From Vitis vinifera (Eukaryota > Streptophyta > Magnoliopsida > Vitales > Vitaceae): DNA of 64,000 nt. Every line of letters begins with the position of its first letter. Position 1 is the stretch's first letter. Shown here piece after piece: positions 1 to 64,000 of the stretch. The stretch spans positions 9,665,001 to 9,729,000 of the forward strand of contig NC_081822.1 of NCBI RefSeq assembly GCF_030704535.1. Reading direction: 5' to 3'. The notes below the pieces were generated by a model, which was not told the DNA's origin, did no database searches, and saw only the letters and a program-made list of their open reading frames with translations. A program made the position numbers and the translations under genes.

Positions 1-1082
1 TTCAAACACCTTGAATCGTCTAACTATCACGCATAAGCTTAGAAAACACCTAAATATTAAGCTTGTTGCCTTCATCTCTTTTTTTTTTTATTAATTGTTT
101 TCTATATTGGTTATTTTTATGTACATAATTTTTGTTTGTTATTATCATGTATTTGTTATAAAAAAAAGTTTTAATTAAGCAACATATTCTTATTTATTTG
201 TTATTTTTATGTAATGCTTATTCTAGATTGTTCCAATCAAAAGAAAGTTAATGCTAGCGTTGATATAGTGAAGAGAGCTTTTAAATGCATCAACCTAAAC
301 TGTCCCTGCATCCACATTTTTCTTTTTTAAAAAAAAGAAAATAATTTTGTACATTTAATACCCAAAATACCCTCTCTTCAACTACCCCTCCAAAACTCTA
401 ATATTTTTCTTATATGTTTTCTTTTCTTCTGGTTTTCTTCTTTTATTTTCTCCCCCTATGGTAGGGGCTGAAGAGTACAGACTAGTCGACAGTGATCGCT
501 GCAACACCTAGCGACGACCAGCAGAGGCGCCTGGCAACGATTTGAGGATGAAAATGAACGGGGAAAAAAAAAGGAATAAAATAAAAGAAAAAGGAGGAAG
601 AAATGGATTATTAAAGATGAAGGTAATTTGCCAACTTTTTATATGAATTTTATTTTAGAAAGAGGGATGAAAATGCAATTTCTAAATTAATATTTTATTA
701 TCAATTTTGAGAGTGTAATTAATTATTTATTAAAAATAGTCAATCTCATGTAAATATAAATAAAGTAAAACGTACCAATAAATATTATTAAATAATCCAT
801 TAATTATAAAAAAAAGGTATGCAGTTTTACTTAATTGGATATACTTACTGCTTAATGTTTTATCTCATTAATATCTACATTCATTTTTCATATTTTTGAC
901 ACACTATTCTTTACTCCTTAGTGAATCCTTTAAAATCTCGAAAAGACTTCTTTTCTACGTTGAAGTCAAAAGTTATTTTTAAGAAAGATTTCCAAAGTTT
1001 GAAAGGTAGAGGATCATAAAAGTTTACATTTGTTTTTTAAAATTATAGAGAGTTTTCTAATTCTAAGATATTGAAAAATTCT

Positions 1083-1219
1083 TTTTAAAATCAAATACAA
1101 ATTTAAAGATAAACACAATTTTAAAACTTATTAAAAAATATTTTAATATTTTTTTAGAATCAAACACAAATTTAGAGATAAACATAATTTTAAAATTTTG
1201 AAACTTATCAAAAATATTT
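1083..1219. repeat. imperfect direct repeat, two units of about 60 nt
   Basis: Units at about 1083-1140 and 1154-1219 share the order ATCAAA(T/C)ACAAATTTA, GATAAACA(C/T)AATTTTAAAA and ACTTAT(T/C)AAAAA. They look like an old local duplication in non-coding DNA. Confidence 0.5.
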
Positions 1220-1468
1220 TTAGAATTAAAAATATAATAGAAACCAAATTAGAAAATAGAAAGTATTCACTTTCTAATTCTTGTATTATTCATTAATTTT
1301 TTTTTACCAATCATAAATATATACTTACCTTAAATTTTAAGATTTCAGATAATATGTTGTCTTGAAATAGATAAGACCCAAGAAAATAGTTTGCATCTAA
1401 TTAATAAAAAAGTAACAATATTATTAATTAGATAAAATACACTAACACCAACAAATATATTTCCTTTA

Positions 1469-1630
1469 TATAAAAATTTATTTTGTTACTAGAATATTTT
1501 TAAGTGATTATTTTGTCTTCACTGTTCATGTCTTAAAAAAAAAAAAAAGTTAATTCATACTGCATATAAACGTTATTTTGTTACTAAAATGTCTTAAAGT
1601 GATTATAATGCCTTTAGTGTTTATGTGTTC
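1469..1630. repeat. imperfect direct repeat, period about 95 nt
   Basis: Two diverged units begin at about 1469 and 1564. Both contain TTATTTTGTTACTA followed by AAGTGATTAT and a GTGTT/CTGTT-CATGT tail. Non-coding; no function visible. Confidence 0.4.
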
Positions 1631-2400
1631 AGAAAATTTAAAAAGAAAAAAAATTGTTTCTGTTGACATTAAAATGTTTAGGTAAATTAAATAGGAGTCC
1701 CAAAAAAGAACACAAATGCAAAATTATTAAAAATCCTTTGGTACATTCTTTATTAGTTTGCCGTTCATTTTATTTTAATATTCTAATTTTCTTTTATATA
1801 AAATAGGAATATACGAAATATTGAATATTGAAATATAATTAATTTATTAAATAAAAAAATAAATTTTTAAATGCTAGAAAAAAATATTTACGTGAATTTC
1901 GGAGAATTAATTAACAATTAGTTTTTGCATAAAACTAGTAAATAATAGTAATTTGTTCAATTAATTTTTTTATAATAAATACATGATAACTAATTTTTTT
2001 TTAACGAATTATAGGCGGTTGACATGAATTGATTTTATGATAAATTTAATTATCTAAATTATTATATCACACTGCAATAAAATAATTCTTTTATTTTATT
2101 TTTTATAATGTAGTTTTATATTTTAATTATCTTTATTATCAGTAAATTCAAATCTTATTAAAAAAAATAAATGTTTCTATTTTATACATAAATTATTTTT
2201 TTTATTAAATCAAATTTAAATATAATTAAATATTTTTGAAATTAATTTTCAATTTTGATTAAATATTTTATAATAAACATATCCATTCATGCATTTCTTG
2301 ATTTTATTTATTTATTTATTTATAAGTTATGTAAATGTAAATCATGGTCGAGTTTTTTTAGTTTTAGAAAAAATAATAAAAATGCATTTCATTGCTGTGG

Positions 2401-4045
2401 ATTTATATAAATTACAAAAAAAAAAAAAGAAAAAAAAAAGAAGAGAAATCTACATATAGCTGCATTTGTGTTTGTCATGGAAAATATATGAAAAATATTG
2501 CTAGAGTTTATAATGTAAAAGAAAATGCAAATGTGAAACGCAAAGCATATAAGCTATTTTAGGGTAAAATCCATGAATGACCAAATGGTCCAAAAAAAAG
2601 ATCAAATTGGAAATACGATCGGTCAACGGTTGAATCGATTGGTGCAAGCCAATTTTCAAAACCATGAAAATTTTAATATATGACTTAAGCATGTAAGTTT
2701 GAAATAACAATGAGTAAAAAATAAATTATAGAATCGCTTTAGATGAAAAAATATTTTAATAATTATAAATTTTTGTGAAATGGATATGATTTATTAAGAT
2801 AATTTAAAAAAGTAATAAATAAAATTTCATATTAATTTTTATTTAAAATATTTTATTTATAAGAATAAAATATCTTAAGATAATTATGAGGGTAGGTAGA
2901 AGATGCTATTTTTATGAGAAGCATAATATGATGTGTTTTGCATTAGAAAGTCAAACTCATCCACACAAATGTCCATGTCTATGAAACACATTCGACCGAA
3001 CATTATTTTCAAATTCGGACATTATTTTCAAACCCAACCTATATAAGGTATGTTTTTTTTTTTAAAATTATTAAATAGTAGTATTTTGGTTCAAAACTCA
3101 CGTGGGAAGAAGACTAGAGGGCGAACATTTTTGTTGCGAAGCTATACGGAATAAAATTTATTCAGAAGCCGGTCAAAACTCAAATTTATCTGCGGAACTT
3201 TTGTACTTATCTTTTGACAATTGGAATGCTTCCCTACAAATTAACTAAATTAATAGTCTCCTTGCTTTATCAGAAGCGAAGGAAAAAGTAGGACTCATGC
3301 ATCGTACAACACAAATAGACAGATCTTTAGTCATAGATGGTGCATGCCGTAAAGTAGCCGTCTTGAGCTTGGTAAGAAACCAAGCTATTAAAACTTGACT
3401 TGAACTGTTCATTCTCAAGGGGGTAAGTGCCAGCCAGGGTTCAAATTTTATGATGCGGGCATGCAAGACTTGTACCAATCCGCCGTTCTAAGAATAGAAT
3501 GTAGAAGACACCGAGCACCTCCTGCATGCATCTTGTGGCGGTGTGGACACGCATCCCAAGGCGAAGCTGTTCTCTACGACCTTAAGGATAAATTTAGTAA
3601 TTGTTTTAAAAAATAGTTTTTTGAGGCCAATTTTTTAAAATAAAAATCTGTTAAAAAACCTAAAATATAACATGTTTTTAACATTTTTAAATATATTTTA
3701 AAAATATTTTTTATATTTATTATTGTATTTTTAATTCTTGTATTTGTATAATTATTTTTTAAAATAATCATTAAAAAACAAATGAAAACAGATAAAAATT
3801 ATTTTTTTAAAATATTCTATTTTATGTTATTAATAACATATATACGAGGACTTTTAATAATCAAAAGTTTTTTTTTTATATTTTTTGTTTTGAAGAACAA
3901 AAAGCCTGCTAAAAAAAACAGTTGCCATAACTTTTTTCCGATCTGTAGTGATCCTAGGAAGGCTGTTTTCTAAATATAGTATTATAATAAAAAAAAATGT
4001 GGTCATAGTAAGAAAATAACGTTTGGACATGTCCCTGGTATTATG
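2401..4045. other. 5' flank of gene A1, no gene recognised
   Basis: AT-rich upstream region, repeated at 34189-35815. A patch at about 2600-2670 carries a GGTCAACGGTTGAATCG / CCAATTTTCAAAACC pattern resembling the end of the MITE-like element at 25229. A GC-richer block at 3110-3590 is well conserved in unit 2 but gives no recognisable protein in any frame. It could be promoter sequence or an old repeat. Confidence 0.5.
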
Positions 4046-4058
4046 CATATATATGTAT
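4046..4058 (+). promoter_or_regulatory. TATA-like box of gene A1
   Basis: A TATATAT run at 4048-4054 lies about 70 nt before the A1 start codon, a plausible distance for a TATA box with a short 5' leader. Unit 2 lacks 8 nt here and loses the run. No transcript data were available, so the promoter call is inference. Confidence 0.4.
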
Positions 4059-4122
4059 GCTTGAACAGGGAAGCTACCCACAGTTTAACCACAGTAATCC
4101 AATAGCGACAATCTAAGCTACC

Positions 4123-6591
4123 ATGGATTTCCTTCTCCAATGCCTAAACCCTGCCATGGTTGGAGCATTTGCAATACTTGTCCTCTCCTACTACCTGTTA
4201 TTATGGCGGTCTGGAGCTGGTAAGGGCAGAATGGCACCTGAAGCTGCTGGTGCATGGCCCATAATAGGTCACCTACACCTCCTAGGTGGGTCTAAGAATT
4301 TGCCCCACTTACTTTTGGGAACCATGGCCGACAAGTATGGAGCAGTATTCAGCGTTCGGCTGGGATTGAAAAGAGCTGTGGTGGTGAGTAGTTGGCAGAT
4401 GGCCAAGGAATGCTTCACCACCCATGACCTGGCTCTGGCCTCCCGTCCTCAACTTGTAATCTCCAAACAATTGGGATATAACGATGCCATGTTTGCTTTC
4501 TCTCCTCACGGTGCATACTGGCGGGAAGTGCGGAAGATAGCCACTCTAGAGCTCCTCTCGAACCGCCGGCTAGAGTTGCTGAAGAACGTCCGAATCTCAG
4601 AGGTGGAGACATGCATGAAGGAACTATACAAGCTTTGGGCCGAGAAGAAAAACGAGGCAGGCGTTGTTTTGGTGGACATGAAGCAATGGTTTGGGGACTT
4701 GACTCTGAACGTGATTCTTATGATGGTTGTTGGAAAACGATATTTCGGTTATACAGCCGAAAGTCAAGAGAAAGAGACCCAGCGGTGCCAGAAATCGATT
4801 AGGGAATTCTTTCGTTTGTTGGGTCTCTTTGTGGTGTCGGATGCCCTTCCTTTTCTTGGCTGGCTTGACGTGGGTGGACATCTGAAAGCCACGAAGAAGA
4901 CTGCAAAAGAAATGGATGGTATTGCTCAGGAATGGTTAGAGGAACACCGACGGCGAAAAGATTCGGGTGAAGCTAGTGGTAACCAGGACTTAATGGACGT
5001 GATGCTGTCCATTCTGGCTGGCACGGACCCTACCGGCTATGATGCCGACACAATCAACAAAGCCACATCCCTGGTATGCACATTATTCCTCGAGCACCTT
5101 TATATGCTACTAAAAAAAATGACATTCTTCTTAAGTCATAATTCATGCTTTATCCTCTTTAGTCGGGACTCTCAGACTCTCGAGAGTACTCACACCTTCG
5201 ATGGAATAACTTTCTGTTGCTGGTTGAAGCTAGTCAAAGTCAATACTTTTTAAAAGATAATATTAGATTTATAAAAGTTTTATCAATTATGAAAGAATTT
5301 TTTGCATCAGCGAAAATAGAATTTTTTTACTTAAAAATAAAACGTTTTTGATTTCATAATGTGTTTTATTATACGTTGTTATTTGTCAAAAGAGTAACAT
5401 GAGCAGCTTCGACAAGCAATTATAACGAAATACAACCCACCTGAGAATCTGAGCGTAACTAGAATTATGTCGAACCTCTGGCTTGGGTGTTTGGGCTGGG
5501 CAGGTAATAATCCAACTCTCCTCTGGGTGGCTGGGCCATTCTCGTCAGAAGATCATGAAAGTGTGTTCTTTATTCCTCATGGTTTGAGGCCTCATTGACT
5601 GGGCTTCTTGATCTTGAGTTGGTTACACAATTACGCCTTTCAAAGACTCTTCGTCATAATAAATACAGTGGCTTTCCCTTGTAAATTTAAGGATTTTTAT
5701 ATTTTATTTTTTATTTTAATTTTGAAGCCTAACATGAAGTTTTATAAAATGCTAAATTTGTGAGCGAGTTTCAAATTCAAGCTACTTTTGATCGACGGAC
5801 ACTAAACTCTATGTCTAGAATCAGACTCCTATCTGTTCGTGCCCCTTAGACATAAGGACACTCACTCTTGAAAAAATAAAAAAATAAATTGGAGCCTTTT
5901 TCCCCTTTAATCCTGTTAGTAGTTTTAATTTTATTAACATTAGTTAATGTTTTGTACTTGGCAGATTTTGATTGCAGGAGGCAGTGACACTACATCTGTT
6001 ACTCTAACATGGGTGATCTCACTTTTATTGAATAATCCATGTATGTTAAGAAAAGCCCAAGAAGAATTGGACACTCATGTTGGTAAAGGGAGACTGGTAA
6101 ATGAAGTGGATTTAAGCAAGTTGGTCTACCTCCAAGCAATTGTTAAAGAGACATTGAGGTTATATCCCGCACTTCCACTTTCAGGACCACGCCAATTTAA
6201 CCAAGATTCCATTTTAGGTGGTTATCGTATCCCAAATGGCACTCGTCTTGTATTGAACCTCACTAAGATCCAAAGAGACCCAAGTGTATGGTTGAATCCA
6301 ACAGAGTTTCAACCAGAGAGATTCCTCACTACTCACAAAGACGTTGATATGAGGGGCAAAAATTTTGAGTTTACACCATTTGGTGGTGGAAGAAGAATTT
6401 GCCCTGGTGCAACTTTTGCCCTTCAAGTGCTACACTTAACATTAGCCAATTTCCTACACAAATTTCAACTTTCGACTCCATCAAATGCAACAGTTGATAT
6501 GAGCGAGAGCCTTGGGATAACAAACATCAAATCCACTCCACTTGAAGTTCTCATCTCGCCACGTCTGTCTTCTTGTGATCTTTATGAGTAA
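4123..6591 (+). CDS. cytochrome P450, CYP82 family (gene A1), two exons
   Basis: Heme-thiolate monooxygenase expected to hydroxylate or oxidise a specialised metabolite at the ER membrane with NADPH-P450 reductase; the substrate cannot be read from sequence. Exon 1 is 4123-5073 (317 codons), the phase-0 intron 5074-5964 (CTG/GTATGC ... TTGGCAG/ATT), and exon 2 5965-6591 (208 codons plus TAA), giving 525 aa, normal for CYP82. Seen in order: membrane anchor at about 12-28, proline hinge (P39, P46), helix C W133xxxR137, I-helix AGGSDTT 321-327, ExxR E379-R382, PERF 434-437, heme loop [10 protein letters not shown] 456-465 with Cys463. No lesion is visible. The ATG at 4123 is followed at once by the anchor. 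Family members include homoterpene synthases, nicotine demethylase and coumarin or flavonoid hydroxylases, so function stays open. Its twin A2 differs at 11 residues. Confidence 0.93.
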
Positions 6592-6646
6592 AACCAATGA
6601 ATGTTGAGAGAGACTATTTCAAGAAACCTAGTATTATATTATAGGA

Positions 6647-6652
6647 AATAAA
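6647..6652 (+). terminator. poly(A) signal candidate of gene A1
   Basis: AATAAA about 55 nt after the A1 stop codon, with a second A-rich AATAAAA just downstream. It is conserved at the same place after A2. Based on motif and position only. Confidence 0.4.
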
Positions 6653-6985
6653 AATACAAATAAAATTTGTACATGTGGTACAAGTTTAAAATAATAACTA
6701 ATGAGTACGGTACTTTTTTAATTTTGTCTTAGCTTGAATTTTGGTGTTTTTTTTTTTGTTTTCTCCTTGTAGAAGAAAAAGTGGCATATAACATTTTTCT
6801 TCCTCTATAGATAGTGAAAAATAAGTATGCAATTGACCATATGCATACGTGTGCAATAGACTTAATGAGTTGCAAGTTGATAATTGGTTTGTCTTTTGGT
6901 AGATTTTAGTTGCCTTCTTGTACATCATTAAAGTAGAAGATAAAGACGAAAATTATAACTTCACCCATTCCCATTGTAGAACGTT

Positions 6986-7472
6986 GGGCTATCAGTTTGA
7001 TTTTCAACGTCAAAATCAAATTGAATCAATCCAATTAATTTTTATGCATTAAAAATCAATTTAATTGAATTTAAAGAAGAAAATGGTTGGTTCGGTTTGA
7101 CTCACAATAATTGATTCGTCGGTTTATTTTGTTTTAATTTGTTTTGGTTTGTTGTAACAATAAAAATCATTTTTTTTTGGTTAATTTGGACTAAAAAAAA
7201 AAAAACCATGATTAGATAAAAGCTATAAATGTGCATATGAAGTTGTATCGAATGTGAAAGCTTTTCATCAAATTAATAATATAACCAATACTCATATTAT
7301 TGATGTAAATATAGAACTTTTAGATAAGTTCAATTTGTTTTACTATTGATTTTTTAAATAGGTAACCAAATTGGTCTAATTCAATTTTATATTTTAAAAC
7401 CCAATATTATTAAAAGAAAAATTGCTAAAAATTAGTGGATTAGGGTTAGTTCATTGATTCTGTCTACACCCC
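6986..7472. mobile_element. MITE-like element, hAT-type ends (old)
   Basis: The sequence begins GGGCTATCAGTTTGATTTTC and ends GATTCTGTCTACACCCC. The ends and the interior (repeated GGTTCGGTTTGA and AATTGAAT patterns) resemble the common plant non-autonomous hAT family whose ends read AGGGTGTAC. A related element sits after gene D (29530-30089), so the insertion may predate the A-B / D-E duplication. No coding capacity. Confidence 0.4.
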
Positions 7473-7494
7473 AAAAAGAAGAGTGTCCACTTCG

Positions 7495-7622
7495 TATTGT
7501 CAACTTTGTGTGCTTATAAGTTACAATTTTGCACCATGAGATTCACATTTGTACTTATTATTGCCAATTTTGTGTGGTCATAAGTTATAATTTTACCCCA
7601 CTAGATTCACATTTGTTGGCAT
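7495..7622. repeat. 64-nt tandem repeat, two units
   Basis: Units start at 7495 and 7559. Both carry TATTG(T/C)CAA(C/T)TTTGTGTG, then ATAAGTTA(C/T)AATTTT, then GATTCACATTTG. The same repeat occurs in copy 2 of the block, and a three-unit version follows gene D. Confidence 0.7.
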
Positions 7623-7905
7623 CATAATTGACTTTCTACATCCATGCATTCATGAATCATTACAATTCAATACTGTATTACCATTTTGGCGCTAAACAAG
7701 AAGACTCGTCTTTAAAGTACTCAAGCAAATCCTCACAAATTTTAATCATTTTTCAATTTAGATGAATGGGAGCAACAACACTAGAACAATGAAGTAGATG
7801 ATGAAATAAAATAAAAAACAAAGATAGTATACAAACTCTAATTTTATTGGTTTGTCATAGTCTTGACTTATATGCACTCTCCTCAAACTTTAAAATTCTG
7901 CTAAC

Positions 7906-10208
7906 TTGTTAGAGGTTGTTCGTGCTTCCTTGATAGCAGCAAAAACACCGATATCTTATTGGGGAGGAGCAATCACATCTGCCGTATACTTGATCAATCG
8001 GGTACCTTCCAGCTCAATTAACTTCCAAACACCTCTCCAAGCTCTTATTAATGTCGTAGTTGGCCCAACTATCCCAAATCTACCTTCTCGTGTTTTTGGT
8101 TGTGTGGCATTTGTGCATCTACACAAACACCAACGCACCAAGTTAACTTCTCATGCATTACAATGTGTGTTTGTTGGATATGCATTGCACAAAAAGGGAT
8201 ATCGATGTTACTATCCTCCAACTCGACAAATGTATATTACAATGGATGTGGTGTTTCATGAAGATTCGATGTATTTTTCATCTGAGTTTGAACTTCAGGG
8301 GGAGTACCATAAGGAAATTCAGACTCTCGATTATGATTATCATATCTCTGAGGAGAATGAATCTGGACAATCTGAACTAGTGAACCAAGAAGCGGGTGAG
8401 TTGGATATGAGTGGTCAACAATTTAGGTCTGAAGATGTCTTCACTGAAATACCAAACCAATCGTCGTCTGTTGAAGGTGTTCTTAATTTGGAACCCGATC
8501 CATTCATGAAACGGTTACCACACCGTCATAATAGAGGTATCTTAAACCCACATATGAACCTGAATTGTCTACCAAACTCAAATATCCCATGAGCAACTAT
8601 GTGTCTAACCATCGTTTGTCTGAATCAAATAAGTCATTTGTAAATCAATTATCTACTGTAGCTATTCCTAACAGTGTGCAGGAAGCCTTAGCTGATCCAA
8701 GGTGGAAAGCAGTTATGAATGAAGAGATGAAATCATTGCAGAAGAATGAAACATGGGAACTCGTAGAATGTCCACCAGGAAAGAAGCAAGTTGGGTGTCG
8801 TTGGATCTATACTGTAAAGTACAAGGCAGATGGTAGTATTGAACGATTTAAAGCAAGACTGGTAGCAAAAGGGTACACTCAAACTTATGGAATTGACTAC
8901 ACAGAGACATTTGCACCTGTAGCTAAGATCAACACAGTTCGAGTATTACTGTCTTTAGCTGCAAACCTAGATTGGCCGTTACAACAGTTCGATGTGAAAA
9001 ATGCTTTTTTGCATGGTGAGTTATCTGAAGAAGTATATATGGATCTTCCACCAGGATGCATGGTGTCAGAAAAACAATGTTAGAAGGTGTGCAAATTGAA
9101 GAAGTCATTGTATGGGTTGAAGCAATCCCCGAGAGCATGGTTTGGAAGGTTCACAAAGTCAATGAGAGCTTTTAGCTATCATCAAAGTAATTCAGATCAC
9201 ACTTTGTTCCTGAAAAAGCAACATGGTAAGATTACCGCACTCATCGTATATGTGGATGACATGGTAGTTACAGGAAATGATCCTGAAGAAAGAAAAGCTC
9301 TGCAAAATTATCTATCTAGAGAATTCGAAATGAAAGATCTAGGTTATCTGAAATACTTTCTTGGGATTGAAGTTTCTCGATCAAGTGAAGAAATTTTTCT
9401 TTCTCAAAGAAAGTATGCCTTAGATCTTTTACAGGAGACTGGAATGTCGGGATGTCAACCTGTTAATACACCAATAGAAGAAGGTCTGAAATTGTGTGTT
9501 GAGTCTAATCAAGTATCAACTGATAAGAGAAGATATCAGAGACTTGTGGGGAGATTAATGTACTTAGCTCATACAAGACCAGATCTTGCTTATGCATTGA
9601 GTGTAGTGAGTCAATACATGCATAATCTTGGAGAGCAACATATGAATGCAGTTATGCGTATTTTGAGGTATTTGAAAAATGCTCATGGGAAGGGAATTTT
9701 GTTCGCTAAAAATGTTAATCATCAGAGTATAGAAGTATATACTGATGCTGATTGGGCCGGTGCAATGGATGATAGGCGATCTACATCTGGTTACTTTACC
9801 TTTGTAGGTGGTAATCTTGTGACATGGAAAAGTAAGAAGCAGAATGTCATCGCTCGTTCAAGTGCAGAAGCAGAATTTAGATGTATGACTCTAGGACTTT
9901 GTGAGACATTATGGCTAAGACTTCTCTTACAGGATTTAGGTTACCTATCTAGGCAACCAATCCGATTGTTTTGTGACAATAAAGCCGCATGTGATATTGC
10001 TCATAATCCAGTACAACATGATCGTACAAAGCATGTCGAGGTGGATAGATTCTTCATTAAGGAAAAGTTGGATGATAAGATTGTGGAATTGACTAAGATT
10101 CGATCAGAAGATCAATTGGCCGATATCCTCACCAAAGCTGTCTCATGTCAAGTGTTCTCAAAATTTTTAGACAAGTTGGGCATGTGTGACATATATACAC
10201 CAACTTGA
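7906..10208 (+). pseudogene. broken Copia polyprotein (integrase C-term, RT, RNase H)
   Basis: Three pieces are visible. The stretch 7906-8592 matches the C-terminal third of Copia integrase (LINR, then a FGCVAFVH segment) plus the variable linker. A frame change near 8565-8592 leads into the RT N-terminal half ([26 protein letters not shown]). An in-frame TAG at 9081-9083 interrupts RT. The frame then continues through KSLYGLKQSPRAW, the catalytic YVDD, and RNase H motifs DADWAG and DNKAA to the stop at 10206-10208. One frameshift, one stop and no integrase core mean it cannot transpose by itself. Confidence 0.88.
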
Positions 10209-10496
10209 GGGGGAGTGTTGAGATATTAGGAATGCTTTCCGTATATCATTCTTTCCTTATATTATTTAGTGTTGAGATATTAGGAATGTTTAAATATTAG
10301 GAAAGTTGAGATATTAAGAATATTGAGATATTAGGAATATTGAGATATTAGGAAAGTTGAGAAATTAGGATATTAGTTGTTATTTCCTTATATCATTCCT
10401 TCCCATTCTTAGAATGGTGATTACCCTCTATATATACTTTATATATGAACGAATGAAAGTATGAATGGAAAAAACTACCATTTATCAATTTGAAGA
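7908..10496 (+). mobile_element. 5'-truncated Ty1/Copia retrotransposon with 3' LTR
   Basis: About 2.6 kb holding the end of integrase, reverse transcriptase, RNase H, a polypurine tract (10205-10215) and a 3' LTR. The 5' LTR, gag, protease and most of integrase are missing; host sequence joins directly to mid-integrase at 7907/7908. The integrase-RT-RNase H order is diagnostic of Copia. It is absent from unit 2, so it was gained in unit 1, or lost from unit 2, after the segmental duplication. Confidence 0.88.
10216..10487 (+). repeat. Copia 3' LTR with internal short repeats
   Basis: Begins TGTTGAGATATTAGG immediately after the polypurine tract TTGAGGGGGAG and probably ends at CA 10486-10487. 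The first half contains about six near-copies of TTGAGATATTAGGAA. A TATATATA stretch lies near 10430-10446. With no 5' LTR present, its age cannot be dated by LTR comparison. Confidence 0.7.
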
Positions 10497-11728
10497 GGTA
10501 CAAGTTTAAAATAATAACTAATGAGTACGGTACTTTTTTAATTTTGTCTTAGCTTGAATTTTGGTGTTTTTTTTTTGTTTTCTCCTTGTAGAAGAAAAAG
10601 TGGCATATAACATTTTTCTTCCGGTATAGATAGTGAAAAATAAGTATGCACTTGACCATATGCATACATGTGCAATAGACTTAATGAGTTGCAAGTTGAT
10701 AATTGGTCTGTCTTTTTGGTAGACTTTAGTTGCCTTCTTGTACATCATTAAAGTAGAAGATAAAGACGAAAATTATAACTTCACCCATTCCATTGTAGAA
10801 CGTTGGGCTCTTAGTTTGATTTTCAACGTCAAAATCAAATTGAATCAATCCAATTAATTTTTATGCATTAAAAATCAATTTAATTGAATTTAAAGAAGAA
10901 AATGGTTGGTTCGGTTTGACTCACAATAATTGATTAGTCGGTTTATTTTGTTTCAATTTGTTTTGGTTTGATGTAACAATAAAAATCATTTTTTTTTTTT
11001 GTTAATTTGGACTAAAAAAAAAAAAACCATGATTAGATAAAAGCTATAAATGTGCATATGAAGTTGTATCGAATATGAAAGCTTTTCATCAAATTAATAA
11101 TATAACCAATACTCATATTATTGATGTAAATATATAACTTTTAGATAAGTTCAATTTGTTTTACTATTGATTTTTTAAATAGGTAACCGAATTGGTCTAA
11201 TTCAATTTTATATTTTAAAACCCAATATTATTAAAAGAAAAATTGCTAAAAATTAGTGGATTAGGGTTAGTTCATTGATTCTGTCTACACCCCAAAAAGA
11301 AGAGTGTCCACTTCGTATTGTCAACTTTGTGTGCTTATAAGTTACAATTTTGCACCATGAGATTCACATTTGTACTTATTATTGCCAATTTTGTGTGGTC
11401 ATAAGTTATAATTTTACCCCACTAGATTCACATTTGCTGGCATCATAATTGACTTTCTACATCCATGCATTCATGAATCATTACATTTCAATACTGTATT
11501 ACCATTTTGGCGCTAAACAAGAAGACTCGTCTTTAAAGTACTCAAGCAAATCCTCACCAATTTTAATCATTTTTCAATTTAGATGAATGGGAGCAACAAC
11601 ACTAGAACAATGAAGTAGATGATGAAATAAAATAAAAAACAAAGATAGTATACAAACTCTAATTTTATTGGTTTGTCATAGTCTTGACTTATATGCACTC
11701 TCCTCAAACTTTAAAATTCTGCTAACTT
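10497..11728. repeat. 1.23-kb gene A downstream block, copy 2
   Basis: Second copy of 6677-7907, including the MITE-like element (10805-11293) and the 64-nt repeats. It continues without a break into the spacer before pseudogene B, as the single copy in unit 2 does. This copy therefore keeps the original right-hand context and copy 1 the original left-hand context. Confidence 0.85.
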
Positions 11729-12201
11729 CTAATCCTTCAAGCCAATCTTAAACTCTTACATTTTGATTCTTGATTCCAAAAGACCTTCTTACACTTGCCT
11801 CAATAGATTCTTTACTTTTGAATACACTACTCACAAGTTAACAATTGAACAAAATTGATCTCTCTAAATCTTAATTAGTACAAGTTTAAACTTGAGAAAA
11901 TACAAGAGGAAATTAGGATGTTTTGTCTTAGATAAGAGTTTATAAGTTAATCAAGAATTTTACATTGAAAACAAAGAGTTAAGATCAATTCAGTTAAGTG
12001 AGATTGTAGGATCTAATTAGTTTGAGATCTTAAGCGGTCCTGTTATAATCTTATTATTTTATTCCAAAATTGCCTAAGAGGGAATTAGTAATTTAGGACA
12101 ACAATTAATTCCCTCCCAAAGTTTATTGGTTTGAAACTAATACTTTATTATACCAGCATGTTTGAGTTGAAAACACAAAAATTGAAGCTAAGGCAAGTAC
12201 T
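11729..12201. other. spacer before pseudogene B1
   Basis: Non-coding. It shows diverged similarity to the spacer after gene D (about 30540-31080): the same order of a CTCTCCTCAA block, a TTGATTC block, an AACAATTGAACAA block and an ATTCCAAAATTG-like block. This supports an old duplication joining A-B with D-E. No promoter for B remains, because its first 80 or so codons are lost. Confidence 0.5.
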
Positions 12202-13506
12202 TTACAATTCGGATTGGGTTGCATCGAGCTTTGGTGGTAACTACTTGGCAGATGGCTAAAGAATGCTTGACCGTCAATGACCAGGTTTCATCCTCGCGTC
12301 CCGAACTTTTAGCCGCAAAACATTTGGGCTACAACTACGCCATGTTTGGTTTCTCTCCATACGGTTCTTACTGGCGTGAAGTGCGCAAGATAATCAGCCT
12401 AGAGCTACTCTCTAACCGCCGCCTAGAGCTGCTGAAGGACGTCTGTGCTTCAGAAGTGGTGACATCCATAAAAGAGCTATACAAGCTCTGGCAGAGAAAA
12501 AAAATGAATCGGGCCTTGTCTCGGTGGAGATGAAGCAGTGGTTTGGAGATTTGACTCTGAATGTAATTCTTAGGATGGTGGCAGGGAAGCGTTATTTCAG
12601 TGCTTCAGATGCAAGTGAAAATAAACAGGCGCAGAGGTGCCGGAGAGTGTTCAGGGAATTTTTTCATTTGGTAGGGCTCTTTGCGGTGGCAGACGCTATT
12701 CTTTTTCTTGGATGGCTCGACTGGGGGAGACATGAGAATACCCTAAAGAAGACAGCAATAGAAATGGACAGTATTGCTCAAGAATGGTTAGAGGAGCACC
12801 GTCGGAAAGACTCCGGTCACGATAATAGTACGCAAGACTTCATGGATGTGATGCTGTCAGTTCTTGATGGCAAAAATCTTGGTGATTGCGAAAGCCACAT
12901 GCTTGTGTGGACCCGCATTTTTCACGTGCGCCTCCACTCGATCGGTGAGACTCGCTTTTATTTGGTAAAGATGTTGTTTTTGGAAAAGTCAGAGTCGCCA
13001 CTTATTTTATTTTATTTTAAAGGGAAAATAAAACAAGAAATAAAACCCTAAAAAATGACTCCATAGTTTTTTGGAAAAGCATGTCTTTGAAAAACCCGAG
13101 TCTAGGTCAAAGGATCAGATTACTTATTGGGAAGGTACCTCCAGGAGATAGCACCTCTCTAAACCTTACAAAGGTCTCTACTGACTACGTTGAAGGAAAT
13201 GTGGCAATCAACTGATTAATTGAGGGTACCTAGGTAGGCGAAGGTGATCTCAAAACTAGCATGCTAAACAAGAAAAACCAATCATGCCCATAGAGGAAAG
13301 TTAGGATGCGTACCTGGACCACTTCTTAAGCACTATCATAAAACATCAATGGTTAGTTTAGATAATATATCACTCAGTATGTGTTTTATCATGAATGATC
13401 AAACAATGTAGCAAATATCAAGACATCCCAAGCATTCTCAAACATAGGTATAAATCATAATGACGATCATATTTACAAAATTTGGAAGGTAGGTGACAGG
13501 AGACGT

Positions 13507-13618
13507 ACCTGGATAGCATAGATAACTCGTAACGTGCTTTCACAAGACATGAGAGGTTAGATACCTGGAAAGCATAGATAACTCGTAACGTGCTTTCACA
13601 AGACATGAGAGGTTAGAT
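13507..13618. repeat. 56-nt tandem duplication, unit 1 only
   Basis: Units 13507-13562 and 13563-13618 are nearly identical and both start ACCTGGA(T/A)AGCATAG. Unit 2 has a single copy at about 41342-41397, so this arose after the segmental duplication. Confidence 0.85.
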
Positions 13619-16479
13619 AACAAACAATAAAATAAGAAGTCCTAGCATGTTTGTTATCTAATTAGCATAGAAAAAAAAAATTATCATAGTATATGAAACC
13701 ATCAATTATTGCTTATATCTTCTATATAATTTCTAAAAAATAAATAGACATGATTTTCTTAAATAGCAAAGGGGGCAACAAAGATGAGTTTTGAAAATTT
13801 TCCTTATGTAGAGGCTTCACCAATTCCCCGATTGATATATACAAATCTAGTTTAGAATTATCCCATTTGTTTGGGACCACAAGCTTGGATTCATGTCTTA
13901 CTCAAAACTGTAATTTTATTTGAAATTTAAGAAAGATGCAAACAGATCAAAACATGGTTGCACATTATTTGAGAAAATGAGATTTCGATTCTAAGAACTC
14001 TAAATGAATTTTTGAAATGGATTCCTAAAGGGAATGAGATTTTGATTCTAAGAACTCTAAATAAATTTTTGAAATGGATTTTTAAAGGGATTTTTTTGAG
14101 AATAGTGTTATGTTTTAAAAATAAAAGAAATTAATTTGAAAACAATAAAACGTATGAATCAAATACCAAGCAAAACAAAAGAGAACAAAATCACAAAGTA
14201 GAATTTTTGACAACCGGGAAAATTGAAGTGGTGAGAATGGAAGCCAATCTTCACTATTTTTCGATGGTCTCCGAAAAGTAAATTTTACTAGAGACTACCA
14301 AAGCAATAAACTATTCAAACTTGGATCAAATAAGCTAACGAAATACCCACCAAGAATTAATGACGAATATTCAAGAAACACATCTACTAAGAATAACAAT
14401 CAAGAATTAGCATGAGATCAATTAAACACACAAACACATCTAGATTAACTAAAATGAACCAAATTAAATCAAAGCAAACAATAATTTTCAAACATAGAAT
14501 TAACTTTATTAATGAACTAATATTATATAAAATACCTAAATCGAATAGATGTGCAAAACTAAATCAAAGTAAACTAAAGGCATGAATTTTCAAAAATAGA
14601 ATTGATTTTATTAATGACCTAAAATTATACAAACTCCTAAAATAATTAAAATGAATCAATTTAAACGAAAGGAAACTAAAACAAAATATGAATTCAGGGA
14701 ATCTAATTTCGAAATAAACTTACATTATTAAAATGAAATCTAGGCTTAAAAACTATTAAACACTAATTAAAGTCAATCTATACTTAAATTCTTAACACAC
14801 ATGATCAATTATTTTAACAAACTAACATTTTACCTTAACCACAAATTAAATTAAAAAACTACCTAAGACTAAATTTTTAACCTATAAAATTAAACTCATA
14901 ATCAAATGGATAAGTTGATGACACAGATAAATAAATATGAATAAAATAAAATATGAATGAAATGAAATACGAACACAAGGAATTAAATAATTTTTTCTTT
15001 TTTTTAATAAACTTATGTTAGTAAAATAAATTTGAGCTTAACAAACATTTTTATAACTAATTAAGGCAAGTTTAAAATATAATACTTAACACATAAAAAA
15101 TCAATCATTTCAACAAACTATAATTTTAACTAAACTTAAAGTCAATTCAAACCACCTTCAATAGATTTTTTTATTTTTATTTTAAACTGCATTTTTAACC
15201 CATAGATTCAATCTCATTGATAAATAAATAAATAAATAAGTTACAAAGCATTAGCTTAGTAGCAAATAAATAAATAAACAACTAATAATTAAATGAATCA
15301 CAACTAAACTAAATAAAGATCAAACTATATTATTTTTTTTATTTTTCAAAAGTAGAATTACATGAATTTGTATTTTTTGAATTTAATATAATATACCAAA
15401 CTAAACTTAAACACAATTCTCATTCTGCCATATTAAAACAAAAAATGCATGGAGTTAGTAAATAAAGTCAAATGACACAATATAATAATAATTCCACTAA
15501 AAAACCAATCAAACTAATTAAAATTCTAAAAAATATCAACTAAAACAAGATCAATCAAAATTAGCGTGTATATATATATATATATCTTTATTTTTAGTTA
15601 TTTATTTATTAAAACACGAATACATCAACACGAAACGAAATAAACTAACCAACTTACATTCTAAAACTAAAAGGATAAATCATGAATTAAAATTAACAAC
15701 CTTTAGATATGAAAAGAGTGGCATGGAATCAATTGAAATAATAAACTAAAATTTAATAACATCTAAACTAAAAGATAAATTAAAACTAAATTAAATGAAA
15801 TTATGAACTTCCTAATTGAGAAAAAAAATAATAATAGTAATAATGCTAATCAAAATTCTAAATTTTAAACCATCATCATGAATTGCCCAAACTCTTAAAA
15901 AATCCTAACCTTTCCATTATCAACAAAAATTGCCTAAACCAATATTTAAAAAATCTAATTTGTCAAACTAAGAATAATAAATTGTAACTACATTAAACAA
16001 AAATCATAATCTTCAAGCTAGAATAATGAATCAATAATAATTAATTTATTTAGATAAGAAAAATTAAAAAAATAAATTAAAGATTAACATCTAAGCTAAA
16101 CATGAATTTACAATAAAAATTTAAAATACAAAGATTGAATGGGAATAATTTTAAAACTAATAAATTGTCATCAGGAAATATATTGATATTAGAAATAATT
16201 AAACTATATAGATAAAACTCTAAAACGATTATGCATTGAATTGAATATTTCTTGAATCAAAATTGAAATAGGAAGGATAAATTCACATTTTCCGAAACGT
16301 GTAGGTCACTTTCCACTAGTAGGATTTCTATTTTTTATTTTATTTTAAAAGAATCATTGCCAAGGATGCATGGTGTGGTGGCTGCCCATGCACTGTAGCT
16401 GAAGACTTCTTCTTGGTGGTCTTTGAAACCTAGGAGCATGGCTGAATGTTTCCTTTCTTCCAATAGTGCAACTGCTCCG

Positions 16480-16545
16480 GAAGTCCTCTCAACGGTGCGG
16501 TTGATTCAGAAATCGTCATCTCAATGGTGCGGCTGTACCCTCTCA
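16480..16545. repeat. GGTGCGGCTG-type short repeats inside the 5-kb element
   Basis: Repeated CTCTCAA(C/T)GGTGCGG(T/C)TG units spaced about 33-36 nt. Unit 2 has one additional unit (about 44356-44390). Further GGTGC(A/G)GCTG copies lie at 16660 and 16735. Confidence 0.6.
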
Positions 16546-16780
16546 CATTCCAAAAAATAATCTCGCTCCTCCCACTTGGATCCCCTTTAGTGCGACTGTT
16601 GATCTCCTTCCCGTTTGGTGTCACCCTCTCTTCTGATGCATGCTGAAAGCGTCCCAAGAATGGTGCAGCTGGTCGTTCTTGCTTCTCCAAAGGCGTCAGA
16701 CCCTCTTATGCGTGCTGAAAGTGTCCTAAGTATGGTGCGGCTGATCGTTCACCCCTCTCCAAAAAAAACTCTCCCCCCTC

Positions 16781-16981
16781 TCACTTTCTAACCTTCCTCT
16801 TCAGTACTCTGCCAACATGGGAAGACAACTCACCAGCCCGGAGAGCCTCAATCATCCACGTCAGTCTAGCATCATCAGGACTCTCCTTCCTGAACATAGT
16901 CTTCATTCCGTCCAAATACCCATTGAACCTTTCCTTTTTTCCATGCCAAAACAACTTTGGTAATTTTCTTTCTTCATTCAT
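16781..16981 (-). other. coding-like minus-strand segment inside the 5-kb element
   Basis: A 66-codon open frame encodes a balanced, charged peptide (DGMKTMFRKESPDDARLTWM is typical of it), unlike the low-complexity frames around it. It is kept nearly unchanged in unit 2 (about 44642-44843). Local GC is higher than in the flanks. I do not recognise the family. It may be a captured exon of a host gene or chance. Confidence 0.3.
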
Positions 16982-17351
16982 TTCCTTTCATTAGAAGCAC
17001 AATCAACACATGCATGGGTGCATACTTGCTTTCCTTCTTAGTTCATTTCCTTCCATACATCCTGTCCTCTTCCAACCACCTTGAATCCATCCTTCAACCC
17101 GCTGAATATTTCCTTTCCATAATCACACATGAAAATTCCTCTTTTTAATTTTTTTTTTGACTGAATATCCTCTATTTCCTGAAAGACTCACACATGAATA
17201 TCCTTGCCAATACACGTTTTCAACCTTCCTTTTTCTCTCTAATGATGATTCCTTTGGTGAGTTTCTCTACAAAAATATAAAGAAAATTAGACTTAATGAA
17301 TGAATCCCAAGGTGTTTTAGAAAATTATAAAATAAATTAACAAAATAATTA

Positions 17352-17390
17352 AGTAAATAATGATAATAATAATAATAATAATAGTAAAGT
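17352..17390. repeat. (AAT)n microsatellite
   Basis: A run of ATA/AAT triplets. The unit 2 counterpart (about 45213-45249) is roughly four triplets longer, which fits replication slippage after the duplication. Confidence 0.7.
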
Positions 17391-17439
17391 GTCATACAAT
17401 CTATGGCACCATGCAATCATGTGAGCAACTCAAGTCATG

Positions 17440-17690
17440 CAAAGAATGTCTAATGGGCCTCGGGTGTATCTAATAGACCTAAAGGGTCTAAGTGGACCAA
17501 TGACGGTGCCTAATGGGTCTAAGTGGGCCTAGGGTGGTGCCTAATGGACCTAAAGGGTCTAAGTGGGCTTAGGGTGGTGCCCAAGTGTATCTAAGTGAAC
17601 CTAAAGTGCTTAAGTGGATCTAAGTGAACCTAAAATGTTTAAGTGGATCTAAGTGAACCTAAAGTGCCTAAATGGGCCTAAGTCTAAATT
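17440..17690. repeat. degenerate tandem repeats of CTAAGTGGACCTAA type
   Basis: Many short units alternate TAATGG(A/G)CCTAA, GGGTCTAAGTGGGC and AAGTGAACCTAAAGTG. The array lies near the right end of the 5-kb element and is conserved in unit 2 (45310-45555). Such arrays are common in large plant LTR elements. Confidence 0.7.
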
Positions 17691-17860
17691 AGGGCTACTA
17701 AGAGTCACAATAGGGTTAAATGAATCTCTCTACCAAAGTCTCCGAGGTGGCTCAAAAAAGGTAAGTAGTATGAGTAGCTATGGGCCACTAAGGAACTACT
17801 GTGGAGCACTGGAAGTGAACTTAAAGACATATGCTAAAGGAACAAAATTGAGGGTCTACA

Positions 17861-18841
17861 ACCTGGTATGAGTATTAATGGAACACCCACGTAACACTGA
17901 TAAAGGCAAATTGCAAGGATAAGGCAATGATCGAACAAATAACCTATGATTAAGCAAGATCATTCAAAATCAATTTTGTATATTTTTGTAACCGTTATTT
18001 GCTGTGTTGACTTGAACAATTCTGTAACTGTTGTATAGTTGTAGACAAATTGATGTACATTGCCGCAAATAGTTTTTCTTAGCTATGCATATAAGTAAAC
18101 TCTTATTACATCAATAAAAGTGTGAAAATTTTCATTGAAAACAACAATGTTATTTCTTCTATACTATTTATATTTGCATAGGGCTAGCTTCTTTTCCATA
18201 GTTTTTCTTTTGTTTATATGTTTTAATTGATGCATATTCACTTTCTTATTCTCTTAATTAAATTGCAATAATTAAACCTACAATTTAAATAAATTTTAAA
18301 ATTTATTTTTAACTAAAAACAACAATATACATATACAAATATATACTGCTTAAGTAATTAATTTTTAAAAAATTATCCTTTGAGAACATCTCAGACAAAC
18401 TAAGACATGCTTCTAGGGAAATCTAAATATAATGTTTTTAAAAGCTACTTTGTAATTTTATTTTCGAGCATGTTGCATTATATATACTTTCCTTGAATTG
18501 ATTTTCCAAATTTTATTTTTGTCAACAATAAGGGTTATCTACGTTTTGGAAGATATCTTTAATTTCCCCTCCAAAGAATAAGTGATCTTGAAACTTATAA
18601 GTTAATTATGTTCACTTGATTGAATAAGAGATTTGAACAATCTTGTAAAAAGATGTTAAGTAGATGGTTGATTTCGAAATTATCCTTTAAACTATAAAGG
18701 GAAATAGAAAAAAATACTATTATTTTGGTACAAGACCATATTGTTTAGTAGTGTCTCTAGGGAGTTCCATTAGATGCTATCAAACAATTAATTTGGTGTC
18801 TCACTAACGTAATTTGAGTTGTTGGATTTTGGGTTTTGCAA
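17861..18841 (+). other. intron remnant of B1 with a small LTR-like insertion
   Basis: Sequence from CCTGGTATGAG onward matches the intron of gene E2 (61381-61842). About 265 nt at roughly 17897-18160 is absent from the E2 intron. It ends with ATCAATAAAAGTGTGAAAA, typical of a short LTR or TRIM. The remainder is ordinary AT-rich intron. The acceptor dinucleotide at 18840-18841 is AA. Confidence 0.55.
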
Positions 18842-19024
18842 ACTCTAATTGCTGGAGGTAGCGACACAACTGTTGTCTCTCTAACCTGGGTATTCTCTCT
18901 TTTACTAAACAACCGCGACACCTTAAAAAAAGCTAAAAAAAAATATTCAAGTTGGCAAGGAAAGATTAGTGAATGAACAAGATATAAGTAAGTTGGTCTA
19001 TCTTCAAGCCATTCTTAAAGAAAT

Positions 19025-20232
19025 TGAGAAAATAAAGGCTAATCTTAAAAGATAAAAACACCCAAGAGGGGGGTGAATTGAATTTTTAAAAATTATTTTT
19101 AAACACAACAAATTTAAGCATAAGATAATCAAATATAAAAAGATAAGGTTAGAGAAATCAAACTCAGATTTTATAATGGTTTGACACTTCCTTACCTACA
19201 TCCACTCTCCTCAAGCTCTTAACCGAGTGAGGGTTCCACTAACATGAAGTTTCAACCAAACTTCTAATTACATTTACACTTAGATTCCGGCTCCAATGGG
19301 CTCTTACACAATCTCTTCAAGTTTCAACTCACTTAAAGACTTTAGCACTAAGTTAACAAGTATGGATCTCTCAACTTAGCTCAACAATGACTCAAATACA
19401 ACCCAAAGCTAGGATGAATCACAAAGGTGCACTAAAGGATATGTATATGGAGATTTAATGAACTAAGAAAAGAAATGAGAGCTTTTAAGGCAAGAACAAA
19501 TAGGTAAGCAAATAAATGCATGTGTTCTCTTACTCATAAATGAAGTGGAGCTCTTTATTTATAGGTTTTTAACATTATAAGCCAAAAAAACCAAAAAAAC
19601 AGTCTCAATCGGTCGAGCTGAGGGTCAATCAGTTTACTAGCCGTTGGAGCATTTAATGCTTGGCAGGTGACAGTTACCCTCGACCGGGAAGACAAATCCC
19701 TCGACTGGGAAGGAAAGGCTACTGAAAAAGAGAGAGTCTTTTTTGCACCTCTCGGTCGGACCACAATAGGGAAGGGGGAACCGGTCGACCGGTACCCTAG
19801 TCAGTTGAGCCTGTTTGGACATAGCCTTGACCGGTTCACAATTTTTTACCCGAAAACCTATCTTTTTCTGGTATTTTTGCTTCAAACACTTAGGCAAGGT
19901 CTTCAGATAAAATTATATGCCAATTTTGAAACGTTTTGCCCAAGGTTCATTTGATAGATCTCAGATTTTGGTGAAAATGTAACTTTAAAGCATAAATCGA
20001 GTTTTTCAAAGATGCATGAAATAATATGTAAATCCTAAGTGTATCAATGCATTCATCTTACATATGTTTCCTCTCATTAAAGGTCTTTCCAAAAGTCTTG
20101 ATCTTGCATCCATTAGGTCATTTGATGAATTTCCAAATTAACACCTGAAATTCTTTATAATTTAAACCAATTAGTAACTTAACTATGATTTGTTATCATC
20201 AAAACATGATTAGGAGAACCCTTGGGCCAACA
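19025..20232. mobile_element. solo LTR inserted in exon 2 of B1
   Basis: Begins TGAGAAAATAAAGGC, is followed by the plant LTR signature ACACCCAAGAGGGGGGTGAA, and ends TTGGGCCAACA (TG...CA). It separates the codons for QAILKE from ETLRLYPP, so it sits between the I-helix and K-helix regions. Flanking AGAAA / AGAGA may be a degraded 5-nt target-site duplication. No internal retrotransposon domain is present. The same insertion is in unit 2 (46896-48101), so it predates the segmental duplication. Confidence 0.7.
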
Positions 20233-20660
20233 GAGACATTACGGTTATATCCACCAAGACCACTTGGAGGACTATGCCAATTTATTGAGGATTGCACCTT
20301 GGGTGGATACCATGTCTTTAAAGGCACCTGTTTAATAATGAACCTTTCGAAGATCCAAAATATCCAAGAATCTAGTTAGATTCGATAGAATTCTAACCAG
20401 AGAGGTTTCTCATCAACCATAAGAATGTTGATCCTTAGGGAAAACATTTTGAATTTATACCATTTGGAGCTTGTCAAAGAGCATGTCTAGGAATAGCTTT
20501 TGGTCTTCAAATATTATATTTAACATTAGCTAGTTTCTTACATGCATTTGACTTTTCAACTCCATCAAATGAACATGTTGATATGCGAGAGAGCTTTGGA
20601 CTTACAAATATGAAATCTATCCCACTCGAAGTTTTCATTTCTCAAATCTACCCCACTTGA

Positions 20661-21655
20661 AATCCTCATTTCTCTACACTTATCTTCTTGTAGTCTTTAC
20701 AACTAAAACATTGAAATGAAGAGGTCAAAGTTGACCTAGCTAGTCTTGGTTTAAAGACATATAGAGTTAGGTTCAATCAATCTATGATAAGATTTGAGAT
20801 TTGTATTAAAAGTAGGTTGGACTAAGAATGATGTACAATAAACTAAAGTACTATCCATGCAAATAAAGTATAACATTATATATTATTTGGTTAGCATTCT
20901 GAAATGTAACATCATAATTATTTCTTTGTTTTGTCTAATTTATCGCCATTTCCCCCCCTCATCTTCATCAAAACAAATAATATATAGTCTTTCTATTTTT
21001 AAAAATCAAATTCGATTCCCAATTATATAAGAATTTTACTGTTACTTTATAATAAACTTGACTTTAGTCTTAATAACTTTGACTTGTAAATATGTTCTCC
21101 ATCCTTAATTAAATATACAGATAATTTCATTCATTTTTTCTAAGATTGGAGTCAAATTTACCCATCCATACTTAACTTGAAATTTTCTTAAATATCTATT
21201 TTTTTTCATTTTTTTTACACGTATATCTTTTAATTTAAAATAAAAAATATTTAATAAAATTTCAAAATAATAGTTGTCAGACATATTTATGTGACATTTT
21301 TGAAGAGGTGAATGAAACTAAACTTTTCTTTAACTATAAAATCATAAAAATTTAATATATGCAAGCATGATCCGGTCTAAATATGATATATAATTTGTGT
21401 CATTTCAAAAAATCATAGAAGATCCTTTTGGCAAAGTGACCCCCCATTTGAGTTGTATTTTGTAATTGGTCACCACATGTTATATCATTTCAAAGATTAT
21501 GGAGGATCATGTTGCCAATCATTATCAGAAGAAGTACAACTTCCTCTATAAAACTAATCAATACGATATTTAGCACATGCAAACAAATTTGGAAGGATCT
21601 GAAAGTCAAGTCTACGGGCCACCCCTTTACGACTTGTTCGAAAAAGCACAAATCA
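20661..21655. other. spacer inside the nested duplication
   Basis: AT-rich sequence without a gene. Some coding-like decay follows exon 2 of B1 to about 20706. From about 20930 it is repeated at 22990-23737. The stretch 21509-21655, just before the N-terminal fragment, is open but matches nothing recognised. Confidence 0.5.
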
Positions 21656-21890
21656 ATGGTGGTGCCACTTGCCAGCAGTCTGTTTCAATATCTAAATGTT
21701 ACCTCGGTGAGACTGCTTGACATACTTTTTGTCTCCTACTATCTCATGGAGATCCAGAGTTGGTAAGATAAGAATAGCATCCGAAGCTGCTGGTGCATGG
21801 CCAATAATCGGTCACCTCCTCTTAGGTGGGTCACAACTTCCTGGGATTTTTTATAAAATTATGGTAGATTTAAAATTAATTTTTTAAAAA
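21656..21890 (+). pseudogene. P450 N-terminal fragment C1, unit 1
   Basis: Starts MVVPLASSLFQYLNVTSV, close to the gene E N-terminus (FQYLNITTVGVF). After a frameshift near 21760 it continues as the proline hinge [20 protein letters not shown]. It stops about 75 codons in and is followed by a truncated LTR piece. No catalytic region is attached. Confidence 0.8.
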
Positions 21891-22480
21891 TGCAGCATAT
21901 TAATGCTTGACAGGTGACAGTTACCCTCAACCGGAAAGACAAATCCCTCGATTGGGAAGGAAAGGCTACTTAAAAAGAGAGAGTGTTTTTTGCACCTCTC
22001 GGTCGGACATCAATAGGGAAGGAGGAACCGGTCGATCGGTACCCTAGTCAGTTGAGCCTGTTTGGACATAGCCTTGACCGGTTCACAATTTTTTACCCGA
22101 AAACCTATCTTTTTCTGGTATTTTTGCTTCAAACACTTAGGCAAGGTCTTCAGATAAAATTATATGCTAATTTTGAAACGTTTTGCCTAAGGTTCATTTC
22201 ATAGATCTCGGATTTTGATGAAAATGTAACTTTAAAGCATAAATCGAGTTTTTCAAAGATGCATGAAATAATATGTAAATCCTAAATGCATCAATGCATT
22301 CATCTTACATATGTTTCCTATGATTAAAGGTCTTTTCAAAAGTCTTGATTTTGCATCTATTAGGTCATTTGATGAATTTCCAAATTAACACCTGAAATTT
22401 TTTATAATTTAAACCAATTAGTAACTTAACTAAGGTTTGTTATCATCAAAACATGATTAGGAGAACCCTTGGGCTAACAG

Positions 22481-22908
22481 AGACATTACGGTTATATCCA
22501 CCAGGACCACTTGGAGGACTATGCCAATTTATTAAGGATTGCACCTTGGGTGGATACCATGTCTCTAAAGGCACCCGTTTAATAATGAACCTTTCGAAGA
22601 TCCAAAAGGATCCAAGAATCTAGTTAGATTCGATAGAATTCTAACCAGAGAGGTTCCTCATCAACCATAAGAATGTTGATCCTTAGGGAAAACATTTTGA
22701 ATTTATACCATTTGGAGCTGGTCAAAGAGCATGTCCAGGAATAACTTTTGCTCTTCAAATATTATATTTAACATTAGCTAGTTTCTTACATGCATTTGAC
22801 TTTTCAACTCCATCAAATGAACAGGTTGATATGCGAGAGAGCCTTGAACTTACAAATATGAAATCTATCCCACTTGAAGTTTTCATTTCTCAAATCTACC
22901 CCACTTGA
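22481..22908 (+). pseudogene. P450 exon 2 C-terminal fragment, unit 1 copy b
   Basis: Second half of CYP82 exon 2, from ETLRLYPPGPLGGL to the heme loop FGAGQRACPG and a C-terminal TNMKSIPLEVFIS segment. It contains in-frame stops (for example at IQKDPRI followed by TAG). It lies directly after an LTR 3' piece (21900-22480), exactly as in B1, of which it is a duplicate. Confidence 0.85.
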
Positions 22909-23737
22909 AATCCTCATTTCTCTACACTTATCTTCTTGTAGTCTTTACAACTAAAGCATTGAAATGAAGAGGTCAAAGTTGACCTAGCTAATTATTTCTT
23001 TGTTTTGTGTAATTTATCGCCATTTTTTCCCTTTCTCTTATTCCCTCATCTTCATCAAAACAAATAATATGTAGTTTTTCTATTTTTAAAAATCAAATTC
23101 GATTGCCAATTATATAAGAATTTTACTATTACTTTATAATAAACTTTACTTTAGTCTTAATAACTTTGACCTGTAAATATGTTCTCCATCCTTAATTAAA
23201 TATACGGATAATTTCATTCATTTTTTCTAAGATTGGAGTTAAATTTACCCATCCATACTTAACTTGAAATTTTCTTAAATATCTATTTTTTTTCCTTTTT
23301 TTTTACACATATATCTTTTAATTTTAAATAAAAAATATTTAATAAAATTTCAAAATAATAGTTGTCAGATATATTTATGTGAAATTTTCGAAGAGGTGGA
23401 TGAAACTAAACTTTTCTTTAAATATAAAATCATAAAAATTTAATATATGCAAGCATGATCCGGTCTAAATATGATATATAATTTGTGTCATTTCAAAAAA
23501 TCATAGAAGATCCTTTTGGCAAAGTGGCCCCACCTTTGAGTTGTATTCTGTAATTGGTGACCACATATTATATAATTTCAACGATTATGGAGGATCATGT
23601 TGCCAATCATTATCAGAAGAAGTGCAGCTTCCTCTATAAAAATAATCATATTTAGCACACGCAAACAAATTTGGAAGGATCTGAAAGTCAAGTCTACGGG
23701 CCACCCCTTTACGGCTTTTTCGAAAAAGCACAAATCG
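22909..23737. other. spacer, copy b of nested duplication
   Basis: Repeat of 20661-21655, shortened by a deletion of about 174 nt near 22988. Unit 2 copy b keeps those bases (about 50864-51037). No gene. Confidence 0.6.
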
Positions 23738-23965
23738 ATGGTGGTGCCACTTGCCAGCAGTCTGTTTCAATATCTAAATGTTACCTCGGTGAGACTGCTT
23801 GACATACTTTTTGTCTCCTACTATCTCATGGAGATCCAGAGCTGGTAAGATAAGAATAGCATCCGAAGCTGCTGGTGCATGGCCAATAATCGGTCACCTC
23901 CTCTTAGGTGGGTCACAACTTCCTGGGATTTTTTATAAAATTACGGTAGATTTAAAATTAATTTT
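23738..23965 (+). pseudogene. P450 N-terminal fragment C2, unit 1
   Basis: Second copy of the truncated N-terminal CYP82 fragment, with the same frameshift after the anchor and the same end. It then runs into AT-rich sequence at 23966 that is not LTR, so this is the ancestral right-hand context. Confidence 0.8.
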
Positions 23966-25228
23966 TTAAAAATGCAGCATATTAAAAAATATCTTTGAAT
24001 AATAATAATAAAATGACAAATAATAAAAAGGAAAGAAAGTTGTCTTGTGGCTATAAGAAAGAATAATATAAAAGAGAGAGAAGAGGAGAGGCGGATAGAG
24101 AGAAGAGTAGCAGAAAAAAAAAAAGAACGGGAAGGTGCATGCTGCAAATCTTTGGGTGTTCGTATGACGAGCAAAACGAGTTATGTTTTGCGTGAAAGTT
24201 AAGGTGAAAATTTTCTTTGACATGAGGAACATTCTTTCAAAGTTTGATTTTAATTTCAATGATTGGATTTTTTTATTTGTGGTAAGGTAACATTCCCTCA
24301 AAGTTTGATTTTAATTTCGATGATTGGATTTTTTGATTTGTGGTAAGGTAGTTTAATCCTACAACTTTTGTTTAATATTTTTTCTTGAAAAAATATTATG
24401 GATTTTATTATTGGGAGATAAATATGTGTTATTTGTGTTTTCTTTATGTTATTTGAAATATGATTATTGTTAGGGTGGATTATTATGATTTTTTTTTTTA
24501 TGTTTGCAATGATTTAATTGAAGAAAAATTATTGTGTTAATTGTTGGAAATTATTCAATATATTAAGAATAAATAAAATTTATATGATTATGGTTTAGAC
24601 TATGTTTTGATGATATATAAATTATTGTGATTTTTTTTTGTGGTTATTTAATTGAAGAAAAATTGTTGTGATGTAACAGGAATTATTGATTATGTTTGGA
24701 GTAAATAAAAATTATGTCCTATAAAATTATGGATGATAACATGTAAGTTTATTATATTTCATATATGGTTATATGAAAAACAAAAATTGATGAAAGATTT
24801 TATGAAATGGAAAAAGGAAAAAAAAAGAAAAAAAATGATGATGAAAAGTAAAAACCCGTAAAAGACGAATTAAGAAGGAAATGAGATTTCTAGTATGAAA
24901 ACTACAAAAATTTATCTTGTGAAAACTCTAAATGGGGAGTGTATTTAATATAGATGTATATCATTCAGTAAAAACCCAAAAACAATAGTTTGTTACTTTA
25001 TTGAATGTAAACATTTGCATCATGTTTTCATTTGGAAGAATGACATGTATTAATTACTTGAATGACATTAATGGTATGTTTGGATATTTTATTAGAGACT
25101 GAAATGATTTATTTATTTTGTAAATTTAGAATTGTTTGATTTGTTATTTATATAATTGAATAAGAAATGTGATAATTTTGATTAGTTTAATTTTATATGG
25201 TTGAGGTTTTATTTAATGAAATGCATTG
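23966..25228. other. intergenic region between C2 and the MITE-like element
   Basis: No gene. It includes an AT-rich start, a GA-rich stretch (about 24065-24130) whose reverse strand gives only low-complexity frames, and a 61-nt tandem duplication listed separately. The equivalent in unit 2 is 52027-53220. Confidence 0.6.
24229..24350. repeat. 61-nt tandem duplication, unit 1 only
   Basis: Two units starting ACATTC(T/C)(T/C)TCAAAGTTTG, at about 24229 and 24290. Unit 2 has one (about 52277-52337), so this arose after the segmental duplication. Confidence 0.85.
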
Positions 25229-25914
25229 TTTTGAAAATTGGATCGGACCAACCGGTTCAATTGCCAACTGGTGATCTTTCCGGTTCTGTCCTCTCCTTTA
25301 AACCGCTAGATGGTTGAACCAACCACAAACCACTATTGGCAGTTGGACCGATGAACCGCTTGGACCGGGTGGTTTTTCATGAACTGCATGGCTCAATTCC
25401 AGCCCAGTCTTCCCCCCATTTTTTCTTTCATCCAAATAGTCCAACCTTCCCCTCCTCTTTTTCAAAGGGTCCAAGTGAAAGCCCAATAAGCCCAGCCTTA
25501 CATCTTAATGGTCTTTAGGCAAAACCTAAACCCATTTAAACCCCTCAATGGGTTGTACCTTTGAACCCCTTAGTTACACAAATGGCTTGAATGAACTGTG
25601 TTTTACGCGCATATTCACATCCACATCCATGTGGGATTGCTGCTATTTTAAGTCTAAAGAAAAAGCAACACCACTTAGCTACAACACAATTTGATGCAAG
25701 TCTAGAAAATAAAAAAAACATGTGTTTCAAAAAAAAAAAAAAATATTAAATAAAATAATATAATATTTTCTGAAATTATAAAATTAGTTAAAGTTAAATA
25801 ATTAAATTTTTACATATTCCATTTAATAAAGTTCAAAATATTAATATATTTATATTTATATTTTGATAATATCAAAGATAAAAATTAAATATTTTTAAAT
25901 TTTTAATTTATATA

Positions 25915-25951
<37 letters not shown>

Positions 25952-26086
25952 TTTTATTTTTTATTTTAATAATATATAAGTTATATATTTATGACATTAT
26001 TTGTTCGACTATTCGATCATCGGTCCAACCATTGAATCATGAATAGATAACTTTTCTGATTCAATAACCGGTCTGATTTTGAAAAT
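25229..26086. mobile_element. MITE-like element with long degenerate inverted ends
   Basis: The left end TTTTGAAAATTGGATCGGAC with CCAACCGGTTCAATTG is roughly the inverse of the right end TTCAATAACCGGTCTGATTT followed by TGAAAAT. The interior is GC-richer near the left and has no transposase. This CCGGTT-rich family is common in plant genomes. Unit 2 lacks the right end. Confidence 0.5.
25913..25948. repeat. (TA)n microsatellite
   Basis: A TA run interrupted once by CTA, within the MITE-like element. It is removed in unit 2 by a deletion of about 190 nt. Confidence 0.75.
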
Positions 26087-26496
26087 ATTGATTTAATGTA
26101 AATATAATATTATATTTTGACATATAATTGTTTTCTATTGACCTAAATTTTTTAATTCATTTGGGTGTAAAACACCTTACAAAACAATATGAAAATGTTC
26201 ACCCCTTTATTTTTATAAAATTTTTAGATACAAATATAGTTTATAAGGAACCATAAGAAAATCAAGAAGTGTTCCAAAAAGCCTTAAAAAATAAAAGAAC
26301 AACAATAATAATAATTTTTAATTTATATTACCTTTTTGACATGTGCTAATTTGAGTTATATGAATTTTTGTAACTTAAATTATATTTTTTTATTTTGTAA
26401 AATATTTTTGGAAATATTTTTTACTTAGATTTATGTAGATATTTGGGTTTAAATATTGATCTATTCACTGTCAAATTGGATAGGAATAAACTTTAA
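26087..26496. other. 5' flank of gene D1
   Basis: AT-rich promoter-proximal DNA, conserved at about 53909-54309. A TTTAAATATTG near 26450 could be a weak TATA substitute. No other element is recognised. Confidence 0.45.
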
Positions 26497-26512
26497 GGTC
26501 AACCCTTTGACC
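26497..26512 (+). promoter_or_regulatory. palindromic W-box pair upstream of gene D1
   Basis: GGTCAA (26497-26502) and TTGACC (26507-26512) form a perfect inverted pair of WRKY W-box cores around CCCT, 44 nt before the D1 ATG. It is identical before D2. WRKY factors bind TTGAC(C/T). Whether this copy is bound, and whether it is promoter or 5' leader, is not known. Confidence 0.4.
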
Positions 26513-26556
26513 TGATATCACTAGTCGGATTCTGAGTTGCCTTGGGTGTGACTATA

Positions 26557-29084
26557 ATGGATTTTCTTCTCCATTGCCTAAACCCTGTCATGGTTGGAGC
26601 GTTTGCAATACTCGTCCTCTCATACCACCTGTTATTATGGAGGTCTGGAGCTGGTAAGAGCAGAATGGCACCTGAAGCTTCTGGTGCATGGCCCATAATA
26701 GGTCACCTGCACCTGTTAGGTGGATCTAAGAATTTGCCTCACTTACTTTTTGGAACCATGGCCGACAAGTATGGACCAGTATTCAGCATCCGGCTGGGAT
26801 TAAAAAGAGCTGTGGTTGTGAGTAGTTGGGAAATGGCCAAAGAATGCTTCACCACCCATGACCTGGCTCTGGCCTCCCGTCCTCAGCTTGTGGCCGCCAA
26901 ATATTTGGGATATAACTATTCCATGTTTGCTTTCTCTCCTCATGGTGCATACTGGCGTGAAGTGCGTAAGATAGCCACTCTAGAGCTACTCTCGAACCGC
27001 CGGCTAGAGTTGCTGAAGAATGTCCGAATCTCAGAGGTGGAGACATGCATGAAGGAACTATACAAGCTTTGGGCAGAGACGAAAAGCGAAGCAGGCGTTG
27101 TTTTGGTGGACATGAAGCAATGGTTTGGGCACTTGTCTCTGAACGTGATTCTTAAGATGGTTGTTGGAAAACGATATTTCGGTTATGCAGCCGAAAGTAA
27201 AGAGAAAGGGGCCCAGCAGTGCCAGAAGGCGATTAGGGAATTCTTTCGTTTGATGGGACTCTTTGTGGTGTCGGATGCCCTTCCTTTTCTTGGATGGCTT
27301 GACGTGGGTGGACATGTGAAAGCCATGAAGAAGACTGCAAAAGAATTGGACGGTATTGCTCAGGAATGGTTAGAGGAACACCGACGGCGAAAAGATTCGG
27401 GTGAAGCTGATGGTGACCAGGACTTCATGGACGTGATGCTGTCCATTCTGGGTGGTAGAGACACTACTGATTATGATGCTGATACCATCAACAAAGCTAC
27501 AGCCCTGGTATGCACATTATTCCTTTAGCATCTTTATATGGTAGTAAAAAATGAGACATAATTTCACGCTTTATCATCTTTAGTCCAGACTCAAGAGTAC
27601 TTGGGCCTGGGTTGGAAGAACTTCTTGTTTTTGCTTAGTTTCAAGTTGAAACTAATCAAAAGCAGCGATTTTTAAAAGGTAATTATAATAGTGGTGTTAT
27701 AAAAGTTCAAACATAAAATAACTTTTTGCATAAATCAAAATAGAGTTTATATATATATAATATTTTTCTGATCTTCATATTAATTTTTTTAAGTCATAAC
27801 TTTTTTGAACAAAATTAGTCAAACCATAGAACTCTTGAACTTACAGAAAAGGCCTTTCGATTTCTTAGAAATAGATACATGTAGAGTTTTGTTATATGTT
27901 TGTTTTTGTCAAAAGAGTAACATGAGCAGCTTAGACAAGCAATTAGAATGAAATACAACTGGGCTGAGAAGCTGATCGAGTACAACTAGAATTATGTACA
28001 ACCTCTTGCTAGGATAACTGGGTTGGACTAGTAATGATAGAGTTCTCCGTTGGAGTTAGGTGGCCCAAAAAGATTGTGCTGTTTGAATAGCTGGTCCTCT
28101 AATTTAGGAAGAGGCAACCGAATTTGCACCGCTGGGTGGCTGGGCCCATAGAAAATATTATTGTCAGAAGATTATGAAAGTATGTTCCTTAGTCCGCATG
28201 CTTTGAGGCCTCTTTGAGTGGGCTTCTAGGGCTGGTTAGACAATTGGGCCTTTCAAAGGATTTCCTAGAGTTACATTTTTTTTAGCCCAACATGAATTTT
28301 TATAAAATGCTATATTTATACGCGAGTTTCATATTGAAGCTAAACATACCCATTTTGATCGGAAAAAAAAAGGAAAGAAAATGGGGCCTTTTTTCCACCC
28401 TTAATCCTATCACTATTTTTAATTTTATTTTATTAGTTAATGGTATGTATTTCACAGATTCTGATTGGAGGAGGCACTGACACTACATCTGGTACTTTAA
28501 CATGGGCAATCTCACTTTTATTGAACAATCCACACATATTAAGAAAAGCTCAAGAAGAATTGGATGCACATGTTGGTAAAGAAAGAATAGTAAATGAAAT
28601 GGATATAAGCAAGTTGGTCTACCTTCAAGCAATTGTTAAAGAGACATTGAGGTTAAATCCAACAGCCCCACTTTCAGGACCGCGTCAATTCATCCAAGAT
28701 TCTATTTTAGGCGGTTACTATATCTCAAAAGGCACTCGTCTTATATTGAACCTCACCAAGATCCAAAGAGACCCGAGAGTATGGTTGAACCCAATGGAGT
28801 TCCAACCAGATAGATTCCTCACCACCCACAAAGATGTTGATGTTAGAGGTAAACATTTTGAGTTGACACCATTTGGTGGTGGAAGAAGAATTTGCCCTGG
28901 AGCAATTTTTGCCCTTCAAGTGCTACACTTAACATTAGCCAACTTCCTACATAGATTTCAACTTTCAACTCCATCAGATGCACCGGTTGATATGAGCGAG
29001 AGTTTTGGATTAACAAACATCAAATCCACTCCACTTGAAGTTCTTATCTCCCCACGCTTGGCTTCTTATGATCTTTATGAGTAG
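26557..29084 (+). CDS. cytochrome P450, CYP82 family (gene D1), two exons
   Basis: Expected ER-bound monooxygenase, substrate unknown. Exon 1 is 26557-27507 (317 codons), the phase-0 intron 27508-28457 (CTG/GTATGC ... TTCACAG/ATT), and exon 2 28458-29084 (208 codons plus TAG), giving 525 aa. The chosen start gives [10 protein letters not shown], collinear with gene A; upstream in-frame codons are not ATG. Features: anchor at about 12-28, hinge to P46, W133xxxR137, I-helix GGGTDTT 321-327 (Gly where A has Ala), ExxR 379-382, PDRF 434-437, heme loop [10 protein letters not shown] with Cys463. No lesion seen. Differs from D2 at 23 residues. It shares intron blocks with gene A (for example AAAAGAGTAACATGAG), confirming common ancestry. 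Confidence 0.93.
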
Positions 29085-29138
29085 AACTTGAGGTCGCTAA
29101 GAGACTTATTTCAAAAAACCTAGTGCTATGAAATGTGA

Positions 29139-29144
29139 AATAAA
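29139..29144 (+). terminator. poly(A) signal candidate of gene D1
   Basis: AATAAA about 55 nt after the stop, followed by a second AATAAA. Same position as after D2 and similar to gene A. Motif evidence only. Confidence 0.4.
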
Positions 29145-29529
29145 AATAAATTTCATACATGTAGCATAAGTTTAGTATTATTTTAAAGCAGTTACTAATG
29201 TGTGTCCTTTAGTATTGTCTTAGCTTGAATTTAATAAAAAAATATTTTCGACAACTATTTTGTGTGGACAAGTAATGACCCAATTTCTTGTTATGTTTCT
29301 TCATTCTTCCATGAAAGAGAATTTAGAAGAAAAAGTGGCATATAGCATTACAATTGAAAAATTAATAAGCATGTACTCCACCATATGCATATATATGCAT
29401 AGTAGACTTAATGAATTTCCAAGTTGATTAATTGGTATCTCCTTTTGATAGATTTCAGCCACCTTTTTGTACATGATTAAAGTAGTAATGGAGACTAAAA
29501 TTACAACTCCCATTTCATTGTAAAAAGTT

Positions 29530-30089
29530 GGGATGTGCAAGGTGGGTCAGTTCAATTTTGGGCATTAAAATCGAATCGAATCGAATTGAACCCAAAAGAG
29601 GAAAATGATTAGTTTGACTTGATTAACAATAATCTAAGTTGGTTTATTTTGCTTCTATTTATAACATCAATTTTTTTTTTAATTTGAACGAAAATAATAT
29701 TATTGAAGCAAGTCATCTTTGGACGGTTGAAATGATATTATTACAACTAATTTCAAATCATATTATTATAACTTAATGACATGAATAGGTATTATTGTAA
29801 CCCATGTCAATCATATCAAATAGTCCAAGTCATAGATAAAAGTTATAAAGGTGTGATTGGGAGTTCCATCCAATGTGAAAAATGTATACCAAATTAATAA
29901 TGTAACCAATTGTTATACTGTATATTATTATTGTGTGTGTATAGCTTTCAATTCAATTCAGTTTGGTTCATTAATTTTTTTTTATAGGTAATTGAATTGG
30001 TATAACTTAGGTTTATATTTTTAAAAATAAAATCTTTAAAAATTAATAGATTTGGGTCAATTCCATTGATTTTGTCAATCGTACACCCT
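29530..30089. mobile_element. MITE-like element with hAT-type ends after D1
   Basis: Ends GGGATGTGCAAGG and TCGTACACCCT resemble the inverted AGGGTGTAC ends of plant non-autonomous hAT elements. The interior has the usual TCGAATCGAATCGAATTGAA stretch near the left end. No coding. A diverged relative sits at the matching place after gene A. Confidence 0.5.
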
Positions 30090-30114
30090 AAAAGAAGGGA
30101 TGTCCACTTATCAT

Positions 30115-30310
30115 CCATAACTTTGTGTACTCCTAAGTTAGAATTTTGCCCCATGTGATTCACATTTGTACTTATTATTCTCAAATTTTCGTACAAATGA
30201 TTTATTGTTTTGTGGAATTTTACTCCATGAGATTCACATTTGTACTTATTATTATCAACTTTGTCTGCTCTTAAGTTACAATTTCTCCTAATTAGATTCA
30301 CATGCGTTAT
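30115..30310. repeat. about 65-nt tandem repeat, three units
   Basis: Three units share AACTTTGT(G/C)T / AAGTTA-AATTT / GATTCACAT(T/G)(T/C)G blocks. A long minus-strand open frame across the array is only a by-product of the periodicity. It is the three-unit counterpart of the 64-nt repeat after gene A. Confidence 0.65.
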
Positions 30311-32597
30311 TGCCATAATTGACTTTCCACATTTATGCATGAATTATTATGTCAATAGATGCATTATCATTTTGTCAAGTTAATTTGACTTAGGTTAATC
30401 ACCAAAGACAAGGTGAATTAATTGACTCAATTTTAATAAATTTTAATTTAAATGAGTGCAAGTAATAATAATAAAACAGTAAAAAAATACATAATTAAAT
30501 AAATAAAAAGAAGAGATAACTGGTACAAACTCCAATTTATATTTTGCTCAATCCTATACTCTCCTCAAGCCCTCAAATGCAAATTGAGGGTTCCACTAGC
30601 TTTTAAGACTTCAATCAAACCTTAATCCTTTACACCTGGATTCTCAATTTCAATGATCTTTTTACACTTTAATTCAAGAAATTCCTCACTCTTGAACATA
30701 CTCAAAGGTAACACTTGAACAACATTGATCTCACAAAGTTTTATTTACAGATAATATAAATGAAAACTTAAATGGTTTTTTTTGGTTAGGATTTCTAAAT
30801 TAATAAGGATTTTTACATTAAAAAGAAAGAGTTAAGATCAACTGGGTTTTGTAAGATTTTGATATATATCTTAGTTTGCGAGTTTTTTGGGATTATATTG
30901 TAATCTTATTGTTTTATCCTAAAATTGTCAAAAAAAGAAATTAGTAATTTAGTATGGAAATTTTACTCCAAAGATTATTGATTAAAAATTATTTTACTAA
31001 TACCAACGTGTAAGAGTTAAAGGCATAAAATTGAAATTAAAGTAAGTTTATTATTTTGGATTTTGTTAAGTAATGACAAGATTAATAATTGAAATTAATG
31101 TAAAAAGAAGTGTAAAAACTTTAAAACTTTAAAATATCATTTCATTATTAGTTTCCACTTGCCAACATAGACTTCTCATTCTATTCTAACAAGTTTTTTG
31201 TACTTTTATATATATATATTTCATAAACTTAACAAAGGATACAAACAGCAAAAGAAAAAAAAAATTGAGCTACTAAACCTCAATATAAATTTGGGGTGAA
31301 TTGTCAAGGTCTATTAAGGAGCATGGGGAAGTACTGTATCACAGATCAATGTGAAGATGTATATATATTTATAGTATAGAACCTAAGAGAACGTTTCTTT
31401 CTAAGTTAGGTAAACATTTCTGTCAAAGTTGATGAAATTTTACTATAATTTATATACACATGCTTTCAGTGTGCATATAAATTATACGTGGAGATGATTT
31501 TTAACTTATATCTTGCTTTTTATATGTGATTTAATATTGTTTTGGATTATTGATTATGACTTATGAATTATCATGCATGGAACTAATCAAAATGATATAA
31601 TTAAATTATATTAATGAATTTGAGATAGACATGGCAATTATTAATTTAAAATATCTTATATGAACATAAAATTTTAAATATAGACTCATAATTTATATTA
31701 AAATAATAAAATTAAAAAAGTACGTTTATCTCAGATTTATGCCTAGGGCCCAAATTTTGCTGAGAGACGGCCGGATGTCATCACATGCAAGAAAGCTAGG
31801 AAACAAAGCTAAAGTTTGCTTCTTGTGTGGGAAGAGGTACTTCCGTGCTTGACTGAAAGAAAGGATTTTCTACAAGAAAAATTGTCCCCTTGTTTGTAAA
31901 GCCTCAAGTTGCGACAGCAATAACGACAAAAGTAGGCCAAAGAATTTGTCATTATTATGAGACTAGAGAGGTTTTACTGAGAAGTTTTCCGAGCGTGATA
32001 TCAGCATTCGCTGTATCACAGTGATACAACAAATGGTTTGAACACAGTGATCTAGAACCCATTAGCTCAAATTTCATTGATCTGAACACGATGATCCTCA
32101 TCCGCAGACCATTTTAGGGAATAATTAATTCTAGCGATTTTTTAACTGCATGTACGAAGAACTTCATCAAAATTCGATTAAGTGTATCTTAACCAATCTT
32201 GATCAGTATGCGACTGATGATTCTATTTGATAAAAGTAATGCGGTGGCCCAACTTTATCTTAATTTCTATGTTGAAAGTAATCATTATATTATTCTATAA
32301 TTATAAATGTAGACTATGGAATCAAGATAACTTTGATATGCTGAGATCAAAAGAGGGCGGCCACTTTAGTAGTGGACTATATATACTAAATAAAGCTGAT
32401 CGATTATTACATTGGAAAATAACATTGAACCTATCATGAAAGACAACCCTACTGGACCATGCCCCGAGTACTAAATGCTGATAAAAAACAAGTACATGTT
32501 CCAAAGGAATTGAGTCCATATATACACATTAGTGCTCAAAGAGAAAAACTATATATCCACCGCTTAACTACAGTGATCCTTTGAGCAGAAGTTAGCC
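30311..32597. other. spacer D1 to E1 and 5' flank of E1
   Basis: No gene. 30540-31080 resembles the spacer before B. 31735-32597 is nearly identical to 59567-60426, the upstream region of E2. A TCCATATATACAC TATA-like box (about 32516-32528) and a second TATATAT (near 32550) lie within 85 nt of the E1 ATG. Confidence 0.55.
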
Positions 32598-32730
32598 ATG
32601 TATTTCCTTTTCCAATACCTAAACATCACCACGGTCGGAGTCTTTGCCACACTTTTCCTTTCCTACTGTCTATTATTATGGAGGTCTAGAGCTGGTAACA
32701 AAAAAATAGCACCTGAAGCTACTGCTGCAT
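32598..32730 (+). pseudogene. gene E1, first 44 codons of a CYP82 P450
   Basis: Starts MYFLFQYLNITTVGVFATLF, with anchor and RSRAGNKKIAPEA hinge, collinear with E2. It breaks off after the codons for ATAA, where a TGTCACGACCC element begins. All later P450 sequence is missing. It is therefore a truncated end of unit 1, not an expressed enzyme. Confidence 0.92.
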
Positions 32731-33340
32731 TGTCACGACCCAAATTCCGGGTGACCCATAATTTGGCCCGTGACCCCAGGTCAAAGGTTTGACCCTAAGG
32801 GTTACTCCTATTCCACGTTGGCAGTCAACTAAAACACTCTGAAATTTTTTTTTTTCTCACATATAAGTCTCACTAGGTTCTCACCAACTAACAATATTTC
32901 AACCCTTACTCAAACACATTAAGATTTAATAAATATCATTGCATTCCAAAATAAAATTTCATAAAAATCCCCTTAATCGAATTAAGGTCTTATTACATTA
33001 TCCATAATTCACTTATTACAAGATCTCAATACCACAAACATAATAAAAAAATAAAACACATTCCACTAAACCGCTCCAAGGGCATCCTGAAGTCCTCCCT
33101 GTCCCACCTGTGGATCCTCAGGAGTGATATCTGCATCTAAAAATATATATATAAAAAAAAAGGGTGAGCATTTCCACATTGCTCAGTAGGGTGCCTAACA
33201 CCCAAAGGGTTAATGGGGGATTACTATATTTCAATAACCCAAACACAACAGTTTACCAATATAAATCAAGTCACACAATTTAACATATAATATTATACTC
33301 AATCCCACAACATCCAATCATTACATATTAAATTACCACC
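32731..33340. mobile_element. LTR fragment beginning TGTCACGACCC
   Basis: Starts TGTCACGACCCAAATTCCGG, a common plant LTR start, and contains GGTGAGCATTTCCACATTGC followed by TCAGTAGGGTGCC, also typical of such LTRs. It enters E1 at codon 45. The right end is not clear; it merges into hAT-derived sequence around 33340. No internal domain. Confidence 0.55.
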
Positions 33341-34188
33341 TACATCTATAAGTTCTTCATCTTTTTATAAAGGAGCTATAGAAATGTTAAAAAGTCGAAA
33401 GAAGACAACAAATAGTTCTCCAAACAACACAACTGATTTAGATAGATATCTTAATATTGATTTAATTTCATTTGAAGATGATGAAGATTTTGATATTTTA
33501 ATATGGTGGAAATCACAACAACACAAATATCTTGTGCTTTCTATCATTGCTCGTGATGTACTAACAGTTCCTGTGAGTACAGTTGCATCAGAAGTTGCTT
33601 TTAGTGCAGGTGGAAGAGTAGTTAGTGATAAACGATGCAGCTTAGCGCCGGATTCTATTGAAGCAAATATATGTCTGAAAGACTGGGCAATAGCAGATAA
33701 AAGGATATTTGATTCTATTCAAGAAGAAAATATGCTTGTCGATATGGAAAAACTAAAATCATCAGATCTTCATGGATTTGCGATAGTTAGCCATCACCGC
33801 TAAGAGATAATGATTAAAATATTTTACTAAATGTATGTCATATTTTTATTTTTATTTTTGTGGTTGAAAAGTACAAATGATTGACAAATAAGTAGGTGCC
33901 AACCTAGTTGAGATGTATTTATTTTGTAGTGATGTAAACTTTTTCCACATTTTCAAATGTAATGTATATATTCAATGAATAAAATAGTTAGCAATGAATA
34001 TTTTTATTAATGTAGCATTTTCTATTTTTTGAATATATTTTTATATATATATATATATATTTTTAAGTGGCGGGCCTACGGGTGGGCCCACGGCCGGGCC
34101 GGGCTTAAATTGGGGCCCATCCAAAAATGGGCTCGGGTCGGGCTTTAGCCTACTGGGCCGGGCCGCGAGCTTTTTGGAGACCCTTAAT
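33341..34188 (+). mobile_element. 3' part of a hAT transposon
   Basis: Contains the end of a hAT transposase gene (33384-33803) and then a GC-rich subterminal block (34064-34170) of GGGCCGGGC / GGGCCCA repeats, typical of plant hAT ends, finishing GGAGACCCTTA. The 5' part and left end are absent. It abuts unit 2 directly. Confidence 0.75.
33384..33803 (+). pseudogene. hAT transposase, C-terminal dimerisation domain only
   Basis: The 139 codons match the hAT C-terminal dimerisation domain (RICESLEEPER/BED-type family): DLDRYLN, WWKSQQHKYLVLS, ARDVLTVPVSTVASEVAFS, GGRVVSDKRCSL, DSIEANICLKDW. The zinc finger and catalytic core are missing upstream. A stop lies just before this frame (about 33369). 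Non-functional alone. Confidence 0.88.
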
Positions 34189-35815
34189 TTTTATAAATTA
34201 CAGAAAAGAAAGAAAGAAAAAAAAAAAGAGAAATCTACATATAGCTGCATTTGTGTTTGTCATGGAAAATGAAAAATATTGCTAGAGTTTATAATGTAAA
34301 ACAAAATGCAAATGTGAAACGCAAAGCATATAAGCTATTTTAGGGTAAAATCCATGAATGACCAAATGGCCCAAAAAAAAGATCAAATTGGAAATACGAT
34401 CGGTCAACGGTTGAATCGATTGGTGCAATCCAATTTTCAAAACCATGAAAATTTTAATATATGACTTAAGCATGTAAGTTTGATATAACAACGAGTAAAA
34501 AATAAATTATAGAATCCCTTTAGATGAAAAAAGATTTTAATAATTATAAATTTTTATGAGATGGATATGATTTATTAAGATAATTTTAAAAAATAATAAA
34601 TAAAATTTAATATTAAATTTTATTTATAAGAATAAAATATCTTAAGATAATTATGAGGGTAGGTAGAGGATGCTATTTTTATGAGAAGCATAATATGATG
34701 CGTTTTGCATTAAAAAGTCAAATTCATCCACACATGTCCATGTCTATGAAACACATTACACCGAACATTATTTTCAAATTCGGACATTATTTTCAAACCC
34801 AACCTACGTAAGGCATGTTTTTTTTTTTTTTTTTCTTTTTAATTATTAAATTAGTTGTATTTTGGTTCAAAACTCACGTGGGAAGAAGACTAGAGGGGGA
34901 ACATTTTTGTTGCGAAGCTATACGGAATAAAATTTATTCAGAAGCCGGTCAAAACTCAAATTTATCTGCGGAACTTTTGTACTTATCTTTTGACAATTGG
35001 AATGCTTCCCTACAAATTAACTAAATTAATAGTCTCCTTGTTTTATCAGAAGCGAAGGAAAAAGTAGGACTCATGCATCGTACAACACAAATAGGCAGAT
35101 CTTTAGTCATAGATGGTGCATGCCGTAAAGTAGCCGTCTTGAGCTTGGTAAGAAACCAAGCTATTAAAACTTGACTTGAACTGTTCATTCTCAAGGGGGT
35201 AAGTGCCAGCCAGGGTTCAAATTTTATGATGCGGGCATGCAAGACTTATACCAATCTGCCGTTCTAATAATAGAATGTAGAAGACACCAAGCACCTCCTG
35301 CATGCATCTTGAGGCGGTGTAGACACGCATCCCAAGGCGAAGTTGTTCTCTACGACCTAAGGATCAATTTAGTAATTGTTTTAAAAAATAGTTTTTTGAG
35401 GTCAATTTTTGAAAATTATTTTTAAAATTTTTAAAATAAAAATATGTTAGAAAACCTAAAATATAACATGTTTTTAAATTTTTTAAATATATTTTAAAAA
35501 TAATTTTTATATATTTTTAATTCTTATATTTATATAATTATTTTTTAAAACAACGGTTAGAAAACAAGTAAAAACAAATAAATTTTTTTTAAAAAAAAAC
35601 ATTCTATTTTATGTTATTAATAACTTTTAATTATCAAAAGTTTTATTTTATATTTTTTGTTTTAAAGAACAAAAAGCCTGCTCAAAAAAACAGTTGCCAT
35701 AACTTTTTTCTGATCTGTAGTGATCCTAGGAAGGCTGTTTTCTAAATATAGTAATATAATAAAAAAATGTGGTCATAGTAAGAAAATACCGTTTGGACAT
35801 GTCCATGGTATTATG
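34189..35815. other. 5' flank of gene A2, no gene recognised
   Basis: Counterpart of 2401-4045. It contains the same conserved GC-richer block (about 34905-35360) and the MITE-end-like patch (about 34385-34445). No gene. Confidence 0.5.
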
Positions 35816-35822
35816 CATATGC
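35816..35822 (+). promoter_or_regulatory. disrupted TATA-like site of gene A2
   Basis: CATATGC stands where A1 has CATATATATGTATGC: 8 nt are missing, so no TATATA run remains about 65 nt before the A2 ATG. Flanking promoter sequence is otherwise nearly the same as in A1. The effect on expression is inference. Confidence 0.35.
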
Positions 35823-35883
35823 TTGAACAGGGAAGCTACCCACAGTTTAACCACAGTAATCCAATAGCAACATCTAAGCTACC

Positions 35884-38342
35884 ATGGATTTCCTTCTCCA
35901 ATGCCTAAACCCTGCCATGGTTGGAGCATTTGCAATACTTGTCCTCTCCTACTACCTGTTATTATGGCGGTCTGGAGCTGGTAAGGGCAGAATGGCACCT
36001 GAAGCTGCTGGTGCATGGCCCATAATAGGTCACCTACACCTCCTAGGTGGGTCTAAGAATTTGCCCCACTTACTTTTGGGAACCATGGCCGACAAGTATG
36101 GAGCAGTATTCAGCGTTCGGCTGGGATTGGAAAGAGCTGTGGTGGTGAGTAGTTGGCAGATGGCCAAGGAATGCTTCACCACCCATGACCTGGCTCTGGC
36201 CTCCCGTCCTCAACTTGTAATCTCCAAACAATTGGGATATAACGATGCCATGTTTGCTTTCTCTCCTCACGGTGCATACTGGCGGGAAGTGCGAAAGATA
36301 GCCACTCTAGAGCTCCTCTCGAACCGCCGGCTAGAGTTGCTGAAGAACGTCCGAATCTCAGAGGTGGAGACATGCATGAAGGAACTATACAAGCTTTGGG
36401 CTGAGAAGAAAAACGAGGCAGGCGTTGTTTTGGTGGACATGAAGCAATGGTTTGGGGACTTGACTCTGAACGTGATTCTTATGATGGTTGCTGGAAAACG
36501 ATATTTCGGTTATACAGCCGAAAGTCAAGAGAAAGAGACCCAGCGGTGCCAGAAATCGATTAGGGAATTCTTTCGTTTGTTGGGTCTCTTTGTGGTGTCG
36601 GATGCCCTTCCTTTTCTTGGCTGGCTTGACGTGGGTGGACATCTGAAAGCCACGAAGAAGACTGCAAAAGAAATGGATGGTATTGCTCAGGAATGGTTAG
36701 AGGAACACCGACAGCGAAAAGATTCGGGTGAAGCTAATGGTAACCAGGACTTAATGGACGTGATGCTGTCCATTCTGGCTGGCACGGACCCTACCGGCTA
36801 TGATGCCGATACAATCAACAAAGCCACATCCCTGGTATGCACATTATTCCTCGAGCACCTTTATATGCTACTAAAAAAAATGACATTCTTCTCAAGACAT
36901 AATTTCATGCTTTATCCTCTTTAGTCGGGACTCTCAGACTCTCGAGAGTACTCACACCTTCAATGGAATAACTTTCTGTTGCTGGTTGAAGCTAGTCAAA
37001 GTCAATACTTTTTAAAAGATAATATTAGATTTATAAAAGTTTTATCAATTATGAAAGAATTTTTTGCATCAGCGCAAATAGAATTTTTTTACTTAAAAAT
37101 AAAACGTTTTTGATTTCATATTGTGTTTTATTATACGTTGTTATTTGTCAAAAGAGTAACATGAGAAGCTTCGACAAGCAATTATAATGAAATACAACCC
37201 ACCTGAGAATCTGAGCGTAACTAGAATTATGACGAACCTCTGGCTTGGGTGTTTGGGCTGGGCTGGTAATGATCCAACTCTCCTCTGGGTGGCTGGCCCA
37301 TTCTTGTCAGAAGATCATGAAAGTGTGTTCATTATTCCTCATGCTTTGAGGCCTCATTGACTGGGCTTCTTGATCTTGAGTTGGTTAGACAATTACGCCT
37401 TTCAAAGACTCCTCGTCATAATAAATACAGGGGCTTTCCCTCGTAAATTTAAGGATTTTTATATTTTATATTTTATTTTAATTTTGAAGGCCAACATGAA
37501 CTTTTATAAAATGCTAAATTTATGAGCGAGTTTCAAATTCAAGCTACTTTTGATCGACGGACACTAAACTCTAACTCTAGAAGCAGACTCCTATTGGTTT
37601 CTAAGGGGCACTCACTCTTGAAAATAAATAAATAAATAAATTGAAGCCTTTTCCTCCTTAATCCTGTTAGTAGTTATAATTTTATTAACATTAGTTAATG
37701 TTTTGTACTTGACAGATTTTGATTGCAGGAGGCAGTGACACTACATCTGTTACTCTAACATGGGCGATCTCACTTTTATTGAATAATCCATGTATGTTAA
37801 GAAAAGCCCAAGAAGAATTGGACACTCATGTTGGTAAAGGGAGATTGGTAAATGAAGTGGATTTAAGCAAGTTGGTCTACCTCCAAGCAATTGTTAAAGA
37901 GACATTGAGGTTATATCCCGCATTTCCACTTTCAGGACCACGCCAATTTAACCAAGATTCCATTTTAGGTGGTTACCGTATCCCAAAAGGCACTCGTCTT
38001 GTGTTGAACCTCACTAAGATCCAAAGAGACCCAAGTATATGGTTGAACCCAACAGAGTTTCAACCAGAAAGATTCCTCACTACTCACAAAGACATTGATA
38101 TGAGGGTCAAAAATTTTGAGTTTACACCATTTGGTGGTGGAAGAAGAATTTGCCCTGGTGCAACTTTTGCCCTTCAAGTGCTACACTTAACATTAGCCAA
38201 TTTCTTGCACAAATTTCAACTTTCGACTCCATCAGATGCAACAGTTGATATGAGCGAGAGCCTTGGGATAACAAACATCAAATCCACTCCACTTGAAGTT
38301 CTCATCTCGCCACGTTTGTCTTCTTGTGATCTTTATGAGTAA
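35884..38342 (+). CDS. cytochrome P450, CYP82 family (gene A2), two exons
   Basis: Unit 2 twin of A1 and likewise an expected ER monooxygenase. Exon 1 is 35884-36834, the phase-0 intron 36835-37715 (GTATGC ... TTGACAG), and exon 2 37716-38342 (stop TAA), giving 525 aa. All hallmark motifs are present: W133xxxR137, AGGSDTT, ExxR 379-382, [14 protein letters not shown]. It differs from A1 at K83E, V203A, R277Q, S285N, V334A, L387F, N408K, V425I, V444I, G448V and N491D. G448V changes the Gly of the conserved RG..FE segment before the heme loop and may weaken the enzyme. L387F lies near the substrate-contact strand after ExxR. The TATA-like run is missing upstream. Open and intact, but possibly less active or less expressed than A1. 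Confidence 0.92.
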
Positions 38343-38396
38343 AACCAATGAATGTTGAGAGAGACTATTTCAAGAAACCTAGTATTATATATAGGA

Positions 38397-38402
38397 AATA
38401 AA
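38397..38402 (+). terminator. poly(A) signal candidate of gene A2
   Basis: AATAAA about 55 nt after the stop, at the same place as in A1. Confidence 0.4.
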
Positions 38403-40044
38403 AATACAAATAAAATTTGTACATGTGGTACAAGTTTAAAATAATAACTAATGAGTACTATACTTTTTTAATTTTATCTTAGCTTGAATTTTGGTGTTTT
38501 TTTTTTCTCCTTGTAGAAGAAAAAGTGGCATATAGCATTTTTCTTTCGGTATAGATAGTGAAAAATAAGTATGCACTTGACCATATGCATACGTGTGCAA
38601 TAGACTTAATGAGTTGCAAGTTGATAATTGATCTGTCTTTTGGTAGATTTTAGTTGCCTTCTTGTACATCATTAAAGTAGAAGATAAAGACGAAAATTAT
38701 AACTTCACCCATTCAATTAAAAATCAATTTAATTGAATTTAAAGAAGAAAATGGTTGGTTCGGTTTGACTAACAATAATTGATTCGTCGGTTTATTTTGT
38801 TTCAATTTGTTTTGGTTTGTTGTAACAATAAAAATCATTTTTTTTGGTTAATTTGGACTAAAAAAAAAAAACCATGATTAGATAAAAACTATAAATGTGC
38901 ATATGAAGTTGTATCGAATGTGAAAGCTTTTCATCAAATTAATAATATAACCAATACTCATATTATTGATGTAAATATAGAACTTCTAGATAAGTTCAAT
39001 TTGTTTTACTATTGATTTTTTAAATAGGTAACCGAATTGGTCTAATTCAATTTTATATTTTAAAACCCAATATTATTAAAAGAAAAATTGCTAAAAATTA
39101 GTGGATTAGGGTTAGTTCATTGATTCTGTCTACACCCCAAAAAGAAGAGTGTCCACTTCGTATTGTCAACTTTGTGTGCTTATAAGTTACAATTTTGCAC
39201 CATGAGATTCACATTTGTACTTATTATTGCTAATTTTGTGTGGTCATAAGTTATAATTTTACCCCACTAGATTCACATTTGCTAGCATCATAATTGACTT
39301 TCTACATCCATGCATTCATGAATCATTACATTTCAATACTGTATTACCATTTTGGTGCTAAACAAGAAGACTCGTCTTTAAAGTACTCAAGCAAACCCTC
39401 ACCAATTTTAATCATTTTTCAATTTAGATGAATGGGAGCAACAACACTAGAACAATGAAGTAGATGATGAAATAAAATAAAAAACAAAGATAGTATACAA
39501 ACTCTAATTTTATTGGTTTGTCATAGTCTTGACTTATATGCACTCTCCTCAAACTTTAAAATTCTGCTAACTTCTAATCCTTCAAGCCAATCTTAAACTC
39601 TTACATTTTGATTCTTGATTCCAAAAGACCTTCTTACACTTGCCTCAATAGATTCTTTACTTTTGAATACACTAGTCACAAGTTGTTAACAATTGAACAA
39701 AATTAATCTTTCTAAATCTTAATTAGTACAAGTTTAAACTTGAGAAAATACAAGAGGAAATTAGGATGTTTTGTCTTAGATAAGATTTATAAGTTAATCA
39801 AGAATTTTACATTGAGAACAAAGAGTTAAGATCAATTCAGTTAAGTGAGATTGTAGGATCTAATTAGTTTGAGATCTTAAGCGGTCCTGTTATAATCTTA
39901 TTATTTTATTCCAAAATTGCCTAAGAGGGAAGTAGTAATTTAGGACAACAATTCCCTCCCAAAGTTTATTGGTTTGAAACTAATACTTTATTATACCAGC
40001 ATGTTTGAGTTGAAAACACAAAAATTGAAGCTAAGGCAAGTACT
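38403..40044. other. spacer A2 to B2 (uninterrupted ancestral form)
   Basis: Contains the single copy of the 1.23-kb block that is doubled in unit 1. The MITE-like element here (about 38711-39138) has lost its left end. The 64-nt repeats are at about 39160-39290. No Copia sequence. No gene. Confidence 0.7.
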
Positions 40045-40739
40045 TTACAATTCGGATTGGGTTGCATCGAGCTTTGGTGGTAACTACTTGGGAGATGGCT
40101 AAAGAATGCTTGACCGCCAATGACCAGGTTTCATCCTCGCGTCCCGAACTTTTAGCCGCAAAACATTTGGGCTACAACTACGCCATGTTTGGTTTCTCTC
40201 CATACGGTTCTTACTGGCGTGAAGTGCGCAAGATAATCAGCCTAGAGTTACTCTCTAACCGCTGCCTAGAGCTGCTGAAGGACGTCTGTGCTTCAGAAGT
40301 GGTGACATCCATAAAAGAGCTATACAAGCTCTAGGCAGAGAAAAAAAATGAATCGGGCCTTGTCTCGGTGGAAATGAAGTAGTGGTTTGGAGATTTGACT
40401 CTGAACGTAATTCTTAGGATGGTGGCAGGGAAGCGTTATTTCAGTGCTTCAGATGCAAGTGAAAATAAACAGGCGCAGAGGTGCTGGAGAGTGTTCAGGG
40501 AATTTTTTCATTTGGTAGGGCTCTTTGCGGTGGCGGACGCTATTCCTTTTCTTGGATGGCTCAACTGGGGGAGACATGAGAATACCCTAAAGAAGACAAC
40601 AATAGAAATGGACAATATTGCTCAAGAATGGTTAGAGGAGCACCGTTGGAAATCATGATAATAGTACGCAAGACTTCATGGATGTGATGCTGTTAGTTCT
40701 TGATGGCAAAAATCTTGGTGAGTACGAAAGCCACATGCT

Positions 40740-43345
40740 TGTGTGGACCCGCATTTTTCACGTGCACCTCCACTCAATCGGCGAGACTCGTTTTTTTTTG
40801 GTGAAGATGTTGTTTTTGGAAAAGTCGGAGTCGCCACTTATTTTATTTTATTTTAAAGGGAAAATAAAACAAGAAATAAAACCCTAAAAAATGACTCCAT
40901 AGTTTTTTGGAAAAGCATGTCTTTGAAAAACCCGAGTCTAGGTCCGGGGATCAGGTTACTTATTGGGAAGGTACCTCCAGGAGATAGCACCTCTCTAAGC
41001 CCTACAAAGGTCCCTACTGACTATGTTGAAGGAAATGTGGCAATCAACTGATTAATTGAGGGTACCTAGGTAGGCTAAGGTGATCTCAAAACTAGCATGC
41101 TAAACAAGAAAAACCAATCACGCCCATAAAGGAAAGTTAGGATGCGTACCTGGACCACTTCTTAAGCGCTATCATAAAACATCAATGGTTAGTTTAGATA
41201 ATATATCACTCAGTATGTGTTTTATCATGAATGATCAAACAATGTAGCAAATATCAAGACATCCCAAGCATTCTCAAACATAGGTATAAATCATAATGAC
41301 GATCATATTTACAAAATTTGGAAGGTAGGTGACAGGAGACGTACCTGGATAGCATAGATAACTTGTAACGTGCTTTCACAAGACATGAGAGGTTAGATAA
41401 CAAACAATAAAATAAGAAGTCCTAGCATGTTTGTTATCTAATTAGCATAGAAAAAAAAAATTATCATAGTATATGAAACCATCAATTATCACTTATATCT
41501 TCTGTATAATTTCTAAAAAATAAATAGACATGATTTCCTTAAATAGCAAAGGGGGCAACAAAGATGAGTTTTGAAAATTTTCCTTATGTAGGGGCTTCAC
41601 CAATTCCCCGATTGATATACACAAATCTAGTTTAGAATTATCCCATTTGTTTGGGACCACAAGCTTGGATTCATGTCTTACTCAAAACTGTAATTTTATT
41701 TGAAATTTAAGAAAGATGCAAACAGATCAAAACATGGTTGCACATTATTTGAGAAAATGAGATTTCGATTCTAAGAACTCTAAATGAATTTTTGAAATGG
41801 ATTCCTAAAGGGAATGAGATTTTGATTCTAAGAACTTTAAATGAATTTTTGAAATGGATTTTTAAAGGGATTTTTTTTAGAATAGTGTTATGTTTTAAAA
41901 ATAAAAGAAATTAATTTCAAAACAATAAAACGTATGAATCAAATACCAAGCAAAACAAAAGAGAACAAAATCACAAAGTAGAATTTTTGACAACCAAGAA
42001 AATTGAAGTGGTGAGAATGGAAGCCAATCTTCACTATTTTTCGATGGTCTCCAAAAAGTAAATTTTACTAGAGACTACCAAAGCAATAAACTATTCAAAC
42101 TTGGATCAAATAAGCTAACGAAATACCCACCAAGAATTAATGACGAAAATTCAAGAAACACATCTACTAAGAATAACAATCAAGAATTAGCATGAGATCA
42201 ATTAAACACACAAACGCATCTAGATTAACTAAAATGAACCAAATTAAATCAAAGCAAACAATAATTTTCAAACATAGAATTAACTTTATTAATGAACTAA
42301 TATTATATAAAATACCTAAATCGAATAGATGTGCAAAACTAAATCAAAGTAAACTAAAGGCATGAATTCTCAAAAATAGAATTGATTTTATTAATGACCT
42401 AAAATTATACAAACTCCTAAAATAATTAAAATGAATCAATTTAAACGAAAGGAAACTAAAACAAAATATGAATTCAGGGAATCTAATTTCGAAATAAACT
42501 TACATTATTAAAATGAAATCTAGGCTTAAAAACTATTAAACACTAATTAAAGCCAATCTAAACTTAAATTCTTAACACACATGATCAATTATTTTAACAA
42601 ACTAACATTTTACCTTAACCACAAATTAAATTAAAAAACTACTTGAGACTAAATTTCTAACCTATAAAATTAAACTCATAATCAAATGGATAAGTTGATG
42701 ACACAGACAAATAAATATGAATAAAATAAAATATGAATGAAATGAAATACGAACACAAGGAATTAAATAATTTTTTCTTTTTTTTAATAAACTTATGTTA
42801 GTAAAATAAATTTGAGCTTAACAAACATTTTTATCACTAATTAAGGCAAGTTTAAAATATAATACTTAACACATAAAAAATCAATCATTTCAACAAACTA
42901 TAATTTTAACTAAACTTAAAGTCAATTCAAACAACCTTCAATAGATTTTTTTATTTTTATTTTAAACTGAATTTTTAACCCATAGATTCAATCTCATTGA
43001 TAAATAAATAAATAAATAAGTTACAAAGCATTAGCTTAGTAGCAAATAAATAAATAAACAACTAATAATTAAATGAATCACAACTAAACTAAATAAAGAT
43101 CAAACTATATTATTTTTTTTATTTTTCAAAAGTAGAATTACATGAATTTGTATTTTTTGAATTTAATATAATATACCAAACTAAACTTAAACACAATTCT
43201 CATTCTGCCATATTAAAACAAAAAATGCATGGAGTTAGTAAATAAAGTCAAATGACACAATATAATAATAATTCCACTAAAAAACCAATCAAACTAATTA
43301 AAATTCTAAAAAATATCAACTAAAACAAGATCAATCAAAATTAGC

Positions 43346-43409
<64 letters not shown>

Positions 43410-45216
43410 TTATTTTTAGTTATTTATTTATTAAAACACGAATACATCAACACGAAACGAAATAAACTAACCAACTTACATTCTAAAACTAAAAGGATAA
43501 ATCATGAATTAAAATTAACAACCTTTGGATATGAAAAGAGTGGCATGGAATCAATTGAAATAATAAACTAAAATTTAATAACATCTAAACTAAAAGATAA
43601 ATTAAAACTAAATTAAATGAAATTATGAACTTCCTAATTGAGAAAAAAAATAATAATAGTAATAAATCTAATCAAAATTCTAAATTTTAAACCATCATCA
43701 TGAATTGCCCAAACTCTTAAAAAATCCTAACCTTTCCATTATCAACAAAAATTGCCTAAACCAATATTTAAAAAATCTAATTTGTCAAACTAAGAATAAT
43801 AAATTGTAACTACATTAAACAAAAATCATAATCTTCAAGCTAGAATAATGAATCAATAATAATTAATTTATTTAGATAAGAAAAATTAAAAAAATAAATT
43901 AAAGATTAACATCTAAGCTAAACATGAATTTACAATAAAAATTTAAAATACAAAGATTGAATGGGAATAATTTTAAAACTAATAAATTGTCATCAGGAAA
44001 TATATTGATATTAGAAATAATTAAACTATATAGATAAAACTCTAAAACGATTATGCATTGAATTGAATATTTCTTGAATCAAAATTGAAATAGGAAGGAT
44101 AAATTCACATTTTCCGAAACGTGTAGGTCACTTTCCACTAGTAGGATTTCTATTTTTTATTTTATTTTAAAAGAATCATTGCCAAGGATGCATGGTGTGG
44201 TGGCTGCCCATGCACTGTAGCTGAAGACTTCTTCTTGGTGGTCTTTGAAACCTAGGAGCATGGCTGAATGTTTCCTTTCTTCCAATAGTGCAACTGCTCC
44301 GGAAGTCCTCTCAACGGTGCGGCTGATTCAGAAATCGTCATCTCAATGGTGCGGCTGTTTCGGAAATCTTCCTCTCAATGGTGCGGCTACACCCTCTCAC
44401 ATTCCAGAAAATAATCTTACTCCTCCCACCTGGATCCCCTTTAGTGCGGCTGTTGATCTCCTTCCCGTTTGGTGTCACCCTCTCTTCTGATGCATGCTGA
44501 AAGCGTCCCAAGAATGGTGCAGCTGGTCGTTCTTGCTTCTCCAAAGGCGTCAGACCCTCTTATGCGTGCTGAAAGCGTCCTAAGTATGGTGCGGCTGGTC
44601 GTTCACCCCTCTCCAAAAAAAACTCTCCCCCCTCTCACTTTCTAACCTTCCTCTCCAGTACTCTGCCAACATGGGAAGACAACTCACCAGCCCGGAGAGC
44701 CTCAATCATCCACGTCAGTCTAGCATCATCAGGACTCTCCTTCCTGAACATAGTCTTCATTCCGTCCAAATACCCATTGAACATTTCCTTTTTCCATGCC
44801 AAAAGAACTTTGGTAATTTTCTTTCTTCATTCATTTCCTTCCATTAGAAGCACAATCAACACATGCATGGGTGCATACTTGCTTTCCTTCTTAGTTCATT
44901 TTCTTCCATACGTCCTGTCCTCTTCCAACCACCTTGAATCCATCCTTTAACCCGCTGAATATTTCCTTTCCATAATCACACATGAAAATTCCTCTTTTTA
45001 ATTTTTTTTTTTGACTGAATATCCTCTATTTCCTGAAAGACTCACACATGAATATCCTTGCCAATACACGTTTTCAACCTTCCTTTTTCTCTCCAGTGAT
45101 GATTCCTTTGGTGAGTTTCTCTACAAAAATATAAAGAAAATTAGACTTAATGAATGAATCCCAAGGTGTTTTAGAAAATTATAAAATAAATTAACAAAAT
45201 AATTAAGTAAATAATG

Positions 45217-45249
<33 letters not shown>

Positions 45250-45726
45250 GTAAAGTGTCATGCAATCTATGCAACCATGCAATCATGTGAGCAACTCAAG
45301 TCATGCAAAGAATGTCTAATGGGCCTCGGGTGTATCTAATGGACCTAAAGGGTCTAAGTGGACCAATGATGGTGCCTAATGGGCCTAAGTGGGCCTAGGG
45401 TGGTGCCTAATGGACCTAAAGGGTCTAAGTGGGCTTAGGGTGGTGCCCAAGTGTATCTAAGTGAACCTAAAGTGCTTAAGTGGATCTAAGTGAACCTAAA
45501 GTGTTTAAGTGGATCTAAGTGAACCTAAAGTGCCTAAATGGGCCTAAGTCTAAATTAGGGCTACTAAGAGTCACAATAGGGTTAAATGAATCCCTCTACC
45601 AAAGTCTCCGAGGTGGCTCAAAAAAGGTAAGTAGTATGAGTAGCTATGGGCCACTAAGGAACTACTGTGGAGCACTGGAAGTGAACTTAAAGACATGTGC
45701 TAAAGGAACAAAATTGAGGGTCTACA
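40740..45726. mobile_element. 5-kb LTR-like element inserted in B2
   Basis: Orthologous to 12904-17860: same boundaries TGTGTGGACCC and GGGTCTACA and same insertion point. Length is 4,987 nt. The extra length comes mainly from a longer (TA)n, a longer (AAT)n and one extra GGTGCGGCTG unit. It lacks the 56-nt duplication of unit 1. No coding domains of a retrotransposon. Confidence 0.6.
43349..43407. repeat. (TA)n microsatellite, expanded in unit 2
   Basis: 59 nt of uninterrupted TA, against 17 nt at the same place in unit 1 (15569-15585). The flanks GCGTG and CTTTATTTTTAG are identical. Confidence 0.9.
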
Positions 45727-46895
45727 ACCTGGTATGAGTATTAATGGAACACCCACGTAACATTGATAAAGACAAATTGCAAGGATAAGGCAATGATCGA
45801 ACAAATAACCTATGATTAAACAAGATCATTCAAAATCAATTTTGTATATTTTTGTAACCGTTATTTGATGTGTTGACTTGAACAATTCTGTAACTGTTGT
45901 ATAGTTGTAGGCAAATTGATGTACATTGCCGCAAATAGTTTTTCTTAGCTATGCATATAAGTAAACTCTTATTACATCAATAAAAGTGTGAAAATTTTCA
46001 TTGAAAACAACAATGTTATTTCTTCTATACTATTTATATTTGCATAGGGCTAGCTTCTTTTCCATAGTTTTTCTTTTGTTTATATGTTTTAATTGATGCA
46101 TATTCACTTTCTTATTCTCTTAATTAAATTGCAATAATTAAAACTCTAATTTAAATAAATTTTAAAATTTATTTTTAACTAAAAACAACAATATACATAT
46201 ACAAATATATACTGCTTAAGTAATTAATTTTTTTAAAAAATATCCTTTGAGAACATCTCAGACAAACTAAGACATGCTTCTAGGGAAATCTAAATATAAT
46301 GTTTTTAAAAGCTACCTTGTAATTTTATTTTCGAGCATGTTGCATTATATATACTTTCCTTGAATTGATTTTCCAAATTTTATTTTTGTCAACAATAAGG
46401 GTTATCTACGTTTTGGAAGATATCTTTAATTTCCCCTCCAAAGAATAAGTGATCTTGAAACTTATAAGTTAATTATGTTCACTTGATCGAATAAGAGATT
46501 TGAACAATCTTGTAAAAAGATGTTAAGCAGATGGTTGATTTCGAAATTATCCTTTAAACTATAAAGGGAAATAGAAAAAAATACTATTATTTTGGTACAA
46601 GACCATATTGTTTAGTAGTGTCTCTAGGGAGTTCCATTAGATGCTATCAAACAATTAATTTGGTGTCTCACTAACGTAATTTTGAGTTGTTGAATTTTGG
46701 GTTTTGCAAACTCTAATTGCTGGAGGTAGTGACACAACTGTTGTCTCTCTAACCTGGGTATTCTCTCTTTTACTCAACAACCGCGACACCTAAAAAAAAG
46801 CTAAAAAAAAAAAATATTCAAGTTGGCAAGGAAAGATTAGTGAATGAACAAGATATAAGTAAGTTGGTCTATCTTCAAGCCATTCTTAAAGAAAT

Positions 46896-48101
46896 TGAGA
46901 AAATAAAGGCTAATCTTAAAAGATAAAAACACCCAAGAGGGGGGTGAATTGAGTTTTTAAAAATTATTTTTAAACACAACAAATTTAAGCATAAGAGAAT
47001 CAAATATAAAAAGATAAGGTTAGAGAAATCAAACTCAGATTTTATAATGGTTCAACACTTCCTTACCTACATCCACTCTCCTCAAGCTCTTAACCGAGTG
47101 AGGGTTCCACTAACATGAAGTTTCAACCAAACTTCTAATTACATTTACACTTAGATTCCGGCTCCAATGGGCTCTTACACAATCTCTTCAAGTTTCAACT
47201 CACTTAAAGACTTTAACACTAAGTTAACAAGTATGAATCTCTCAACTTAGCTCAACAATGACTCAAATACAACCCAAAGCTAGGATGAATCACAAAGGTG
47301 CACTAAAGGATATGTAAATGGAGATTTAATGCACCAAGAAAAGAAATGAGAGCTTTTAAGGCAAGAACAAATAGGTAAGCAAATAAATGCATGTGTTCTC
47401 TTACTCATAAATGAAGTGGAACTCTTTATTTATAGGTTTTTAACATTATAAGCCAAAAAACCAAAAAAACAGTCTCAATCGGTTGAGCTGAGGGTCAATC
47501 GGTTCACTAGCCATTGCAGCATTTAATGCTTGTCAGGTGACAGTTACCCTCGACCGGGAAGACAAATCCCTCGACTGGGAAGGAAAGGCTACTGAAAAAG
47601 AGAGAGTCTTTTTTGCACCTCTCGGTCGGACCTCAACAGGAAAGGGGGAGCCGGTCGACCGGTACCCTAGTCAATTGAGCCTGTTTGGACATAGCCTTGA
47701 TCGGTTCACAATTTTTTACCCGAAAACCTATCTTTTTCTAGTATTTTTGCTTCAAACACATAGGTAAGGTCTTCAGATAAAATATATGCCAATTTTGAAA
47801 CGTTTAGCTTAAGGTTCATTTGATAGATCTCGGATTTTGGTGAAAATGTAACTTTAAAGCATAAATCGAGTTTTTCAAAGATGCATGAAATAATATGTAA
47901 ATCCTAAGTGTATCAATGCATTCATCTTACATATGTTTCCTATCATTAAAGGTCTTTCCAAAAGTCTTGATCTTGCATCCATTAGGTCATTTGATGAATT
48001 TCCAAATTAACACCTGAAATTTTTTATAATTTAAACCAATTAGTAACTTAACTATGATTTGTTATCATCAAAACATGATTAGGAGAACCCTTGGGCTAAC
48101 A
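46896..48101. mobile_element. solo LTR inserted in exon 2 of B2
   Basis: Counterpart of 19025-20232 with the same ends (TGAGAAAATAAAGG ... GGGCTAACA) and the same insertion point. 1,206 nt. Confidence 0.7.
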
Positions 48102-48529
48102 GAGACATTACGGTTATATCCACCAAGACCACTTGGAGGACTATGCCAATTTATTGAGGATTGCACCTTGGGTGGATACCATGTCTTTAAAGACACTTGT
48201 TTAATAATGAACCTTTCGAAGATCCAAAATATCCAAGAATCTAGTTAGATTCGATAGAATTCTAACCAGAGAGGTTTCTCATCAACCATAAGAATGTTGA
48301 TCCTTAGGGAAAACATTTTGAATTTATACCATTTGGAGCTGGTCAAAGAGCATGTCTAGGAATAGCTTTTGGTCTTCAAATATTATATTTAGCATTAGCT
48401 AGTTTCTTACATGCATTTGACTTTTCAACTCCATCAAATGAACATGTTGATATGCGAGAGAGCTTTGGACTTACAAATATGAAATCTATCCCACTCGAAG
48501 TTTTCATTTCTCAAATCTACCCCACTTGA

Positions 48530-49525
48530 AATCCTCATTTCTCTACACTTATCTTCTTGTAGTCTTTACAACTAAAACATTGAAATGAAGAGGTCAAAGT
48601 TGACCCAGCTAGTCTTGGTTTAAAGACATATAGAGTTAGGTTCAATCAATCTATGATAAGATTTGAGATTTGTATTAAAAGTAGGTTGGACTAAGAATGA
48701 TGTACAATAAACTAAAGTACTATCCATGCAAATAAAGTATAACATTATATATTATTTGGTTAGCATTCTGAAATGTAACATCATAATTATTTCTTTGTTT
48801 TGTCTAATTTATCGCCATTTCACCCCCTCATCTTCATCAAAACAAATAATATATAGTCTTTCTATTTTTAAAAATCAAATTCGATTCCCAATTATATAAG
48901 AATTTTACTATTACTTTATAATAAACTTTACTTTAGTCTTAATAACTTTGACTTGTAAATATGTTCTCCATCCTTAATTAAATATACAGATAATTTCATT
49001 CATTTTTTCTAAGATTGGAGTTAAATTTACCCATCCATACTTAACTTGAAATTTTCTTAAATATCTGTTTTTTTTTCATTTTTTTTACACGTATATCTTT
49101 TAATTTAAAATAAAAAATATTTAATAAAATTTCAAAATAATAGTTGTCAGACATATTTATGTGACATTTTCGAAGAGGTGAATGAAACTAAACTTTTCTT
49201 TAAATATAAAATCATAAAAATTTAATATATGCAAGCATGATCCGGTCTAAATATGATATATAATTTGTGTCATTTCAAAAAATCACAGAAGATCCTTTTG
49301 GCAAAGTGGCCCCCCATTTGAGTTGTATTCCGTAATTGGTCACCACATGTTATATCATTTCAAAGATTATGGAGGATCATGTTGCCAATCATTATCAGAA
49401 GAAGTACAGCTTCCTCTATAAAACTAATCAATACGATATTTAGCACATGCAAACAAATTTGGAAGGATCTGAAAGTCAAGTCTACGGGCCACCCCTTTAC
49501 GACTTGTTCGAAAAAGCACAAATCA
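48530..49525. other. spacer inside nested duplication, unit 2
   Basis: Counterpart of 20661-21655. No gene recognised. Confidence 0.6.
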
Positions 49526-49760
49526 ATGGTGGTGCCACTTGCCAGCAGTCTGTTTCAATATCTAAATGTTACCTCGGTAAGATTGCTTGACATACTTTTT
49601 GTCTCCTACTATCTCATGGAGATCCAGAGTTGGTAAGATAAGAATAGCATCCGAAGCTGCTGGTGCATGGCCAATAATCGGTCACCTCCTCTTAGGTGGG
49701 TCACAACTTCCTGGGATTTTTTATAAAATTACGGTAGATTTAAAATTAATTTTTTTAAAA
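49526..49760 (+). pseudogene. P450 N-terminal fragment C1, unit 2
   Basis: Same truncated anchor-plus-hinge fragment as 21656-21890: MVVPLASSLFQYLNVTSV, frameshift, then [20 protein letters not shown]. Followed by a truncated LTR piece. Confidence 0.8.
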
Positions 49761-50350
49761 TGCAGCATATTAATGCTTGACAGCTGACAGTTACCCTCGA
49801 TCGGAAAGACAAATCCCTCGACTGGGAAGGAAAGGCTACTGAAAAAGAGAGAGTGTTTTTTGCACCTCTCGGTCGGACATCAACAGGGAAGGGGGAACCG
49901 GTCGATCGGTACCCTAGTCAGTTGAGCCTGTTTGGACAGAACCTTGACCGGTTCACAATTTTTTACCCGAAAACCTTTTTTTTTTTTGGTCTTTTTGCTT
50001 CAAACACTTAGACAATGTCTTCAGATAAAATTATATACCAATTTTGAAACGTTTTGCCTAAGGTTCATTTCATAGATCTCGGATTTTGATGAAAATGTAA
50101 CTTTAAAGCATAAATCGAGTTTTTCAAAGATGCATGAAATAATATGTAAATCCTAAGTGCATCAATGCATTTATCTTACATATGTTTCCTATCATTAAAG
50201 GTCTTTCCAAAAGTCTTGATCTTGCATCCATTAGGTCATTTGATGAATTTCCAAATTAACACCTGAAATTTTTTATAATTTAAACCAATTAGTAACTTAA
50301 CTATGGTTTGTTATCATCAAAACATGATTAGGAGAACCCTTGGGCTAACA

Positions 50351-50779
50351 GAGACATTACGGTTATATCCACCAGGACCACTTGGAGGACTATGCCAATT
50401 TATTGAGGATTGCACCTTGGGTGGATACCATGTCTCTAAAGGCACCCGTTTAATAATGAACCTTTCGAAGATCCAAAAGGATCCAAGAATCTAGTTAGAT
50501 TCGATAGAATTCCAACCAGAGAGGTTTCTCATCAACCATAAGAATGTTGATCCTTAGGGAAAACATTTTGAATTTATACCATTTGGAGCTGGTCAAAGAG
50601 CATGTCCAGGAATAGCTTTTGCTCTTCAAATATTATATTTAACATTAGCTAGTTTCTTACATGCATTTGACTTTTCAACTCCATCAAATGAACAGGTTGA
50701 TATGCGAGAGAGCCTTGAACTTATAAATATGAAATCTATCCCACTTGAAGTTTTCATTTCTCAAATCTACCCCACTTGA
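50351..50779 (+). pseudogene. P450 exon 2 C-terminal fragment, unit 2 copy b
   Basis: ETLRLYPPGPLGGLCQFIED through FGAGQRACPG and IPLEVFIS, with an in-frame TAG after QKDPRI. It follows the LTR 3' piece at 49771-50350. The CPG of the heme loop is kept, unlike CLG in B2. Confidence 0.85.
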
Positions 50780-51781
50780 AATCCTCATTTCTCTACACTT
50801 ATCTTCTTGTAGTCTTTACAACTAAAGCATTGAAATGAAGAGGTCAAAGTTGACCTAGCTAATCTTGGTTTAAAGACATATGGAGTTAGGTTCAATCAAT
50901 CTATAATAAGATTTGGGATTTGTATTAAAAGTAGGTTGGACTAAGAATGATGTACAATAAACTAAAGTACTATCCATGCAAATAAAGTATAACATTATAT
51001 ATTATTTGGTTAGCCTTTTGGAATGTAACATCATAATTATTTCTTTGTTTTGTCTAATTTATCGCCATTTTTTCCCTTTCTCTTATTCCCTCATCTTCAT
51101 CAAAACAAATAATATGTAGTTTTTCTATTTTTAAAAATCAAATTCGATTCCCAATTATATAAGAATTTTACTATTACTTTATAATAAACTTTACTTTAGT
51201 CTTAATAACTTTGACCTGTAAATATGTTCTCCATCCTTAATTAAATATACGGATAATTTCATTCATTTTTTCTAAGATTGAAGTTAAATTTACCCATCCA
51301 TACTTAACTTGAAATTTTCTTAAATATCTATTTTTTTTCCTTTTTTTTACACATATATCTTTTAATTTAAAATAAAAAATATTTAATAAAATTTCAAAAT
51401 AATAGTTGTCAGATATATTTATGTGAAATTTTCGATGAGGTGGATGAAACTAAACTTTTCTTTAAATATAAAATCATAAAAATTTAATATATGCAAGCAT
51501 GATCCGGTCTAAATATGATATATAATTTGTGTCATTTCAAAAAATCATAGAAGATCCTTTTGGCAAAGTGGCCCCACCTTTGAGTTGTATTCTGTAATTG
51601 GTCACCACATATTATATAATTTCAACGATTATGGAGGATCATGTTGCCAATCATTATCAGAAGAAGTGCAGCTTCCTCTATAAAACTAATCATATTTAGC
51701 ACACGCAAACAAATTTGGAAGGATCTGAAAGTCAAGTCTACGGGCCACCCCTTTACGGCTTGTTCGAAAAAGCACAAATCG
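50780..51781. other. spacer, copy b of nested duplication, unit 2
   Basis: Full-length counterpart of 22909-23737, including the bases lost in unit 1. No gene. Confidence 0.6.
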
Positions 51782-52010
51782 ATGGTGGTGCCACTTGCCA
51801 GCAGTCTGTTTCAATATCTAAATGTTACCTCGGTGAGACTGCTTGACATACTTTTTGTCTCCTACTATCTCATGGAGATCCAGAGCTGGTAAGATAAGAA
51901 TAGCATCCGAAGCTGCTGGTGCATGGCCAATAACCGGTCACCTCCTCTTAGGTGGGTCACAACTTCCTGGGATTTTTTATAAAATTACGGTAGATTTAAA
52001 TTTAATTTTT
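51782..52010 (+). pseudogene. P450 N-terminal fragment C2, unit 2
   Basis: Counterpart of 23738-23965 with the same frameshift and end. The hinge reads AGAWPITGH here (I to T). Confidence 0.8.
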
Positions 52011-52026
52011 TTAAAATGCAGCATAT

Positions 52027-53220
52027 TAAAAAATATCTTTGAATAATAATAATAAAATGACAAATAATAAAAAGGAAAGAAAGTTGTCTTGTGGCTATAA
52101 GAAAGAATAATATAAAAGAGAGAGAAGAGGAGAGGCGGATAGAGAGAAGAGTAGCAGGAAAAAAAAAAAAGAGAACAGGGAGGTGCATGCTGCAAATCTT
52201 TGGGTGTTCGTATGACGAGCAAAACGAGTTATGTTTTGCGTGAAAATTAAGGTGAAAATTTTCTTTGACATGAGGAACATTCTTTCAAAGTTTGATTTTA
52301 ATTTCAATGATTGGATTTTTTGATTTGTGGTGAGGTAGTTTAATCCTATAACTTTTGTTTAATATTTTTTCTTAAAAAAATATTATGGATTTTATTACTG
52401 GGAGATAAATATGTGTTATTTGTGTTTTCTTTATGTTATTTGAAATATGATTATTGTTAGGGTGGATTATTATGATTTTTTTTTTTTTTTATGTTTGCAA
52501 TGATTTAATTGAAGAAAAATTATTGTGTTGATTGTTGGAAATTATTCAATATATTAAGAATAAATAAAATTTATATGATTATGGTTTAGACTATGTTTTG
52601 ATGATATATAAATTATTGTGATTTTTTTTGTGGTTATTTAATTGAAGAAAAATTGTTGTGATGTAATTGGAATTATTGATTATGTTTGGAGTAAATAAAA
52701 ATTATGTCCTATAAAATTATGGATGATAACATGTAAGTTTATTATATTTCATATATGGTTATATGAAAAAAAATGATGAAAGATTTTATGAAATGGAAAA
52801 AGGAAAAAAAAAGAAAAAAAAAATGATGATGAAAAGTAAAAGCCCGTAAAAGACGAATTAAGAAAGAAATGAGATTTCTAGTATGAAAACTACAAAAATT
52901 TATCTTATGAAAACTCTAAATGGGGAGTGTATTTGGTACAGATGCATATCATTAAGTGAAAACCCAAAAACAATAGTTTGTTACTTTACTGAATGTAAAC
53001 ATTTGCATCATGTTTTTATTTGGAAGAATGACATGTATTAATTACTTGAATGACGTCAATGGTATGTTTGGATATATTATTAGAGATTGAAATGATTTAT
53101 TTATTTTGTAAATTTAGAATTGTTTGATATGTTATTTATATAATTGAATAAGAAATGTGATAATTTTGATTAGTTTAATTTTATATGGTTGATTTTTTAT
53201 TTAATGACTATAATGCATTG
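52027..53220. other. intergenic region, unit 2
   Basis: Counterpart of 23966-25228 without the 61-nt duplication. GA-rich patch at about 52110-52180. No gene. Confidence 0.6.
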
Positions 53221-53908
53221 TTTTGAAAATTGGATCGGACCAACCGGTTCAATCGCCAACTGGTGATCTTTCCGGTTCCATCCTCTCCTTTAAACCGCTA
53301 GATGGTTGAACCGACCACAAACCACTATTGGCAGTTGGACCGATGAACCGCTTGGACCAGGTGGTTTTTCATGAACTGCATGGCTCAATTCCAGCCCAGT
53401 CTTCCCCCCATTTTTTCTTTCATCCAAATAGTCCAACCTTCCCCTCCTCTTTTTCATAGGGTCCAAGTGAAAGCCCAATAAGCCCAGCCTTACATCTTAA
53501 TGGTCTTTAGGCAAAACCTAAACCCATTTAAACCCCTCAATGGGTTGTACCTTTGAACCCATTAGTTACACAAATAGCTTGAATGAACTGTGTTTTACGC
53601 GCATATTCACATCCACATCCATGTGGGATTGCTGCTATTTTAAGTCTAAAGAAAAAGCAACGCCACTTAGCTACAACACAATTTGATGCAAGTCTAGAAA
53701 ATAAAAAAATCAGCATGTGTTTCAAAAAAGATTAATAATATTAAATAAAATAATATAATATTTTCTGAAATTATAAAATTAGTTAAAGTTAAATAATTAA
53801 ATTTTTACATATTCCATTTAATAAAGTTCAAAATATTAATATATTTATATTTATATTTTGATAATATCAAAGATAAAAAATAAATATTTTTAATTTTTTA
53901 ATTTATAT
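53221..53908. mobile_element. MITE-like element, right end deleted
   Basis: Left end TTTTGAAAATTGGATCGGAC is intact. A deletion of about 190 nt at 53908/53909 has removed the (TA)n and right inverted end present in unit 1 (to 26086). Confidence 0.5.
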
Positions 53909-54309
53909 AATATTATATTTTGACATATAATTGTTTTCTATTGACTTAAATTTTTTAATTCATTTGGGTGTAAAACACCTTACAAAACAATGTGAAAATG
54001 TTCACCCCTTTATTTTTATAAAATTTTTAGATACAAATATAGTTTATAAGGAACCATAAGAAAATCAAGAAGTGTTCCAAAAAGCCTTAACAAATAAAAG
54101 AAAAATAATAATAATAATTTTTAATTTATATTACCTTTTTGACATGTACTAATTTGAGTTATATGAATTTTTGTAACTTAAATTATATTTTGTTATTTTG
54201 TAAAATATTTTTGGAAATATTTTTTACTTAGATTTATGTAGATATTTGGGTTAATTTGGGATTAAATATTGATCTATTCACTGTCAAATTGGATAGGAAT
54301 AAACTTTAA
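53909..54309. other. 5' flank of gene D2
   Basis: Counterpart of 26087-26496, with a short private insertion (TTAATTTGGGA near 54252). No gene. Confidence 0.5.
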
Positions 54310-54325
54310 GGTCAACCCTTTGACC
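54310..54325 (+). promoter_or_regulatory. palindromic W-box pair upstream of gene D2
   Basis: GGTCAA-CCCT-TTGACC, identical to the site before D1 and 44 nt before the D2 ATG. Binding by WRKY factors is inference from the motif. Confidence 0.4.
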
Positions 54326-54369
54326 TGATATCACTAGTCGGATTCTGAGTTGCCTTGGGTGTGACTATA

Positions 54370-56901
54370 ATGGATTTTCTTCTCCAATGCCTAAACCCTG
54401 TCATGGTTGGAGCGTTTGCAATACTCGTCCTCTCATACCACCTGTTATTATGGAGGTCTGGAGCTGGTAAGAGCAGAATGGCACCTGAAGCTTCTGGTGC
54501 ATGGCCCATAATAGGCCACCTGCACCTGTTAGGTGGATCTAAGAATTTGCCTCACTTACTTTTTGGAACCATGGCCGACAAGTATGGACCAGTATTCAGC
54601 ATCCGGCTGGGATTAAAAAGAGCTGTGGTTGTGAGTAGTTGGGAAATGGCCAAAGAATGCTTCACCACCCATGACCTGGCTCTGGCCTCCCGTCCTGAGC
54701 TTGTGGCCGCCAAATATTTGGGATATAACTATGCCATGTTTGGTTTATCTCCTCACGGTGCATACTGGCGTGAAGTGCGTAAGATAGCCACTCTAGAGCT
54801 ACTCTCGAACCGCCGGCTAGAGTTGCTGAAGAATGTCCGAATCTCAGAGGTGGAGACATGCATGAAGGAACTATACGAGCTTTGGGCAAAGAAGAAAAGC
54901 GAAGCAGGCGTTGTTTTGGTGGACATGAAGCAATGGTTTGGGCACTTGTCTCTGAACGTGATTCTTAAGATGGTTGTTGGAAAACGATATTTCGGTTATG
55001 CAGCCGAAAGTAAAGAGAAAGAGGCCCAGCAGTTCCAGAAGGCGATTAGGGAATTCTTTCGTTTGATGGGACTCTTTGTGGTGTCGGATGCCATTCCTTT
55101 TCTTGGATGGCTTGACGTGGGTGGACATGTGAAAGCCATGAAGAAGACTGCAAAAGAATTGGACGGTATTACTCAGGAATGGTTAGAGGAACACCGACGG
55201 CGAAAAGATTCGGGTGAAGCTGATGGTGACCAGGACTTCATGGACGTGATGCTGTCCATTCTGGGTGGTAGAGACACTACTGATTATGATGCTGATACCA
55301 TCAACAAAGCTACATCCCTGGTATGCACATTATTCCTTTAGCATCTTTATATGGTAGTAAAAAATGAGACATAATTTCATGCTTTATCATCTTTAGTCCA
55401 GACTCAAGAGTACTTGGGCCTGGGTTGGAAGAACTTCTTATTTTTGCTTAGTTTCAAGTTGAAACTAATCAAAAGCAGCGATTTTTAAAAGGTAATTATA
55501 ATAGTGGTGTTATTAAAGGTCAAACATAAATAACTTTTTGCATAAATCAAAATAGAGTTTATATATATATATATATATAAAATATTTTTCTGATCTTCAT
55601 ATTAATTTTTCTAAGTCATAACTTTTTTGAACAAAATTAGTCAAACCATAGAACTCTTGAACTTACAGAAAAGGGCTTTCGATTTCTTAGAAATAGATAC
55701 ATGAAGAGTTTTGTTATATGTTTGTTTTTGTCAAAAGAGTAACATGAGCAGCTTAGACAAGCAATTAGAATGAAATACAACTGGGCTGAGAAGCTGAGTA
55801 GAACTAGAATTATGTACAACCTCTTGCTAGGATAATTGGGTTGGACTTGTAATGATAGAGTTCTCCGTTGGAGTTAGGTGGCCCAAAAAGATTGTGCTGT
55901 TTGAATAGCTGGTCCTCTAATTTAGGAAGAGGCAGCCGAATTTGCAACGCTGGGTGGCTGGGCCCATAGAAAATATTCTTGTCAGAAGATTGTGAAAGTA
56001 TGTTCCTTAGTCCGCAAGGTTTGAGGCCTCTTTGAGTGGGCTTCTAGAGTCGGTTAGACAATTGGGCCTTTCAAAGGATTTCCTAAATTTACAATTTTTT
56101 TAGCCCAACATGAATTTTTATAAAATGCTATATTTATACGTGAGTTTCATATTCAAGCTAAACATACCCATTTTGATTGGAAAAAAAGGGAAAGAACATG
56201 GGGCCTTTTTTCCACCCTTAATCTTATCACTACTTTTAATTTTATTTTATTAGTTAATGGTTTGTATTTCACAGGTTATGATTGGAGGAGGCGCTGACAC
56301 TACATCTGGTACTTTAACATGGGCAGTCTCACTTTTATTGAACAATCCACACATATTAAGAAAAGCTCAAGAAGAATTGGATGCTCATGTTGGTAAAGAA
56401 AGACTAGTAAATGAAATGGATATAAGCAAGTTGGTTTACCTTCAAGCAATTGTTAAAGAGACATTGAGGTTAAATCCAATAGCCCCACTTTCAGGACCGC
56501 GTCAATTCATCCAAGATTCTATTTTAGGTGGTTACCATATCTCAAAAGGCACTCGTCTTATATTGAACCTTACCAAGATTCAAAGAGACCCGAGAGTATG
56601 GTTGAACCCAATGGAGTTCCAACCAGATAGATTCCTCACCACCCACAAAGATGTTGATGTTAGAGGTAAACATTTTGAGTTGACACCATTTGGTGGTGGA
56701 AGAAGAATTTGCCCTGGAATAGTTTTTGCCCTTCAAGTGCTACACTTAACATTAGCCAACTTCCTGCATAGATTTCAACTTTCAACTCCATCAGATGCAC
56801 CGGTTGATATGAGCGAGGGTTTTGGATTAACAAACATCAAATCCACTCCACTTGAAGTTCTTATCTCCCCACGCTTAGCTTCTTATGATCTTTATGAGTA
56901 G
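54370..56901 (+). CDS. cytochrome P450, CYP82 family (gene D2), two exons
   Basis: Unit 2 twin of D1. Exon 1 is 54370-55320, the phase-0 intron 55321-56274 (GTATGC ... TTTCACAG), and exon 2 56275-56901 (stop TAG), giving 525 aa. Motifs are intact: anchor, hinge, W133xxxR137, I-helix GGGADTT, Exx[15 protein letters not shown]. It differs from D1 at 23 positions. These include Q110E, S122A, A125G and F126L in the B-C region (SRS1), I318V, L319M and T324A in the I-helix (SRS4), T386I after ExxR (SRS5), and A466I and I467V next to the heme Cys. It probably still makes an ER-bound monooxygenase, possibly with altered substrate preference. Position 54370 is the first in-frame ATG and gives [10 protein letters not shown], as in gene A. 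Confidence 0.93.
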
Positions 56902-56955
56902 AATTTGAGGTCGCTAAGAGACTTATTTCAAAAAACCTAGTACTATGAAATGTGA

Positions 56956-56961
56956 AATAAA
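56956..56961 (+). terminator. poly(A) signal candidate of gene D2
   Basis: AATAAA about 55 nt after the stop, as in D1. Confidence 0.4.
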
Positions 56962-57326
56962 AATAAATTTCATAGCATAAGTTTAGTATTATTTTAAAAT
57001 AGTTACTAATGTCTGTCCTTTAATATTGTCTTAGCTTGAATTTAATGAAAAATATTTTCGACACTTATTTTGTGTGGACAAGTAATGACCCAATTTCTTG
57101 TTATGTTTCTTCATTCTTCCATGAAAGAGAATTTAGAAGAAAAAGTGGCATATAGCATTACAATTGAAAAATTAATAAGCATGTACTCCATATGCATAGT
57201 AGACTTAATGAGTTTCCAAGTTGATTAATTGGTATCTCCTTTTGATAGATTTCAGCCACCTTTTTGTACATGATTAAAGTAGTAATGGAGACTAAAATTA
57301 CAACTCCCATTTCATTGTAAAAAGTT

Positions 57327-57895
57327 GGGATGTGCAAGGTGGGTCAGTTCAATTTTGGGCATTAAAATCAAATCGAATTGAACCCAAAAGAGGAAAATGA
57401 TTAGTTTGACTTGATTAACAATAATCTAAGTTGGTTTATTTTGCTTCTATTTATAACATCAATTTTTTTTTTTAATTTGAACGAAAATAATATTATTGAA
57501 GCAAGTCATCTTTGGACGGTTGAAATGATATTATTACAACTAATTTCAAATCATATTATTATAACTTAATGATGTGAATAGGTATTATTGTAACCCATGT
57601 CAATCATATCAAATAGTCCAAGTCATAGATAAAAGTTATAAAGGTGTGATTGGGAGTTCCATCCAATGTGAAAAATGTATACCCAATTAATGATGTAACC
57701 AATTGTTATACTGTATATTATTACTGTGTGTATAACTTTCAATTCAATTCAGTTTGGTTCATTAATTTTTTTAATAGGTAATTGAATTGGTATAACTTGG
57801 TTTTATATTTAAAAAACCAAATTTATTAAAAAATAAAATCTTAAAAAATTAATAGATTTGGGTCAATTTCATTGATTTTGCCAATTGTACACCCT
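57327..57895. mobile_element. MITE-like element with hAT-type ends after D2
   Basis: Counterpart of 29530-30089, with ends GGGATGTGCAAGG and TTGTACACCCT. No coding. Confidence 0.5.
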
Positions 57896-57914
57896 AAAAG
57901 AAGGGATGTCCACT

Positions 57915-58115
57915 TATCATCCATAAACTTTGTGTACTCCTAAGTTACAATTTTGCCCCATGTGATTCACATTTGTACTTATTATACTCAATTTTCCGTA
58001 CAAATGATTTATTATTTTGCAGAATTTTACTCCATGAGATTCACATTTGTACTTATTATTACCAACTTTGTCTGCTCTTAAGTTACAATTTCTCCTAATT
58101 AGATTCACATGCGTT
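57915..58115. repeat. about 65-nt tandem repeat, three units, after D2
   Basis: Counterpart of 30115-30310 with the same three-unit structure. Confidence 0.6.
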
Positions 58116-60426
58116 ACTGCCATAATTGACTTTCCACATTTATGCATGAATTATTATGTCAATAGATGCATTATCATTTTGTCAAGTTAATCTGACTTAG
58201 GTTAATCACCAAAGGCAAGGTGAATTAATTGACTCAATTTTAATAAATTTTAATTTAACTAAGTGCAAGTAATAATAATAAAACAGTTAAAAAATACATA
58301 ATTAAATAACTAAAAAGAAGAGATAACAGGTACAAACTCCGATTTATATTTTGCTCAATCCCATACTCTCCTCAAGCTCTCAAATGCAAATTGAGGGTTC
58401 CACTAGCTTTTAAGACTTCAATCAAATCTTAATCCTTTACACTTGGATTCTCAATTTCAATGATCTTTTTACACTTTAATTCAAGAAATTCCTCACTCTT
58501 GAACATACTCAAAGGTAACACTTGAACAACATTGATCTCACAAAATTTTATTTACAAATAATATAAATGAAAACTTAAATGGTTTTTCTTGGCTAGGATT
58601 TCTAAGTTAATAAGGATTTTTGCATTAAAAAGAAATAGTTAAAATCAATTGGGTTTTGTAAGATTTTGATATATATCTTAGTTTGCGAGTTTTTTGGGAT
58701 TCTATTATAATCTTATTGTTTTATCCTAAAATTGTCAAAAAAAGAAATCAGTAATTTAGTATGGCAATTTTACTCCAAAGATTATTGATTAAAAATTATT
58801 TTACTAATACCAACGTGTAAGAGTTAAAGGCATAAAATTGAAATTAAAGTAAGTTTATTATTTTGGATTTGGTTAAGTAATGACAAGATTAATAATTGAA
58901 ATTAATGTAAAAAGAAGTGTAAAAACTTTAAAAGTTTAAAATATCATTTCATTATTAATTAGTTTCCACTTGCCAACATAGACTTCTCATTCTATTCAAA
59001 CAAGTTTTTTGTACTTTTATATATATATATATATATATTTCATAAACTTAACAAAGGATACAAACAACAAAAGAAAAAAAAAATTGAGCTACTAAACCTC
59101 AATATAAATTTGGGGTGAATTATCAAGGTCTATTAAGGAGCATGGGGAAGTGTTGTATCACATATCGATGTGAAGAAGGTGTATATATATTTATAGTATA
59201 GGACCTAAGATGTGAACGTTTCTTTTAAAGTTAGGTAAACATTTCTTTCAAAATTAATGGAATCTCACTATGATTTATATACACATGCTTTCAGTGTCCA
59301 TAGAGGTTGAAATAATACGATGATTTTTAACTTATATCTTGCTTTTTATATGTGATTTAATATTGTTTTGGATTATTGATTATGACTCATGAATTATCAT
59401 GCATGGAACTAATCAAAATGATATAATTAAATTATATTAATGAATTTGAGATAGACATGACAATTATTAATTTAAAATATCTTATATGAACATAAAATTT
59501 TAAATATAGACTCATAATTTATATATATTAATATAATAAAGTTGAAAAACTACGTTTATCTCAAATTTATGCCTAGGGCCCAAATTTTGCTGAGAGCCAG
59601 CCGGATGTCATCACATGCAAGAAAGCTAGGAAACAAAGCTAAAGTTTGCTTCTTGTGTGGGAAGAGGTACTTCCGTGCTTGACTGAAAGAAAGGATTTTC
59701 TACAAGAAAAATTGTCCCCTTGTTTGTAAAGCCTCAAGTTGCGACAGCAATAACGACAAAAGTAGGCCAAAGAATTTGTCATTATTATGAGACTAGAGAG
59801 GTTTTACTGAGAAGTTTTCCGAGCGTGATATCAGCATTCGCTGTATCACAGTGATACAACAAATGGTTTGAACACAGTGATCTAGAACCCATTAGCTCAA
59901 ATTTCATTGATCTGAACACGATGATCCTCATCCGCAGACCATTTTAGGGAATGATTAATTCGAGCGATTTTTTAACTGCCTGTACGAAGAACTTTATCAA
60001 AATTGGATTCAGTGTATCTTAACCAATCTTGATCAGTATGCGACTGATGATTCTATTTGATAAAAGTAATGCGGTGGCCCAACTTTATCTTAATTTCTAT
60101 GTTGAAAGTAACCATATATTATTCTATAATTATAAATATATACTGTGGAATCAAGATAACTTTGATATGCTAAGGATCAAAAGAGGGCAGCCACTTTAGT
60201 AGTGGATTATACTAAATAAAGCTGATCGATTATTACATTGGAAAATAACATTGAACCTATCATGAAAGACAACCCTACTGGACCATGCCCCGAGTACTAA
60301 ATGCTGATAAAAAACAAGTACATGTTCCAAAGGAATTGAGTCCATATATACACATTAGTGCTCAAAGAGAAAAACTATATATCCACCGCTTAACTACAGT
60401 GATCCTTTGAGCAGAAGAAGCTAGCC
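58116..60426. other. spacer D2 to E2 and 5' flank of E2
   Basis: No gene. TATA-like boxes at 60345-60350 (TATATA) and 60376-60382 (TATATAT) lie 77 and 45 nt before the E2 ATG. The last 860 nt are nearly identical to the E1 flank. Confidence 0.55.
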
Positions 60427-61384
60427 ATGTATTTCCTTCTCCAATACCTAAACATCACCACGGTCGGAGTCTTTGCCACACTTTTCCTTTCCTACTGTCT
60501 ATTATTATGGAGGTCTAGAGCTGGTAACAAAAAAATAGCACCTGAAGCTGCTGCTGCATGGCCCATAATCGGTCACCTACACCTGTTAGCTGGTGGTTCT
60601 CATCAGCTTCCCCACATAACCTTGGGAAACATGGCCGACAAATATGGACCGGTCTTCACAATTCGGATTGGGTTGCATCGAGCTTTGGTGGTAAGTTCTT
60701 GGGAGATGGCTAAAGAATGCTCGACCGCCAATGACCAGGTTTCATCCTCGCGTCCCGAACTTTTAGCCTCAAAACATTTGGGCTACAACTACGCCATGTT
60801 TGGTTTCTCTCCATACGGTTCTTACTGGCGTGAAATGCGCAAGATAATCAGCCTAGAGCTACTCTCTAACAGCCGCTTAGAGCTGCTGAAGGACGTCCGA
60901 GCTTCAGAAGTGGTGACATCCATAAAAGAGCTATACAAGCTCTGGGCAGAGAAAAAAAATGAATCGGGCCTTGTCTCTGTGGAGATGAAGCAGTGGTTTG
61001 GAGACTTGACTCTGAACGTAATTCTTAGGATGGTGGCAGGGAAGCGTTATTTCAGTGCTTCAGATGCAAGTGAAAATAAACAGGCGCAGAGGTGCCGGAG
61101 AGTGTTCAGGGAATTCTTTCATTTGTCAGGGCTCTTTGCGGTGGCGGACGCTATTCCATTTCTTGGATGGCTCGACTGGGGGAGACATGAGAAAACCCTA
61201 AAGAAGACAGCAATAGAAATGGACAGTATTGCTCAAGAATGGTTAGAGGAGCACCGTCGGAGGAAAGACTCCGGTGATGATAATAGTACGCAAGACTTCA
61301 TGGATGTGATGCAGTCAGTTCTTGATGGCAAAAACCTTGGTGGTTACGACGCTGATACCATCAATAAAGCCACATGCATGCCTG
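60427..61384 (+). pseudogene. gene E2: CYP82 exon 1 with donor-site frameshift, exon 2 not found
   Basis: Exon 1 is open for about 318 codons: anchor (8-28), RSRAGNKKIAPEA hinge, WPIIGH, WREMR (helix C W and R kept), ending [10 protein letters not shown]. Before the donor the sequence is ACATGCATGCCTG/GTATGAG, where A and D have ACATCCCTG/GTATGC. An extra ATGC makes exon 1 end in phase 1, so a phase-0 exon 2 would be read out of frame. If unspliced, it ends at TAA 61396-61398. No exon 2 is visible before the window ends, and the intron is interrupted at 61843. Closest relative is B. Most likely a recent pseudogene. Confidence 0.75.
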
Positions 61385-61842
61385 GTATGAGTTATTAATG
61401 AAGCACCCACGTACCATTTATATTTGCATATTATCAGGGCTAGCTTCTTTTCCACAGACAGTTTTTCTTTTGTTTATATGTTTTAATTGATGCATATTCA
61501 CTTTCTTCTTCTCTTAATTAAATTGCAATAATTAAACATACAATTTAAATAAATTTTAAATTTTATTTTTAACTAAAAACAAAAGTATACATATACAAAT
61601 ATATATTGCTTAAGCAATTAATTTTTAAAAATTATTCTTTCAGAACACCTTAGACAAGTTGAGACATGCTTCGAGGGAAATCTAAATATAATGATTTTAA
61701 AAGCTACTTTGTAATTTTATTTTCGAGCATGTTGCATAATATATGCTTTCCTTGAATTGATTTTCTAAATTTTATTTTTGTCAGCAAGAAAGGGTTATCT
61801 ACGTTTTGGAAGTTATCTTTAATTTCCCCTGCAAAGAATAAG
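61385..61842 (+). other. intron remnant of E2
   Basis: Collinear with the intron of B1 (17861-18598) but without its 265-nt insertion. It ends at AAGAATAAG, where an LTR-like element begins. In B1 the intron continues as AAGAATAAGTGATCTTG. Confidence 0.7.
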
Positions 61843-62580
61843 TGTGTGGACCCTGCATTTCGGCTCAATGCGTTTCCCACTCGATGGCGAGCTCGATTTT
61901 TATTTGAAAAATGATTTTTATTGATTATTTAGAAAATGACTTGGAGTCGCCACTTATTTTTGTTTTATTTTTAAAGGGTAAACAAAATAAGAAAGAAAAA
62001 CCCTAAGTGTGACTCCTTATTTTGGAAAAGGTGGTCTGTGAAAAACTGAATCGGGTTCAGGGGTCAGGTTACTTATTGGGAAGGTACGGTATGGACCGTA
62101 GCACCCCTCTAAGTCCCTAAAGTCGGGTCTCTACTAATGAGATGAAGCTGACATGGCAATCAATGAGAAAATCAATGAATACTCGAATCAATCATGCACA
62201 TATGAGAGACAAAGCATGTATAAAGAATGAGCAAAATATGAATAGATGCGTACCTGGGCGACAATCACGAATGCGCTATCATGAAACATGGTTAGTGAAC
62301 AATAAACATATATAATTAAGCGCATATCAAGGAATAGAGTAAATCAATCATGCATGACAAATAAATCAATCAATCATGGAATCTCATATGTAGGGCCCCC
62401 ACCAAAACCCAATTCATTTTTGCATGAATCAATTCCATAAATTCCATCACTTGGAATTACGGAATTTAATTCTTACTTATTTTTAAAACATTTTAAAAAC
62501 CAAGAAAATGCACAAGTGGCTTGCCGGAAGGAAAATGGCAACCAAATTTTATTGAAAATGGGATTTAAGAAGATTATTTT
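61843..62580. mobile_element. diverged relative of the 5-kb LTR-like element, in E2 intron
   Basis: Starts TGTGTGGACCCTGCATTTCG and follows the same block order as 12904 onward: GGAGTCGCCACTTATTTT, an AAAGGG-AAAACAAAATAAGA block, GGTTACTTATTGGGAAGGTAC, GTAGCACCCCTCTAA, GATGCGTACCTGG. It is clearly diverged, so it is an independent insertion. The right boundary is unclear. Confidence 0.6.
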
Positions 62581-62762
62581 CAAGAAAACAGGGGATGAGA
62601 GAATAGAAGGAAATGGCACATGGTCAAGAGCTGCATGCCTAAGGTGGCCATGCAAAAACACTTCCCTCTAAGCTCAGGGTGGAGGGACTGCACTATAAGG
62701 ATCAGTGGTGCTGCAGAGCTTGTCAGAACAGCTGATGGCATCATAGGTGTTGCTCCTGATTG
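62581..62762. other. unassigned segment at edge of gene-fragment mosaic
   Basis: Open on both strands. The minus frame continues past the NCA2-like part but no longer resembles it. The plus frame (HFPLSSGWRDCTIRISGAAE) looks coding-like but I do not recognise it. Confidence 0.3.
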
Positions 62763-63154
62763 CCTGAAAGAATTCATCTCTAATGGACGGAATCGATTGC
62801 TCTACATGATTATTCCAGAAGGTAATGGTTGAGTCCTTAGCTTCACGAACCCAATTTTTTATGTCATTACTTCCCATCAAACTACCATGACATAGGAGCC
62901 ACACTGAGCAAACTGATGAGCCCGCTGCCCCACATGTATAGGGAATCCAGTACAAAGTTAATTTCCGCGGTTTACGATGTTCGGAAACAAGGATACTTAG
63001 GTAAGAATCCAGTTTATACATGATAAATCACGTTGATGGTCTCTCGAATTTCACAATCTGTCCACTGGGACCCTTCCTGGTTTACGTCTGGCAGTTTCTC
63101 AAACACCAGAGGACATGAATAGCTCCCATCCACAGAAGAATCATTCTGACGTGT
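62763..63154 (-). pseudogene. fragment of NCA2-like gene (nuclear control of ATPase protein 2)
   Basis: Read on the minus strand: LPDVNQEGSQWTDCEIRETI, then after a frameshift near 63015 YKLDSYLSILVSEHRKPRK, LTLYWIPYTCGAAG, SLMGSNDIKNWVREAKDS, FWNNHVEQSIPSIRDEFFQA. This order matches my memory of plant NCA2-like mitochondrial proteins. Only about 130 residues are present, without the C-terminal membrane segments. It is joined directly to an unrelated gene fragment upstream, so it is not a gene in place. No search was run. Confidence 0.6.
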
Positions 63155-63340
63155 TGCATGTAGATGGCGCGATTGGGATATATCATTCGGTAAGAAACCT
63201 CTCAAGCCCTGGTAATCAAAACCAAGTCCATTAATGACCCATTTGCAACTGCTACTGTCAAATAAACAATCTACTCCACTCCATGGATGTCGTTGAGGAA
63301 CACAAAGATCACCATTCCACCCAAAACGAAGAGGAAGCCC
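63155..63340 (-). pseudogene. fragment of RLP4-like LRR receptor protein gene
   Basis: Minus-strand frame: LPLRFGWNGDLCVPQRHPWSG, VDCLFDSSSCKWVINGLGFD, YQGLRGFLPNDISQSRHLHA. This is the cysteine-flanked cap and first leucine-rich repeat of malectin/LRR receptor-like proteins of the RLP4 type (WNGDPCVPQ.HPWSG is their signature). It runs in frame straight into the NCA2-like fragment at 63154. No malectin or transmembrane part is visible nearby. Confidence 0.6.
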
Positions 63341-64000
63341 CGATGCACTTTGCTACCTTTCTTATGGATCAAAATGGCCTGGTGGATGCCGCCTATGATA
63401 CTAGCCTCAGAAATCATGCCATTGACATCGTTGTGCTTGTTACTATTGCCATCTCTATCTCACATGTGAGAGCCCTTGATGGAATCAATTAAAATAATCC
63501 TTGATAGAAACGTGGACTTCATGTCTCAAATCTGGCCTTTCATATCTCCTCATTTGTCCATGTCAACTATTGTCACCAAGCCATAAGCCTCTTGATCCCA
63601 TGATAACCCCATTATTCAACCCAATACTTCAATGATGATTCTCTTTCATTTGCATTCCTGACCTTCTCTTATCTCCATTACTGATCCCATGGATGTTTAC
63701 AGGATTGAGTATTTGGACGAGAGCAAACTTTGATTAGAACCCTGTATCATGTTGAGTCTCTGCCAGCCTGGAAGGATAAAAATCACGTTGCCCCATATGG
63801 TGAGTTTTACTTTGATTTACTCTTCCTCCTTGATTCGTATAATGCAAGAAGGACAGGAGTTAAAATGTCACGGATAGCATGATGGCAATGCCCAAAAGTA
63901 GCGTCAGTGTACATTTGAGTCAAACGCGACTCCATATCAAACATTGGCGGCCAGCGTCCAAGTCAAAGGGACGTAGTGCCCATAATTCACTGTTGATATT
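63341..64000. other. unresolved right edge; one exon-like stretch on +
   Basis: GC-richer than the P450 spacers. At 63703-63799 a TTTACAG acceptor and a GTGAGT donor flank a 97-nt stretch with a frame open from 63709 (reading TLYHVESLPAWKDKNHVAPY). I do not recognise the protein. No complete gene is visible. It may be more captured host sequence or the flank of a gene beyond the window. Confidence 0.3.

Follow-up and report, generated by a model that had tools for sequence, protein, structure and literature searches.

The window analyzed in this study, 64,000 nucleotides of Vitis vinifera DNA at C18:9665001-9729000, contains a real tandem duplication of a cytochrome P450 block, and the outline drawn in the first-pass annotation is right. 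The history of the locus as a whole was probably one of multi-copy tandem segmental duplication within a CYP82 cluster, followed by insertions, a deletion and exchange between copies.

Collinear units and the published CYP82 cluster

Comparison of the window with itself revealed the predicted 26.5-kb tandem block as two long, collinear copies on the same strand. The extent of detectable homology was determined by self-comparison and block-wise alignment:

2401..32730, plus strand: unit 1, with A, pseudogene B, the C fragments, D and a stub of F (the 'E' of the first-pass annotation)
34187..60559, plus strand: unit 2, with A', B', C', D' and the first 133 bp of F

The homologous blocks (2401-6970/34187-38714, 10867-22992/38716-50863, 22989-24289/51034-52337, 24271-25938/52259-53929 and 26092-32730/53897-60559; all same strand, E = 0) showed identities of 94.4–98.3%, gaps counted. 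The copies are adjacent and include genic as well as intergenic DNA, as in a tandem segmental duplication. A block-wise alignment, which excludes positions 25939-26091 of unit 1 as well as 6971-10866 (the bulk of P-Copia-P) and in which 33 bases of unit 2 (53897-53929) fall in two blocks, contained 596 mismatches in 26,010 aligned columns (2.29%, K2P 0.0233), 390 of them transitions. In addition, the units differ by 77 indels, which supports the earlier claim that private indels mark later divergence. Equal net lengths had also been claimed and were recovered, since subtraction of 3,820 from 30,330 bases leaves 26,510 in unit 1 versus 26,373 in unit 2. Assuming substitution rates of 2.5e-9 to 1.3e-8 per site per year, the K2P value of 0.0233 corresponds to a split of the units approximately 0.9 to 4.7 million years ago, which would place it long before domestication, provided that these rates apply.

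A P450 inventory of grapevine from 2020 (PMC7040366) reportedly provides a genome-wide gene list and mentions CYP82 and tandem duplication. A duplication of this kind had already appeared in print in 2018: according to the available text of Ilc et al. (PMC6023221), CYP82 physical cluster 92 of Vitis vinifera PN40024 is located on chromosome 18 at 9,625,486-9,912,876, comprises 22 CYP82 sequences and includes a pair of ~30-kb blocks 'with very high similarity', in each of which two complete genes and two pseudogenes follow a shared order, and which were ascribed to a very recent proximal segmental duplication based on a dot plot. The window resembles this cluster in chromosome number, neighbouring coordinates, gene content and two-block structure and, based on these features rather than on sequence, most likely represents the same locus. 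A comparable case in the available text of that paper is CYP76 cluster 190, likewise a proximal segmental duplication of P450 blocks with intergenic DNA, in another family and on chromosome 8 (PMC6023221). In contrast, the joint between LTR and hAT sequences, the P-Copia-P structure, the third equidistant copy and the patchy divergence found here are absent from the available text of PMC6023221. The literature on grapevine CYP82 duplication, copy number and gene conversion, as far as its text was available, likewise yielded no earlier account of a junction scar or of exchange between copies. The present analysis adds the mobile-element scar at the junction, a third copy whose D-F part is equidistant, and signs of exchange.

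P450 genes and their remnants

The following P450 genes and gene remnants were identified within the window:

4123-5073 and 5965-6591, plus strand: exons of gene A, intact, 525 aa, with GT-AG intron and haem motif
35884-36834 and 37716-38342, plus strand: exons of gene A', intact
26557-27507 and 28458-29084, plus strand: exons of gene D, intact, 525 aa
54370-55320 and 56275-56901, plus strand: exons of gene D', intact
12191..24289, plus strand: pseudogene B and fragments C, unit 1
40035..52337, plus strand: B' and C', unit 2, structured as in unit 1
32598..32730, plus strand: stub of F exon 1 in unit 1, 133 bp, 44 codons, cut by an LTR element
60427..64000, plus strand: gene F, a pseudogene, with exon 1 from 60427 to ~61380, running past the window to ~83242

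Genes A, A', D and D' each consist of two exons with 525 codons free of internal stops, a GT-AG intron and the haem motif; the encoded proteins agree at 514 of 525 residues for A/A' and at 502 of 525 for D/D'. Matches to PF00067 were obtained for all five exon translations submitted (both exons of A and of D, and the first exon of F). Furthermore, the open frame, the GT-AG intron and the haem-binding and ExxR motifs are present in all six genes considered (A, A', D, D' and the downstream genes D3 and AD). In a PDB search, the 60 matches listed of 315 were all other P450s, and the best four solved relatives were plant enzymes, headed by ferruginol synthase. The designation CYP82 is a putative one, based on the match in position and content to cluster 92; P450 family membership is conventionally defined by at least 40% identity to named members, as given in the available text of PMC6023221. 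The dN/dS ratio is 0.79 for D/D' and 0.30 for A/A', a difference that is not significant (Fisher p = 0.098).

The first-pass annotation had concluded that the duplication raised the number of intact CYP82 genes from two to four. This count is correct within the window and too low for the wider cluster, where at least two more intact A/D-type genes (D3 and AD) follow within the next 42 kb. Similarly, the proposed gene order applies to A, B, C and D in both units, whereas the fifth member, 'gene E', amounts to a stub in unit 1, and its counterpart in unit 2, F, is a pseudogene. F shows a 4-bp insertion at the end of exon 1 relative to its neighbour F2 and a stop in exon 2, and its intron holds a 20.5-kb insertion starting at 61845.

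Across B and C, an exon-1 piece 95% like F is followed by an inserted element (~12904-18161) within B and then by an exon-2 part and its downstream flank, repeated in tandem with a period of ~2.25 kb. B and C are read here as the putative remains of one F-type gene, which differs from the two pseudogenes per block reported in the available text of PMC6023221; each unit would accordingly comprise two intact genes (A and D) and one broken F-type gene. The arrangement of B and C, including the element carried by B and the 2.25-kb tandem repeat of C, is common to both units, so the internal structure is older than the duplication, as had been proposed. The likely effect of the duplication would be on gene dosage and on the divergence of paralogues among P450s with a predicted role in specialized metabolism. 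In the available text of PMC6023221, co-expression is reported in ripe berries for the pair CYP82D15/CYP82D18 and in downy-mildew-infected leaves for CYP82D17/CYP82D20v2. As these duplicated pairs most likely come from the cluster studied here, its copy number may be relevant to berry chemistry and to defence.

Mobile elements within and between the units

The Copia-related 3.82 kb by which unit 1 had been said to exceed unit 2 were indeed found, and consist of one 1.23-kb direct repeat plus a Copia fragment:

6677..11728, plus strand: P-Copia-P, a 2.59-kb Copia fragment (7908-10496) between the two copies of a direct repeat of 1.23 kb (6677-7907 and 10497-11728)

The Copia fragment encodes retroviral SH3-like and RVT_2 Pfam domains and recurs at 94–97% identity in the 39 other listed places genome-wide (best 40 of 2,460 candidates). 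The two P repeats are 98.1% identical. Their interpretation as LTRs was rejected because P represents the 3' flank of A and aligns to the 3' flank of D, too. Among 30 two-state sites, the first and second repeats agreed against unit 2 at 14, the second repeat and unit 2 against the first at nine, and the first repeat and unit 2 against the second at seven. With the D flanks as outgroup, the 14 sites uniting the repeats were resolved as changes in unit 2 at seven and in both repeats at three, four being ambiguous. This pattern modestly favours the view that P was duplicated locally in unit 1, together with captured filler, once the units had separated. Unit 1 is probably the only one of the two to have carried P-Copia-P; the structure may instead be older and have been lost from unit 2. 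Moreover, unit 2 has a 76-bp deletion of its own in the 3' flank of A.

Between the two units, pieces of two further mobile elements were identified:

32731..33323, plus strand: start of an LTR (first 593 bp), beginning TGTCACGACCC, truncated
33326..34186, plus strand: hAT element (3' part) carrying Dimer_Tnp_hAT coding sequence, 5'-truncated, reaching the 3' terminus

The LTR directly adjoins the F stub at 32731, two extra bases join the LTR piece to the hAT piece, and the homology of unit 2 to unit 1 begins at 34187, the base right after the latter. Positions 32731-33323 match the start of an LTR at all 39 other listed places (best 40 of 425), the alignments stopping at base 592 or 593 of the query. 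One pair of copies on C4 among these 39 was extended past base 593 and runs on alike to at least 1.2 kb, from which it follows that the LTR in the window is cut. In the hAT comparison, query base 1454-1456 was reached by 29 of the 39 other main matches listed; the remaining 10 stop earlier, so that the call of the terminus rests on the former 29 and on 11 copies that were fetched and read. All 11 continue upstream with nearly identical sequence over 60 bases and end no more than two bases from a common terminus, which indicates that the hAT element of the window is truncated on its 5' side only.

At the corresponding position of unit 1, 2401, the hAT site is empty (ATTTATAT versus ATTTTTAT at 34187). 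A paralogous flank at 98953-99125 (window coordinates) aligns through 2401 at 78%, identifying the flank in unit 1 as uninterrupted; this comparison is based on default scoring, all rows obtained with relaxed scoring (many of them AT-rich and of low identity) having been discarded.

Both visible unit edges at the junction are thus mobile-element termini and look like transposon scars rather than duplication breakpoints. A recognizable original breakpoint junction, a helpful though not required hallmark of segmental duplications, is replaced by the truncated LTR and hAT sequences. Since one truncated element meets the other with two extra bases, a deletion probably took away the original junction, and the length of 26.5 kb, which stands as the visible extent of homology, does not stand as the size of the duplicated unit, being probably the remnant of a longer one.

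Repeated P450 sequences would have recombined unequally to yield the tandem array, a step that we infer since the original junction is gone. After the duplication, the inter-unit F copy would have received an LTR retroelement in its exon 1 and the region upstream of A' a hAT transposon, and one deletion with its ends within the LTR and the hAT element, sealed with two extra bases, would have removed the original junction. Two insertions and one deletion constitute the simplest history for the edges. The main rival is the direct joining of chromatids, in which one with the LTR in F exon 1 was fused end to end to another whose hAT element lay upstream of A, so that the joint itself is the duplication breakpoint and the tandem arose in one step. 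The joint sits exactly between the units, both elements keep their outer ends and lose their inner sides, and two bases fill the joint, all of which suits such a fusion. Nevertheless, unit 1 lacks a hAT element at 2401, and in unit 2 the equivalent position of F lacks an LTR; each insertion would need to be absent from the other partner, and one-step joining is considered unlikely. If deletion between the two transposons is the correct explanation, visible ends of segmental duplications may be transposon deletion scars, which affects claims on mechanism and unit size derived from breakpoints.

A wider array and uneven divergence between copies

Within the 244 kb read around the window, the array continues with B''/C''-like fragments (83523-87139), D3 (87601-89844) and F2 (93332 to ~95621), and further on with another F-type remnant, AD (103433-105991) and additional P450 genes that are F-type or more distant, among which at least F3 is broken. 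F2 matches F at 98.2% identity over 1,418 bp. Genome matches of the D-F spacer (40 of 202 candidates scored) comprised three full-length copies of ~95% identity, all in tandem on C18 in this cluster. From the D intron to the start of F, K2P distances were 0.034 between units 1 and 2 and 0.032 between either of them and unit 3. For the 5' part and exon 1 of D, units 1 and 2 are separated by 0.016 versus 0.041 for either with unit 3, so that unit 3 is equidistant in the D-F part only and not throughout; its C-like part is only ~83–87% like units 1 and 2. A simple duplication from one to two copies, as initially assumed, is contradicted by this third partial copy, and a single-copy ancestor with exactly two descendants was rejected on account of the third ~95% D-F copy in the cluster.

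The third copy also bears on the possibility that the units are allelic haplotypes laid end to end by the assembler. A divergence of 2.3% between grape haplotypes is not impossible, and PN40024 itself is not fully homozygous (~93%, as given in the available text of PMC6023221). However, an earlier PN40024 assembly had already yielded two blocks of this kind in 2018, their genes bearing separate names (available text of PMC6023221), no N bases occur in the 244 kb read, and in the D-F part the third copy is approximately as far from each unit as the units are from each other. Moreover, if the assembly is PN_T2T, the nine heterozygous hotspots named in the available part of its paper are located on chromosomes 1, 2, 3, 4, 7, 10, 11 and 16, and none on 18. 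On this indirect support, misassembled haplotypes are unlikely.

Divergence between units 1 and 2 is patchy, ranging from 0 to 32 mismatches per 500 bp, with a variance between 500-bp bins of 53 as compared to a mean of 11 and a maximum of 24 in 2,000 permutations. The longest identical run, 655 bp (15846-16500), is located in inserted sequence inside pseudogene B and exceeds the maximum of 617 in 2,000 random placements. This patchiness suggests exchange between paralogues, with selection on exons and uneven mutation as further contributors to it; such later exchange would have kept some parts of the copies more similar than others. Local mutation rate and selection without any exchange are a possible but rather doubtful explanation. 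Conservation of A exon 1 and not of its intron (7/951 versus 39/878 differences) is expected from selection, and the permutation test presumes even rates and thus does not separate mutation and selection from exchange. Conversely, a bin variance more extreme than in any permutation and a record identical run in inserted pseudogene sequence argue for a contribution of exchange.

Taking exchange further, it is quite possible, though short of probable, that the cluster represents an array evolving in concert, in which at least three copies swap segments, chimeric P450s arise (AD, whose exon 1 resembles that of D while its exon 2 is old) and deletions from transposon to transposon erase junctions, so that published 'unit' lengths would be those of remnants. 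Between AD and D, dS is low in exon 1 (0.023) and high in exon 2 (0.187), which likewise speaks against mutation and selection as the only causes of uneven divergence. Among sites at which D equals D', with A as outgroup, D is grouped with AD at 10 and with D3 at seven sites in exon 1, and with AD at four and with D3 at 20 sites in exon 2, where D3 is grouped with AD at one.

Insertion in the intron of pseudogene F

Within the intron of F, a P450 pseudogene that runs past the end of the window, the following feature was observed:

61845-64000, on to window coordinate 82357 (beyond the window end): 20.5-kb insertion

This insertion is flanked by AAGTG on either side and its ends, 2.29 kb each, are mutually inverted and 99.2% identical. 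Gypsy-like coding frames were read by eye on the minus strand of its interior. Inverted ends combined with a 5-bp target duplication are odd for an LTR element. Versions of the site lacking the insertion were seen in the downstream F-type neighbour F2, in pseudogene B of unit 1 and in its unit 2 counterpart, B'.

Element within pseudogene B

12904-18161 (unit 1), counterpart 40740 to about 46027 (unit 2): element inserted in pseudogene B

The element is common to both units, with a divergence of 1.5%, and includes a run of 655 bp with zero mismatches between them (15846-16500 versus 43668-44322). Moreover, its start resembles the ends of the F insertion (TGTGTGGACCC, 72% over 0.3 kb).

Gene AD

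103433-105991 (window coordinates): gene AD, an A/D-type gene downstream of the window

Compared to D, the intact P450 gene of unit 1, AD is close in exon 1 (dS 0.023) but distant in exon 2 (dS 0.187). As judged from this contrast between exons, AD is a mosaic gene.
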